This document shows positions 1 to 64,000 of a stretch of 64,000 nucleotides of DNA, in pieces (positions within the stretch are counted from its first letter, which is position 1; the number at the start of each line of letters is the position of its first letter). The notes under the pieces were generated by a model. It made no database searches. It had not been told where the DNA came from and saw only the letters and a list, made by a program, of their open reading frames with translations. The stretch comes from Scilla litardierei (lineage: Eukaryota; Streptophyta; Magnoliopsida; Asparagales; Asparagaceae). The translations under genes were made by a program, and so were the position numbers. The DNA lies in assembly GCA_030789695.1 (NCBI GenBank), contig JAULAV010003509.1:1-64000 (forward strand), given 5' to 3'.

Positions 1-2686
1 CGGGAGTTGAATGGGTGACCATTAAGAATAAATACCCGTTGCCTCGCATCGATGATATTTTGATCAGCTTGGAGGTTCGAGGGTGTTTTCTAAATTGGAT
101 TTGAGGAGTGGTTACCATCAGTTGAAGGTAAGGAGGGATGATGTTCCGAAAACAGCGTTCAGGACGAAGTATGGACACTATGAGTTCGTGGTTATGCCTT
201 TCGGCGTAACTAACGCGCCCGCAGTTTTCATGAATCTGATGAACCTGATTTTCTACGACTTTTTGGATAAGTTTGTCGTTATCTTCATTGAAGACATTCT
301 GATCTATTCGAAGTCGGAGGAAGAGCATGCCTCGCACTTAAGGACGGTGTTGGAGATTTTGAGGAAGCATCGGTTGTATGCTAAGTTTTCGAAGTGCGAG
401 TTTTGGCTGGATAGAGTTGCTTTTCTCGGGCATGTGGTGACTGGAGATGGTATTTCAGTGGATCCCGAGAAGATTCGGGCCATCAGGGAGTGGCCTGTTC
501 CGTCGTCTGCGTCTGAGATTCGGAGTTTCCTTGGACTTGTTGGTTATTATCGGCGATTCATTAAAGACTTTTCTTATATTGCCGAGCCGATGACCAGGTT
601 GACGCGGAAGGATGTTGCTTTTGTTTGGTCGGATGATTGTGAGGGTGCTTTTGGTGTTCTGAAGGAGAGGTTGACGACTGCCCCTATTCTTGTTGTGCCT
701 GATCGCAGCGGTGGATTTGAGATCTTTTGCGATGCTTCTGGCAAGGGTCTCGGTTGTGTGTTGCATCAGCACGGGCATGTTGTGGCGTATGCGTCTCGTC
801 AGCTTAAGGTTCATGAGAAGAATTATCCGACGCATGATCTGGAGTTGGCTGCCGTTGTGTTTGCTCTTAAGATTTGGAGGCACTTCTTACTGAGTGAGAA
901 AGTGAAGATTTTCACCGATCACAAAAGCTTGAAGTACATCTTCACTCAGAAGGAGCTCAACATGCGACAGCGTCGATGGTTGGAGCTTATGGCGGATTAT
1001 GATATTGATTTGCAGTTTCACCCTGGCAAGGTGAATGTGGTTCCGGATGCGCTGAGTAGGCTTCCAGCGGTGATGATTTTGACCTCGCAGTGGAGATTGC
1101 AGCAGGATTTTTGCGAGTCTGGCGTGGAGATTGTTCTTCCTGGAGAGGCTTCGTCGTTGATATACATGCAGGTACAGTCGACGATCGTGGATCGGATTAA
1201 GGCTGGCCAGGCCGAGGATCCGAAGCTGGTGAGGATTCGGGAGCAGGTGTAAGCCGGTCTACGGACTGACTTTTTGATTCATGAGGATGGCTCGCTGAGG
1301 TTCGGAGCCAGGTTGTGTGTGCCAGCTGGGGATATCAGAGAGGAGCCGATGGTGGAGGCACACAGTTCGCCGTATTCTGTGCATCCTGGTGGCACCAAGA
1401 TGTACCAGGATCTTCGTCTGAATTATTGGTGGCATGGTATGAAGAGGAGCGTGGCTCGGAGTGTAGCCAAGTGCTTGGTTTGCCAGCAAGTGAAGGCGGA
1501 GCATCAGCGTACGGCCGGGTTGCTACAACCGCTTCCGATTCCGGAGTGGAAATGGCAACACATCACTATGGATTTCGTGACTGGACTACCTCGGAGTCCG
1601 AAGCAGAATGACGTGATTTGGGTGATCGTAGATCGATTGACCAAATCTGCGCACTTTATTCCGTTCCGAGTGGGACAGTCCACTGAGGCGCTAGCGAGGA
1701 GATATATGGAGGTAAAATTCTTTTTACTCTCCGTTTTATTTCCTTTTCATAGTTTGGATAGTGATGTAACGTGAATCGTGCAGGAGGTTGTGCGACTTCA
1801 TGGAGTCCCCGTGAGTATCGTGTCTGACAGAGACACGAGGTTCACATCTCAGTTCTGGCATAGTTTGCAGAAGAGCTTGGGTACGCGTCTGAGTTTCAGC
1901 ACGGCGTACCATCCGCAGACGGATGGCCAGTCCGAGAGGACGATTCAGATTTTGGAAGACATGCTGAGGGCGTGCATGTTGGATTTCAAGGGTTCGTGGG
2001 AGGACCATCTGCATTTGGTGGAGTTCTCTTACAACAACAGCTTCCAGGCGAGTATTGGCATGGCGCCTTTCGCCGCTCTTTATGGGAGGAAATGTCGATC
2101 GCCATTGAGTTGGGATGACGTTGGTGATCGGGAGTTGTTGGGACCTGAGATGATCGTGGAGGCCGTGAATATCGTCAGGAATATTCGGGAGAGGTTGAGA
2201 ATTGCTCAGGACCGTTTCAAGCATTGGGCGGATGCTAAACGTCGTCCTTTGGAGTTTCAGCCGGGCGACCATGTGTTCTTGAAGATTTCCCCGAATCGTG
2301 GTGTGATTCATTTCGGGAAGCGTGGAAAGTTGAGCCCACGATACATTGGACCGTTTGACGTTTTGGAGAGGGTTGGCGAGGTAGCTTATCGCTTGGCCTT
2401 GCCGCCATCTTTGGAAGGAGTTCACAATGTTTTCCATGTGTCGCAGCTTCGTCGATACATTAGCGATCCGTCTCATGCGGTGGATTTTTCAGAGATTACC
2501 GTTCGCCCCGATATGACGTATGACCAGCATCCAGTGCAGATTCTGGACAGGCGTCAGAAATCGCTTCGGAACAAGATTGTCAATCTTGTGAGGGTGATGT
2601 GGCGACACGGTTCACCTGGAGAGTTTACTTGGGAGAATGAGGATGAGATGCGAGAGCGTTTCACACTTTTGTTATCGGACTCGTGA
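1..2686 (+). pseudogene. E1 pol remnant: RT-RNase H-integrase-chromodomain
   Basis: The stretch encodes the catalytic part of a Ty3/gypsy Pol polyprotein. RT palm sequence runs from base 1; RNase H lies at about 700-1050, the H2C2 zinc-binding domain at about 1370-1500, the DDE integrase core at about 1560-2020 and a chromodomain-like end at about 2530-2670. It is broken. Small deletions near bases 13 and 60 shift the RT frame relative to E4, and a TAA at 1250-1252 interrupts the RNase H-integrase linker. The usual first Asp of the RT catalytic pair is Glu (codon 290-292, reading FIED instead of FIDD). The integrase core is split by an intron-like segment at 1712-1783. Non-functional by itself. 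Confidence 0.92.
1712..1783 (+). other. GT-AG intron-like segment in integrase core (E1)
   Basis: This 72-bp segment begins GTAAAATTC after GAG and ends GTGCAG before GAG. It is U-rich on the transcript and has a plausible branch site (TGTAAC) about 20 bases before the AG. It contains an in-frame TGA, so translation through it would stop. Skipping it joins the two halves of the integrase core exactly where related integrases are continuous. The same segment is in E2 (20010-20080) and E4 (47452-47522), so it predates these insertions. Splicing is inferred, not shown. Confidence 0.75.
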
Positions 2687-2694
2687 GTATTTGG

Positions 2695-2732
2695 AAATTC
2701 CGAGGACGGAATTTTTCTTAAGTTGGGGAGGA
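2695..2732 (+). promoter_or_regulatory. E1 pre-PPT hairpin and polypurine tract
   Basis: A perfect 8-bp stem (AAATTCCG / CGGAATTT) with an AGGA loop occupies 2695-2714. It is followed by a purine-rich tract ending TTGGGGAGGA directly against the TG of the LTR at 2733. The tract is the expected primer site for plus-strand DNA synthesis. The hairpin recurs in E2, E3 and E4, with a compensatory base pair in E3. Confidence 0.8.
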
Positions 2733-3010
2733 TGTAACGACTGCTTTTCATGTATCTGGATTTGATATAATATAATATATGTTTTGGTGGATTTTCTCCT
2801 CTTGTGTGGTTTTCGTCTCCGTAGATTTCATTTTCGATCGATTCGTCGTATTTTCTCGCTTCTTCCTTAGGATCGTCGATTTCGAAGTGTGTCATTCGTG
2901 ACGGGCTTCATAACGGTCGTATCTAACTATTAGATCAAGCCTAGGAGTCTTAGGAATCGATCCCGGGGCCCCGCGCTCCGTATCGGAACTTTTTGTGCTC
3001 ATTAGCCGGT

Positions 3011-3425
3011 GTAAGAAGGGCCACCGACCGACTAGATGACGATCCAGTCGGTCGGCAATCCTTCTTGGACCGACTAGTTAGCTTTCTAAATTTCTCAGGA
3101 GTTACTGTTTATCGTTAGTCGGTCTAAGAACGTTGGTTGACCGACTAGGTTGCAAACTCGTCGGTCGGCAATGCTTCTTTAACCGACTAACTCATCATCT
3201 TATTTTTTGTATCAGCTACTGTTTACTCTTAGTCGGTCTAAGAACGTTCATCGACCGACTAGATGCCCAAACTAGTCGGTCAGTATTTGTTCATGGACCG
3301 ACTAACTCTAGAATCCTATTTTCGTTCAGGAGTTACTGTTTGCACTTAGTCAGTCTGCGTTGGTCGACCGACCCGACTAGTTGCCAAACTAGTCGGTCAG
3401 TGGTTGCTCTTTGACCGACTAACTA
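3011..3425 (+). repeat. Palindrome array A upstream of TATA (E1 LTR)
   Basis: The motif TAGTCGGTC and its complement GACCGACTA alternate in groups of four (S, S', S, S') with short spacers. The groups are separated by about 40-50 bp that usually contain CAGGAGTTACTGTTT. Four to five groups are present. Each group can fold into nested hairpins or act as paired binding sites. The array ends about 40 bp before the TATA box, so it lies in U3, where enhancers of LTR promoters are found. Confidence 0.9.
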
Positions 3426-3463
3426 GTGTTAAAACCCTAATTTCTGGGCAGCCACCAGCTCAA

Positions 3464-3473
3464 CCTATTTATA
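3464..3473 (+). promoter_or_regulatory. Core promoter TATA box of E1 LTR
   Basis: CTATTTATAC lies just downstream of the palindrome array and upstream of a pyrimidine-rich, ACCC-rich leader, as expected for the U3/R boundary. The same element is at 9195-9204 and 15881-15890 in E3, and as complement near 18201-18210 and 25589-25598 in E2. E4 has a weaker TATTTAAA near 49199. Confidence 0.7.
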
Positions 3474-3753
3474 CCCAACCCAAACGATTTCATCTTCTCC
3501 AACACGACCCAAAACCCTAAAATCTTCCCCCTTTAGCCCCCATCTTCCTCCAAGCTCCATTCCTTCATTCCAAGCCCTAAATCCATCATCCAAACCATCC
3601 ATCTACTCTATCTACCCCTCATCTCTCCCCAAAATCTCACCCAAACCCATTAAAATCCCCAAATCCCCCAAAACCCTAGTTTCCCCAAACTTCTCCAATC
3701 TTTTCCAGATCTGATCCTAGGGTTCCCCGGAGTGTTTCTTCCGTCTCCTCTCG

Positions 3754-3851
3754 GTAAGAAATCGATCTACCGTTGTTTTCTTAACCTATTTATATTTTTA
3801 TGAAACCCTAATATAATTTCATGTTATTTGATGATTGTTCCCCCAAAACAG
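3754..3851 (+). other. Candidate 5' leader intron inside the LTR
   Basis: A conserved GTAAGAAATCG donor and an ACAG|CGATTTCC acceptor bound 98 bp downstream of the predicted transcription start. The same borders, with diverged middles, occur in the E3 LTRs (about 9481-9579) and in the E2 and E4 LTRs. Conservation of both borders while the interior drifts suggests a spliced 5' UTR intron; this is inference. Confidence 0.5.
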
Positions 3852-3907
3852 CGATTTCCCCGTAGATTGGCATCCGTGTGACGAAGTGGTCGTCATCCCC
3901 GGTGCTA

Positions 3908-4046
3908 GGCAAGTGAAACTTGCCACTTAGGGTTTAGGCCATGTTTTAGGCCATTTGCTTGTTGTAGGCGTAAAAGAGGCTAGGCGACGAAATGATACTC
4001 GCCTAGGCGCAAATTGGGGAATTAGCTTGACAACGAAGCTAGTTCC
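3908..4046 (+). other. Three conserved leader hairpins (E1 LTR)
   Basis: Hairpin 1 is GGCAAGTGAAACTTGCC (7-bp stem, GAA loop). Hairpin 2 pairs CTAGGCGA with TCGCCTAG around an 11-base loop. Hairpin 3 (4018-4046) pairs GGAATTAGCTT with AAGCTAGTTCC around the loop GACAACG. All three recur in every Tekay-like LTR here and in a diverged LTR at 51.8-51.9 kb. Stem sequences change while pairing is largely kept, so a structured transcript leader is likely. A role in dimerisation, packaging or translation is unproven. Confidence 0.7.
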
Positions 4047-4413
4047 GACATTTAGCATGTTGCACAATTACCATGTCATGTTTACTTTCCATTAACGGTA
4101 CGCGAATTAAATGTCATGTCATTGCATTCTTTTGGTGATCCCGTGATTGCGTAGCATCGCTACAATAATTCTGTTCCTGGCTCGTGACCAGAAGCGAGCA
4201 TAATGAGTTGCTAACCCCAACGCTCGATATATTGAATTGTGAACTAAGAAACAAGCTCCCGTGCGGGGCAACCCTGGCTCACTTGCTGGGCTCATGTTCA
4301 GGGACCCTGGCTTGTTTAGTGCGGGATGGGGTGAGGGTTAAGCGGCCATTCAGCTGGGGGTCTGTTTGATCAACAACTGCAGTTGTAAGGCGTAAACTCT
4401 TTGGGGTAGGGTA

Positions 4414-4659
4414 GTGTTTAGTGCCGATCGGTCTGAATGTTGTACCATTCAGCGAAGGGCGTAAACATCTACAAAACAACCGTGAAATGTGAATTGTGTT
4501 TAGTGCCGATCGGTTTGAATGTTGTACCATTCAGCGAAGGGCGTAAACATCTACAAAACAACCGTGAAATGTGAATTGTGTTTAGTGCCGATCGGTCTGA
4601 ATGTTGTACCATTCAGCGAAGGGCGTAAACACCTACAACGTGAATAGTGAATTGATTGA
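4414..4659 (+). repeat. 82-bp tandem repeat, three units, in E1 LTR
   Basis: Units start at 4414, 4496 and 4578 with GTGTTTAGTGCCGATCGG and are almost identical. The third unit is incomplete and diverges after the AAACACC segment. E3 LTRs carry only two shorter units at the equivalent place (about 10216-10350), so the copy number is variable within the family. Confidence 0.9.
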
Positions 4660-4680
4660 GATTGATAGTAGCGTGGCTAC

Positions 4681-4715
4681 TCTTGTCTTGTCTTGTCTTG
4701 TCTTGTCTTGTCTTG
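4681..4715 (+). repeat. (TCTTG)7 microsatellite
   Basis: Seven perfect TCTTG units lie in the LTR. The E3 LTRs have only two at the same site, consistent with replication slippage. Confidence 0.95.
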
Positions 4716-4893
4716 TCCCGATAATTGTTCTCTTGTACAAATTGTCTTGCCATGTTTTAAATTGTGCACTCATGTTATAACTGCCATGTCATGCATACTA
4801 AACTGCTAGGTTGCTAGTTGCCTTACTTTCAGTTTCCTTGCCCAAGTCTTTTAGACTTGCTGACATGTGCCCCTTTACTCTTTTGGGTGACAC

Positions 4894-5001
4894 ATGTTAG
4901 ATCCTGAGCCTGAGTACCTTGTTGAGGACGAGGTGTTTGCTGACGCCGAGCCCGAGCTTGTGTTTGACGGGGAGTACGTGGACACTGGGGACCAGTCCTA
5001 G
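4894..5001 (+). CDS. Conserved 35-aa acidic micro-ORF in LTR (E1)
   Basis: An ATG-initiated ORF of 35 codons plus TAG, rich in Asp, Glu and Pro and ending YVDTGDQS. It follows a conserved GGGTGACAC context and lies in the transcribed part of the LTR (R or U5). I do not recognise the peptide. All seven collinear LTR copies in the window keep exactly 108 nt, the same start, the same stop position and no frameshift, although neighbouring LTR sequence has many indels. Differences between copies are mixed synonymous and replacement changes, so selection on protein is not proven. It could be a regulatory upstream ORF. Confidence 0.45.
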   Translation: MLDPEPEYLVEDEVFADAEPELVFDGEYVDTGDQS

Positions 5002-5348
5002 TGTCTTCGTGTGTTTTACTTTTGTTAGACAGTTGTTTTATTATCGGTGCGTAGCACCTATACTTTGTTGTTGCTGTTGCTTTTTGTTGGCCTTGTTCTG
5101 GGCCTTAGACTCTTTTTCCTTTTAGCCTAGTGGCTTTTCTGGATGTTGGACTTTTGTTGATGTTGGACAATTTGTGAGATGTGGAATTTTTATTTCAGTC
5201 TCTACTTGTGTTATTATTGTTATCCTGTTGTGGTTACAGGGACCTATTTATGTATTGTGGACGCTTATCGGGTTTGGGGCTTCACAGCTCCACTCTCGTG
5301 CGGACCTTTTCACGTCTCGCCTCCATTTTAGGGAAGCGGGTCGTGACA

Positions 5349-6620
5349 TTTCGCATTTGAGCACCTTTTTCCACCACGCTATTTCTTTGATTATTCAATG
5401 CTCATATATGTGTTTTGCTATCTTTTGGGTTTATTTTCTATATTTCGAGATTGTTGGTTGTGATTGTGTTTAAGGCATGCTTCTAGCTATATTTCATATT
5501 TTAATATGCCCCTCTATTTGAAGTTCCTAGATTTTCACGCTTCATTGCCAAAAACGGTTATTTTACCATCCTACCCCCGTGCTTCTAACTCTTGCATGAA
5601 ATACTATATGTGTACTCTTATCGCATGTGGTAGCTACCTTTCAATGGGATTAGGATAACCATACCTTTGTTCCGTGCTTTAATTCATGGAGGATTTTCTT
5701 GCCATGCTTGGATTTCTCAAAATTTCTCTTTTGTTTTACTTTGTACATCCCCCCTCGTCGTGCATCGTTCTCCCATTTGAGGGAGTGCACACTTTTCATT
5801 TTTCAAAAAAAAAAACATTACCCAAATAAACGCTTTTGTACATATTTTTGTATAATGGTCCTTCGGGATTCTTCGTAACCCGACGCCCTAAAGCCATCTG
5901 GCTTGGGATGCGTAGGCCGCCCTTGCATTCCATTACGATTCTGCAAGTTTGCAAGACAAAAAAATTAAAATAAAAAACAACAAAAACAAACCAAAAACCA
6001 AAAATATGTATATATACCACATTCTCTCCTTTTCCTTCGCTCTCCACATCTCCTATATTTGAGAGCACCAATGTATATAGGGAAGGCGAGAGTTTGTACA
6101 AAGTGATCTTTCCACATCTTCTCCATCTCCTTTTGAAAATACAAGCAAGGCAAGAAAGTGTTTCAAAAATAAAAAACGACAAGTGTGTGTGGTGATTCCT
6201 TTCCTCCTAGAGATTGATAGTTGTTCACATGATTCATATCTATTCTCTCTTACTTCTTCATGCATGTATGGGTGTCTCGTATTCACTGTTTGGAAGATTT
6301 GATATAAATTTTGAGCTTTCTCATATTTGGGCATATTATCTACTATAACATGCTACGATAGCTATGCCTTTGCCAATGTCATGCTTCTATCTCTTATGTG
6401 CTCTATTGATATGAACCTATGATGCTCTATTATGAGATTGAATTCTTGATTTAGATTGTGAAATGCTTTTCCCTTGTGCTTGATTGTGATGGTGATTACA
6501 TTTGTGGTTTGGAGAGGGTGATCAAGTATTCTTCGCTTTCCCTTCTTTCTATCGCACCTGAACTTCATTCCAACTCGTCTTCCTCGGGACAAGGAAGAGT
6601 TTAGCTTGGGGGCTTGACGC
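5349..6620 (+). mobile_element. Athila-like 3' non-coding tail
   Basis: No reading frame is convincing. Landmarks typical of the region between the last ORF and the 3' LTR of Athila-like elements are present: CCTCGTCGTGCATCG followed by GGGAGTGCACAC near 5755-5795, a GTAACCCGACGCCCTAA block near 5875, and TTAGCTTGGGGGCTTG at 6602. Homologous blocks occur near 40.92 kb and 63.9 kb. The left edge is the insertion site of E1. Confidence 0.6.
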
Positions 6621-7375
6621 GTGTTCATATTTCACCTTTTGCACACGCTCTTTATCGTGTTTTCATATGCATTTCATCTGATTCCATGTTGTATATATCA
6701 CATTTTGGTTCATATTGACTATTGGGTGTATTGTTTGTATTTCAGGTAAATGTCGATATTTCGGTGTCTATTGGGGTCGACCTTGCATGTCGGGACCAAA
6801 GCACACTCACACGGTAAAGATCCGATGGCCAAAGACGAAAATTTGATGTTTTGGTGCTTCAACGATCGGGTGGACAGTCCCACCCGATCAGTTCGTGCAC
6901 ATATATCTGAACCGACGAGAAGCAAAGATGAAGCAGATCCCACCCGATCGGTTTAGTGATCAGGTGGTCACGACAGTCTTCCCTGTCTTTTAAACCGAAC
7001 TCCACCCGATCGGTTGACTTGTCAACCGATCGGGTCACCGGTAGCGATTTTTCCAAGCTCGAGGCCCCAACATCTCACCCTATCGGTTCAGCGATCAGGT
7101 GATGATCTTCAAGAGCTCTCACCCAATCGGTTGAACTCCCAACCGATCAGGTGGCATCATTTTCTGCGGTTTCATTGGGTTTTTAGACTTGACCCTTAGG
7201 GTTTTGATGGGGACTATAAATATTGGATGTTGGCCGACTTGATGTAGATATCCCCAATTTTTCCAGGAGTTTTCAGCCCCTTTCATGGGAGCTTAGGTTA
7301 GTTTAGATTAGGGCTTTACCTTCCAATAATTCTTGTAATGGATTGATGGATTCAAATGCAAGATAAGTATCTTTT
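6621..7375 (+). repeat. Athila-like LTR B, first segment
   Basis: This is the U3 and promoter part of an LTR interrupted by later insertions. Removing E2 joins AAGTATCTTTT at 7375 to CTTATTTCAATTG at 26448. The LTR resumes at 26443-26701, 33804-34140 and 35876-about 36190. The left boundary is approximate because I cannot place the TG terminus. Identity rests on the upstream tail, the palindrome array, the TATA box and similarity of the last segment to the LTR end at 61.0-61.1 kb. Confidence 0.55.
6861..7222 (+). promoter_or_regulatory. Palindrome array B and TATA box (LTR B)
   Basis: CACCCGATCGGTT and its complement AACCGATCGGGTG alternate through 6861-7154 with some decay. CTATAAATA follows at 7214-7222. 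The layout (CpG palindromes in convergent pairs, then TATA) matches array A, although the motif differs. Related arrays occur at 37408-37753 and 50930-51101. Confidence 0.75.
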
Positions 7376-7723
7376 TGTCACGCCCCGCTTCCCTAAAATG
7401 GAGGCGAGACGTGGAAAGGTCCGCACGAGAGTGAAGCTGTGAAGCCCCAAACCTGATAAGCGTCAATAAAACATAAGCAGGTCCCTGTAACCACAAGCGG
7501 AAACAACAATAATAACACAAGGAGAGACAGAAACAAAAGCTCAATCTCAGAAATTGTCCAACATTAAAATTAAGTTCAACATCCAGAAAAGCCACCAGCC
7601 AAAAAGAAAGAGTCTGAAGGTGATGCGCACCGACAACTACAGTCAAACATAAACAGAGTATAGGTGATGCGCACCGACAACTACAGCAGTCTAAAACAAA
7701 AAGGGGAAAGCTCAACGAAGACA

Positions 7724-7831
7724 CTAGGACTGGTCCCCAGTGTCCACGTACTCCTCGCCAAACACAGACTCGGGCACGGCGTCCGCAAACACCTCGTCCT
7801 CAACAACGGACTCAGGCTCGGGATCTAACAT
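7724..7831 (-). CDS. Conserved acidic micro-ORF (E2 3' LTR)
   Basis: Same 36-codon frame as in E1, with intact start and stop. The sequence belongs to the E2/E4 variant, in which the middle reads AVPESVFGEEYVD where the E1/E3 variant reads AEPE(L/P)VFDGEYVD. Unrecognised peptide; expression is unknown. Confidence 0.45.
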   Translation of the reverse strand: MLDPEPESVVEDEVFADAVPESVFGEEYVDTGDQS

Positions 7832-8869
7832 GTGTCACCCAAAAGAGTAAAGGAGCACATGTCAGCAAGTCTAAAAGACTTGGGCAAGGAAACTGAAGGT
7901 AAGGTAAACTAGCAACCTAGCAGTTATAGTATGATGCATGGCATGGCAAGTATAGTATGGAAGTGACAAGTAAAGGAAAGTACAAGTAGCAAGTATGTCA
8001 CGGATAACAAGTAGAACACGGGCAAGTACAAGTCAAGTGGTTCACGTCAAGTGAACAGTCAAGTAAACAAGTTGTGCACAGAGATTCCGCCTGTTGGCTA
8101 GAGTGGCTGATCGGGCCAACTCCTAAGCTCAAGTGACTGTTTATCTCTACCCCTCCACGTGTATCGAGCCAGGGAATTACCTTGAACATGGAATGCTCGC
8201 TTCTGGAACACGAGCCAGGAAGTGTATTTAACAAGTATGGCGTAGGGTTATGCCTGTAACGCAGGTGCCTAGCCGGTAAACAAGTAGATCGGGCATTGGC
8301 TATCAACCAACTCACGTAGCCCGCTTCTGGAACACGGGCCAGGAACACAAGTGTTGTAGCGTGTGCTACGAATGCGACATACAACATGGATAGCATGGAT
8401 GACAATAAATTCGCGTACTGTTAATCAAAATTAAACATGACATGATAGTTATTCAACATGATAAATGACGATCCTAGCTTCGTTGTCAAGCTAGTTCCTG
8501 AAATTGCGCCTAGGCGAGTATCATTTCGTCGCCTAGTCTCTTTTACGCCTACAACAAGCAAATGGCCTAAGACATGGCTGTAACGACCGCTTTTCATGTA
8601 TCTGGATTTAATATAATATAATATATGTTTTCATGGATTTTCTCCTCTTGTGTGGTTTTCGTCTCCGTAACTTTCATTTTCGATCGATTCGTCGTATTTT
8701 CTCATTTCTTCCTTAGGATCGTCGATTTCGAAGTGTGTCATTCGTGACGGGCTTCATAACGGTCGTATCTTACTATTAGATCAAGCCTAGGAGTCTTAGG
8801 AATCGATCCCGGGGCCCTGCGCTCCGTATCGGAACTTTTGGTGCTCATTAGCCGGTGTAAGAAGGGGCA

Positions 8870-9204
8870 TCGACCGACTAGATGATGATCCAGTCGGTCG
8901 GCAATCCTTCTTGGACCGACTAGTTAGCTTTCTAAATTTCTCAGGAGTTACTGTTTACTCTTAGTCGGTCTAAGAACGTTCATCGACCGACTAGATGCTA
9001 AACTAGTCGGTCAGTACTTGTTCATGGACCGACTAACTCTAGAATCCTATTTTCGTTCAGGAGTTACTGTTTGCACTTAGTCGGTCTGCGTTGGTCGACC
9101 GACCGACTAGTTGCCAAACTAGTCGGTCAGTGGTTGCTCTTGGACCGACTAACCAGTGTTAAAACCCTAATTTCTGGGCAGCCGCCAGCCCAACCTATTT
9201 ATAC
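8870..9204 (+). promoter_or_regulatory. Array A and TATA box of E3 5' LTR
   Basis: Three groups of the TAGTCGGTC/GACCGACTA palindromes precede CTATTTATAC. One group present in E1 is missing, showing that group number varies while the arrangement is kept. This is the promoter expected to drive E3 transcription. Confidence 0.8.
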
Positions 9205-9635
9205 CCAACCCAAACGACTTCTTCTTCTCCAACACGACCCAAAACCCTAAAATCTTCCCCCTTCAGCCCCCATCTTCCTCCAAGCTCCATTTCTCCATTC
9301 CAAGCCCTAGAATCATCATCCAAACCATCCAATCACTCTATCTACCTCTCATCTTCCCCAAAGGCTCACCAAAACCCATCAAATCCCCACATCCCCCAAA
9401 ACCCTAGTTTCCCCAATCTTCTCCAATCTTCTCCAGATTTGATCCTAGGGTTCCCCGGAGTGTTTCTTCCGTCTCCTCTTGGTAAGAAATCGTTCTACCG
9501 TTGTTTTCTTAACCTATTTGTAATTTTATGAAAACCCTAATTAATTTCATGTGTTTGGTGTTTGTTTCCCCTATAACAGCGATTTCCCCCGTAGATAGCA
9601 TCCGTGTGACGAAGTGGTCGTCATCCCCGGTGCTA

Positions 9636-9774
9636 GGCAAGTGAAACTTGCCACTTAGGGTTTAGGCCATGTTTTAGGCCATTTTCTTGTTGTAGGCGTA
9701 AAAGAGACTAGGCGACGAAATGATACTCGCCTAGGCGTAAATTGGGGAATTAGCTTGACAACGAAGCTAATTCC
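9636..9774 (+). other. Leader hairpins of E3 5' LTR
   Basis: Hairpin 1 at 9636-9652 is identical to E1. Hairpin 3 at 9746-9774 has a perfect 11-bp stem (GGAATTAGCTT / AAGCTAATTCC) and the invariant loop GACAACG. E1 has a G at one stem position, forming a wobble pair instead. The 3' LTR copy is at 16322-16460. Confidence 0.7.
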
Positions 9775-10581
9775 GACATTTAGCATGTTGCACAACTATC
9801 ATGTCACGTTTACTTTCCATTATCGGTACTCAAGTTAATTGTCATGTCATTGCATCCTTCATGCATTTCAGTGATTGCGTAGCTTTGCTACATTGCCTGT
9901 GTTCCTGGCTCGTGTTCCAGAAGCGGGCCATGTGTTGGTTGATAGCCAATGCCCGAATTGTGTGTTTCCTGGCTCGTGACCAGAAGCGAGCATAATGAGT
10001 TGGAAACCCCAACGCTCGATGTATTGAATTGTGAACTAAGAATACGAGCTCAATGAGCGGGGCAAACCTCAGGCTCACTAGCTGAGCTCAATGTGCGGGG
10101 ACCCCAGGCTCCATTACGTTTGGGTATAGGGGGTGAGGGTTAAGCGGCCATTCAACTGGGAGTCTGTTTGATCAACAACTGCAGTTGTAAGGCGTAAACT
10201 CTTTGGGGTGGGGTAGTGTTTGGGGCCGATCGGTCTGACATGCTAGCCATTCAGCGAAGGGCGCAAACATCTACAAAACAACCGTGAAATGTGATTGGTG
10301 TTTAGTGCCGATCGGTCTGCAATGCTAGCCATTCAGCGAAGGGCGTAAACACCAACAATGTGAATTGATTGAGATTGATAGTAGCTTGGCTACTCTTGTC
10401 TTGTCCCGATGATTGTTCTCTTGTACAAATCGTCTTGCCATGTTTTAATTGTGCACTCATGTTATAACTGCCATGTCATGCATACTAAACTGCTAGGTTG
10501 CTAGATGCCTCACTTTCAGTTTCCTTGCCCAAGTCTTTTTAGACTTGCTGACATGTGCCCCTTTACTCTTTTGGGTGACAC

Positions 10582-10689
10582 ATGTTAGATCCTGAGCCCG
10601 AGTCCCTCGTTGAGGACGAGGTGTTTGCTGATGCCGAGCCCGAGCCTGTGTTTGACGGGGAGTACGTGGACACTGGGGACCAGTCCTAG
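10582..10689 (+). CDS. Conserved acidic micro-ORF (E3 5' LTR)
   Basis: Intact 35-codon frame plus stop, nearly identical to the E1 copy. Position and frame are conserved relative to the LTR end. The 3' LTR copy differs by a synonymous GAT/GAC change. Confidence 0.45.
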   Translation: MLDPEPESLVEDEVFADAEPEPVFDGEYVDTGDQS

Positions 10690-11035
10690 TGTCTTCGTTG
10701 TGTTTTACTTTTGTTAAACAATTGTTTGTTATCGGTGCGTAGCACCTATGCTTTGTTATGTCGTTGTTGCTTTTGTTGGCCTTGTTCTGGGCCTTGGACT
10801 CTTTTCTTTTAGCCTGGTGGCTTTTCTGGATGTTGGACTTATTTTGTTGTTGGACAAATTATGAGATGTTAGAATTTTATTTCAGTCTCTCCTTGTGATA
10901 TTATTGTTATTCCGTTGTGGTTACAGGGACCTGCTTATGTATCGTGGACGCTTATCGGGTTTGGGGCTTCACAGCTCCACTCTCGTGCGGACCTTTTCAC
11001 GTCTCGCCTCCATTTTAGGGAAGCGGGTCGTGACA

Positions 11036-11181
11036 GGTTTTAGTCGTGGCCCATGCAGGTCCTTCTGTAACTGCGATTTTTTTTGGAATAGCGGTAATAA
11101 TATTAGAATGTCCAATGAACTAAGTTCGGCATCCGAGTCATTAGGCTCTGAGTCTAATTTTGGCCGTTTCTCTGGCGCTAG
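11036..11181 (+). other. E3 leader between 5' LTR and gag
   Basis: 146 bp that are collinear with the E4 leader (43644-43787) and the E2 leader (complement 23766-23910). All share GTGGCCCATGCAGG about 12 bases after the LTR. The usual initiator-methionine primer site TGGTATCAGAGC is absent. A TGG-led sequence (TGGTGGCCCATG in E2 and E4; CGTGGCCCATG here) may be the primer-binding site, but I cannot match it to a tRNA. Confidence 0.5.
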
Positions 11182-11793
11182 ATGACTAGAAGACGTCAGA
11201 CCCGCGCTGGTGGTGGATCTGCTATGAAGGCTTGCTACTTCTGCGGCAAGATCGGGCACCTCAAGGGGTCGTGCAGAAGCTTTCTAGGTCAGTGTTTGGT
11301 TTGTGGTGGTGCTACTCATTCGGCGAAAGATTGTCGGCATGCAAATCGGCTGCGGAAGGCGTCGGATGGAGTTCCGTGGCAGCAAGCACCGGAAGCTGGG
11401 CCGAGTCGGAAGATGTGCCATCGCTGTGTCAAGATTGGTCATAAGAAGGAACAGTGTAGGAAGTTCTTGGGGCAATGTATTGCCTGTGGAGATCCCACCC
11501 ATGTTCTCAGAGAGTGCCCGAGGTTGAAGCAGCCTTGGAAGGCACCTACTGCTGCCTCGCCGTTGCAGCAGAGAGCCCCGGGGCCCACTGGTCGTAGGGT
11601 ACCCCTTGTCCCACAGAGGCAGGCTTTTCGGCAGGCTTTTCCGCTGAGGAGGCAGGCTTCCCCGATGGCCGTAGTTGAGGCTGAGGCTGTGGATGGGGTT
11701 ATTGCAGGTAACCCTCAGTCTAGTTACCTTCTTCCTTTTGACAGTCTTGTTTGTTTGAACATGTTTGGTTGCTTGAATATGTTATGCTGCTAG
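11182..11793 (+). CDS. E3 mini-Gag: nucleocapsid-only protein with four CCHC knuckles
   Basis: The 203-codon frame is uninterrupted. Residues 1-14 (MTRRRQTRAGGGSA) resemble the Gag start of E2/E4 (MAGRR..TRG.GSGA). The capsid domain of about 270 residues is missing, and the protein goes straight into zinc knuckles: C18-C21-H26-C31, C38-C41-H46-C51, C79-C82-H87-C92 and C99-C102-H107-C112. E2 and E4 have only one pair, so the pair has been duplicated in tandem with a period of about 61 residues. A Pro/Gln/Arg-rich tail follows. The last residues (after VIAG) come from intron 1, where translation stops if the intron is retained. Likely an RNA-binding nucleocapsid-type protein. The intact frame in a young copy suggests it is maintained; function is inferred. 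Confidence 0.75.
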   Translation: MTRRRQTRAGGGSAMKACYFCGKIGHLKGSCRSFLGQCLVCGGATHSAKDCRHANRLRKASDGVPWQQAPEAGPSRKMCHRCVKIGHKKEQCRKFLGQCIACGDPTHVLRECPRLKQPWKAPTAASPLQQRAPGPTGRRVPLVPQRQAFRQAFPLRRQASPMAVVEAEAVDGVIAGNPQSSYLLPFDSLVCLNMFGCLNMLCC

Positions 11794-11930
11794 GATGGAA
11801 TTTGATTGCTGGGTTGGTTGTTGAGTGTGATCTAGGTTGCACGTTTCTGGCACGAGTCCTCTTGGCTCTGGTGCATCAATGTGCATTGCATCCTGGTGCT
11901 TCGTGTAGGAGCAATTCTTGATGGCCCCTT
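11708..11930 (+). other. E3 intron 1 (11708-11835) and protease stump
   Basis: The donor GCAG|GTAAC matches E2 and E4. The acceptor CTAG at 11832-11835 precedes GTTGCACG, which corresponds to the start of protease but lacks about a dozen bases. Protease-like sequence continues to about 11930 (ARVL..L), with the catalytic DSG destroyed. In E3 the intron can no longer join Gag to a working Pol. Confidence 0.55.
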
Positions 11931-14900
11931 TTTCCTTAAATATTTAATTCCTTCCTATTCGATCGAGTTAAAATCCCTTCGTAGATTTTGAAGTCTATTG
12001 GTTGAAATTTTTAATCTCGTATCTTTTGCTAACCGATGTTCCTCGTATTTTGGTTTTAAGAGCTTTACTACTAATTTGATTACTTTAGAATATCTTCCAA
12101 GATAAGTAGGATTTCAATTATTTTCATATATCAGTTCTAGGTTCATGGAACTCGTACCTTAAGGTCTTGTATAAATCAGTTATTTGGCAAATCCGGATCC
12201 TTCTAAAAAGTTTTTTTTTTTGATATTTATTTGGAATTTCTCTTCAGTTTTTTTTAAAACTTGTAGGCATTTAGCATGGGCCTAAATTTTCACACTATAG
12301 TTGATCGGATTTCATTCTTCGAATTTCAAAATTTCACCGAAGTAATATATTAAGCTACTGCCGTAAAATATTTTCGGACCTCTCCGTTGCAAATCTTGAC
12401 CTTTCTGAAGGTATCCCGTCGACTTCCTTTTTCCTAAGTTTAAATTTGTTCGGGATTTTAATATTTATATATTTATACTTCATGCTCCTTCGTTGACTTA
12501 AGGATCTCTAAAATTTTTGTCGAAAATTTGGAATACTAACCCATTGTATTTTTCCAGTCTATACCTTCCGTACCCATGAAAATACCTTGTCCCCTCTTAT
12601 ATAAATTTTATTCCGAACTGTATCTTTATTTTTTCCCAATTCGATTTATAAAATTTCCTTATCTTACTTATGCCATACAATTGACTCCTCGCGTTTCCTT
12701 TAATATACTTTTCAAGTTACACATGATTTCAGCTTTCAACCAACCAAGGATATGTTCAACATTTTCTCTATTACCATTTTTGGAAAATTACGTTTTCATA
12801 ACTTTCTCACGATCTAACCTTGCATAATGTGGTTTAAAGGCTTATTACAATTTTGACAATCCTACTACTAAGTTTTCCGTTCACCATACCTGCTTTCGGA
12901 ATAAGTTCTAAACTAAATCGAATTTTGAATGTTTACATGTATCCGTGTTAGGCTCATTAGCCCGTATGTTAATAGCTTTGTGTAAAACGATTTCTATTGG
13001 CGAATCCTGGATACACTAAAAGATGGGTCAATGTTAATTAACTATTTGAGCTTTTCCTGGCTTAAAGACATTGTAAGTATTTGGCATGGGTTTAAAATTC
13101 TTTCGTTAATTTAATTTCGTTTCAAAAATTTTGCCAACATTGTTAAATCACTGCCGCATGATATTTTCTAAAACTACGTCCTTAATGTGCGTATGAACGC
13201 CCTACTTCCCTTCATAATGATTTCCGTTAAACCAATAAACCAATTCCCCTTAATATGTGCATTCAACGCAAACTTATTTCTAACGACTGATTTTATCGAT
13301 CTTCAAATATCGTTTTTTCGGAAGGGAATTCCGACTTTTCAAAATATGACTGTTTTATACTTTTAGTGTCTTTGACTTTCGCTCTTCACATTTCATTTCT
13401 GAAAACTTATGGGAGTAATGTTTACATCTTTTCCCCCGCCTAAACATCCACAATTATACCTCCGTTCCACTTGATCCCTTTGCCTCCTTGTCCTCGCCCT
13501 ACCTGAACCCATTTTTACAATCTTGTTTCGTTGCGCCATCTAATCTTGGTTTCCTTCCTTCTGCCTAGTTATTCCACTAGTGTTCGCTGTTATTTACGTC
13601 GCGTCAGTTAGTAGTGGGTCCTTAGACTTTTGGTGATGTTGTCGTAGCGCATGTGCCTAAGTTGAATATGTAGGCTTGAAGAGTGTACCCCCCCCCTTAT
13701 AGCATGTCAATGTGTGCCTATTGCGTGATATATACATACTCAGGGTTATTCATGATGTTATGAAATTGTAAATGTGTTAATATTTATGGATATGTGCGAG
13801 GATGGCTATACCACTATGGAGGCGTCTATGTATGCAAGATTCTGTGTTTGAACGTCTGAATAGAGTGTATGTAGTTGGGGATACTTATGATGGCTGAAAT
13901 AATATGATTGGTGAAACTGTTTGTGTAATGGGTGTGCGTATAGTTAAAGTGGGTAGGCCTTTTTTGCGACCTATGTGTTGTACGCGTGAGAGTGTGCTCG
14001 TACGTAGTTACATATTGTGCGTAGGCGTGAGTAGTTATGAAATTTCTGCGTGAGTATATATGTGATATATATATATAGTAGTAGAAATATAATTTTGATT
14101 GGTATTGCTTGCTATTTGGATGTCGTATGCGTGTATACCATGAGGTATACACGGCTATTGCACATCTTGACTAATGGATGAAGTAAGTGTATTGGTGTGC
14201 CAATTATAAGTGGATGGATATGGTATATATATATATCTGATGCTGGGGTGTGACTATAGGTAAATACTTTTATTAGGGAGAGTATTGTAAATATAGGTGT
14301 GCTGATGTTTGTAATAATATCATGGTATATGAAGTGATTGAAATGTGTGATATTACCTGGTTAGATATTAAGGGTGTTTGACATTTAGATATGTATGTGG
14401 TTATGTTGGTAGACGTGTATGCATTAGCTAGTATTGGCATATGTATGGATTCTATGTTACGTATATGGAAATTATTCCGCTATGATTTTGAGTCTCACTC
14501 AAGCTTGAGTGGGTACACTCTATGTACATTGGTGTATATATGAATAAAATAATAGCGTGTGTGGGTGTGCACCATGCACGGGTAAGCATGTGATAGTTAT
14601 AGGAATTGGTGCCTGTGGTATGTGTGGTGTGTCGTGATTATAGCTATAGGACTATATATGGAGCGATAATATGATGAAATGTGTGCATGCATTTGAATGA
14701 CTAAAAATTGTGAAATTATAATGATTGTGGATGTATATTAGGTCTAGTGAGCTTGTTTTAACAATCGCATGGTGTGATTTCGCGTGTTGGTTGTTTGGCG
14801 TATACTAGGAGATATAGGGACTAGTGTACTATTATTGTCTTGTCCATAGGTAGTTAACTATACGTGTAGATTCCGATGGTATTTCCTAGTGTGAAATTAT

Positions 14901-15094
14901 TTTCATATAAGTAAAAGAGACTTGGTTATTTCATATAGTGTGTAATAAGTGCTTTATAGTTATATGGAATATACTTGCCTATATGAATGATTTGAATACG
15001 TGAATGGAGTTGTATGATTATGATCAAGTGTAAGTGTACTATGTGCGCGTATATATATATTTACTTCCGTGGTATTAATGATTGACCACCTAGA

Positions 15095-15138
<44 letters not shown>

Positions 15139-15226
15139 GCACTTGAAATGAATGTACTTGGTTGAAATGTTGATGCGGTATTGATTGAGGGTAGTTACTA
15201 GGGTGACTAGATATAGCTATAGTTAG
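11931..15226 (+). other. E3 non-coding filler replacing pol
   Basis: No convincing coding frame on either strand. The first half (to about 13600) is AT-rich and contains a diverged direct repeat: the segment around 12265-12390 (TAGCATGGGCCTAAATTTT, then ACTGCCGTAAAATATTTTC) resembles that around 13085-13190 (TGGCATGGG, then ACTGCCGCATGATATTTTC). The second half is rich in TATG and GTGTG words and simple TA runs. Similar filler is common in large non-autonomous retrotransposons, but I cannot name its source. Confidence 0.7.
15096..15137. repeat. (TA)21 microsatellite
   Basis: A perfect TA run of 42 bp near the 3' end of the E3 internal region. It is a slippage-prone site. Confidence 0.97.
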
Positions 15227-15264
15227 AAAGTCCGAGGACGGACTTTATTCTAAGGTGGGTAGGA
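15227..15264 (+). promoter_or_regulatory. E3 pre-PPT hairpin and polypurine tract
   Basis: The stem is AAAGTCCG / CGGACTTT with the AGGA loop. Relative to E1 (AAATTCCG / CGGAATTT) both partners of one pair changed, T-A to G-C. The PPT AAGGTGGGTAGGA abuts the 3' LTR at 15265. Keeping this segment when all of pol was lost argues that it is a cis requirement. Confidence 0.8.
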
Positions 15265-17721
15265 TGTAACGACCGCTTTTCATGTATCTGGATTTAATAT
15301 AATATAATATATGTTTTCATGGATTTTCTCCTCTTGTGTGGTTTTCGTCTCCGTAACTTTCATTTTCGATCGATTCGTCGTATTTTCTCATTTCTTCCTT
15401 AGGATCGTCGATTTCGAAGTGTGTCATTCGTGACGGGCTTCATAACGGTCGTATCTTACTATTAGATCAAGCCTAGGAGTCTTAGGAATCGATCCCGGGG
15501 CCCCGCGCTCCGTATCGGAACTTTTGGTGCTCATTAGCCGGTGTAAGAAGGGGCATCGACCGACTAGATGACGATCCAGTCGGTCGGCAATCCTTCTTGG
15601 ACCGACTAGTTAGCTTTCTAAATTTCTCAGGAGTTACTGTTTACTCTTAGTCGGTCTAAGAACGTTCATCGAGCGACTAGATGCTAAACTAGTCGGTCAG
15701 TACTTGTTCATGGACCGACTAACTCTAGAATCCTATTTTCGTTCAGGAGTTACTGTTTGCACTTAGTCGGTCTGCGTTGGTCGACCAACCGACTAGTTGC
15801 CAAACTAGTCGGTCAGTGGTTGCTCTTGGACCGACTAACCAGTGTTAAAACCCTAATTTCTGGGCAGCCGCCAGCCCAACCTATTTATACCCAACCCAAA
15901 CGACTTCTTCTTCTCCAACACGACCCAAAACCCTAAAATCTTCCCCCTTCAGCCCCCATCTTCCTCCAAGCTCCATTTCTCCATTCCAAGCCCTAGAATC
16001 ATCATCCAAACCATCCAATCACTCTATCTACCTCTCATCTTCCCCAAAGGCTCACCAAAACCCATCAAATCCCCACATCCCCCAAAACCCTAGTTTCCCC
16101 AATCTTCTCCAATCTTCTCCAGATTTGATCCTAGGGTTCCCCGGAGTGTTTCTTCCGTCTCCTCTTGGTAAGAAATCGTTCTACCGTTGTTTTCTTAACC
16201 TATTTGTAATTTTATGAAAACCCTAATTAATTTCATGTGTTTGGTGTTTGTTTCCCCCATAACAGCGATTTCCCCCGTAGATAGCATCCGTGTGACGAAG
16301 TGGTCGTCATCCCCGGTGCTAGGCAAGTGAAACTTGCCACTTAGGGTTTAGGCCATGTTTTAGGCCATTTTCTTGTTGTAGGCGTAAAAGAGACTAGGCG
16401 ACGAAATGATACTTGCCTAGGCGCAAATTGGGGAATTAGCTTGACAACGAAGCTAATTCCGACATTTAGCATGTTGCACAACTATCATGTCACGTTTACT
16501 TTCCATTATCGGTACGCAAGTTAATTGTCATGTCATTGCATCCTTCATGCATTTCAGTGATTGCGTAGCTTTGCTACATTGCCTGTGTTCCTGGCTCGTG
16601 TTCCAGAAGCGGGCCATGTGTTGGTTGATAGCCAATGCCCGAATTGTGTGTTTCCTGGCTCGTGACCAGAAGCGAGCATAATGAGTTGGAAACCCCAACG
16701 CTCGATGTATTGAATTGTGAACTAAGAATGCGAGCTCAATGAGCGGGGCAAACCTCAGGCTCACTAGCTGAGCTCAATGTGCGGGGACCCCAGGCTCCAT
16801 TACGTTTGGGTATAGGGGGTGAGGGTTAAGCGGCCATTCAACTGGGAGTCTGTTTGATCAACAACTGCAGTTGTAAGGCGTAAACTCTTTGGGGTGGGGT
16901 AGTGTTTGGGGCCGATCGGTCTGACATGCTAGCCATTCAGCGAAGGGCGCAAACATCTACAAAACAACCGTGAAATGTGATTGGTGTTTAGTGCCGATCG
17001 GTCTGCAATGCTAGCCATTCAGCGAAGGGCGTAAACACCAACAATGTGAATTGATTGAGATTGATAGTAGCTTGGCTACTCTTGTCTTGTCCCGATGATT
17101 GTTCTCTTGTACAAATCGTCTTGCCATGTTTTAATTGTGCACTCATGTTATAACTGCCATGTCATGCATACTAAACTGCTAGGTTGCTAGATGCCTCACT
17201 TTCAGTTTCCTTGCCCAAGTCTTTTTAGACTTGCTGACATGTGCCCCTTTACTCTTTTGGGTGACACATGTTAGATCCTGAGCCCGAGTCCCTCGTTGAG
17301 GACGAGGTGTTTGCTGACGCCGAGCCCGAGCCTGTGTTTGACGGGGAGTACGTGGACACTGGGGACCAGTCCTAGTGTCTTCGTTGTGTTTTACTTTTGT
17401 TAAACAGTTGTTTGTTATCGGTGCGTAGCACCTATGCTTTGTTATGTCGTTGTTGCTTTTGTTGGCCTTGTTCTGGGCCTTGGACTCTTTTCTTTTAGCC
17501 TGGTGGCTTTTCTGGATGTTGGACTTATTTTGTTGTTGGACAAATTATGAGATGTGAGAATTTTATTTCAGTCTCTCCTTGTAATATTATTGTTATTCCG
17601 TTGTGGTTACAGGGACCTGCTTATGTATCGTGGACGCTTATCGGGTTTGGGGCTTCACAGCTCCACTCTCGTGCGGACCTTTTCACGTCTCGCCTCCATT
17701 TTAGGGAAGCGGGTCGTGACA
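15265..17721 (+). repeat. E3 3' LTR (2457 bp)
   Basis: Same length as the 5' LTR and almost identical. Array A is at about 15556-15841, TATA at 15881-15890 and leader hairpins at 16322-16460. Differences seen include a G in GAGCGACTAG near 15671 and an A in GACCAACCGAC near 15786, both within array motifs. Confidence 0.95.
17268..17375 (+). CDS. Conserved acidic micro-ORF (E3 3' LTR)
   Basis: Second E3 copy of the 35-codon frame, intact. Being part of a young LTR pair it is not independent evidence from the 5' LTR copy. Confidence 0.45.
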   Translation: MLDPEPESLVEDEVFADAEPEPVFDGEYVDTGDQS

Positions 17722-18249
17722 ATGGCCCAAACCCTAAGTGGCAAGTTTCACTTGCCTAGCACCGAGGATGACGATCAACGAGGGTTCATCCCACGGATGC
17801 TAATATACAGGGAAGTTGCTGTTATGGAGAAACAATCATCAAAACAACATTCATTTCATTAGGGTTTCACAAAAACACAACGGGTTATGAAAACATTAAG
17901 AGATCGATTATTACCGTATCGGAAGCGGAAGAACGACGCCGAGCAATCACAGCAACGGAAGAAACGCTCCAGGGAACCTAGGGTTCAGATCTGGAATAGA
18001 TGGGGAAAATCTGGAGAAATGGGGTTTTGGGGGTTTGATGAAGGTTTGAGGAAGATGAGAGGTAGAATGTGTTAAGTGAGGGTTTGGATGATGGATTTTG
18101 GGCTTGGGATGAAGGAATAAGGGTTTGAGGTAGTAGGGGGCTCAATGGGGGAGAAATTAGGTTTAGAGTTGAAGAAGAAGAAGAAGAAAATGTTTGGAGG
18201 GGTATTTATAGGGTTTGGTGGCGGCTAGGGCAAAACTAGGGTTTACTGC

Positions 18250-18785
18250 ACTGATTAGTCGGTCAAAGAAGGTTGGCTGACCGACTAGTTTAGCAACTAG
18301 TCGGTCGGTCGATTAGCTGTGACCGACTAACACCAAGCAGTGAAATTAGGGAAAAATCCGGGTAATGAATTAGTCGGTCAAAGAGCAACCACTGACCGAC
18401 TAGTTTGAAAACTAGTCAGTCGGTTGACCAACACAGACCGACTAAGTCCAAACAGTAACTCCTGTACAAAAATAGGATTTAGATTTAGTCGGTCAAAGAA
18501 CAACTACTGACCGACTAGTTTCGAATCTAGTTGGTCGATGAACGTTCTTAGACCGACTAAGAATGAATAGTACTTGGTGTCAAAAATGATCATAGAGCTA
18601 GTCGGATAAAGAACGATTGCTGACCGACTAGTTTGCAACCTAGTCGGTAGACCAATGTTCTTAGACCGACTAACGATAAACAGTAACTCCTGAATAATTT
18701 ACAAAGCCCACTAGTCGGTCCATGAAGGTTTGCCGACCGACTAAATCGTCATCTAGTCGGTCGGTTCCCCTTCTTGTACCGGCTA
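18250..18785 (-). repeat. Palindrome array A of E2 3' LTR
   Basis: Five groups of TAGTCGGTC/GACCGACTA palindromes lie upstream, on the minus strand, of a TATA box near 18201-18210. The group at 18256-18329 matches the sirevirus-like LTR group at 32873-32946 at 60 of 74 positions without gaps, and all mismatches are in spacers. Confidence 0.9.
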
Positions 18786-19060
18786 ACGTGCACCAAAAGT
18801 TCCGAAATGGAGCGCGAAGCTCCGGGATCGATTCCTAAGACGCCTAGGCTTGATCTAACAATAAGATATGACCGATATGAAGCCCGTCACGAATGACTTA
18901 CTCCAAAATCGACGATCAATGGAAGAAGCTAGGAAAACGCGACGAAACGATCGAAAATGAAAGCTACGGAGAAGAAAACCACGCATAAGGAGAAAATCCA
19001 CCAAAACATATAATATAATATAATATAATAAATCCAGATACATGAAAACCAGTCGTTACA

Positions 19061-19099
19061 TCCTCCCCAACTTAAGAAAAATTCCGTCCTCGGAATTTT
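19061..19099 (-). promoter_or_regulatory. E2 PPT and pre-PPT hairpin
   Basis: On the minus strand a 9-bp stem (AAAATTCCG / CGGAATTTT) with AGGA loop occupies 19078-19099. The PPT TTGGGGAGGA follows and abuts the LTR at 19060. Confidence 0.8.
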
Positions 19100-19106
19100 C
19101 CAACAC

Positions 19107-22100
19107 TCACGTGTCCGGGAACAAAAGTGGGAAACGCTCTCGCATCTCATCCTCATTCTCCCAAGTAGACTCTCCAGGCGAGCCGTGTCGCCACATCACC
19201 CTCACAAGATTGACAACCTTGTTTCGAAGTGACTTCTGACGCCTGTCCAGAATCTGCACTGGCTGCTGGTCATACGTCATATCGGGGCAAACGGTAATCT
19301 CCGAAAAATCCACAGCATGAGATGGATTGCTAATGTATCGACGAAGCTGCGACACATGGAAAACATTGTGAACTCCTTCCAAAGATGGCGGCAAGGCTAA
19401 GGGGTAGGCTACCTCGCCAACTTTCTCCAGAATATCAAACGGTCCAATGTATCGCGGGCTCAACTTCCCTTGCTTCCCAAAACAAATCACACCACGATTC
19501 GGGAAAATCTTCAAGAACACATGGTCACCCGGCTGAAACTCCAAAGGACGGCGTTTAGCATCCGCCCAATGCTTAAAACGGTCTTGAGCAATCCTCAACC
19601 TCTCCCGAATGTTCCTGACAACATCCACGGCCTCCACAATCATCTCAGGTCCCAACAGCTCACGATCACCAACGTCATCCCAACTCAATGGCGATCGACA
19701 TTTCCTCCCATAAAGAGCGGCGAAAGGCGCCATGCCAATACTCGCATGGAAGCTGTTGTTGTAAGAAAACTCTACCAGATGTAGATGGTCCTCCCACGAA
19801 CCCTTGAAATCCAACATGCACACCCTCAGCATGTCCTCCAAGATCTGAATCGTCCTCTCGGACTGGCCATCCGTCTGCGGATGGTACGCCGTGCTGAAAC
19901 TCAGACGCGTACCCAAACTCTTCTGCAAACTCTGCCAGAACTGAGATGTGAACCTCATGTCTCTGTCTGACACGATACTCACGGGGACTCCGTGAAGTCG
20001 TATGACCTCCTGCCCGATTCACGTTACATCACTATCTAAGCTAGGAAAAGGAAACAGAAACGGAGAGTAAAAGAATTTACCTCCATGTATCTCCTTTCTA
20101 ACGCCTCAGTGGAGTGTCCTACTCGGAATGGAATAAAGTGCACGGATTTGGTCAATCGGTCTACGATCACCCAAATCGCGTCATTCTGCTTCGGACTCCG
20201 AGCTAGTCCAGTCACGAAATCCATAGTGATGTGTTGCCACTTCCACTCTGGAATCGAAAGAGGTTGTAGCAACCCTGCCGTACGCTGATGCTCCGCCTTC
20301 ACTTGTTGGCAAACCAAACACTTGGCTACACTCCGAGCCACACTCCTCTTCATACCATGCCACCAATAGTTCAGACGAAGATCCTTGTACATCTTGGTCC
20401 CACCAGGATGCACAGAATACGGCGAACTGTGTGCCTCCACCATCAACTCCTCTCTAATATCCCCAGCTGGCACACACAACCTGGCTCCAAACCTCAGCAA
20501 GCCATCCTCATGAATCAAAAAGTCAGTTCACAGACCGGCTTCCACCTGCTCCCAAATCTTCACCAGCTTCGGATCCTCGGCCTGGCCAGCCTTGATCCGA
20601 TCCACGATCATCGACTGAATCTGCATACTCATCAACGAAGAAGCCTTCCCAGGAAGAACAATCTCAACACCAGACTTGCAAAAATCCTGCTGTAATCTCC
20701 ACTGTGAGGTCAAAATCATCACCGCTGGAAGCCTACTCAGTGCATCAGGAACCACATTCACCTTGCCAGGGTGATACAGCAAATCAATCTCAAAATCCGC
20801 CATGAGCTCCAATCATCGACGATGTCGCATGTTGAGCTCCTTCTGAGTAAAAATATACTTCAATCTTTTGTGATCGGTGAAGATCTTCACTTTCTCACTC
20901 AGCAGGAAGTGCTTCCAAATCTTAAGAGCAAACACAACGGCAGCCAACTTCAAATCATGCGTCGGGTAATTCTTCTCATGAACCTTGAGTTGACGAGAAG
21001 CATAAGCCATAACATGCCCGTGCTGATGCAACACACAACCGAGACCCTTGCCAGAAGCATCGCAAAAGATCTCAAATCCACCGCTGCGATCAGGCACAAC
21101 AAGAATAGGGGCAGTCGTCAACCTCTCCCTCAGAACACCAAAAGCATTCTCACAATCATCCGACCAAACAAAAGGTACATCCTTCCGCGTCAACCTGGTC
21201 ATCGGCTCAGCAATACGGGAAAAGTCCTTAATGAAACGCCGATAGTAACCAGCAAGTCCAAGGAAACTCCGAATCTCAGACGCTGACTGCGGGACAGGCC
21301 ACTCTCTGATGGCCCTAATCTTATCGGGATCCACTGAAATACCATCTCCAGTCACCACATGCCCGAGAAAAGAAACTCTGTCCAGCCAAAACTCGCACTT
21401 CGAAAACTTAGCACACAACCGATGCTTCCTCAAAATTTCCAACACCGTCCTCAAGTGCGAGGCATGCTCTTCCTCTGACTTAGAATAGATCAGAATATCA
21501 TCAATAAAGATAACGACAAACTTATCTAAAAAGTCGTAGAAAATCAGGTTCATCAGATTCATAAAAACTGCGGGTGCATTGGTTACACCGAAAGGCATAA
21601 CCACAAACTCGTAGTGTCCATACTTCGTCTTGAACGCTGTCTTCGAAACATCATCCTTCTTCACCTTCAACTGATGGTAACCACTCCTCAGATCCAACTT
21701 CTAAAACACCCTCGAACCTCCAAGCTGATCAAAAATATCATCGATGCGAGGCAACGGGTATTTATTCTTGATGGTCACCGCATTCAACTCCCAATAGTCC
21801 ACGCACATGCGACGCGAACCATCCTTCTTCTTCACCAGCAGCACCGGTGCTCCCCACGGAGACACACTAGGGTTGATATAACCCTTCTGCAAAAGCTCAT
21901 CCAGCTGCTTCCGCAATTCTTCCAACTCTGCTGGTGCCATACGATATGGTGCCTTCGAAATGGGATGCGCACCTGGAATAAGATCAATAGAAAACTCCAA
22001 AGCTCGATCAGGCGGCAATCCAGACATCTCCTCGGGGAACACGTCATCAAAATCTCGCACCACAGCTGGCCTCTCCAACTCCATCTGCAGAGCCACAACC

Positions 22101-22500
22101 TCCACCGGTCTGGTCCGAAATCTGACCGGACCCAGCGAACTGCTACCTCGACTGAACTCAAATACTGGATGTACTGGAATCTCGAACACCACCTTCTTCC
22201 TCCGACAGTCAATCGTAGCATAGAAGCTCGCAAGCCAATCCATCCCAATGACCACATCGTAGTTGATGATGTCGTGGACAATGAAATCAGCACAAAGCTC
22301 ACGTCCACAAACCACCAACGGGCAAGAATTGCACCCACGATGCACCGAGACCACACCGTTCCCTGTGACGATATTCCAACTCTTAGGAAGAGAGGACGTC
22401 GACAAGGAATGCTTCTCCACGAAGCTCCGGGCCAAAATGCACATCGACGCACCTGAGTCAAAGAGGACTCGTGCAGGAAATGTGCAAACCAAAACCACAC
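19107..22500 (-). pseudogene. E2 pol: protease-RT-RNase H-integrase-chromodomain
   Basis: Nearly full-length Pol. Protease with LFDSGAS is near 22440, RT with FIDD near 21500, RNase H at about 20800-21150, the integrase zinc domain at about 20280-20430, the DDE core at about 19850-20250, and the chromodomain ending at 19107. It starts at the intron 1 acceptor and is split by intron 2. Premature stops are a TAG at 21701-21703 (start of the RT thumb-side block, after GSRVF), a TGA at 20813-20815 (Trp codon in RNase H) and a TGA at 20528-20530. Catalytic residues of RT are kept. The pattern is that of a once-active copy decaying by point mutation. Confidence 0.93.
20010..20080 (-). other. E2 intron 2 in integrase core (71 bp)
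   Basis: Complementary-strand segment with donor GAG|GTAAATTC and acceptor GGGCAG|GAG. 71 bp is not a multiple of three, so retention shifts the frame and skipping restores it. Length equals that of E4. Confidence 0.75.
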
Positions 22501-22613
22501 CTAGCAAACAGTCTAACAATCAAATCCTATTCTAGCAACAAACATGAGCAAGCAACCAACATAATCAACAATTAAACTAACTAAGGAAGAAAAATAGCTA
22601 GAATGAGCGTTAC
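22501..22613 (-). other. E2 intron 1 between gag and protease (113 bp)
   Basis: Donor ACAG|GTAACG and acceptor GCTAG|GTGTGG flank a U-rich 113-bp segment. Skipping joins the Gag end VIT to [17 protein letters not shown] of protease, the arrangement seen in intronless relatives. Retention gives stops soon after Gag. Confidence 0.75.
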
Positions 22614-23765
22614 CTGTAATAACCTCGTCCACGGCCATGCTCTCCTCCTCATTCATCAGAAAGGCCTGCCCTCTCGGCGGAACAGCCTGTCGAAAGGCCG
22701 AACAGCCTGTCGAAAGGCCTGTCTCTGTGGAACAAGGGGCGCTTCACATCCAGCGGGCACAGGGGCTCTCTGCTGCAATGGCTGAGCAGCAATAGGTCCC
22801 CGCCAAGGCTGCTTCGACCTCGGACAATCCTTAATGGCATGGGTAGGATCCCCACAGACGACACACTGGCCCAGGAATCTCCTACACTGATCCTTGACGT
22901 GCCCGGTCCTACCGCAGAAATGTCAAGTCTTCAGAATAGGCCCTCCTGGCCTCTTGAACTGAGCTGGCTAATTAGGCTTGAAACCAGGCCTAACCACCGC
23001 TCTGGCCTGCTCCATATGCCTCTTCCCAGCACCAGAAACATGTCCCCTCCTCTGACTCAGGTTCAGCTCATGCCTCCTTGCAGCGACCAGAACCTTCTGA
23101 TAAGAGTCCAGATCAGAGGAAGACACAAAACTCTAGAGCTCCAAAGCAAGTCCCTGTAGGAACCTCTGAGCCCTCTCATCAGCATCCTGCACCATCTTCG
23201 GCGCGAACCGACTAAGCCTAGTGAACTCTTGGTGGTACTGGTCCACCGTCAAGCTCCATTTCTTCAGATCAATGAAACACTGTAGCATCTCCTTCTTAGC
23301 AGCCTTCGGAAAGAACTCCTCATCAAACCTGGACTTAAAGGTAGCCCAAGCTATCGGCTCCACCAACATCTTCTCTTCCGCATCCCACCAGTTCCGAGAG
23401 TTATCCTTGAGCTGCCGCTTTGCCAAATCAACCCATCCAGCCGGGGTGATCTTGGCCATCCTCAAGTTATCCTCAATGTTCCGAATCCACTCATCGGAAG
23501 CCAGAGGACCCTCAGACCCATCAAAATATTCGAGACCCAGCTCCCGAAATTGCTTCGCTCCCGGCTCGGAGCGAGGGGCCTCCGGAGCCGCCCGAGGAGC
23601 TCGACCAGCCGGAGCATTCTGGACTTGCAAGAGCACGCCCTGCTGCACCTGCATCATCTGAAGCATCATCCGCATCATCTCCCCATTGGTGGGTTCCCGC
23701 TCAGGCTCCTCGTCATGAGGGGGCGCACCACTACCTCCACCACGGGTGATTCGTCTTCCTGCCAT
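22614..23765 (-). pseudogene. E2 gag: capsid and zinc-knuckle protein, broken
   Basis: Starts MAGRR at complement 23765. A Gln/Pro-rich N terminus precedes a Retrotrans_gag-type capsid domain (WDAEEKM, FDEEFFP, YHQEFTRLSRFAP at about 23220-23480), then two CCHC knuckles at about 22840-22930. Breaks: a stop after GLALEL near 23133, a stop after FKPN, a TGA replacing the first knuckle Cys codon near 22920, and a 20-bp tandem duplication (GAACAGCCTGTCGAAAGGCC, about 22680-22719) that shifts the frame before the intron donor. The 145-bp leader 23766-23910 is collinear with E3 and E4. Confidence 0.9.
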
Positions 23766-23910
23766 CAAGTGACACAGAAAACGAAACAATTAGACTCGTA
23801 TCTTATGACTCGGACGTCGAACTTAGTTTATTGGACATTCTAATATTATTATCGCTATTCCGCCAATTCACGGTTACAGAAGAGGACCTGCATGGGCCAC
23901 CAACAAAACC

Positions 23911-26442
23911 TGTCACGCCCCGCTTCCCTAAAATGGAGGCGAGACGTGGAAAGGTCCGCACGAGAGTGGAGCTGTGAAGCCCCAAACCTGATAATCGTCA
24001 ATAAAACATAAGCAGGTCCTTGTAACCGCAAGTGGAAACAACAATAATAACACAAGGAGAGACAGAAACAAAAGCTCAATCTCAGAAATTGTCCAACATT
24101 AAAATTAAGTTCAACATCCAGAAAAGCCACCAGGCTAAAAGAAAGAGTCTAAAGGCCCAGAACAAGGCCAAACAAAGTCAAACGTAAACAGAGTATAGGT
24201 GCTGCGCACCGACAATTACATCAGTCTAAAACAAAAAGGGGAAAGCTCAACGAAGACACTAGGACTGGTCCCCAGTGTCCACGTACTCCTCGCCAAACAC
24301 AGACTCGGGCACGGCGTCCGCAAACACCTCGTCCTCAACAACGGACTCAGGCTCGGGATCTAACATGTGTCACCCAAAAGAGTAAAGGGGCACATATTAG
24401 CAAGGCTAAAAGACTTGGGCAAGGAAACTGAAGGTAAGGTAAACTAGCAACCTAGCAGTTATAGTATGATGCATGGCATGGCAAGTATAGTATGGAAGTG
24501 ACAAGTAAAGGGAAGTACAAGTAGCAAGTATGTCACGGATAACAAGTAGAACACGGACAAGTACAAGTCAAGTGGTTCACGTCGATTGAACAGTCAAGTA
24601 AACAAGTTGTGCACAGAGATTTCGCCAGTTGGCTAGAGTGGCTGATGGGGCCAACTCCTAAGCTCAAGTAACCGTTTATCTCTACCCCTCCACGTGTATC
24701 GAGCCAGGGAATTACCCCGAACACGGAATGCTCACTTCTGGAACACGAGCCAGGAAGTGTATTTTACAAGTATGGCGTAGGATTATGCCTGCAACGCAGG
24801 TGCCTAGCTGGTAAACAAGTAGATCGGGCATTGGCTATCAACCAACTCACGTAGCCCGCTTCTGGAACATAGGCCAGGAACACAAGTATTGTAGCGTGTG
24901 CTACGAATGCGACATACAACATGGATAGCATGGATGACAATAAATTCGCGTACCGTTAATCAAAATTAAACATGACATGATAGTTATGCAACAAGATAAA
25001 TGACGGTCCTAGCTTCGTTGTCAAGCTAGTTCCTGAAATTGCGCCTAGGCGAGTATCATTTCGTCGCCTAGTCTCTTTTACGTCTACAACAAGCAAATGG
25101 CCTAAGACATGGCCCAAACCCTAAGTGGCAAGTTTCACTTGCCTAGCACCGAGGATGACGATCAACGAGGGTTCGTCCCACGGATGCTAATCTACGGGGA
25201 AGTTGCTGTTATGGAGAAACAATCATCAAAACAACATTCATTTCATTAGGGTTTCACAAAAACACAACGGGTTATGAAAACATTAAGAGATCGATTATTA
25301 CCGTATCGGAAGCGGAAGAACGACGCCGAGCAAGCACGGCAACGGAAGAAACGCTCCAGGGAACCTAGGGTTCAGATCTGGAATAGATGGGAAAAATCTG
25401 GAGAAATTGGGTTTTGGGGGTTTGATGATGGTTTGAGGAAGATGAGAGGTAGAATGTGTTAAGTGCGGGTTTGGATGATGGATTTTGGGCTTGGGATGAA
25501 GGAATAAGGGTTTGAGGTAGTAGGGGGCTCAATGGGGGAGAAATTAGGTTTAGAGTTGAAGAAGAAGAAGAAGAAAACGTTTGGAGGGGTATTTATAGGG
25601 TTTGGTGGCGGCTAGGGCAAAACTAGGGTTTACTGCACTGATTAGTCGGTCAAAGAAGGTTGGCTGACCGACTAGTTTAGCAACTAGTCGGTCGGTCGAT
25701 TAGCTGTGACCGACTAACACCAAGCAGCGAAATTAGGGAAAAATCCGGGTAATGAATTAGTCGGTCAAAGAGCAACCACTGACCGACTAGTTTGGAAACT
25801 AGTCGGTCGGTTGACCAACGCAGACCAACTAAGTCCAAACAGTAACTCTTGTACAAAAATAGGATTTAGATTTAGTCGGTCAAAGAACAACTACTGACCG
25901 ACTAGTTTCGAATCTAGTCGGTCGATGAACGTTCTTAGACCGACTAAGAATGAATAGTACTTGGTGTCAAAAATGATCATAGAGCTAGTCGGTTAAAGAA
26001 CGATTGCTGACCGACTAGTTTGCAACCTAGTCGGTCGACCAATGTTCTTAGACCGACTAACGATAAACAGTAACTCCTGAATAATTTACAAAGCCCACTA
26101 GTCGGTCCATGAAGGTTTGCCGACCGATTAAATCGTCATCTAGTCGGTCGGTTCCCCTTCTTGTACCGACTAACGTGCACCAAAAGTTCCGAAATGGAGC
26201 GCGAAGCTCCGGGATCGATTCCTAAGACTCCTAGGCTTGATCTAACAATAAGATGTGACCGATATGAAGCCCGTCACGAATGACTTACTCCAAAATCGAC
26301 GATCAACGAATGAAGCTAGGAAAACGCGACGAAACGATCGAAAATGAAAGCTACGGAGAAGAAAACCACACATAAGGAGAAAATCCACCAAAACATATAA
26401 TATAATATAATAAATCCAGATACATGAAAACCAGTCGTTACA
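23911..26442 (-). repeat. E2 5' LTR (2532 bp)
   Basis: Complete LTR with array A at about 25645-26170, TATA near 25589-25598 on the minus strand, leader hairpins at about 25015-25147 and the micro-ORF. It is collinear with the split 3' LTR. Target duplication CTTTT follows at 26443. Confidence 0.94.
24259..24366 (-). CDS. Conserved acidic micro-ORF (E2 5' LTR)
   Basis: Intact 35-codon frame with the same peptide as the E2 3' LTR copy. The frame has stayed open in both LTRs while gag and pol of the same element gained stops. Confidence 0.45.
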   Translation of the reverse strand: MLDPEPESVVEDEVFADAVPESVFGEEYVDTGDQS

Positions 26443-26701
26443 CTTTTCTCTTATTTCAATTGTTTTGTGTTGTTTTCATTGTGCTTGATGGTGAATGTTT
26501 GTTTGTCTCTTTTATTGCTTGCTATCATGTTCTTCACCATTGAGTAGTGTTTGATGAAACCTAATATGGGTTAGAGTAGAATTGATGCCTGGGATATTTC
26601 ATTTGACTTGATTGCATGGCAAGTGTTTGATGGAATGTGTCAATAGGGATTTCTAGCAATCTGAGTCCAATTCGTACGCAACACACTAGATGTGTTTGGG
26701 G
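26443..26701 (+). repeat. Athila-like LTR B, second segment
   Basis: Continuation of the host LTR after E2, beginning with the second CTTTT. No reading frame is seen. It ends at the left border of the sirevirus-like insertion (TGGGG at 26697-26701). Confidence 0.5.
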
Positions 26702-28421
26702 TGTAGGGCCCTGGGAAGCAACTGCACATGTACTAGAGGGGTGGTGAATAGTACTTTTAAGTAATAAGGAGTGTTATTCCTAATTATCGTGCAATTAACA
26801 AACAACGATGCGGAATAACTACAATCAAGAAATAATGCAAACGCAAACACAATGGTTTAATGGGTTCGGATCCACCCAAGTCTCCCCGACTTGTTCCCGG
26901 TGATCCTACGTCCCAACCACCCGGATCCCTTCCGGATACTTGAGTTAGAAACCCTAACTCAAGATTTCCAATATGAACACTTGCGAAAACCTCACAAGTG
27001 CAATCGACCTACAATCGATGACCGTGACTCCCACAACCCGGGATCACGCAAAACCTCTCACAACCGAGAGTATATAATTCAAATATAACTGAAATGAAAT
27101 GCTTACCAACAAAATACCTATGCCTTGAGATTTCTTACCAAATTAGGGCAAAGAGGATTTTGATGGAGGAAGAGTCACCAAACCCTAGCTTCAAGAAGAT
27201 GACCAGCAATGGAAGCCTAGGGTGGAGATGGTGACCTAGAATCAAGCTTCTAGCTTGAATGGCTCACAATGGAGAGAATCTCTCTTGAGGATTTAGGACT
27301 CAAGAACTTGAGGGAGAGATTCTTGTGAGAAGAGAGAGCTTGGAAATAGAGTTGATTGCTCTTCTCTTTTGATCTGAAAATATCTCCAATATGTTGCTTA
27401 ACCCCTTCAAGAAATGAATCAGGATTCTATTTATAGGGGCAAGGAAAAACGAGTTCAAAAAGATCCCAACGGCTCTATTCTGAACCAGACTAGTCGGCCA
27501 AAGAAGGATCACTGACCGACTAGTTCATCAACTAGTCGGTCGGTGAGACAACATGGACCGACTAAGTGAGGAACAGCCAAAAGGTGAAGTTCCAGGCAAA
27601 GACAACTAGTCGGTCTAAGAAGACTTGCCGACCGACTAGTTTCTCAACTAGTCGGTCGGTGAATGTTCTTTGACCGACTAACGTCGAATTAGGATAGGTT
27701 GACTTCAAGATGACTTAGTCGGTTTAAGAACAAATGCTGACCGACTAGTTTCTCAACTAGTCGGTCGGTAAACGTTCTTTGACCGACTAACTCGAAACAG
27801 TAGCTCAGGCTGAAAAAGATTGAACACAACTAGTCGGTCTAAGAAGGATTACTGACCGACTAAATCGTCATCTAGTCGGTCGGTGACTCTTCTTTGACCG
27901 ACTAACTGTAGTCATAGAAAGAGCTGAATTAGAGAAGGCAAACTAGTCGGTTTAAGTAGAGTTTCCGATCGACTAGATCGTCATCTAGTCGGTTGGTGAC
28001 TCTTCTTGAACCAACTAACATGCACTCGAAGCCGAGGGAAAGAGCGATAGGCTTCGGGAAAGTTTCTAATGGCTTCTATGATAATCCTAGCTCTAAGATA
28101 TGAGCGAAATGAAGGTTATAAGGTAAGTCCTACTCAAGGCTTAACATTCTAATCTATGAAGCTAGAAGACTATAAAATAAACCTTACGAGCCGTCTTCAA
28201 AGCTTCAATCTTCATTCCTCTTGACTTCAATATTGCTCCTTGAGCTTCAACGAAGCTCCAGGCACACGATCACGCATATTGAGAAGTCTTGAGACGTCGC
28301 TTTTGTTGTACGTGGTATTTTGGCGACGATCTCCATAACTGCGCTCACAAATTGTTAGTTCACGATTTATTTATGTTTGCTCATCATCCAAAACCAAATC
28401 CGGGGAGTCCAATACTCAACA
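26702..28421 (-). repeat. Sirevirus-like 3' LTR with array A
   Basis: 1720 bp. On the minus strand, palindromes of the TAGTCGGTC/GACCGACTA type fill about 27482-28020. A TATA box (CCTATAAATAG, complement about 27426-27437) follows, then the transcribed part. Units closely resemble those in the Ty3/gypsy E2 LTR, although the rest of the LTR is unrelated. Confidence 0.93.
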
Positions 28422-29690
28422 TTCTCCCCCTTTTTGGTGATGACAAACCAACATAAATAATAATAAAAAAATAATGAACTAAATGAAATATACTTACTCC
28501 CCCTGCATTGATGACACATTAGTTCCATATGAAATAATAAGCACATACATCAAGCAGACGAGGAAAGTAAAAATTCAAATCCAATATTTGAGATTTAGGA
28601 TTTGTAATCCATTTTTATATCTTAACTCCCCCTGAATCTAACATATCAAATTAGATTCATGGTAGATTATCATTTAGCACATGCCATTATTATATCTCTC
28701 CCCCTTTGGCATAATCCAAAAAGAGCGGGAGGAAGCCAACGACAATAAATCATGTCCAAATAATTCATTAAGCATGAGAGTCTAAGAATACGACCACGTT
28801 TCATATGACACCAAAATAACATTCGAATAAAATCAAAGCGAGTCAATAAGATCATAGTCGAAAATCGAAAAACTAAAATCATCAAAATATCAAATGTAAA
28901 TTCACTTATTGAAGAAATGAATTTACTCTCCAATATCAACATTTATAACTATTTTAGTGCATGGAAAACAATTCTATGTTTTCATACAACTAAAGCTATT
29001 GAATGAACATAAATCATCGAGCGACGAAACCAATATCAGAGACATACATAAAATGTGCACAAAGGAATGAACCACCAAAAGAGTGGTGCACATCATAGAA
29101 TATCAAATGTCACAATATCGATCAAAAATGAACATAAAGTAAAAGCACATCAAAACTAAGTGAAGTGTGCGATGAGAAGTGACAAGGTGATAAAAGTAAT
29201 ACGAAAATCATCATAATAACTTTTAAAACATGTCATGCCAAAAATAGATAAGAATTTCAAAGCATTTATGGCATTCACAATTCTATCATGCTAGGAGAAG
29301 CAAAATGATACCAATGTAAAGAAATAGATTTTAACTAAGCATGCATTCAACCCTCATGGATACCAAATGTAATATTATACTTACAACATTAAGCTCCCCC
29401 TACATTGGTGCATTACCTAAGCACCATCAACTCTGTTTGAATGAAAGTCTTCGCAAATCGAGGAGTTGGTAGGGTTGGTATCCCACGGTGGATTGAACCT
29501 AGAAAACTTCATTTTGGTATCCAAAAATCCTTTTGGATCCAATGGGTTAGACAACAAACATGAAATACGAAATAAAAAATTATTGTAACCCATAAATTAA
29601 TACTATCAAAATCAATTTTATAAACATATGCCTTGGTACCCATAACATGATCATAAGCTCATGGTACCAAGCATTGAAAGGTTAAAGGAA
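28422..29690 (-). promoter_or_regulatory. Multiple PPT-like tracts downstream of sirevirus-like gag
   Basis: No coding frame is supported. CTCCCCCT-type tracts, purine-rich AGGGGGAG on the element's strand, occur at about 28424-28435 (abutting the 3' LTR), 28497-28505, 28625-28633, 28697-28706 and 29394-29401. Multiple PPT motifs before the 3' LTR are a described hallmark of sireviruses, which supports the classification. The AT-rich remainder shows nothing I can name. Confidence 0.7.
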
Positions 29691-32042
29691 CTAACCCTTC
29701 GGAAACCAAGTCCAAGAGGAACTTGACTTCCCAACATAATCATCATTTAAAATAACATCATTAATATATGATTTCACATAAACATTCATAGCATTATCGC
29801 TAGTGTTCTTGGGACCCCAAATAGTGTACATTTTGGGAATCCTCTTCCTAGTGGTTGCATGCACAAAAGGTTGATTTCTATGTGGTGCATGTGGCCTAGG
29901 AGCATGAGATCTAGCAATAGCATTATGATGAGCATGAGATCCATGATGTGGTGTAGCATACATACGTGGATAAGCATGAGGTGTGTATGCATGAGGATGA
30001 TTATGGGAGAAGGCATGCACATGAGGATGAGATGTTTGAACATAGGCATTAGGATGTGCACGAGCATGATTACGTGCATGTGGGTGTCGCATATGAGTGT
30101 TTGCACGTGCTCGTGGGTGCGGAGCATAAAGATCATCATTAATATGAACCGGTGGAGTAGGATGTGTGTTCCTACGTGGCATAGCATGTGAGTACAAAAA
30201 TGCATGACCCCTCTTTGGAGGTCTACCCATAGTGGGTTTCTTTCCAATCGGGGGTGTGTACGAAGTGGAAGCACTATTGGTAGGAGAACTACCAATGGGG
30301 TGTTTGCTCCCACTCGTCGAGGCATCGGATGTCGGCCTAACAAAGGTGGTAGGCGATTTGGATGAGTCTCCCATCTTATACCCCAAGCCAATGTGGTGTT
30401 TGGCCGGAAGTAAGTCATTTAGGATATTATCCAAATGGCCCTTACCTTTATTGAAATCATTGATACGGCCTAACGTGCACTCATACTTCTCTTTGAGAGA
30501 ATGCAAAGAAGCATCCAAAATGGATACTTGCGATGTGAGTGCATAAACACGTGATTTGAGATTCTTATTCTCAATACTCAAAGTTGAGTTTTGAGACGTC
30601 AAATCCGCTATCACATGTTCATCCGAATCCTCAACACGAACATGCTCAAGTTGAGATTTGATGTTCTTCACCTCATTTCTCAACAAGCCATTATGAGTAA
30701 GCAAACTTGCTTTCTCATTGGCGAGTGTCTCAACAATGGTGTCATTGTTGGTGATGGTAGACTTAGGAGAGGTTTGGAGGTTGACAAGTTCATCTTTGGT
30801 CTTATTATATCGATCTACTAATTTAGTAAATTTAGACCAAATTTCTTGGTTTTCTAACCTCATTTCATCAATAGTAGGTTCTTCACTTTCCTCCTCGCTA
30901 CCATCCTCGCTTTCATCCTCGCTATCATCGAAGGAGGACTTTCGATCTTTTGCCTCATTCGCCATGAAGCAAAGTTTTGCTTTCTCCACTCTTCCATCAT
31001 CCGACTCTCCACTTGAGGAATCCTCTTCGGAGTCGGTGAATGTGCCAACAAGTCCTTTCTTGTACTTTCTCGACTTGTCGTACTTTGATGCTTTCCCCTT
31101 CTCCTTGTGTTTGTAGAGAGGACAATCCGGTTTGATGTGTCCTGGCTTGTTGCATTTATAACACACGGGAGTAGAAGCATTAGTCGAACTAACTTTAGAT
31201 TTATTCAAAGATATACCTTCTCGGAGGAATCGATCGAACTTCCTTGCCATACGGGCAATGGATTCCATGTCCAATTCGTCTTCCGATTCTTCATCATCGG
31301 TAGATGGAGCGGCCTTGAAGGCAATCGTCTTTTTCTTTGGCTCATCTTGCTTCAAGTACGCTTTCATCTTTTCCTTCATTCGGATCTTACTATCCTTGCG
31401 TACCTCGTAAGACAACAAGGTACCCATTAGTTGTACGACGGTATATTTATTCATGTCATTACCTTCCTCGATGGCGAAGGTACGCTTTTCCCAACATGAT
31501 GGAAGACCGTCGATAATCTTCGCGACTTTCTCCTTTTAGGTATAGACCTTCCCAAGAGCTTCCAAGTCGTTTGATATATCCACAAAGCGAGCGTAATATT
31601 CCTTCATGGTTTCGCCCTGCTCCATATGAAACAACTCAAATTCTTTATTAGCAACGACGAGTTTAGAATCTTTTACCGTACTCGATCCTTCGTGCAATAT
31701 GAGGAGTTTGTTCCATATTTGATATGCACTCTTACATGTGCATATCTTGTTGAAGTCCTCGGGCTCCAACGCACAATTCAAGGCATTCATTGCCTTGGCA
31801 TTGGCTACTTCCGCGGCGACCTCCGCGGGAGTCCACTTCGCGAAATCTTCTTCGGAAGGCTCGACATACTCCGTCATGGTGGCTCTCTATAGTGAAGCGC
31901 TCCGGAGGAAAATTTGCATCTGGCATTTCCAGTACCCATAGTTGGTACCGTTGAAGTGTGGAGGCCTGACTGAGGATAGTCCTTCCATAACTGAAGAATC
32001 TCCATCGCGGTTCTTGAAGACGTTGTAGTCGTTGTTCGTCAT
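29691..32042 (-). pseudogene. Sirevirus-like gag with His-rich tail, two stops
   Basis: About 784 codons. The start (MTNNDYNVF) and the block RPPHFNGTNYGYWKCQM are typical of plant copia Gag. A UBN2-type capsid region follows, then a CCHC knuckle (C-Y-K-C..H..C at about residues 294-307), an acidic Ser/Glu stretch, a predicted coiled-coil region (about 400-530) and a C-terminal 100 residues very rich in His, Ala and Pro. Two in-frame stops interrupt it: TAG at complement 31887-31889 and TAA at complement 31536-31538. From 31454 to the end the frame is open for 587 codons. No protease or Pol follows. Confidence 0.88.
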
Positions 32043-32064
32043 AGATTTGAACTCGTAGCTTTAA

Positions 32065-32081
32065 CCTTGGCTCTGATACCA
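32065..32081 (-). promoter_or_regulatory. Primer-binding site for initiator tRNA-Met
   Basis: TGGTATCAGAGCCAAGG on the minus strand, two bases after the 5' LTR. TGGTATCAGAGC is the standard complement of the 3' end of plant initiator tRNA-Met and fixes the element's orientation. Confidence 0.95.
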
Positions 32082-32083
32082 AT

Positions 32084-33803
32084 TGTAGGGCCCTGGGAAG
32101 CTACTGCACATGTACTAGAGGGGGGGTGAATAGTACTTTTAAGTAATAAGGAGTGTTATTCCTAATTATCGTGCAATTAACAAACAACGATGCAGAATAA
32201 CTACAATCAAGAAATAATGCAAACGCAAACACAATGGTTTAATGGGTTCAGATCCACCTAAGTCTCCCCGACTTGTTCCCGGTGATCCTACGTCCCAACC
32301 ACCCGGATCCCTTCAGGATACTTGAGTTAGAAACCCTAACTCAAGATTTCCAATATGAACACTTGCGAAAACCTCACAAGTGCAATCGACCTACAATCGA
32401 TGACCGTGACTCCCACAACCCGGGATCACGCAAAACCTCTCACAACCGAGAGTATACAATTCAAATATAACTGAAATGAAATGCTTACCAACAAAATACC
32501 TATGCCTTGAGATTTCTTACCAAATTAGGGCAAAGAGGATTTTGATGGAGGAAGAGTCACCAAACCCTAGCTTCAAGAAGATGACCAGCAATGGAAGCCT
32601 AGGGTGGAGATGGTGACCTAGAATCAAGCTTCTAGCTTGAATGGCTCATAATGGAGAGAATCTCTCTTGAGGATTTAGGACTCAAGAACTTGAGGGAGAG
32701 ATTCTTGTGAGAATAGAGAGCTTGGAAATAGAGTTGATTGCTCTTCTCTTTTGATCTGAAAATATCTCCAATATGTTGCTTAACCCCTTCAAGAAATGAA
32801 TCAGGATTCTATTTATAGGGGCAAGGAAAAACGAGTTCAAAAAGATCCCAACGGCTCTATTCTGAACCAGACTAGTCGGTCAAAGAAGGATCACTGACCG
32901 ACTAGTTCATCAACTAGTCGGTCGGTGAGACAACATGGACCGACTAAGTGAGGAACAGCCAAAAGGTGAAGTTCCAGGCAAAGACAACTAGTCGGTCTAA
33001 GAAGACTTGCCGACCGACTAGTTTCTCAACTAGTCGGTCGGTGAATGTTCTTTGACCGACTAACGTCGAATTAGGATAGGTTGACTTCAAGATGACTTAG
33101 TCGGTTTAAGAACAAATGCTGACCGACTAGTTTCTCAACTAGTCGGTCGGTAAACGTTCTTTGACCGACTAACTCGAAACAGTAGCTCAGGCTGAAAAAG
33201 ATTGAACACAACTAGTCGGTCTAAGAAGGATTACTGACCGACTAAATCGTCATCTAGTCGGTCGGTGACTCTTCTTTAACCGACTAACTGTAGTCATAGA
33301 AAGAGCTGAATTAGAGAAGGCAAACTAGTCGGTTTAAGTAGAGTTTCCGACCGACTAGATCGTCATCTAGTCAGTTGGTGACTCTTCTTGAACCAACTAA
33401 CATGCACTCGAAGCCGAGGGAAAGAGCGATAGGCTTCGGGAAAGTTTCTAATGGCTTCTATGATAATCCTAGCTCTAAGATATGAGCGAAATGAAGGTTA
33501 TAAGGTAAGTCCTACTCAAGGCTTAACATTCTAATCTATGAAGCTAGAAGACTATAAAATAAACCTTACGAGCCGTCTTCAAAGCTTCAATCTTCATTCC
33601 TCTTGACTTCAATATTGCTCCTTGAGCTTCAACGAAGCTCCAGGCACACGATCACGCATATTGAGAAGTCTTGAGACGTCGCTTTTGTTGTACGTGGTAT
33701 TTTGGCGACGATCTCCATAACTGCGCTCACAAATTGTTAGTTCACGATTTATTTATGTTTGCTCATTATCCAAAACCAAATCCGGGGAGTCCAATACTCA
33801 ACA
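32084..33803 (-). repeat. Sirevirus-like 5' LTR with array A
   Basis: 1720 bp, nearly identical to the 3' LTR. The array spans about 32871-33400 and TATA is at complement about 32808-32820. Changes seen against the other copy include GGCC to GGTC in the first motif and C to T in GACTCTTCTTTGACC. Confidence 0.93.
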
Positions 33804-34140
33804 GGGGGTTGGGGTCCGGATGCTTGTCCTGTGAAGATCCGCTTTGATGTATTGCTAGAAATCACATTCGACCTATTTGGCCATTAGGGTTACGCGGGGG
33901 TGTTTTATTGTCATTGGCAGGAGAGAGACTGCCTTTGACCGTCAGGCCAAGGAGAAATAAAACGGGAGTTTGATCCCCTAGCCACAGCTCACGCCCCTAG
34001 CATTGACATCAAGTCCTCGCGCGTAGGAACGGCTTGGACGAAATGTTGGGAGCTATCATTGTGGCCTTAATGCTCGCGGTTGCAGAGGGTGTTGGACATG
34101 GGAATGCCCACCGTCTGAAACCGGGTAGACCGAGCGTATC
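33804..34140 (+). repeat. Athila-like LTR B, third segment
   Basis: Host sequence between the sirevirus-like element and the solo LTR. I see no gene. It ends with GTATC, the left target duplication of the solo LTR. Confidence 0.45.
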
Positions 34141-35875
34141 TGTTGGATCCTGTGGATGGAAAACAATACTAGAAGGGGGTTGACTCCCTAGGAATGGTAG
34201 TCGAATATTGCCAGAAATCCCCATTGACACATTCCATCAAACTTTCTCGATTGTTAATAAACGTCCTTCTAATATTGCCTAAGAAACCAAGTAGAGCGAT
34301 CTACGCTTGGTTCTTAATCAACAAAGTAATCTAAAAAATCACAGAGTAATTTCACAGCAGGTAGTCGACTCCCTATGAACAGTAGTCGACTCCCAGAGAA
34401 TTTATAAGCACAGTTAAGATAGATAAGATTACAAGTAATAAATATTATATCTTTATTCACAGCGGATAAAAGTAAGTTAATGTTTGCAATAGATGAACAC
34501 CAATTAGCAAATAATAAAGTAAGAGCAAAGATAAACAAACACAGATAAGCAATCGCAGACACAATGATTTTTATCATGGTTCCCCACAACTTTTGGGTAC
34601 GTCCAGTCCCCGACCAATCCGGTACGAGATTTTCCACTATCTGCCTTGGCAAATACAAATACATAACTTCACTCGTTAGGATTTCCAACGACCTAGTCTT
34701 GACCAGGATTTCCGACTGGTAACACCTAGACTTGTCTAGTGTTCCAACAACAACACAATAAAATTGATTTCCAATTCACCACAATAAATAGGTGGAGATT
34801 GGTTTTACATCCAGATTCTATAGCCAAATGATAATAGACAAAATTGCGTGTAGTGGCTTGATAGAATAAGATTCTAGATCACACAAAGATACGAATGAAT
34901 TCTTTGTGATCTAGATCTAATGTTTTTCAAAAATCCTTTAAACAAAAATCAAGAGAAAAGTAATACGGATTTGAAAAACAGTTAGCCAATAAAACAAGAT
35001 TATGATCTTCAGAAAATAATAACAGAATTTGCAAGATCACAAATAAAACAGAATTGGCTAAAGAGAGAATGAGAGCTTAGAACTTTAGAGCGTTTGCATG
35101 AGAGAATTTGAATTCAATAGTTGTTGTGTTTTTCTTAATGAAAATGGTCCTCTATTTATAGGAGAAATCTGAGAGTTTGAAATTCAAATTACTTTGACTT
35201 TTGTCCCAAAAATCATGGGAGAAAATCGCTCAACGATATTTCAAAATTCAAGTCAAAACGTCAAACTTCGACAGCTGGTAGTCGACTCCCTAGGAATGGT
35301 AGTCGACTCCGAGTGTGTTTCAGGAAATCTTGATTCTCAGCTGGTAGTCGACTCCCTACCTTTGGTAGTCGACTTCCAGAGGAGTTTTTCCTGCGACACA
35401 GCTAGTCAAGCAAGTAGCTAATCTCCAGGGTGTGTGGAGTTTCACTACGGAATTACAAAACGACTAGAGAAAGCTCTCAAAATCATTTTTGAAGATGATT
35501 TAAAAGATATTCAAAAACATTTTAAAATCGTTTGTGTGTGTGTGTTTGTCTATACAATTTGGCTTTAACAATACCCTAAAAAGACAGAACACACTCACTA
35601 TAGACTAGGACACGTCTTCGGAAGCTTGATCAATTTGATGGAGTAGATGTGAGCTTCACTTGAGCTTCTTGTTCTATTTGAGCTTTGAGCTTCATCATTT
35701 GATCTTAGCCACGTTCATCCTTGTCTTTGAGCGTAGATTGCGCTTCTTTGAGTATGAGTAAAGATTTTCATTTGTCGCATATCATGCACACTTAATTGTA
35801 GTGTAGTTAGTACACTAAGCTTCATTTGGTGTGCTTATCATCAAAATCACTTGGGGTGGAATTTAATTTCCATCA
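34141..35875 (-). mobile_element. Solo LTR (1735 bp) with GTATC target duplication
   Basis: Bounded by TGTTGGATCC and TTTCCATCA and flanked by perfect GTATC duplications (34136-34140 and 35876-35880). There is no primer site, coding frame or second LTR inside, so it is best read as a solo LTR left by LTR-LTR recombination. A TATA box (CCTATAAATAG, complement 35151-35162) sets orientation to minus. The start TGATGGAAATTAAATTCC resembles copia/sirevirus-type LTRs. GTAGTCGACTCCC motifs occur upstream of TATA (35276-35375) and again downstream (34175-34400). Confidence 0.9.
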
Positions 35876-36190
35876 GTATCATCCTGGGCATCGACCGGAA
35901 TATCGAGCCCATGGGATGCTAGGTACCACCTTTAGGGGCAATGTCTCACCCTGAGTCAAGTCGAATGCCAAGTATCATGAGTGCTCTAGCCCGTGTTAGC
36001 GGGGATTCATTTCTTGTCTTTTTGATTTCTTTACTTTATTTCTACACTTCCACTCATATTATCCGCGTAGCTCTCACACAATCTAGGCGAGGCTAGTAGC
36101 CATTCAAGCCATCCACCTCCCTGTGTTCGATATACCCGCACCCTACACTAACCGTGCACTTGCGATAAAACGACACCGTGCCCAAACCGT
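35876..36190 (+). repeat. Athila-like LTR B, last segment
   Basis: It resumes with GTATC and ends in a block (CCACCTCCCTGTGTTCGATA, ACCCGC, CCGTGCAC, GATAAAAC) that matches the end of the Athila-like LTR at about 61020-61075 and, inverted, 41500-41570. The exact 3' end and the primer site are not recognisable. Confidence 0.5.
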
Positions 36191-36219
36191 AAATGGGGCA
36201 TCGGTCAAAAGGGGACGAT

Positions 36220-36812
36220 GAAAGAGAAAGTTGCCCTCACGACGGAATGCATCGCTCTAATTCAATGAGCCAATCCGCCAAAGCTCAAAGACCCTGTGAG
36301 TTTTTCTATCCCGTGTTCAATAGGGGAAGTATCAATCAATCGAGCGCTTGTCGACTTGGGTGCAAGCATAAGTCTGATGCCCCTATCGCTTTACAAGAGG
36401 ATAAACATCGGTGAGCTTGAACCCACGGGAATGACTCTGCAGCTGGCAGACAGATCACTAAAGTACCTGGTGGGGGTGGTCGACGACTTGACGGTCAACG
36501 TCAGCGGTGTGCATGTGCCAGTCGATTTTGTAGTAACCCACGGGAATGACTCTGCAGCTGGCAGACAGATCACTAATGTACCAGGTGGGGGTGGTCGATG
36601 ACTTGCCGGTCAACGTCAGCGGTGTGCATGTGCCAGTTGATTTCGTAGTAATGGACATGCCTGAGGATAATCACACTCCGATTATCCTTGGGAGACCCTT
36701 TATGGCAATCGCAGGCATACTCATAGACGTCAAGAAAGGGAAACTTTCCCTGAACGTCGGGGATCAGAAAGTAGAGTTTGATTTGGCATTGTCAATGAAG
36801 TCACCACAGTAG
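36220..36812 (+). pseudogene. Athila-like retropepsin with 115-bp duplication
   Basis: Encodes an aspartic protease of the Athila type: FSIPCSIG, INRALVDLGASISLMP (DLGAS active site near 36352-36366) and, after the break, IILGRPFMA and IDVKKG. A tandem duplication of 115 bp, starting at 36421 and again at 36536, shifts the reading frame: the first part runs to 36601 and the second is open to 36812. The two copies differ slightly. Gag normally precedes this domain and RT follows; both are missing here. Confidence 0.85.
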
Positions 36813-37390
36813 GAACATAGATGCAATCTACTGGAGGTAGAGGAAGAGAGAATTATTGAAGTAGGAGCTTGGGAGGTTCTTTTAGGGAACCCCCCGAAGG
36901 CTTGGATAGACCTAAGGAGCACAATGGGCTGGGAAGAAAAGAAGTCGTTGAAGAAGTATGTGTCTCCCGGTCGACTCTCCCCGAATTTGTGAAGGTTGCT
37001 CCGACAAAGGGCAAAGGAAAAGAGCCTTTGGAGATTACAGCTGATGAAGTCTGAATCCTGAGAAGAGTGGCGATTGACGCCGATACAAGTAAAAAGCCCC
37101 CGGACATCACCAGCGGGAGAGTTGTCGAGACCATTCATCTGTTGTCACCGCCAACAACAAGAGCCCCACCACCTGCAGCTGAGAGGATACCGATCATTGG
37201 GCATCACCCCTATAAACCCCCATGAATATCATATATCGAGAGTAGAGCAAACGACTATAAACAACAGTGCTTCATGGGAGGCAACCCATGTTCTGAACTT
37301 TTGTCGGGTTTTATAGGATTAGTTTTCTAATTTTTTTGAATAAATACTGCTGTGGAAAATTTCGTTGGGATACTTAGATGAATTTTTGTT
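36813..37390 (+). other. Athila-like 3' junction region
   Basis: Only short frames without recognisable domains. GCTTCATGGGAGGCAACCCA at 37269-37288 resembles the sequence after the integrase end in Athila-like elements, so RT, RNase H and integrase appear to have been deleted between protease and this point. Confidence 0.45.
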
Positions 37391-37407
37391 TTTATGCAGG
37401 AATTACC

Positions 37408-37772
37408 CCACCCGGTCGGTTCATGCATCAACCGATCGGGTGGCCAATATCAGTAAAGTGCCCAACTTCAACACACGAGCGAACCGACCGGTTGACAGAA
37501 GCGGCGATCGGGTTGCAGATCGGTGATGATGACAGAAGCCTCGGGAATTTTTGGTGAAAGTTCAACCGATCGGTTGACAGAAGCTGTGATCGGGTCGCTG
37601 ACCGGGTGGAGATGACAGAAGCCTCAGAAATTTTGGGGAGCGGTCAACCGATCGGGTGAAATCTCACACGATTGGTTCACCTGTAACTGCTATCCAACCG
37701 TCAATTTTCAAAAAATGACCCAACCGATCGGGTGAACTCTCACCCGATCGGTTTGCCTAACCCTATATATAT
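37408..37772 (+). promoter_or_regulatory. Palindrome array B with TATA upstream of ORF-1-like gene
   Basis: CACCCGGTCGGTT, AACCGATCGGGTG and related palindromes fill 37408-37753. CTATATATAT follows at 37763-37772, then a C-rich leader and an ORF. The flanks do not match LTR B at 6.6-7.4 kb, so this may be an internal promoter-like module or part of another LTR. Confidence 0.6.
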
Positions 37773-38204
37773 CCTACCCCTCACCCGATTTCATTCACCA
37801 GACTTCCAGAATTTCTATTTGAACAGTCGTTTCACCTCACTCCCACACGATCTCTTCTACTACTTCCACCACTCCTAAAATCACTCCCTCACTTCCTCCC
37901 ATACTCTCCCACCATCAAGCACCCTACCATCGCCCCACACGTATCCCCAAATCGCCCAAAAACCCTAGCCCTAGCCCCCATTTCGAAAATTATGTTCTTG
38001 TTGGACTAGTGTGCGGTGGTTCTCCAAATCCCTCCATCATACAGCGTGTGATCTTTAGGGAGCTTGGACTCGCTTCATTACTGGGTACACTCGCTCCTTA
38101 GCTTGATTTTTTACATTGCCCAAGTATTATTATTTTGCTCCTTTGTCATTGTTTGTGTGCACACTCATATAATCTTGCATATCATATTAAATCGTCACAC
38201 AATC

Positions 38205-39522
38205 ATGGCAAAAGATAAGGACAAGGGTAAGCTCATCATGGAGGAAGAGGAGCCATCTTGCAAGAGACACAAATCCACATGTTGCACACGTGGATGTGCT
38301 CCTCCTCCACTGCCTACCCAACCACCACCCCAACATATCATACATGTGGTGGACCCACTGATGGGACCGCAGGGAGTCCGTTTCATGAATCAGGACCACA
38401 AAGACTTCTATCTCGACTCAGCCAAAGATCTCACTTAGCCACCAAATTTGCACACAATCAAACCCTACTCGATCTCGGGGTTTTCTCCGGAGTCGAGTCC
38501 CTATTTGCAAACCTAGGTTGGCAAAGTTTCTTACACTCCCATGCATGATCCTACCCCTCTCTCACCCTAGAATTTCTATCTGCCATCAAAACCGAGAGGA
38601 GGTTCAATATGGAGTTTCGCCTCCAAAACCAAAAATTCCGTGTCCCTGTGAGCACAATCAATGATATTTTCGATTTTCCTAATCTAGAAGGCAGCCTCCC
38701 CCCTATGAATTGCATGACGACTCCGCTGTCGACCACTTTTGGGGATGCCTCACTCTCCGCGATCATTTTCCTAGAGACAAGGCCAAGGCCTCCTCCATCA
38801 TCCACCCTGTTTTCTGTCTCGCCCACAGTATAATTTCTAGCGCTTTCTTTCCGTGAGATGAGTTTGGTACCGTGACCATCCCCGATCTTTTCATACTTTG
38901 GGCGATGACTATTCCCTTCATTCCCGGTGTTGACGGGATTACCTTCGAGCCCCCGCGCGTACACATAGACGTCGGTGCGTGGCTAATTCAAAAGCTTATT
39001 GATATTAGCCGTGCAAACAAGGGTAAATATTGCTGCGGCGGCCTCATTACTCTCCTTGCCTTACACCATCTATTCAACATCGTCATCCCCCCAATTTGCC
39101 GTGTGCCCCAGGATTTGCATATCTCGATCTTGATGTCCTGAGGCACACCCATATGATCCGGCCGCGAGGCAACGGTCGGTTTGCTTTTTATTATAACCAC
39201 CCCTGCACCATCTACCATTCTGCCAAATCCTGGCCGCATGTCTATTCACCTTGAGGCAGATTGGTCGTTTCCTCCTGATCCTGAGTTTGTAGGGGGCTTA
39301 CATCTACAGTTTCCTCTCCCTGACGCACCTCGACCACCTTCCCTTGTCGTCCATTTGGGCGAGCAGGATATCCCTGTGTTTAGAGGAGACCACGGGGCTG
39401 GACCTAGTGTCACCACCACGGGTGATATCCTTGTTTCTTCTGAGGCACTTACTACTGCCCTCTTTGGCCAAGCCTCTGGTGCCGGCACGACCACTACCGA
39501 TGGCACCACTTCTGCTGTCTGA
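38205..39522 (+). pseudogene. ATHILA ORF-1-like protein remnant
   Basis: Begins MAKDKDKGKLIMEEEE with a basic/acidic N terminus. RFMNQDHKDFYLDSAKDL and, in a second frame, LGVFSGVESLFANLGWQSF, then LEFLSAIKTERRF and FRVPVSTINDIFDFPNL, follow the pattern of the ATHILA ORF-1 family (PF03078). At least three frameshifts or stops interrupt it, at about 38438, 38548 and 38833. The last open piece (39181-39522) carries LEADWSFPPDPEFVGG. The function of this family is not settled; it is the non-Pol ORF of Athila-like elements. Confidence 0.6.
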
Positions 39523-41400
39523 CGGGCCACCTCTGCTCCCCTCGCTTTTGAGGCCGAGATGGCTGCTATGTGCACTGGCGCATCCTCCTCCACCTCCTCA
39601 GACGCATCCACTTCCTTCCTTTCACATCCACGTTTCCTCGCACTCGAGCGAAACGTCGCCGTCATTCTCCGCTTTCTTACCCACATTCACGGTCCCCCAC
39701 CACCTACTCCACCCCCATCACCCCCTAGGTGATCATCCCCTCCTCCCGCCACTTCTTCCCACCCCACCACCACTACCGTTGATCCTACATTACCACCACC
39801 CCTCACCTCTATCACCATCGCCTACTCGCATTGCAAGAAGCCCGCTTTGCGCGTGAGATCATTACCCACACCCACCTCATTGGTCGACGTATCCCATCCA
39901 TCTCCCGTCACCACCGACACCCCACCCTTCATCCACATCCCTACCAAGCCCATTCATCCACCATCTCCACCTCCTTCCCCACTTCTCCGCACACCTGTCA
40001 CCTCTCCTTCCCATACCCATCCACTCTCTCCCGAGAAGGACGAGGACCCCACCGCTCATGCACTTTGATTTTCCTTTTTTCTGATTTTCCCCTAGCCATT
40101 TGTTCTACATCATCTTAATCATATCCTCTTTCTAGCATTGTCATGATCAGCTTGGGGGAAATCAATTTTTTGTGACTGTTGTCGTGTCATTTGTTTGTCG
40201 TGTGTTTGTTTTGTGTGTATGTATGTATGTCTTTTTTGTATAGTTGGTTTGGGTGTTTATTTTTTTATTTTTCTATATCTCGTTTTGTATGTTTTCACCT
40301 TTTTTATGTCAGTGCGTACTTCCCTCACATCTATCGTTGCCCTCACGCTTTTACTTCTATTGCATTGAGGGCAATGCAACATTCAGCTTGGGAGAGTCGC
40401 ACATTGTGCGTCAGTTGTGTCTTTTTCCCGTTTTGAGTCGTTTTCATCATATTTTTCTTTTTCTTTCTTTCTTTTTTTATTCTCCCTCTCCTAGAGATGA
40501 CCCCACGTGATGAACTGCCACGGAACCACACACACTTAGCTTAGCTACAATAATCACCTTCACTAACCCTAAGAAGCTGAGTCCTATTGCATTTCATGCC
40601 TCGTGGGTTCACTTTGCTTTTGTGTGAGTTGTATGTCGTGACTAGCTAGTTGGTGTGCTTCTGTGTTGTGATTTTGTTTTATATGCCTATCCTTGGTTGA
40701 CCCCCTAGACTATCATGCTTATGTGATATATGCCTCCACTGTCTGCTTCTTTATGCATGAATTATCTATACATATTATGCTTTAAATCACATGTGTCGGG
40801 ACTCTACCAATAAGACTAGGATAACCCATTTGCTTATGTTCTGATCTGCGAAAATTTTTTCTTTGCCAAGTGTTTAGAATTCGTATTCTTTTTTGTTTTA
40901 CTTGGTGCAGATCCCCTCGTCGTGCATCGTTCTCCCATTTGGGAGAGTGCACACTTTTCATTACCCCACTTCCAAAAAAGAGAAGAAAAATTCGAAAAGA
41001 CAAACAAAAGAGAAAAGAAAAAAATATGTATATGCCAAAAATCCAAAAAAAATATGCAAATGCCCAAAACCCAAAAAAATTCCCGTTGTGAATATTATTC
41101 CCACCGCCATGAATAAAGGAAAGGTGAGAATTTGCACCAAGTGATCTCCTCCACACCTACTCAACCCCCTTCGATTTCAAACACGCTTGGCATAGGAAGT
41201 TTCTAGCGATCATCTAGGCAGTCGTGTGGTGATTCCTTAGTTCCTAGCAGTAGAGTCCCCGACATATGATATGTTTTCTATTCTTATTCTACTCTCATGC
41301 ATGCTTGAGCCATTATTCACCGCTAATTCGAATTGAATCGATATTTGGGTCATTCCTTGGGTATGTGTATATGGAGCTTAATTGCACAATTTAGATAGTT
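39523..41400 (+). other. Pro/Thr/His-rich low-complexity end and 3' non-coding tail
   Basis: 39540-40065 is C-rich (CCTCCTCCACC, CCACCACC) and could be the degenerate C-terminal part of the ORF-1-like protein. From about 40080 no coding is seen. GCTTGGGGGAAATC at 40151, ATTGAGGGCAATGC near 40366 and CCTCGTCGTGCATCG at 40915 are Athila-like tail landmarks, the last shared with 5755. Confidence 0.5.
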
Positions 41401-41479
41401 ACACCGTCTGCTAGCTCACGACCTCACTCACTCGCGCTTCATCGCGTGTACCCACGACACTTGTATGGACTCATTGATC

Positions 41480-42708
41480 GACCCCGGATATACACCCGGA
41501 GAACGATTGTAGTTTTACCACAAGCGCACGGTCAAGTGGCGAGCGGGTATCGAACACGAGGAGGTGGTGTTGGTTCCAATCTATCCTAGGTTGGCTCGAC
41601 TACGAAGGTTTTATTGGTGGAGATGGCTATGGTATGATGTAATGTCAATGGTGGTGGATATCGGTGTCGGAGATAGAGAAGTCGGATAAAATATCGATTC
41701 AAATATAAGACAATAAAAGTGTCTAGGGCTAGGAAATCCCCACTACGGGTCGTCATTCATCCTTGTAAATATTAAATCTCAATATTACTAGACTTGTGTC
41801 GAGGTGAACTAGTCGTAACTGAATAGAGAACCAAGCTCACGCTCTCTCGCTATTGTCGGTCTATAGAAACCTAAATTAGGGCCCACTCTCATGCAAACCC
41901 TAATCTAAGCCACTAGCATTAGGGTCGACATCATTGTTCAATCGCCCCTCGAGCCCACTCTCGTGCAAACTCGAGTTACGATCTAGGTTGTGATAGTTCG
42001 TATTCGTCCAATCTCTTGCAAACGAATATGTGTATAGATTTACAATTAAAAATCCTAGCTTTGGTCCAATCTCTTGCAAACCAAGTCTAGAGAATCTCGA
42101 TTGTAAACCTAAATCGAATATCTAGACCTTCCCATCGATTAGAATCCAATCTCTTGCAAACCCCAATCGATGGAAATCCCTAGCTATCCGTAATAAATCG
42201 ATCACAACCTAACCTCCTAGAAATTCTAGCAATTTAAGAATTCATTCATCACAAATCTGAAATTAGATCCATATGGTTCATCCCCATGCCCTAGAACATC
42301 AAATCTTCTCTAGCATAGCAACAAGGATATAAGAATCAATAAAAATCATTGCTTGCATATAAAAAGATAGAAAAACAAAGATTCAAATAAGAAGAACAAA
42401 ATACTTAGCTTGATGAAGATATTCAATCCAAATACAAGCTTTTAGATCCAAGAGGGGGCCTAGGGCATGGCCTTACCTCTAAAATAACTCTAAGAAACCA
42501 TAATGGGAACCTAAGAAAACATGGGGGGAACCTAAGAAAATATCATGGGGATCCCCTCTAATGGTGGCTACAAAACCCCTTTTATATCCCCCCAAAACCC
42601 TAGCAAATAACCCTAGAAAACCCCTCAAATTCGTGCCCAAAAACAGCCCAAACCGCAACTTAAAATCTGGGCCCGCCGCCGACTCGGCCGAGTGGAAAAT
42701 GTGGCTAC
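41480..42708 (-). mobile_element. Athila-like LTR (minus), truncated by E4
   Basis: On the minus strand this runs from a CpG palindrome ACTCGGCCGAGT (42682-42693) through a TATA box (GATATAAAAGG, complement about 42579-42589) to an LTR-end-like block (complement about 41500-41570). It resembles, in inverted orientation, the LTR at 59.8-61.1 kb. Repeated CCAATCTCTTGCAAAC and CCACTCTCATGCAAAC words occur at 41880-42170. The U3 start is lost at the junction with E4. No gene is present. Confidence 0.6.
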
Positions 42709-43643
42709 AATGCCCGATCTACTTGTTTACCGGCTAGGCACCTGCGTTGCAGGCATAACCCTACGCCATACTTGTTAAATACACTTCCTGGCTCGTGTTC
42801 CAGAAGCGAGCATTCCGTGTTCGGGGTAATTCCCTGGCTCGATACACGTGGAGGGGTAGAGATAAACGGTCACTTGAGCTTAGGAGTTGGCCCGATCAGC
42901 CACTCTAGCCAACAGGCGAAATCTCTGTGCACAACTTGATTACATGACTTGTTTACTTGACTTGTTCACTTGACGTGAACCACTTGACTTGTACTTGTCC
43001 GTGTTTTACTTGTTATCCATGACATACTTGCTACTTGTACTTCCCTTTACTAGTCACTTCCATACTATACTTGCCATGCCATGCATCATACTATAACTGC
43101 TAGGTTACTAGTTTACCTTACCTTCAGTTTCCTTGCCCAAGTCTTTTAGACTTGCTGACATGTGCCCCTTTACTCTTTTGAGTGACACATGTTAGATCCC
43201 GAGCCTGAGTTCGTTGTTGAGGACGAGGTGTTTACGGACGTCGTGCCCGAGTCTGTGTTTGGCGAGGAGTACGTGGACACTGGGGACCAGTCCTAGTGTC
43301 TTCATTGAGCTTTCCCCTTTTTGTTTTAGACTGTTGTAGTTGTCGGTGCGCAGCACCTATACTCTGTTTACGTTTGTCTTTGTTTGGCCTTGTTCTGGGC
43401 CTTTAGACTCTTTCTTTTAGCCTGGTGGCTTTTCTGGATGTTGAACTTAATTTTAATGTTGGACAATTTCTGAGATTGAGACTTTGTTTCTGTCTCTCCT
43501 TGTGTTATTATTGTTGTTCCGTTTGTGGTTACAGGGACCTGCTTATGTTTTATTGACGCTTATCGGGTTTGGGGCTTTACAGCTCCACTCTCGTGCGGGC
43601 CTTTTCACGTCTCGCCTCCATTTTAGGGAAGCGGGGCGTGACA
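42709..43643 (+). repeat. E4 5' LTR, 3' third only
   Basis: Corresponds to about 49965-50898 of the 3' LTR and differs by scattered substitutions. It retains the micro-ORF (43189-43296) and the LTR end CGTGACA. Confidence 0.92.
43189..43296 (+). CDS. Conserved acidic micro-ORF (E4 5' LTR)
   Basis: Intact 108-nt frame. Replacement changes relative to the 3' LTR copy (for example FVVEDEVFTDV against SVVEDEVFADA) show that the sequence drifts while the frame holds. Confidence 0.45.
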   Translation: MLDPEPEFVVEDEVFTDVVPESVFGEEYVDTGDQS

Positions 43644-43787
43644 GGTTTTGTTGGTGGCCCATGCAGGTCCTTCTGTACCTGCGAATTGTCGGAATAGCGA
43701 TAATAATATTAGAATGTCTAATAAACTAAGTTCGACGTCCGAGTCATAAGCTATGAATCTGATCTGCTTCGTTTTCTGTGTCATTAG

Positions 43788-44919
43788 ATGGCAGGGAGGC
43801 GATTCACCCGTGGTAGAGGTAGTGGTGCGCCCCCTCATGACGAGGAGCCTGAGCGGGAACCCACCAATGGGGAGATGATGCGGATGATGCTTCAGAGGAT
43901 GCAGGTGCAGCAAGGCATGCTCCTGCAAGTCCAGAATGCTCCGGCTGGTCGAGCTCCTCGGGCGGCTCCGGAGGCCCCTCGCTCCGAGCCGAGAGCGAAG
44001 CAATTTCGGGAGCTGGGTCCCGCATATTTTGATGGGTCTGAGGGTCCTCTGGCTGCCGATGAGTGGATTCAGAACATTGAGGATAACTTGAAGATGGCCA
44101 AGATCACCCCGGCTGGATGGGTTGCTTTGGCAAAGCGGCAACTCAAGGATAACGCTCGGAACTGGTGGGATGCGGAAGAGAAGATGTTGGTGGAGCCGAT
44201 AGCTTGGGCTACCTTTATGTCCAGGTTTGATGAGGAGTTCTTTCCGAAGGCTGCTAAGAAGGAGATGCTGCAGCGTTTCATTGATCTGAAGCAAGGGAGC
44301 TTGACGGTGGACCAGTACCACCAAGAGTTCACTAGGCTTAGTCGGTTCGCACCGAAGATGGTGCAGGATGCTGATGAGAGGGCTCAGAGGTTCCTGCAGG
44401 GACTTGCTTTGGAGCTCCAGAGTTTTGTGTCTTCCTCTGATCTGGACTCTTATCAGATGGTTCTGGTCGCTGCAAGGAGGCAGGAGCTGAACCTGAGTAA
44501 GAGGAGGGGACATGTTTCTGGTGCTGGGAAGAGGCCTATGGAGCAGGCCAGGGTGGTGGTTAGGCCTGGTTTCAAGCCTAATCATCCGGTGTAGTTCAAG
44601 AGGCCAGGAGGGCCTATTCTGAAGACTTGCCATTTCTGCGGCAGGACCGGGCACGTCAAGGATCAGTGTAGGAGATTCCTGGGCCAGTGTGTCGTCTGTG
44701 GGGATCCTACCCATGCCATGAAGGATTTTCCGAGGTCGAAGCAGCCTTGGAGGGCACCTGTTGCAGCACCGCCGTTGCAGCAAAGGGCGTCTGTTCCTGC
44801 TGGACGTGAAGCAGCTCTTGTTCCACAGAGGCAGGCTTTCTAGCAGGTTTTTCCGCCGAGGTGACAGGCTTTTCTGATGACTGCTGTGGAGAACGGGGCT
44901 GTGGATGAGGTTATCGCAG
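43788..44919 (+). pseudogene. E4 gag: capsid and two zinc knuckles
   Basis: MAGRRFTRGRGSGA start, a Met/Gln-rich stretch, Retrotrans_gag-type capsid (ARNWWDAEEKM, FDEEFFPKAAKKEM, YHQEFTRLSRFAP at about 44150-44355) and two CCHC knuckles (about 44628-44730). In the second the last Cys is Phe. The frame reaches the intron 1 donor with one base of a codon left over (phase 1). Stops: TAG 44592-44594, TAG 44841-44843 and TGA 44862-44864. The first looks like CAG to TAG decay. The leader at 43644-43787 is conserved with E2 and E3. Confidence 0.92.
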
Positions 44920-45031
44920 GTAATCCTCTTCTAGCCGTTCCTTTCTTATTTGGCTTTGTTTGTTAGACTATGTTGTTTGCTTGAATATGATTGTTTGCTA
45001 GACTAGGGCTTGATTGTTAGACTGTTTGTAG
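44920..45031 (+). other. E4 intron 1 between gag and protease (112 bp)
   Basis: Donor GCAG|GTAATCC, acceptor TTGTAG|GTGTG. It is rich in TTGTTT and TTGCTTG. Gag translation into the intron stops at a TAG after about 16 codons. Phase 1 on both sides makes splicing restore the frame into protease (VIAG then VILVCTF). Homologous segments: E2 113 bp, E3 about 128 bp. Confidence 0.78.
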
Positions 45032-48000
45032 GTGTGATTTTGGTGTGCACGTTTCCTGCACGAGTCCTCTTTGACTCTGGTGCATCGATGTGCATTATTT
45101 CTCAGAGCTTCGTGGGAAAGCATTCCTTGTCGACGTCCCCTCTTTCCAAGAGTTGGAATATCGTTACAGGGAATGGCGTGGTCACGGTGCATCTTGGTTG
45201 CAATTCTTACTCGTTGGTGGTTTGTGGACATGAGCTTTACGCTGATTTCATTGTCCACGACATCATCAACTATGATGCGGTCCTTGGGATGGATTGGCTT
45301 GCGAGCTTCTATGCTACGAACGACTATCGGAGGAAGAAGGTGGTGTTCGAGATTCCCGGACATCCAGCATTTGAGTTCAGCCGAGGTAGCAGTTCGCTTG
45401 GTCCTGTCAGATTTCGGGCCAGTCCGATGGAGATTGTGGCTGTGCAGATGGAGCTGGAGAGGCCAACGGTTGTGTGGGATTTTGATGACGTCTTCCTCGA
45501 GGAGATGTCTGGTTTGCCACCTAATCGAGCTTTAGAATTTTCTATTGATCTGGTTCCGGGAGCGCAGCCGATCTCGAAGGCGCCATATCGTATGGCACCC
45601 GCCGAGTTGGAGGAATTGCGGAAGCAGCTGGATGAGCTTTTGCAGAAGGGTTATATCAATCCTAGTGTGTCTCCGTGGGGAGCACCGGTGCTGCTGGTGA
45701 AGAAGAAGGATGGTTCGCGTCGCATGTGCGTGGACTATCGGGAGTTGAATGCGGTGACCATCAAGAATAAATACACGTTGCCTCGCATCGATGATATTTT
45801 TGATCAGCTTGGAGGTTCGAGGGTGTTTTCTAAATTGGATTTGAGGAGTGGTTACCATCAGTTGAAGGTGAAGAAGGATGATGTTCCGAAGACAGCATTC
45901 AGGATGAAGTATGGACACTACGAGTTTGTGGTTATGCCTTTCGGTGTAACCAATGCACCCGCAGTTTTCATGAATCTGATGAACCTGCTTTTCTACGCCT
46001 TTTTGGATAAGTTTGTCGTTATCTTTATTGACGACATTCTGATCTATTCAAAGTCGGAGGAGGAGCATGCCTCGCACTTGAGGACAGTGTTGGAGATTCT
46101 GAGGAAGCATCGGTTGTATGCTAAGTTTTCCAAGTGCGAGTTTTGGCTGGACAGAGTTGCTTTTCTGGGACATGTGGTGACTGGAGATGGTATTTCAGTG
46201 GATCCCGAGAAGATTAGGGCCATCAGAGAGTGGCCTGTTCCACGGTCAACGTATGAGATTCGGAGTTTCCTTGGGCTTGCTGGTTACTATCGGCGCTTCA
46301 TTAAGGACTTTTCCTGTATTACTGAGCCAATGACCAGGTTGACGCGGAAGGATGTACCTTTTGTTTGGTCGGGTGATTGTGAGAATGCCTTTGGTGTTCT
46401 AAGGGAGAGATTGACGACTGCCCCCATTCTTGTTGTGCCTGATCGCAGCGGCGGATTTGAGATCTTTTGCGATGCTTCTGGCAAGGGTCTCGGTTGTGTG
46501 TTGCATCAGCACGGGCATGTTGTGGCTTATGCTTCTCGTCAGCTCAAGACTCATGAGAAGAATTACCCGACGCATGATTTGGAGTTGGCTGCTGTTGTGT
46601 TTGCGCTCAAGATTTGGAGGCACTTCCTGCTGAGTGAGAAAGTGAAGATCTTCACCGATCACAAAAGCTTGAAGTATATTTTTACTCAGAAGGAGCTCAA
46701 CATGTGACAGCGTCGGTGGTTGGAGCTCATGGCGGATTATGAGATTGATTTGCAGTATCACCCTGGCAAGGTGAATGTGGTTCCTGATGCGCTGAGTAGG
46801 CTTCCAGCGGTGATGTTGTTGACTTCGCAGTGGAGATTGCAGCAGGATTTTTGCGAGTCTGGTGTGGAGATTGTTCTTCCTGGAGAGGCTTCTTCGTTGA
46901 TGTGTATGCAGATACAGTCGACGATTGTGGATCGGGTCAAGGCTGGCCAGGCTGGAGATCCGAAGCTGGTGAAGATTCGGGAGCAGGTAGAAGCCGGTCT
47001 GCAGACTGACTTTTTGATTCATGAGGATGGCTCGCTGAGGTTTGGAGCCAGGTTGTGTGTGCTAGCTAGGGATATTAGAGAGGAGTTGATGGTGGAGGCA
47101 CATAGTTCGCCGTATTCTGTGCATCCTGGTGGGACCAAGATGTATAAGGATCTTCGTCTGAACTATTGGTGGCATGGTATGAAGAGGAGTGTGGCTCGGA
47201 GTGTAGCCAAGTGTTTGGTTTGCCAACAAGTGAAGGCGGAGTATCAGCGTACGGCAGGGTTGCTACAACCGCTTCCGATTCCGGAGTGGAAGTGGCAACA
47301 CATCACTATGGATTTCGTGACTGGACTACCTCGGAGCCCGAAGCAGAATGACGCGATTTGGGTGACCGTAGACCGATTGACCAAATCCGCACACTTTATT
47401 CCTTTCTGAGTTGGACAGTCCACTGAGGCGCTAGCGAGGAGATATATGGAGGTAAATTCTTTTACGCTCCGTTTCTATTTCCTTGTCCTAGTTTAGATAG
47501 TGATGTAACGTGAATCGTGCAGGAGGTCGTGCGACTTCACGGAGTCCCCGTGAGTATCGTGTCGGACAGAGATACGAGGTTCACATCTCAGTTCTGGCAG
47601 AGTTTGCAGAAGAGTTTGGGTACGCGTCTGAGTTTCAGCACGGCGTACCATCCGCAGACGGATGGCCAGTCCGAGAGGACGATCCAGATCTTGGAGGACA
47701 TGCTGAGGGCGTGCATGTTGGATTTCAAGGGTTCGTGGGAGGACCATCTACATCTGGTAGAGTTTTCCTACAATAACAGCTTCCAGGCGAGTATTGGCAT
47801 GGCGCCTTTCGCCGCTCTTTATGGGAGGAAATGTCGATCGCCATTGAGTTGGGATGACGTTGGTGATCGGGAGCTGTTGGTACCTGAGATGATTGTGGAG
47901 GCCGTGGATGTTGTCAGGAACATTCAGGAGAGGTTGAGGATTGCTCAGGACCGTTTTAAGCATTGGGCGGATGCGAAACGCCGTCCTTTGGAGTTTCAGC

Positions 48001-48425
48001 TGGGCGACCATGTGTTCTTGAAGATTTCCCCGAATCGTGGTGTGATTCGCTTTGGGAAGCGAGGGAAGTTGAGCCCGCGATACATTGGACCGTTTGACGT
48101 TCTGGAGAGAGTTGGCGAGGTAGCCTACCGCTTAGCCTTGCCGCCATCTTTGGAGGGAGTTCACAATGTTTTCCATGTGTCACAGCTTCGTCGATACATT
48201 AGCGATCCATCTCATGCTGTGGATTTTTCGGAGATTACCGTTCGCCCTGATATGACGTATGACCAGCAGCCAGTGCAGATTCTAGACAGGCGTCAGAAGT
48301 CACTTCGGAACAAGGTTGTCAATCTTGTGAGGGTGATGTGGCGACACAGCTCGCCAGGAGAGTCTACTTGGGAGAATGAGGATGAGATGCGAGAGCGTTT
48401 CCCACTTTTGTTTCCGGACACGTGA
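45032..48425 (+). pseudogene. E4 pol: protease-RT-RNase H-integrase-chromodomain
   Basis: The best-preserved Pol in the window. Protease active site LFDSGAS at 45070-45090, RT FIDD at 46024-46035, RNase H about 46440-46790, integrase H2C2 about 47100-47240, DDE core 47300-47710 across intron 2, GPF/H-type C-terminal region about 48080-48190 and chromodomain about 48270-48410. Stops: TGA 46705-46707 (after KELNM, a CGA codon in E1) and TGA 47407-47409 (after FIPF, also CGA in E1). Intron 2 is phase 0. With both introns removed Gag and Pol share one frame of about 1480 codons apart from the listed stops. Confidence 0.94.
47452..47522 (+). other. E4 intron 2 in integrase core (71 bp)
   Basis: Donor GAG|GTAAATTC, acceptor GTGCAG|GAG, pyrimidine-rich middle and TGTAAC branch-like site. 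Phase 0, 71 bp, so retention frameshifts the integrase between its first and second catalytic Asp. Confidence 0.76.
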
Positions 48426-48433
48426 GTGTTGGG

Positions 48434-48471
48434 AAATTCCGAGGACAGAATTTTTCTTAAGTTGGGGAGGA
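48434..48471 (+). promoter_or_regulatory. E4 pre-PPT hairpin and PPT
   Basis: Stem AAATTCCG / CAGAATTT with the AGGA loop; one pair is broken by G to A. PPT GTTGGGGAGGA abuts the 3' LTR. Confidence 0.75.
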
Positions 48472-50898
48472 TGTAACGACTGGTTTTCATGTATTTGGAT
48501 TAGCTATATTATATTATATGTTTTGGTGGATTTTCTCCTTATGCGTGGTTTTCGTCTCCGTAGCTTTCATTTACGATCGTTTCGTCGCGTTTTCCTAGCT
48601 TCTTCCGTTGATCGTCGATTTCGGAGTAAGTCATTCGTGACGGGCTTCATATCGGTCATATCTTATTGTTAGATCAAGCCTAGGAGTCTTAGGAATCGAT
48701 CCCGGAGCTTCGCGCTCAATTTCGGAACTTTTGGTGCACGTTAGCCGGTACAAGAAGGGGAACCGACCGACTAGATGACGATTTAGTCTGTCGGCAAACC
48801 TTCATGGACCGACTAGTGGGCTTTGTAAATTATTCAGGAGTTACTATTTCTCGTTAGTCGGTCTAAGAACATTTGTCGACCGACTAGGTTGCAAACTAGT
48901 TGGTCAGCAATCGTTCTTTAACCGACTAACTCTATGTTCATTTTGATGCCAAGTACTATTCATTCTTAGTCGGTCTAAGAATGTTCATCGACCGACTAGA
49001 TGACAAACTAGTCGGTCAGTAGTTGTTCTTTGACCGACTAAATCTAAATCCTATTTTTGTACAGGAGTTACTGTTTGGACTTAGTCGGTCTGCGTTGGTC
49101 AACCGACCGACTAGATTCCAAACTAGTCGGTCAGTGGTTGCTCTTTGACCGACTAATCAGTGTCGAAACCCTAATTTCTGGGCAGCCGCCGGCTGTGCCT
49201 ATTTAAACCCCCCCCAAACGTTTTCTTTCCTTCTTTCACTTCTCCTGAGCCTCCTTCTTCCCCAAATCACTCTCCAACATTTCCCCAAGCCATTCCTTCC
49301 TCCCTTGGAGTTTCCCTCTCTATTTTGGTCTACCACCATGCCCTAGGCCATCTCCAACCCCCAAAAATCCCCAAAACCCCATTTCTCCAGATTTTCCCCA
49401 TCCATTCCAGATCTGAACCCTAGGTTCCCCGGATCATTTCTTCCGTTGTCGTGCTTGCTCGGCATCGTTCTTCCGCTTCCGATACGGTAATAAATCGATC
49501 TCTTAATATTCTCATAGCCCATTTGTGTTTTTGTGAAACCCTAATAAAACTAGGTTGGATGTTGTTCTAATGTCGTTTTGCCATGGCAGCGATTTCATCG
49601 CCGTAGTTAGCTTTTGTGTGATGGCCTCGTTGATCGTCATCCTCGGAGCTAGGCAAGTGAAACTTGCCACTTAGGGTTTGGGCCATGTCTTAGGCCATTT
49701 ACTTGTTGTAGGCGTAAAAGAGACTAGGCGACGAAATGATACTCGCCTAGGCACAATTTCGGGAACTAGCTTGACAACGAAGCTAGGACCGTCATTTATC
49801 ATGTTGCATAACTATCATGTCATGTTTAATTTTGATTAACAGTACGCGAATTAATTGTCATCCATGCTATCCATGTTGTATGTCGCATTCGTATCACACG
49901 CTACAATGCTTGTGTTTCCTGGCCCGTGTTCCAGAAGCGGGCTACGTGAGTTGGTTGATAGCCAATGCCCGATCTACTTGTTTACCGGCTAGGCACCTGC
50001 GTTGCAGACATAACCCTACGCCATACTTGTTAAATACACTTCCTGGCTTGTGTTCCAGAAGCGAGCATTCCGTGTTCGGGGTAATTCCCTGGCTCGATAC
50101 ACGTGGAGGGGTAGAGATAAACGGTCACTTGAGCTTAGGAGTTGGCCCGATCAGCCACTCTAGCCAACAGGCGGAATCTCTGTGCACAACTTGATTACTT
50201 GACTTGTTTAGTTGACTTGTTCACTTGACGTGAACCACTTGACTTGTACTTGTCCGTGTTTTACTTGTTATCCATGACATACTTGCTACTTGTACTTCCC
50301 TTTACTAGTCACTTCCATACTATACTTGCCATGCCATGCATCATACTATAACTGCTAGGTTGCTAGTTTACCTTACCTTCAGTTTCCTTGCCCAATTCTT
50401 TTAGACTTGCTGACATGTGCCTCTTTACTCTTTTGGGTGACACATGTTAGATCCCGACCCTGAGTCCGTTGTTGAGGACGAGGTGTTTGCGGATGCCGTG
50501 CCCGAGTCTGTGTTTGGCGAGGAGTACGTGGACACTGGGGACCAGTCTTAGTGTCTTCTTTGAGCTTTCCCCTTTTTGTTTTAGACTGCTGTAGTTGTCG
50601 GTGCACAGCATCTATACTCTGTTTACGTTTGTCTTTGTTTGGCCTTGTTCTAGGCCTTTAGACTCTTTCTTTTAGCCTGGTGGCTTTTCTGGATGTTGAA
50701 CTTAATTTTAATGTTGGACAATTTTTGAAATTGAGACTTTGTTTCTGTCTCTCCTTGTGTTATTATTGTTGTTCCGTTTATGGTTACAGGGACCTGCTTA
50801 TGGTTTATTGACGCTTATCGGGTTTGAGGCTTCACAGCTCCACTCTCGTGCGGACCTTTTCACGTCTCGCCTCCATTTTAGGGAAGCGGGGCGTGACA
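48472..50898 (+). repeat. E4 3' LTR (2427 bp)
   Basis: Complete LTR: array A at 48751-49165, weak TATA (TATTTAAA) near 49199, leader intron borders at about 49486-49590, leader hairpins 49652-49790, then the conserved 3' third. It belongs to the same LTR subfamily as E2 (plus-strand view of the same sequence). Confidence 0.95.
50444..50551 (+). CDS. Conserved acidic micro-ORF (E4 3' LTR)
   Basis: Intact 35-codon frame ending YVDTGDQS and TAG. It starts MLDPDPESVVEDEVFADAV, with the second Glu of the DPEP block changed to Asp relative to E2. Confidence 0.45.
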   Translation: MLDPDPESVVEDEVFADAVPESVFGEEYVDTGDQS

Positions 50899-51290
50899 AC
50901 AGTCCTCTCTGTTTTCTTGAGCTGAACTCCAACCGATCGGTTGACTTGTCAACAGATCGATTCAGCTGTAGATGATCTTCCCAAGCTCAATAGCCGAATG
51001 ATTTCACCCGATCAGTTCAGTGATCGGGTGAAGTATTTCAGAAGCTGAAGACCCGGTTCGCGATCGTATCAACCGATCGGTTGATGTTTCAACCGATCGG
51101 TTGGACGCTTATTTTTGTCTTCTTCTAGGAAAATTCCCTGGCATCTTTCCAGAATGTATATATAGCCCTAGGTTTCCCAGAAAACGAGAATCCCATTTTC
51201 TTAAGCATTTTTTAGGGATTTTGGCTGCTGCTAATTTATTTTGCTTTGTAAGTTTTTTGATCGCTTTGATACTTTAATATTGCGTTAATA
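50899..51290 (+). repeat. Athila-like LTR B-type fragment with array and TATA
   Basis: ACAGTCCTCTCTGT and the following palindromes match LTR B from about 6973. AACCGATCGGTT motifs run to 51101 and a TATATATAG box is at about 51157-51165. The fragment begins at the E4 insertion point and ends near 51290, where it meets a different LTR. Confidence 0.65.
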
Positions 51291-51299
51291 CTATCGTTT

Positions 51300-52010
51300 G
51301 CTTCTCTAATCTATAAAGAATGAATGCAATGACATGGTAGGTATGGCATGAGTGCAACAAGTAAGTAAACGAGACAAGCACGACAAGTGTAGCAGAGCTA
51401 CTAAACAATATTCACTATTTCACGATTAACTTGTTTTCACGATGTGCACAGGTTTTACGCCATTTGGCTGAAGTGGCTGTACGGGCACACTTCTATGCTC
51501 AAGTGATCGCTTAACCCTACCCCTCCCACGTGTATTGAGCTTTGGCTTATCACCAACAACACTATGCTCGCTTCTGGATCACGAGCCAGGAAGTGTTTTT
51601 CAATATGGCATAGGGTTGTGCCCGCAAAAGCAGGTGACTAGCCTCAATAGCAACAGCATTTGTAGCGTATGCTACTCAATCACAAAGAAACATATGATGC
51701 ATGACATGACATGGGATGAACAGTTAAAGTGCGTACCGTTAATTGAAAATTAAACATGACATGGCAGCATGAATGAAAGTAGTAAAAGTGTCGGATCTAG
51801 CTTCGTTGTCAAGCTAGATCTAGTAAGGGCGTCTAGGCGACTATCATTTCATCACCTAGTCTCTTTTACGCTACTACACAAATTGGCCTAGAACATGGCC
51901 TAAATAATTACTAGCAAGTATCACTTGCATGTTTCCGGTGGTATCGGTTGTCGTAGGTTCGTCTGGACGGGTACTACGTGTTGGTACTTCTGGTTCTCTG
52001 TTTTGCTTAA
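51300..52010 (-). repeat. Diverged Tekay-like LTR fragment
   Basis: On the minus strand it is collinear with the leader part of the E2 LTR: hairpin 1 (complement 51914-51928), hairpin 2 (CTAGGTGA / TCGCCTAG) and hairpin 3 (complement 51794-51820, stem GATCTAGCTT / AAGCTAGATC, loop GACAACG). The surrounding sequence is strongly diverged, so it is an older or separate subfamily. Neither LTR end is present. Confidence 0.75.
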
Positions 52011-52640
52011 AAAAATTACCGAATTAGATCTATTGCGAGTTAAGCACAAAATTAAAATAATTCCTGAATTGGGTTTGTTTAATTTTATCGGGTTCTCTGG
52101 CTAGAGTGATGTCTATATTATGTTACACTAACATGATACGCCACATCCATGTAATATTATTAACCCAATATTAATTACAATTACTAGTTAGCTGAAATTA
52201 CTTAACAAATCGTCATTTGAATTTAAACTAGCACTAACATACTAATTAACTCTACTAAGCTAATTACAAGAGTATCATGTCAATTTAAATGGGTTTACCT
52301 ACTCCTACATTATTATAATACAAAACCCCTCACTTTCTCTTTCAACCTGCCATCTCTTTTATTATATAAGGCTATCTCTCTTTATTCTTCAATAATTTCT
52401 TTAATACTCAAAGCTGTCACCCACCCCTTTACACAATATTTTAAAAAAAAACTAACTCTATATCTCTCTTTCTTATTAGTTATTACTACGGCTGACACTT
52501 CCCATTCATATTTCAGTCTCTGTCACCTCTTTATTTCGTTTGTTTTGTTGTTGCTTAACTAACAAGGCTAACTTTATATCATAGCTACTTTATAACACTC
52601 TCTTTGTCCTCTTCTACATCTGTTCTTTACTTCTTTCTTT
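52011..52640. other. AT-rich unassigned sequence
   Basis: No coding frame or repeat border recognised. A TATATAAGG box at about 52352-52362 and T/C-rich tracts could belong to the U3/R part of the diverged minus or plus LTR next to it. Confidence 0.4.
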
Positions 52641-52920
52641 TTTTTGTTCATCCCATTAGCAGGCAACGAAGGGGACTTACATACTTCAGCAAGGGGAGGC
52701 CTCACCTGCACAAGAGGGGAGAAGGGGCGCCGGCGATCTTCCAGGCATCGGTGTCGGCCTCCGGCAGCACAGGGGTGGCGGTCGGCGAGCTCCAGGCGAC
52801 GGCGGCCGGGGCACAGGGGCCGCGGGCGACTGAGGGTGAGGGCTTCTCACGGTGGCGGCGGCGGCGGCTGGGTCCGGCGACGGCTTGGTGATGGCGGGGG
52901 GTCGGCCTAGGTAGAGGGAG
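52641..52920 (+). other. Short GC-rich island with open frames
   Basis: About 280 bp are strongly GC- and CpG-rich inside AT-rich surroundings. Two overlapping frames of 88-95 codons are open but compositionally biased (Gly/Arg/Ala), show no domain and are probably a by-product of base composition. It could be a 5' exon fragment of a captured gene or the leader of an unrecognised element. Confidence 0.35.
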
Positions 52921-53740
52921 GAAGAAGATGGAAGGAGAGGATGGAGTTTGTATGGGGTTTGAGGTTGTTTTGATTGGGTTTAAAATCTGAAATTTTTTTC
53001 AGATTTTTTTGAATCTGAAATTTGTTTGTGTTGATGTTTTCCTCCTCTTGATTCTGATTTCAAAATCAGTTTGGGATTGTATTTGAAGTGGGGCTGATTT
53101 TTGATTGGAATGGTGGCTGAAAACTTGTTGGCCTTGGTGAATTGATTTGGGAGGATGATGAACAGATTTGGATTTGGGAAACTGTTTGCTGTAGAATTTG
53201 TTTGCAGGTTTGTCTGATGGAAGATCTATAGAGGATTTGATTTGCAGACGATTATTGGTTCGGCTGATGGAGGGTTTGCAGAGAAGATGGGTTTGTTGGG
53301 GGCTGATGAAGGTTGCAGAGAAGATGGAAGCAGCAGATGAAATGTTGCCTTAAGAAGATTTTAGCAGGGAACCATTTTAATTCGATTCGGTGTTAGATTG
53401 GTATGGAATTAATAGGTGTTTGTTGACTTAAGGGGGTATCTGGCTATAAACATGTTAGACTCCCCTACTCTCCTCATTATTCTAAGAAAGAGCAGAGAAC
53501 AAATTAAATGTGTGTAGGTTTGGGATTAGGACGATTTTAATGATGTTTGTTGACTTAAGCTAGAGGATGCATTTGGCTACAAATTGATTTCATCCCTATT
53601 ACAAAACGTGAACGATTAAGATAACTTAAGTGTTAAATGTAATTATTAAATTAACAAAATTAATTAGTAACAATAACAAAAATAATTAGCAAAATAATTA
53701 AATTAAAGTTTTCAGTTAAACTTGGTGGTCAAATAATGAC
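52921..53740. other. Unassigned sequence
   Basis: Contains GATTTGAAT/AATCTGAAAT-type repeats near 52985-53030 and several imperfect GGTTTGCAGAGAAGATGG repeats near 53200-53330, which suggest local slippage. No coding frame is supported. Confidence 0.4.
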
Positions 53741-54389
53741 GATACGGTAAAAACGGAAAAACAGAGTCGCACATACGTAGCAAGAAACGTACAGACGAAA
53801 AGTCATACAGACGATTGAAATAAGATACCGATACACACGATCTAAAACAGGCTAAAAATACATGCCGTTACAATCTCTATTTTAAATGCTGTATCTTTAA
53901 AGATATTTAAACCAAGTTTATTTTTCATCTCCAAGCTTCTAAAAGTTTTTCATTTTATGAAATCAAATCCACTCCTATAACAATCAGCTATAGGTATTTG
54001 TAAATCTTCAAAAGGTTGTAAGTATCTCTTACTTGGGTTTTAATAAGAGGGATTTCCTCATTGTAGGTGAGGATTTGTAAATCCTAGTTGGAGGTTAGGT
54101 GGTGTGTAAACTCTTGTTGTAGGCAAGGTGTTTGTAAAAGACCTCGATTTGTGAGGCAAGGGAAAATCCTCATTTGAGGTGAGGTGGTTTGTATTATTTA
54201 CCGAAATAGTGGATTAAAGCCCGAGTGAGTTCGAAGATTGGACGAAGCTCTAAATGTGTGAACCAGGATAAAATCTGTTTGTTTGGGAATGTGTTATTTT
54301 TCTCTTCCTTACATTTATTTCCGCTACGCATTTTTTATTGCAAGTATTGTAGGTTGATAAAGATAAAATTAGGTAACACTAATTTTGAT
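53741..54389 (+). repeat. Copia-type LTR U5-like remnant
   Basis: Repeated CTCATT(T/G)(G/T)AGGTGAGG and TTGTAAA motifs, followed by GAAGATTGGACGAAGCTC, GTGTGAACCAGGATAAAA and TTTCCGCTACGCA, form the pattern of the 3' end of Ty1/copia LTRs of the sirevirus/Tork kind. Boundaries are uncertain. Confidence 0.5.
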
Positions 54390-55000
54390 TTAGTGATATT
54401 TCCATATGTAAAATTTTATTTTCTGAGATTGCTTCATACACATTTGAGGAAGAAGGTTATATGGAGTCAATAATACTGGCCATGTCACCCAACTTGAGCT
54501 CATCACACCAAATGAATTAAATATGTTGCTTGCAAGACCAAGTTTAAGGTTTCTCGGATATCTTGTGAATTCTGAATAAATTCTATGGATATGCTTTTGT
54601 ATATCACCATCCTTAGGATGCATCAGTTTTCCATCATCTATACGTTCGTTTGTGTGCCATCACATTTTCCTTATTAGTTCAGCAAAAATGAATAATCTCT
54701 ACAGCCTTGGAATAATTAGGAAATAATTAACAAAGAACCTTTGCAGCAATCTTCTTTTTCTTCTTGTTTTGGACTGCATGGTCTTCCTTATTTGACCCTA
54801 TACTTTGTTCTAATTTTCATTATGGTACAGGACAGGTTGGGCATTCGTCTAAATCTTTGTTCTCTTTGTAATAAAAGATGTAATCTTTGGGGCATGCATC
54901 AATTTTCTTGTAATCAAGCCCTCACGAATTAATGATTTTGCTCGCTTCATAACGAGTCGCATGAATGCTATTCTCACAATCAAGAATTACCATCTAAGCA
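54390..55000 (-). pseudogene. CACTA (En/Spm) TNP2-like transposase remnant
   Basis: On the minus strand, YEASKIINS, GLDYKKIDACPKD, KKIAAKVL, WHTNERIDDGKLMHPKDG and FTRYPRNLKLGLASNIF, then SWVTWPVLLTPYNLLPQMCM, occur in the order found in the Transposase_21 (PF02992) family. The catalytic core is therefore from a CACTA DNA transposon. Several stops and frameshifts break it (for example TGA after M in the WHTNER block), and only the last 77 codons (54390-54623) are open. Terminal inverted repeats were not found. Confidence 0.85.
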
Positions 55001-55110
55001 GATCCAACAATATCTCAAAAATGTGTAAGTGCCATTATGCTAAGGGTTTGAATTTGAAGAAGTCTGATCAAGAATGACAACATCGTAACTCTCATCCTTT
55101 GTATAAACCT

Positions 55111-55440
55111 TGTTGGATATTGGCCATTAAGACCAATATGATTTTGATGATGATCATCACAGTATGTTGTTGATAATAAATTGACTTGTTTTAGTCTCAG
55201 ATTAATTACTGATTATCTTAATGATGACAAATCAATGGGATGCTTATGATGATGAATAAAAGGGAACAATATTAGCTCAAGGCAATTGCAAAGCATGCAC
55301 AGGCTTGAAGATATAGTTTTATATCTTTCTTGGTGTAATTTATATTTTATTCTTAGATGTTTTGTATTCCTTGCAGATGCAATAATTCTTACCTTAAAAC
55401 ACTTTTTAAACTCTCAAAAATATTTTAGAAAAAGTTTTCA
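55111..55440 (+). repeat. Copia LTR 5' end fragment
   Basis: TGTTGGATATTGGCC followed by GATTTTGATGATGATCATC resembles the start of sirevirus/Tork copia LTRs. The rest is AT-rich with no coding. It abuts the copia RT remnant without an intervening gag, so it is not a simple intact element. Confidence 0.4.
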
Positions 55441-55459
55441 AATAGTTTTCATATGGTAA

Positions 55460-56390
55460 CTTCGTTGCATTACTATTATATGCAGACGATATTTTGATTG
55501 TTAGACAAGATGCGACTGAGCTGAAGAAGGAACTCTCTTAGTCTTTTAATATGAAAGAATTTGGTCCGGCTTAACAAATTATAGAAATGCGAGTAGTTCA
55601 AGATAGGAAAAATAATAGGTTATGGCTATTTCAATAGAAGTATATTGAACGTGTGATAAAGAGATTCAGTATGGATCTTAGCAAACTAGTTGGCATTCGG
55701 TCGGCCAACCATTTAGGTTGATTAAGATGTCATGCCCTTCATCCAAAAAAGAGATGGATGGGATGTGATTGATCCCTTATTTTTAGTAGTTGGAAGTTGA
55801 TGTATGCAGCGGTATGTACAAGACCTGACATTACACATGTTGTGGGAATGGTGAGCAGATTCCTATCTAATCCTAAAAATAAATATTGGGAGGCAGTCGA
55901 GGGGATTCTTAAACACATCAACGGTACTTCAATGACATGATTGTGGTACGGAGAAGCTGATTTAATCTTGAAATTGGTTGTACAGATTTAGATAGTACCA
56001 GAGATCTTGATATTAAATTATATATATCTGGTTTTCTTTACAGTTTCAAATGTGGGGCTGTGTCTTAGCAGTCAAGATTGCCGAAGTCTTTTATGCTATC
56101 CACAACAGATGAAGAGTATCTTGCGATCATAGAAGCGGGGAAAGAAAGGTTGTAGTTAAAATGTTTTCTCAAAAAACTAGGAATCAAGCAAAAATTATAA
56201 AAGATACATTGTGATAGTCAAAGTGCTTTGGATTTGTGTAAGAATGGAGTGTATCATACTCGGGCAAAGCATATCAACAGTCGCTACCATTGGATACACG
56301 AAGTGATGGATTAACAACTGTTGAGACTATTAAAGATCCATACAAAGAAAAATCCAGCAGACATGTTCATGAAGGTGATAACACATGAGA
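55460..56390 (+). pseudogene. Ty1/copia RT-RNase H remnant
   Basis: VALLLYADDILI (YADD active site near 55478-55489), NMKEFGPA, KYIERVIKRFSM, RPDITHVVGMVSRFLSNP, WEAVEGILKHINGTS and, for RNase H, DSQSALDLCKNGVYHTRAKHI are read in order, as in RVT_2-type Pol of Tork/Tnt1-like elements. More than ten stops and frameshifts are present. Only the C-terminal half of RT and RNase H remain. Confidence 0.9.
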
Positions 56391-56780
56391 AACACTGAAA
56401 CACTGTGGACAGAGCGAGAAAGGGAAAGTGATGGTCCAACTCTATAATGCCCACATGGGCTTTTGGACATCATCCAACTGCCACATAACTCTGAGTTGTT
56501 GAAGACGTCTATAAAAAGCCTTGCGTAGAGCACCACAATGATAACAACAGAAAGATATATATCACAATAAAAGAAAGGAGTTTCTTCCGTAATAGAAGAA
56601 AATTTATCCAATTCCTGAGGGTGTTGTCATGATTTCTCCAAAAAGAGATGTAGTGAGAGTTTTTAGAGTGTTTGTTTATTTTGGTTGTATTTATTTTCTT
56701 GTGAGTAGACATATTTATTTTTCTCGCAAATTTTTACTTTTTATATGATCAGTGAATCAACGATATTCATCTTGAAAATA
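56391..56780 (+). other. Sequence after copia RNase H, probable degenerate 3' LTR
   Basis: It contains CTATAAAAAGCC (about 56510-56521) and a T-rich end. Position after RNase H suggests the 3' LTR of the remnant, but neither terminus is recognisable. Confidence 0.35.
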
Positions 56781-56781
56781 A

Positions 56782-57102
56782 ATGTCAAACAAATCAACAT
56801 TCACAGGGGATATCTTTTTCTTATCAAACGCATTACATTCTGCGGCATTGGTCCCAGCAATGTGCTCTACTGAGCAAAATTACATGTACATGCGCACTGT
56901 TTATGTGATTCAGCAGGCGTCTATATTGAGAATGAATGCAGGAATTGCCCAACAAATGGTGGAGAGTCGAATTGTTTCTATTCAAAACATCTTGTCTCCA
57001 TCCTGGTCAAATTTCACAAGAGTAAAATACAATGAAGCAGATCAAAATAATGCATTAGGGTGCAGAACAGAAGTAGACAATTTGCTGACAAAAAGAAGAT
57101 AA
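56782..57102 (+). other. Unrecognised 106-codon frame
   Basis: An open frame starting MSNKSTFTGDIFFLSNALHS. No signal, membrane segment or domain that I recognise. Surrounded by transposon debris and without paralogues in the window; may be chance. Confidence 0.2.
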
Positions 57103-58440
57103 ACAAAGCAATTTTTAGTGTAAAATACAGATAGATAAGGATGCATGAACCCTGTAGGGCGTAAAACACAAGGGCTGACGATTGGAGCTCCCCTCACTCC
57201 AAACAAGCAAGGAAGAAGAGCGTAAGGCCTTCTTCACTCCCTCATGTGGAGAAACAGGAGCCCCAATAGTTAAACCTACTACAATCCTCTCACGTCTCAA
57301 GCCCTCGCCATTTGATAGAGAGAGAGCTTGTTCCTACTTCTCTCCCAAACCCACCATAATTTTTTTCCCGAGAAGAAGTTATAAATGTGTTGCATGCTGA
57401 TTGACAAGCGGTTGCCTGGAGGATTATAAAAGACGGAGGACAAAATCTTTGAGTTGATATGCACTGATTAATGCTAATAATAAAGATGGGATACGCTAAA
57501 GATTTTCCTGAAGAATCAGTTTTCGGCATTAAAAACAATTTAATGATTCCATGAGAGCTTTTATATCGATGGGCATTAAAAGCAATTACTTACATGGTTG
57601 AGTTTTTTTAGAGATGGACTCTATGCACCGAGACGTTCGGTGCATAGAGTTGACAAGCTTCCAAAAATGGGAATGAAGGGACACTGAGGTGAGATAAGAT
57701 GATTTATAATTTCTTTTTTTTTTCCTAAATTTGGAATTTATTTCCATCCATACACCGAGCTTTAGGTGTATATAGCAATATTCTTTTTTTATTCGTCGGA
57801 AGATCCGGACAAGCGTGCGCATGCCCTGTGTCCACCAGGGGGTCGTCCTCGGGGCACCGGCTGAGCTATTGCTCTTTGGTACATCGATGAGTTTTGATGT
57901 TTCATTTTCATTTTTTTTGCTTAAAGCAAGAACCGTGTCGCTATTTTTAGAACTTGCACCTAATTTCACATTTTAATCCAACCCCTTTAACTCGGTTTTT
58001 GCCTACTCTTACCCGTGGAAAAGAACAGAGGGCAATTACATATGAAAAGATAAAAAAAAAGATGGTGCCCTTCCTTCGCTCAAACCCTAACTAGGGTTTT
58101 TGTGAAATAAAATTTTACTGGCAAAATCTTGTAGCCCTTGCTATGGACCTCGTCAAACAACAAAAAAATAATAATAAAAGAAAAAATTGGTGGGTCGAAA
58201 GATGTAGCCTTATCTGTGGGCCTCGGCCCACATCAAAAAAAATTTGGCGGAACGAAGCCCTCAGCCCTTGTTGTTCGACTCGGACCACAACGAAAGAAAG
58301 AAGAACAAGAATAAAAGTAGAGTTGATAGAAAATAAATAATTTAAATATTAATAGTGTGGTATTTTTGTAAATAGATAAGAATATATCGTATCTAAAGAT
58401 AAGATCATATCGATTATATCTCATCTATGTATGGCTCTCC
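57103..58440. other. Unassigned sequence with a hairpin
   Basis: No supported gene. A 33-base perfect inverted repeat (57618-57650) is listed separately. At 57800-57860 a GC-rich block (GTCCACCAGGGGGTCGTCC) interrupts AT-rich sequence. CCCTAACTAGGGTTTTTG at 58085 and GGGCCTCGGCCCACA at 58217 are short palindromic words. Confidence 0.4.
57618..57650. repeat. Perfect short inverted repeat
   Basis: Arms ACTCTATGCACCGA and TCGGTGCATAGAGT are complementary over 14 bp around GACGT. It could be a MITE-like end pair, a hairpin RNA or chance; no flanking duplication was seen. Confidence 0.6.
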
Positions 58441-58700
58441 CTCAACTATAAATAAAGGACTGGGTCATCTCCTAGAGTTGACGCTTCATAACACGTTATA
58501 AGCACGATTCTCTAAAAATTTTGCAAATATCCGTTCGTTACGAAAACGATGAGAAGGCGGCAGATTCATCACGAGTGGGATTCGTCTTCCACGCGCGGAC
58601 TTCGTCTTCCATGCGTAGGCTTCGTCAACCTTCGCTAGATCAGGAAGACAGATCTAGAGGTATTATTTCAAAAATCTTATTTTTATCATGATTATGATAC
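58441..58700 (+). repeat. Ale/Retrofit-like copia LTR end and primer-site-like motif
   Basis: CTATAAATAAAGG at 58447-58459 is TATA-like. AACACGTTATAAGCACGA at 58491-58508 resembles the ACACGTTATCAGCACGA junction typical of Ale/Retrofit-type copia elements. A short downstream leader is present, but no gag. Confidence 0.4.
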
Positions 58701-59035
58701 ATTCCTCTATCGATCTCGCAAGATCGGATTAGAAAATCGATATTCTCTTCCTATATTAAAGCCGATGAATTTTTATTGTCGATACTAGGAATAATATCAT
58801 CAAAACCTTATTTTTAGGGTTTCTACATACAATAAAATAAGAAGAACATTTTTACAAAAATATATATAATAATATTATACTCCACCACGGCTCCATCGGC
58901 GGCATAGCTGTCGGCCGTCGTGGGTAGCCCCACGTAGCATCCCACCGTGCGCCCCCCCCCCCCCCCCCCCCCCCCCCCCCCACCAAGGAGGAGGGATGCT
59001 GACGCCTTGCACCGGCATAAGCCCCATCCACCCCT
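58701..59035. other. Unassigned sequence with C30 homopolymer
   Basis: AT-rich to 58880, then a GC-rich 150 bp with a run of 30 C residues (58952-58981). No gene is supported. Confidence 0.6.
58952..58981. repeat. Homopolymer C30
   Basis: Thirty consecutive C residues, far longer than any other homopolymer here. Could be real, with i-motif or G-quadruplex potential on the complement, or an assembly or consensus error. Confidence 0.9.
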
Positions 59036-59345
59036 TGTAGGAAGATATGTGCCCTCGTGGCAATTTATCTAGAAAACATCTTGTTCAAATATAATTGTAC
59101 TAATTATCCTAGTATGATTTAAATGTTTTTTAAATACTTGGATAATTTCCTTAGACTTAAAGTAAGGTCAGACACGTATCTAGATGGAGATGTCGATAAT
59201 GGGAAGTGAATTACTAATAGGAACTTAAGTTTTAAAACGGTCATGGTCATAGATGTGTCGAGAAAAGGATATCGGCACATCGGACAGACCATTGTGTCTT
59301 TGTCTTAACATAAAGGGTAATGATGATCTCATTGATATGCATGTA
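59036..59345 (+). repeat. Copia LTR 5' fragment (Angela/Tork-like)
   Basis: TGTAGGAAGATATGTGCCCT followed by CGTGGCAATTTATC resembles the LTR start of Angela/BARE-type copia elements (TGTTGGAAATATGCCC). The right border is approximate and no internal region follows. Confidence 0.5.
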
Positions 59346-61100
59346 GTTTACACATTTATTCTCATACATTCATAACATGTTTCACCCTCCACATCCCAAT
59401 TTTATTCGTTGTTCGATGAATATTTGGAATTATTTCACTTTCGGAGCGTTGATGTTGATTTCAGGGAATTTGGAGCGATACGGTGCAATCTGGAGATGAA
59501 GTCATGATTGATGATGCAAGAGCAGCAAGAATACCCATGGATATGAGTTGGAAGCACCAAAAGACAAGGAATACAGATCTATGAAAGTTGGAGCAAAGAA
59601 GAAGAGGAAACAAAGGTATAATGCATGTAACATCAAAGATTTACGCACTACCTCCACCTTGTTTTGATTTCTGCTATCATTCCAGAGGCCATCTCGACTT
59701 GGGGATATCTTTCAGTCATGATAGACTTCATGACGATTCCAACGCTGCCAAGAACGCGCCAAACGGAGGTCAGATGAATTTTCTTGAATTTTTGCAACAT
59801 TGGGTAGCAGTACTGAAATTTCGCGTATCAGTGTCACTCCGCCGAGTGACCCTTTCACTCGACCGAGTGAGATCTCACTCGGCCAAGTGACCAAAAAAAT
59901 AGAATGCTGTTTTTTGGAGTTTTCACTGGAATTCTCACTCGACCGAGTGAGAAACTTACTCGACCGAGTGATCAATCAGCCAGAAATCTGAAATTCTGTT
60001 ACAACTAGGGTAAAGTGTATTTTGGTCAACTTTTTCTTAGGGATTTTCGGGAGCTATAAATACAACTTTGTAGCTGTCATTGAGGGAGAGTTCCTATTAT
60101 TTTTTCTTGGAGACTTTTTTAGAGGTTAGACCATACCCTAGGCACCCTCTTGGATTTAAAAGCTTGTCTTTGGATTGGATTTCTTCATGAAAGCTAAGTA
60201 TCTTTGTATTTGTTATTTGAATCATGGATTTGATATCCTTTTATATGCAAGCAATGTTTCTTATTGGTTTCTATACCATTATTGCTATGCTTGGTTGATT
60301 CATGTTCTAGGGCAAATGGATGAACCCTATGGATCTAGGGGTTGATATGTAGAATTGATTGAAACTCTTGTTGCTAAACTTGTTTTAGGGTTAGATTATG
60401 ATCGATCTACTACGAATTGCTATGGATTTCTGCTTAGATCTTGAGAGCTCCAGAGAGGATCTTGATATATAGGAAGCCCTAGATATTCGATTTAGATCTA
60501 TAATTTAGATACCCTAGAATTGGTGCACGAGAGCGACTAAAGCTAGTATCTTTATTATATTTCAATAATTATATTCGTTTGTACGATGGTAAAACGAATA
60601 CAAACCATCATAATATAGATTCGAACTCACGTTGCGCGAGAGCAAACTTGAGTTAGAATTGAAGTATATTGTTGATCTTAATGCTAATAATTTGACCTAT
60701 GCTTGCGAGAGAGCGAGGTTCTAGTTTAGATTACTATAGACTTGTGTAAAACGAGAGCATGCACTAGTTCTCAATATAGTTGCGACAATTTCATCCTAAA
60801 CTAAGAGTTAGTAATTAGGATTTCGCATTCACATTGATACTCAAAAATCTGTAGTGGGGATTTCCTAGTCCTTGACATTCCTATTAATTGAATTTACAAC
60901 CGACATCTTTATCATCGACATCGACATCCATCTCCATTGTCATTACATCATACCATAACCATCTCCACCAATAAACATTCGTAGTCGAGCCAACCTAAGA
61001 CAGATTGGAGCCAACACCACCTCCTTGTAGATACAATACCCGCTTGCCACTAGACCATGCACGATAAAACTGCATAATTTTGGGAGTACATCCCGACACA
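59346..61100 (+). repeat. Athila-like 5' LTR (LTR C)
   Basis: It ends ATCCCGACACA. It contains the palindrome array and TATA (below), then about 1 kb of transcribed sequence. The end block (GCCAACACCACCTCCTTGTA, CCCGCTTGCCACTAGACC) matches the inverted LTR at 41.5 kb and the end of LTR B. No gene is seen. Confidence 0.65.
59836..60064 (+). promoter_or_regulatory. Palindrome array C and TATA box
   Basis: CACTCGACCGAGTG, a perfect 14-bp palindrome, and close variants occur five times at 59836-59976. CTATAAATAC is at 60054-60063. The layout is as in arrays A and B, but the motif differs. Confidence 0.8.
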
Positions 61101-61109
61101 ATCAAGTTT

Positions 61110-61127
61110 TGGTGCCGTTGTCGGGGA
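61110..61127 (+). promoter_or_regulatory. Athila-type primer-binding site
   Basis: TGGTGCCGTTGTCGGGGA lies 9 bases after the LTR end CACA and ATCAAG. It matches the typical Athila site TGGCGCCGTTGCCGGGGA with two transitions. Confidence 0.8.
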
Positions 61128-61391
61128 TGTGTTTCTCGTTAGGTGCCAATTTGTCACAATTAAGTTGATTAAACTTATAAAAAAATCAAAAAAATTCACC
61201 CCTGCCACCGTTATTATTATTTCTATATTCTTTTGTGCCACTAATATTTTTCTTCCGGTATTTATCTTTGTTGATCAGGTGTTATAGGTGATATTATGTG
61301 GACCACATATTTTGATCAGAGTGTTCAGACGGGAGAATACTTTCTTGATGAGATTCTTGCACATTAGGTTGAAACGCTAGCCAGGATTTAA

Positions 61392-62240
61392 AAGAGCAAC
61401 CTTCAATTAGAATGGGTGAAAAGGGACCTTGAAATGAGTGCGCTCATGCTTAAGGTTGCAGAGATTTCCAAAGATATCAGTTCGGCTTCTTCATCTTATG
61501 GGCAAGAAGCAACGCCAATCATATTACTAGAGCCAGAATGTGCCATCGTTGATCCCCTATCCTACGATACAATTATTGCATATGAAGAGTGGATGGACGA
61601 AAAGGCAGCGGAGAAAGCAGAAATTGAGTCATATACGATGCCAGTGGAGGACACATTTCAGAACTTATTGGAGGGCATCTTGGAGTCAGTGAGGTTCACC
61701 GGTTTAGAGATCATTACAGCATGTGATGCATTTGAGCTACGATTTACAGATTTTTTTATGAACCACGTTTCAGCTGTAATAACAATTGAGGAAGACATCC
61801 ATGTTAGTCTTGAGAGGATAGACTATGTTTTCGGATTGCTTATGAGCCTTCTCCTCCACATGTAACATTCCCACAAGTTGAGCAGCCAACATCACCATTC
61901 CAGAGAGAGCCTACACTGATAGTTGATAAGAAGGCAAAAGAGCACCCTATCGAGCCAGAGCATATTGATGAGGAGGCCTCACATGCGGAGCCAGAGCATA
62001 CTATTGAGGAGGCAGCACTTTGGGATGAGGATATCTTCATTCAGATAGATCCAGAGTCGTGCCCACCTGCAGTTGAGCTTCTGCAGCCACATCTACCTTC
62101 CACTGAGGCTGAGCATCCACTTGAGGAGCATTCACCAGAGCTTATTGCTCCTACTTTGGGAGATATTTTTATCCATTCCATTTCTGAATCATGTATTCTA
62201 TTTGATATTTATTTTTTTCAGATATTTTTGACACGTCGTA
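61392..62240 (+). pseudogene. Unrecognised acidic ORF in Athila-like element, frame-broken
   Basis: From 61392 (first ATG 61434) a frame is open to 61865: a Met/Leu/Glu-rich, probably helical start, then EPECAIVDP and EEDIHVSLERIDYVF. The sense continues in another frame from about 61841 with a low-complexity, Pro- and Glu-rich stretch (EPSPPHV, EPEHIDEEA, EPEHTIEEA, SPELIAPT). I do not recognise a domain. The change of frame at about 61841 may be a one-base indel in a formerly single ORF. Position between primer site and tail suggests an element-encoded protein. Confidence 0.45.
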
Positions 62241-62244
62241 CCCT

Positions 62245-62700
62245 TTGCAGCATACATATGATTATGGACCGGAGGTATGCTTAGACGTGTCACAGCTTGA
62301 CGATCTTGTCGAGGAGGTCAACACCTATGATCCAGAGTTACCTGAGCAGCTGAGAGAGAACATCACGGAGATAGATGCCACATCACAAAAGGATATTGAA
62401 TTATTTCTAAGGAAGCATCGTCCACCACTATTTATTTCATATATTTCTATAGATGATCCTCTTTGGAAAACTTTTATTATCAGGGTAAAATTTTTGCGGC
62501 GAACTGATGCATCCTATTCTCTGCAGGGTACATGTGGAGTCCTTATAGGAATGCTGGAGGATGCATTGCTGGAGTTCGTTGATGTTAATGGAGGTACGCA
62601 TCTGGCGGAGACATGGAAAGTGCAATTGGAACAGTTACTTGCACTGCTGAAGATTCTAGATCCACCATTTGAATCAGGTGATACCAATCCAGTAGTGTAG
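62245..62700 (+). CDS. Unrecognised ORF, C-terminal part
   Basis: 151 codons ending TAG at 62700. It has a third reading frame relative to the upstream pieces and contains LDVSQLDDLVEEV, DPELPEQLRENI, FLRKHRPPLF and LEQLLALLKILDPPFE. Length, lack of stops and non-random composition favour coding. TTTTTTTCAG just before it (62211-62220) could be a 3' splice site joining it to upstream sequence. No family recognised. Confidence 0.45.
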   Translation: MQHTYDYGPEVCLDVSQLDDLVEEVNTYDPELPEQLRENITEIDATSQKDIELFLRKHRPPLFISYISIDDPLWKTFIIRVKFLRRTDASYSLQGTCGVLIGMLEDALLEFVDVNGGTHLAETWKVQLEQLLALLKILDPPFESGDTNPVV

Positions 62701-64000
62701 CAATAGTGTAAAATTTTATGCTTTCAATAATCTCAAATCCTCTTGACAGCGAGAGGGCCGTATAGGTCTAATGCTTCCTTAGTTAGTTAGAATAATTTAC
62801 CCTTATGACGTCGGTAACAACAGTTTATGCACCATATACCCTATGCTTTATTGATTGTCTTCTTCACATTATATTGATGTCTCACCCTTTTGCTCACCAC
62901 CCATCGAGCACTTCTTTCATGATAAACTTACTTTCTTATTGATTTGACTTGATCACGCTTGGCAATGTCGTGATTTTATTGGTCGAGTCAATGAACATGA
63001 TTGTTTGGTTAAGCTTGGGGCAGGCGCTCTCATGCATCATTGCATGTGCATGTAGTTGCATTAGGATTTCATGTCATTCATGTCATCATTTTCCATTCAC
63101 CCCCCTTATATTTATCGATGTTCCTCATAATTATCTTTTATGATCACATTGAGGACAATGTGTAGTTTAAACTTGGGGGAGTGCACTTCGATGCCATTTA
63201 GTTGCATTAGTAGCATTTTTTACTTTATTTTTAGGATTTTTAGGATTTTTCAAATTGTTTGCTTCTTATTTTTCAATTTTTCATCTTATTTACCTTTTGT
63301 GTGCATGTTCATGCATCATATTGTGTGCTTGTTTTTCTTTTCTTTCTTTTCTTTTCTCTTTTATGACTAGAAACGATTTTCCCATAGTTGCACTTTGTAG
63401 CTATGCACACTCTGCTGAGATTTTCTTTACACACTCACATAGCATTTTTCTTGAGTCTTATATGCTTCAATTTTATATTTATATGCCGAATTTTATCTTG
63501 AACTCTAAGTTGACTGCTATAGAGTTATTTCCTTGAGTAGATTACCTTTTCAATATGCTTTTCCATAGCTGAGTTCATTTTTCCACACTATATATTCTTG
63601 AAACAGTCAAAAAGAATGTAGGACTTACTTATGAAAATGAATGAATTATTTGCGTGATTTGTATGATAACTATGTATGTTTCATGAATGAGTGTGATTCA
63701 ACAGAAATAGGATAACCCATGAAGCTTTAGTATTGATGAGTAGAAACTCTGATCCCGAGACCATGTGTAGATTCTATACTTTTCCCTTTTCTTTTGTATA
63801 TAGCCAAATAAAAGGTCAAAGACAATCTTTGCATTCCATCGCGTTTACGTGAGTTTTCAAAATTCTCAAATACAAAAATACAAAAATAAAAAAATTCATA
63901 AATATAAGGTCCTTGGGGTTCTTGTAACCCGATGCCCTAAGATTTCTTGATCTGGGATGCATAGACCGCTCCTTGCACTCCATTGCGTTTACGCAAGTTT
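62701..64000 (+). other. Athila-like 3' tail
   Basis: No gene. ATTGAGGACAATGTG followed by AACTTGGGGGAGTGCAC (63150-63187) is the usual marker of Athila-like tails. GTAACCCGATGCCCTAAG near 63926 and GGGATGCATAGACCG near 63953 match 5875-5920 of the first tail. Confidence 0.65.

Follow-up and report, generated by a model that had tools for sequence, protein, structure and literature searches.

Arrays of CpG dyads in the 64-kb window

The window, i.e. the entire 64-kb stretch of DNA that was analysed, contains 13 arrays of dyad-symmetric CpG motifs and one single motif copy, each followed, at a distance of 10-116 bp, by a TATA-type box. A motif-blind scan of the whole window for local inverted 8-mers yielded 17 stretches with a score of at least 20; 13 of these, with scores of 39-261, contain one motif array each, and the other four score 29, 21, 20 and 20, as compared to 20 first-order Markov shuffles, which peaked at 17-27. 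The stretch at 29301-29751 (score 29) slightly exceeds these shuffle peaks. At 10 of the 14 loci, TATAWAW is found on the strand of the element 10-116 bp downstream of the motif copies; in the four loci that lack it (those of the Ty3 elements T1 and T4 and of both LTRs of T3), TATTTAWA is found at 44 bp, this relaxed pattern having been chosen post hoc, after inspection of the T1, T3 and T4 loci. The chance of a TATA-type match within 160 bp is 6.4% for the strict and 8.8% for the relaxed pattern; on the opposite side of the motifs, such a match is seen at one locus of 14. These counts are to be read with the kinship of the loci in mind, since 8 of the 14 carry motif A. The initial annotation had placed CpG dyad motifs directly upstream of TATA boxes, and this is what the counts show; the copies it listed are found close to where it put them, apart from details of motif B. 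Thus, with the corrections given below, the original observation holds and is partly confirmed.

Motif A in Ty3 elements

Motif-A arrays occupy the forward strand in the 3' LTR (2733-5348) of T1 (array at 3026-3421, with a TATTTATA box 44 bp downstream), in the 5' LTR (8579-11035) and the 3' LTR (15265-17721) of T3 (8872-9151 and 15558-15837, respectively) and, together with a leader, in the 3' LTR (48472-50898) of T4 (48646-49155). In T2, they lie on the reverse strand of the 3' LTR (18256-18762, with TATAAATA at 18210) and of the 5' LTR, 23911-26442 (25643-26172, with TATAAATA at 25597). T2 spans 7376-26442 and is flanked by the target-site duplication (TSD) CTTTT; T3, the LTRs of which are 99.4% identical, sits inside the 3' LTR of T2, with the TSD ATGGC. 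T1-T4 are candidate Ty3 chromoviruses, the criteria being a Ty3 gag, a reverse transcriptase (RT) preceding the integrase, and a chromodomain; the name Tekay is a label of the initial annotation. T4 and T2 show matches to Ty3 gag (PF19259/PF03732) and to RVT_1, and T4 additionally to parts of an integrase; their chromodomain matches are weak (E 5.9e-5 in T4, 1.3e-4 in T2), neither reaching the Pfam cutoff. T1 has an RT and shows no chromodomain match at E 0.001, and T3 was assigned to Ty3 through LTR homology alone.

Each motif-A array consists of 11-20 monomers and is followed by a TATA-type box at 44-55 bp. The dyads fall between adjacent monomers, which are 19 or 23 bp apart, with the dyad centres 21 bp apart. 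Half-sites CGGTC/GACCG are present, but are separated by 14 or 10 bp; the compact CGG-N(0-3)-CCG pattern does not occur in the A arrays, and counts of compact palindromes in the three A arrays tested are not in excess over shuffles. Hence, the self-complementary core that had been ascribed to all motifs applies to motifs B-E, which are near-palindromes, and not to motif A. Conversely, the description of the arrays as alternating copies and complements is meaningful for motif A only: owing to the near-palindromic nature of B-E, orientation says little there.

The monomers of the Ty3 arrays are organised in larger units, three per copy in T3, four in T4 and five in T2, with a length of about 115 bp for each of the five units in the T2 5' LTR. 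In a unit tree, the Ty3 units cluster by position and not by element, indicating that they have not been homogenised within arrays. Among four positional groups of Ty3 units, 8 of 144 motif columns are variable as compared to 25 of 152 spacer columns (Fisher p 0.003), a test that leans toward motif conservation because the units were located via their motifs. In a scan of viral contigs for array-A copies outside the window, two contigs each showed a lone hairpin, one of them with a terminator-like T run, and both were dropped.

A probable Ty1/copia element, Sirevirus-like

Element S (26702-33803, reverse strand) is bounded by LTRs at 26702-28421 and 32084-33803 that are 99.2% identical and carry motif-A arrays at 27491-28010 in the 3' LTR (TATAAATA at 27435, reverse strand) and at 32873-33392 in the 5' LTR (TATAAATA at 32817, reverse strand). 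S is a probable Ty1/copia element, the criteria being a copia-type gag and a pol with the integrase before the RT. Such a gag (PF14223, E 5.9e-17) is encoded at 31536-31883 on the reverse strand; all seven homologues found contain PF14223, and three of them PF13961 as well. A zinc knuckle lies within the ORF 29691-31535. The internal region has nine ORFs of at least 110 aa, and the eight scanned (all but 30208-30546) showed no pol domain; since only gag was found, S looks non-autonomous.

The 5' junction of S, CA-ATTGG-TATCAGAGC, exactly matches the Sirevirus signature CA/ATTGG/TATCAGAGC. S also has five AGGGGGAG polypurine octamers, four of them in the roughly 280 bp next to the 3' LTR, and the last one begins 10 bp ahead of this LTR, in line with the available sections of the Sirevirus description, where multiple AGGGGGAG octamers lie near the 3' LTR, the last one 10 bp upstream (PMC2829016). 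CACCACCCCTCTAG, a candidate for the Sirevirus C-rich signal, has its end at about 31 bp from the LTR terminus, as compared to about 21 bp for the signal itself. The attachment site is AA/TG rather than AT/TG, the latter being usual, if not universal, among the elements covered in those sections (20 of 21; PMC2829016); therefore, S is referred to here as Sirevirus-like and not as a Sirevirus.

One cassette in two superfamilies

The motif-A array of T2 is preceded by a 120-bp leader (26149-26268, reverse strand), the final ~25 bp of which already form part of the array, being its first, degenerate monomer plus a spacer; it is homologous to a leader in the LTR of S (27994-28113, reverse strand), which shows 63-69% identity to the Ty3 leader. 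When the 140 bp ahead of the array in S were aligned with those of each of the four Ty3 LTRs, z values of 12-22 were obtained (0/300 dinucleotide shuffles in each case), and the homology persisted after the final 30 bp, already part of the array, had been trimmed off (0/500 each, 62-70% identity over 73-77 aligned bases). The array spacers, with the motifs masked, proved homologous between S and Ty3 in all four comparisons (0/300 letter shuffles). By the same alignment tests, no relatedness between S and the Ty3 LTRs was detectable at the LTR 5' end, in the 140 bp after the array or in R-U5. The cassette edges thus lie within U3 on both sides, in S and the Ty3 elements alike. The first unit of S clusters with those of the Ty3 elements (support 0.89), and the positional match is evident at this unit only, S_1 and S_3 being nearest to units at other positions.

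Convergence as the origin of the A arrays in S and the Ty3 elements was rejected on the strength of the leader and spacer homology. As judged from these alignments, motif A is a single homologous U3 cassette, leader plus array, that occurs across the Ty1/copia and Ty3 superfamilies. The proposal that different lineages carry different motifs accordingly has to be modified: a design shared by several lineages is indeed seen, but motif A is common to four Ty3 elements and the Ty1/copia element S, and the motifs cannot all be put down to separate invention. A transfer from Sirevirus into Ty3 is more likely than the reverse, given the prevalence of CGG-CCG boxes among Sireviruses that is reported in the available part of PMC2829016.

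Motifs B-E and a composite LTR

Motif B forms three arrays on the forward strand, namely, B1 at 6860-7152 (TATAAATA at 7215), B2 at 37402-37753 (TATATATA at 37764) and B3 at 50931-51102 (TATATATA at 51157), the latter beginning right past the end of T4. The consensus given earlier for this motif does not occur in exact form at 50930, where AACCGATCGGTT variants are found, and those at 6861 and 37408 deviate from it as well. B2 lies downstream of an aspartyl-protease remnant (36269-36598), and its TATA context is that of either an LTR or an internal promoter. Motif C is an array of five palindromes at 59836-59969 on the forward strand, with a within-group spacing of 20-21 bp; its TATAAATA is at 60055. 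Motif E, a single palindrome at 42682-42693 on the reverse strand (TATAAAA at 42586, same strand) located 15 bp from an adjacent Ty3 fragment, belongs to an LTR of the C family: the C and E LTRs are 73% identical over 1004 bp, which contradicts the count of at least five LTR types. Motif D forms two doublets 21 bp apart at 35277-35377 on the reverse strand (TATAAATA at 35160, same strand), and a second motif-D doublet is found at 34360-34394, about 0.8 kb beyond the TATA box on its other side; a search for a target duplication that would mark the LTR borders of this element found none.

With the motifs masked, the B1 and B3 arrays are homologous (0/500 shuffles as high), and their downstream regions show no similarity (82/200 shuffles as high). 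Instead, the region downstream of B1 matches the C/E family, with z values of 5.0 and 6.1 for the LTR of C and of 6.7 and 9.1 for that of E. By these comparisons, the B1 LTR is a combination of an array common to the LTR-like locus B3 and an R-U5 common to the C/E family. The turnover of arrays that had been suspected is therefore apparent both in B1, where the array of B3 stands on the R-U5 of another family, and in the different unit numbers of the Ty3 copies. B2 was considered as a further homologue of B1 and B3 and rejected (286/500 and 43/500 shuffles as high with the motifs masked); it has the palindrome alone in common with them. For the LTRs of B1, C and E, the Athila/Tat group, marked by a characteristic PBS and pol, is a possible affiliation; the features at hand are a PBS-like TTTTGGTGCCGTTGTCGGGGA near 61105 and the aspartyl-protease remnant at 36269-36598.

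Dyad spacing and a candidate half-site

In motifs B, C and D, 14 of the 28 gaps between adjacent dyads measure 20-22 bp; the other 14 fall outside this range, two of them at 12 bp. A period of 10.5 bp is strongly indicated by the Rayleigh test with all 28 gaps (p 4e-6), but not when the 20-22 bp gaps are removed (p 0.07, n=14). CpG-lag periodicity, a motif-free measure, is clear only in S (0/500), weak in T2 (15/500) and T1 (36/500), and absent in T4 (111/500), B, C and D. Four different motifs, A included, use one doublet spacing of 20-21 bp, i.e. two helical turns. RCCGA is found at 42, 29 and 35 per kb in the A, B and C arrays, respectively, versus 2.3 per kb elsewhere, and is absent from motif D. 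Read from the sequence without a motif library, RCCGA is a candidate half-site in A, B and C/E. ACCGAC is dense in array A, which makes AP2/ERF-DREB proteins the first candidates for a binding factor.

Possible functions of the arrays

We argue that the arrays probably regulate LTR promoters as homotypic upstream modules that are bound at their dyads by a host factor and exchanged between families. A putative host DNA-binding factor would recognise the dyad, with RCCGA as the half-site in A, B and C/E, and would bind cooperatively along one face of the helix, two turns per doublet, leading to LTR activation. The modules could pass between LTR families via recombination, either by template switching of co-packaged RNAs or by gene conversion among nested copies, and would later grow and shrink as tandem units.

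Could the arrays instead act as RNA, as U3 hairpins at the 3' end of the genomic RNA that, miRNA-like, feed small-RNA silencing or serve as a decoy? Folding appears to favour such a role, since the mean z of 150-nt array windows is -7.0 in T4, -5.3 in T1, -6.3 in S, -6.9 in C and -3.1 in B1 (no D window qualified), as compared to -0.4 to -1.3 in non-array parts of the same LTRs, with one S window at -7.5; whole-array folds of seven arrays give z from -4.3 to -17.7, and palindrome regions of maize Sireviruses are reported as small-RNA hotspots in the accessible parts of PMC5311732 and PMC10760457. However, the hairpins of B-E are a by-product of the palindromes, and covariation is lacking, the spacer arms of the same unit pairing at 8.84 of 14 positions versus 8.75 for arms of other units (permutation p 0.37). 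In the 74-nt unit, in-register pairing reaches 81.7% of cells versus 18-43% when slid, yet shuffled 3' letters equal it (86/500), so that selection on RNA structure is not supported, and we consider an RNA role unlikely. Even less probable, indeed quite doubtful, is a platform of symmetric CpGs, the methylation of which would be read by host repressors or methyl-reading activators. The CpG observed/expected ratio is 0.78-1.37 in the arrays measured versus 0.52-0.74 in R-U5 or LTR remainders (T1, T4, S, C, D; 0.88 in the flank of E), but the neighbouring U3 is comparably CpG-rich (1.03-1.68 in T1, T4, S and B1), and a comparison of LTR pairs shows no deficit of CpG transitions in arrays, with 7 of 164 CpG positions versus 12 of 348 in the remaining LTR stretches compared (three elements, T2 through its U3 half only). 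Selection on the CpG as such is therefore not supported, and a CpG platform would account for neither the dyads nor their spacing. The RNA- and CpG-based roles are less supported because the spacers show no compensatory pairing and the CpGs no protection.

It also is rather improbable that the arrays are functionless, with palindromes expanding by slippage or unequal recombination and repeat recombination spreading them among LTRs. The variable unit number of the Ty3 elements would fit, and concerted evolution could likewise keep the motifs alike; against this stand the position and the 20-21 bp doublet spacing common to different motifs, the clustering of Ty3 units by position, and the lower variability of motif columns, with its bias toward motif conservation. 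A comparably low probability attaches to separate capture of the motif-A cassette by the two superfamilies, from host sequence or another mobile element and without exchange between them. Cassette borders inside U3 on either side in both elements are compatible with capture, and the maize Sirevirus palindrome occurs in Helitrons too, according to the accessible part of PMC10760457. Separate capture, however, requires that a multi-unit array with matching first units and a leader was acquired twice; the motif-blind scan of the 64 kb shows strong peaks only at the described arrays, and no target-site duplication is seen by eye at the cassette edges.

Exchange of dyad-bound modules, the reading favoured here, has a broader version, perhaps somewhat short of probable, in which a shared stock of exchangeable cassettes, each a leader plus dyad arrays of two-turn layout, would serve plant LTR retrotransposons of the Ty1/copia and Ty3 superfamilies alike. 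With cassettes swapped across Ty1/copia, Ty3 and other LTR families, the regulatory history of a family would be separate from its coding history. If so, one recombination event could put unrelated retrotransposons under the same host control, to be woken or silenced together, and such swaps would account for the difficulty of sorting LTR promoter halves along the lines of the coding genes. A shared host factor would become a testable claim, and the search for the factor that binds the Sirevirus boxes would gain a second, independent lineage.

Relation to known systems

The likeness to Sirevirus boxes noted in the initial annotation is apt: arrays of repeated-motif (RM) boxes with a CGG-CCG core are known from Bousios et al. 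(2010, PMC2829016). In the available sections of that paper, RM boxes are defined as CGG-CCG palindromes present upstream of TATA in 8 or more copies; the repeated box is found in 13 of 21 elements, also precedes the env ORF in env-bearing elements, and is described as specific to Sireviruses, classic Ty1/copia elements being without it; a common binding factor could not be named in 2010. Ty3 elements are outside the element set of these sections, whereas here arrays are found in Ty3 LTRs too, including one with homology to the array of the Sirevirus-like S; furthermore, the dyads here recur at a spacing of 20-21 bp, and motif A divides the dyad over two monomers. The maize Sirevirus palindromes, like the arrays described here, cluster in the cis-regulatory LTR portion, have strong predicted folds and evolve rapidly, but these accounts, in their accessible parts, concern Sireviruses, and in one case also Helitrons, not Ty3 (PMC5311732, PMC10760457).

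In Tnt1 (PMC1838419), crapaud (PMC10787394) and ONSEN (PMC5668417), the U3 upstream of TATA evolves or recombines independently, as here; the variation and exchange described in the accessible parts of these papers stay within one family or its subfamilies, whereas the present cassette is common to Ty1/copia and Ty3. Two further comparisons were set aside: the tandem repeats of Retand sit between pol and the 3' LTR (PMC11963269, accessible part), and the palindrome preference of PMC6911290, as far as its accessible part goes, is about insertion sites, not U3 arrays. Titles and abstract openings, a body of text mostly outside the subscription literature, contained no report of U3 exchange across superfamilies or of palindrome arrays in Ty3 LTRs. 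RM-type arrays themselves are thus known; new are the U3 cassette that crosses superfamilies, the combination of array and R-U5 in B1, and the two-turn spacing in four motifs.

Inverted-repeat arrays in nested LTR elements

Much of the window consists of nested LTR elements, four of which are identified as Ty3 by self-comparison. T1 (1-5348, plus strand) contains RT and is cut by the window edge; T2 (7376-26442, minus strand; TSD CTTTT) contains gag, protease and RT, along with a weak match to a chromodomain; T3 (8579-17721, plus strand; TSD ATGGC), inserted within the 3' LTR of T2, is assigned to Ty3 by its LTRs; and T4 (42708-50898, plus strand), with a truncated 5' LTR, retains a Ty3 gag, RT, parts of integrase and a weak chromodomain match. 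Their putative lineage, Tekay, is that of the initial annotation. In keeping with plant DNA, the named sources of the 120 RT homologues listed are mostly plants (e.g. Cucumis, Tanacetum and Solanum). Since the internal region of T3 (11036-15264; flanking LTRs 99.4% identical) contains long TA runs and yielded no more than a weak zinc-knuckle match from three scanned ORFs, this element is apparently non-autonomous.

According to a motif-blind scan, local inverted repeats are concentrated in 17 stretches. Thirteen of these, with scores of at least 39, are the arrays of T1, T2 (two), T3 (two), T4, S (two), B1, B2, B3, C and D; the other four score 29, 21, 20 and 20, with shuffle maxima of 17-27, the highest (29301-29751, inside S) lying slightly over these maxima. 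The motifs had been described as sitting upstream of TATA, and indeed a TATA-type box follows 10-116 bp downstream at all 14 loci, at 10 of them by a strict pattern. The claim that every motif has a self-complementary core holds for motifs B, C, D and E, which are near-palindromes of 12-14 bp, many grouped 20-21 bp apart, and fails for the motif-A monomers, which are not palindromes. Accordingly, palindrome counts in the A arrays, of which three were tested, are no higher than in dinucleotide shuffles (matched in 43/200, 123/200 and 139/200), as compared with 0/200 each for B2, C and D, 11/200 for B1 and 8/200 for B3. The unit of array A is laid out as + 23 - 19 + 23 -, with dyad centres 21 bp apart, followed by ~50 bp to the next unit (~115 bp in total).

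Within the A arrays (e.g. 25643-26172 and 27491-28010), RCCGAC, a DRE-like sequence, occurs at 41.5 per kb, as against 0.45 per kb elsewhere; for GAANNTTC the densities are 4.7 and 0.47 per kb, respectively. Beyond the TATA box of the D array (array at 35277-35377), ~0.8 kb from that box, a further doublet of motif D with 21-bp spacing is found at 34360-34394, adjoined by another TATAAAT on the minus strand.

A U3 cassette apparently common to Ty1/copia and Ty3 elements

Array A is also present in S (26702-33803, minus strand), an element with a presumed target duplication, TGGGG/GGGGG, differing by one base. S appears to be a Sirevirus-like Ty1/copia element: its gag is of the copia type (PF14223, E 5.9e-17), and PF14223 occurs in all seven homologues found for its main ORF; scans of eight of its nine internal ORFs of at least 110 aa gave no pol domain. 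The exact 5' junction, CA-ATTGG-TATCAGAGC, and the five AGGGGGAG octamers, the last of them 10 bp ahead of the 3' LTR, are both features reported for Sireviruses, the boxes of which seem to fit S closely, whereas its attachment site is AA/TG, as opposed to AT/TG in 20 of 21 elements (PMC2829016).

The LTR of S was compared with each Ty3 LTR by four segments outside the array. In the 140 bp before the array, none of 300 shuffles scored as high against T4, T2, T3 or T1 (z 12-22). In the same order, shuffles scored as high in 16, 132, 197 and 31 of 300 cases for the LTR 5' ends, in 198, 40, 296 and 246 of 300 for the 140 bp after the array, and in 14, 37, 6 and 18 of 100 for R-U5. The final 30 bp of the pre-array segment contain the first, degenerate monomer of the array; without them, the match to all four Ty3 elements persists (0/500 each; 62-70% over 73-77 bases). 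The motif-masked spacers of the S array also match all four Ty3 arrays (0/300 each). What is shared is a cassette of the array and the ~120-bp leader before it.

The leader of S is 63-69% identical to those of the Ty3 elements, which are 84-98% identical among themselves, and the LTR pairs within elements have 95.6-99.4% identity (self-comparison), so that, judging from sequence divergence, the sharing seemingly predates both the divergence between T1/T3 and T2/T4 and the element insertions. In a tree of units, the first unit of S groups, with support of 0.89, with those that open the Ty3 arrays; S_2 and S_4 are nearest to T2 units of the same position, S_1 and S_3 are not, and the correspondence beyond the first unit is loose. 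A cassette donor, an exchange mechanism and any binding factor can, at this stage, only be inferred. Variation and recombination of U3 inside one family are already known from Tnt1 (PMC1838419), crapaud (PMC10787394) and ONSEN (PMC5668417); U3 cassette exchange between Ty1/copia and Ty3 showed in none of the papers listed by a limited search of open-licence literature. All sequence results come from one window.

A second chimera

With motifs masked, the B1 (6860-7152) and B3 (50931-51102) arrays are homologous (0/500 shuffles), and the 220 bp downstream of them show no similarity (82/200 shuffles as high). The sequence downstream of B1 matches the LTRs of both E (motif at 42682-42693) and C (array at 59836-59969), with 0/200 and 0/100 shuffles as high in each case; the LTRs of B1, C and E may be of the Athila/Tat type. 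The segment 35573-36200, similar to E (z 13.2) and C (z 4.0), we interpret as the U5 end, now displaced, of the B1 LTR; 26443-26701 gives weak matches to both (z 3.6 and 3.4, respectively), and 33804-34180 gives none. From the nesting, we infer that the pieces downstream of B1 belong to one LTR. Downstream of B3, an inverted fragment (51437-51928) has ~69-79% identity to Ty3 LTRs by self-comparison.

B2 (37402-37753) has the palindrome alone in common with the other motif-B arrays. This array, with a good TATA, lies in a region (37402-38205) that has no repeat partner in the window self-comparison; a protease remnant (36269-36598) precedes the array and an ATG (38205) follows it. The array could serve a second ORF as its internal promoter, which would resemble the Sirevirus boxes upstream of env (PMC2829016). 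A 115-bp tandem duplication, 95% identical, lies inside protease-coding remnant sequence at 36420-36649.

Dyad spacing, possible constraint, RNA folding and CpG transitions

A two-turn doublet is common to the arrays, with no clear sign of wider helical phasing: B, C and D have 28 dyad gaps, 14 of them measuring 20-22 bp and two 12 bp, the Rayleigh test at 10.5 bp gives p 4e-6 for all gaps and p 0.07 when those of 20-22 bp are removed, and CpG-lag periodicity is not general across arrays. When Ty3 units are aligned by position, in four groups, 8 of 144 motif columns vary versus 25 of 152 spacer columns (p 0.003), a comparison biased by the units having been found by motif, which took 13 of 14 units (T2_4, without a partner, being left out) and excluded the second LTRs of T2 and T3 and one T1 unit missed by the search.

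Small RNAs are reported to target such palindromes in maize (PMC5311732, PMC10760457). RNA folds of the arrays are far stronger than those of shuffles; no compensatory change was found in the array-A unit. CpG transitions between the LTRs of one element affect 2/39 CpG positions in the array versus 3/185 elsewhere in T3, 5/67 versus 6/85 in T2 (U3 half), and 0/58 versus 3/78 in S.
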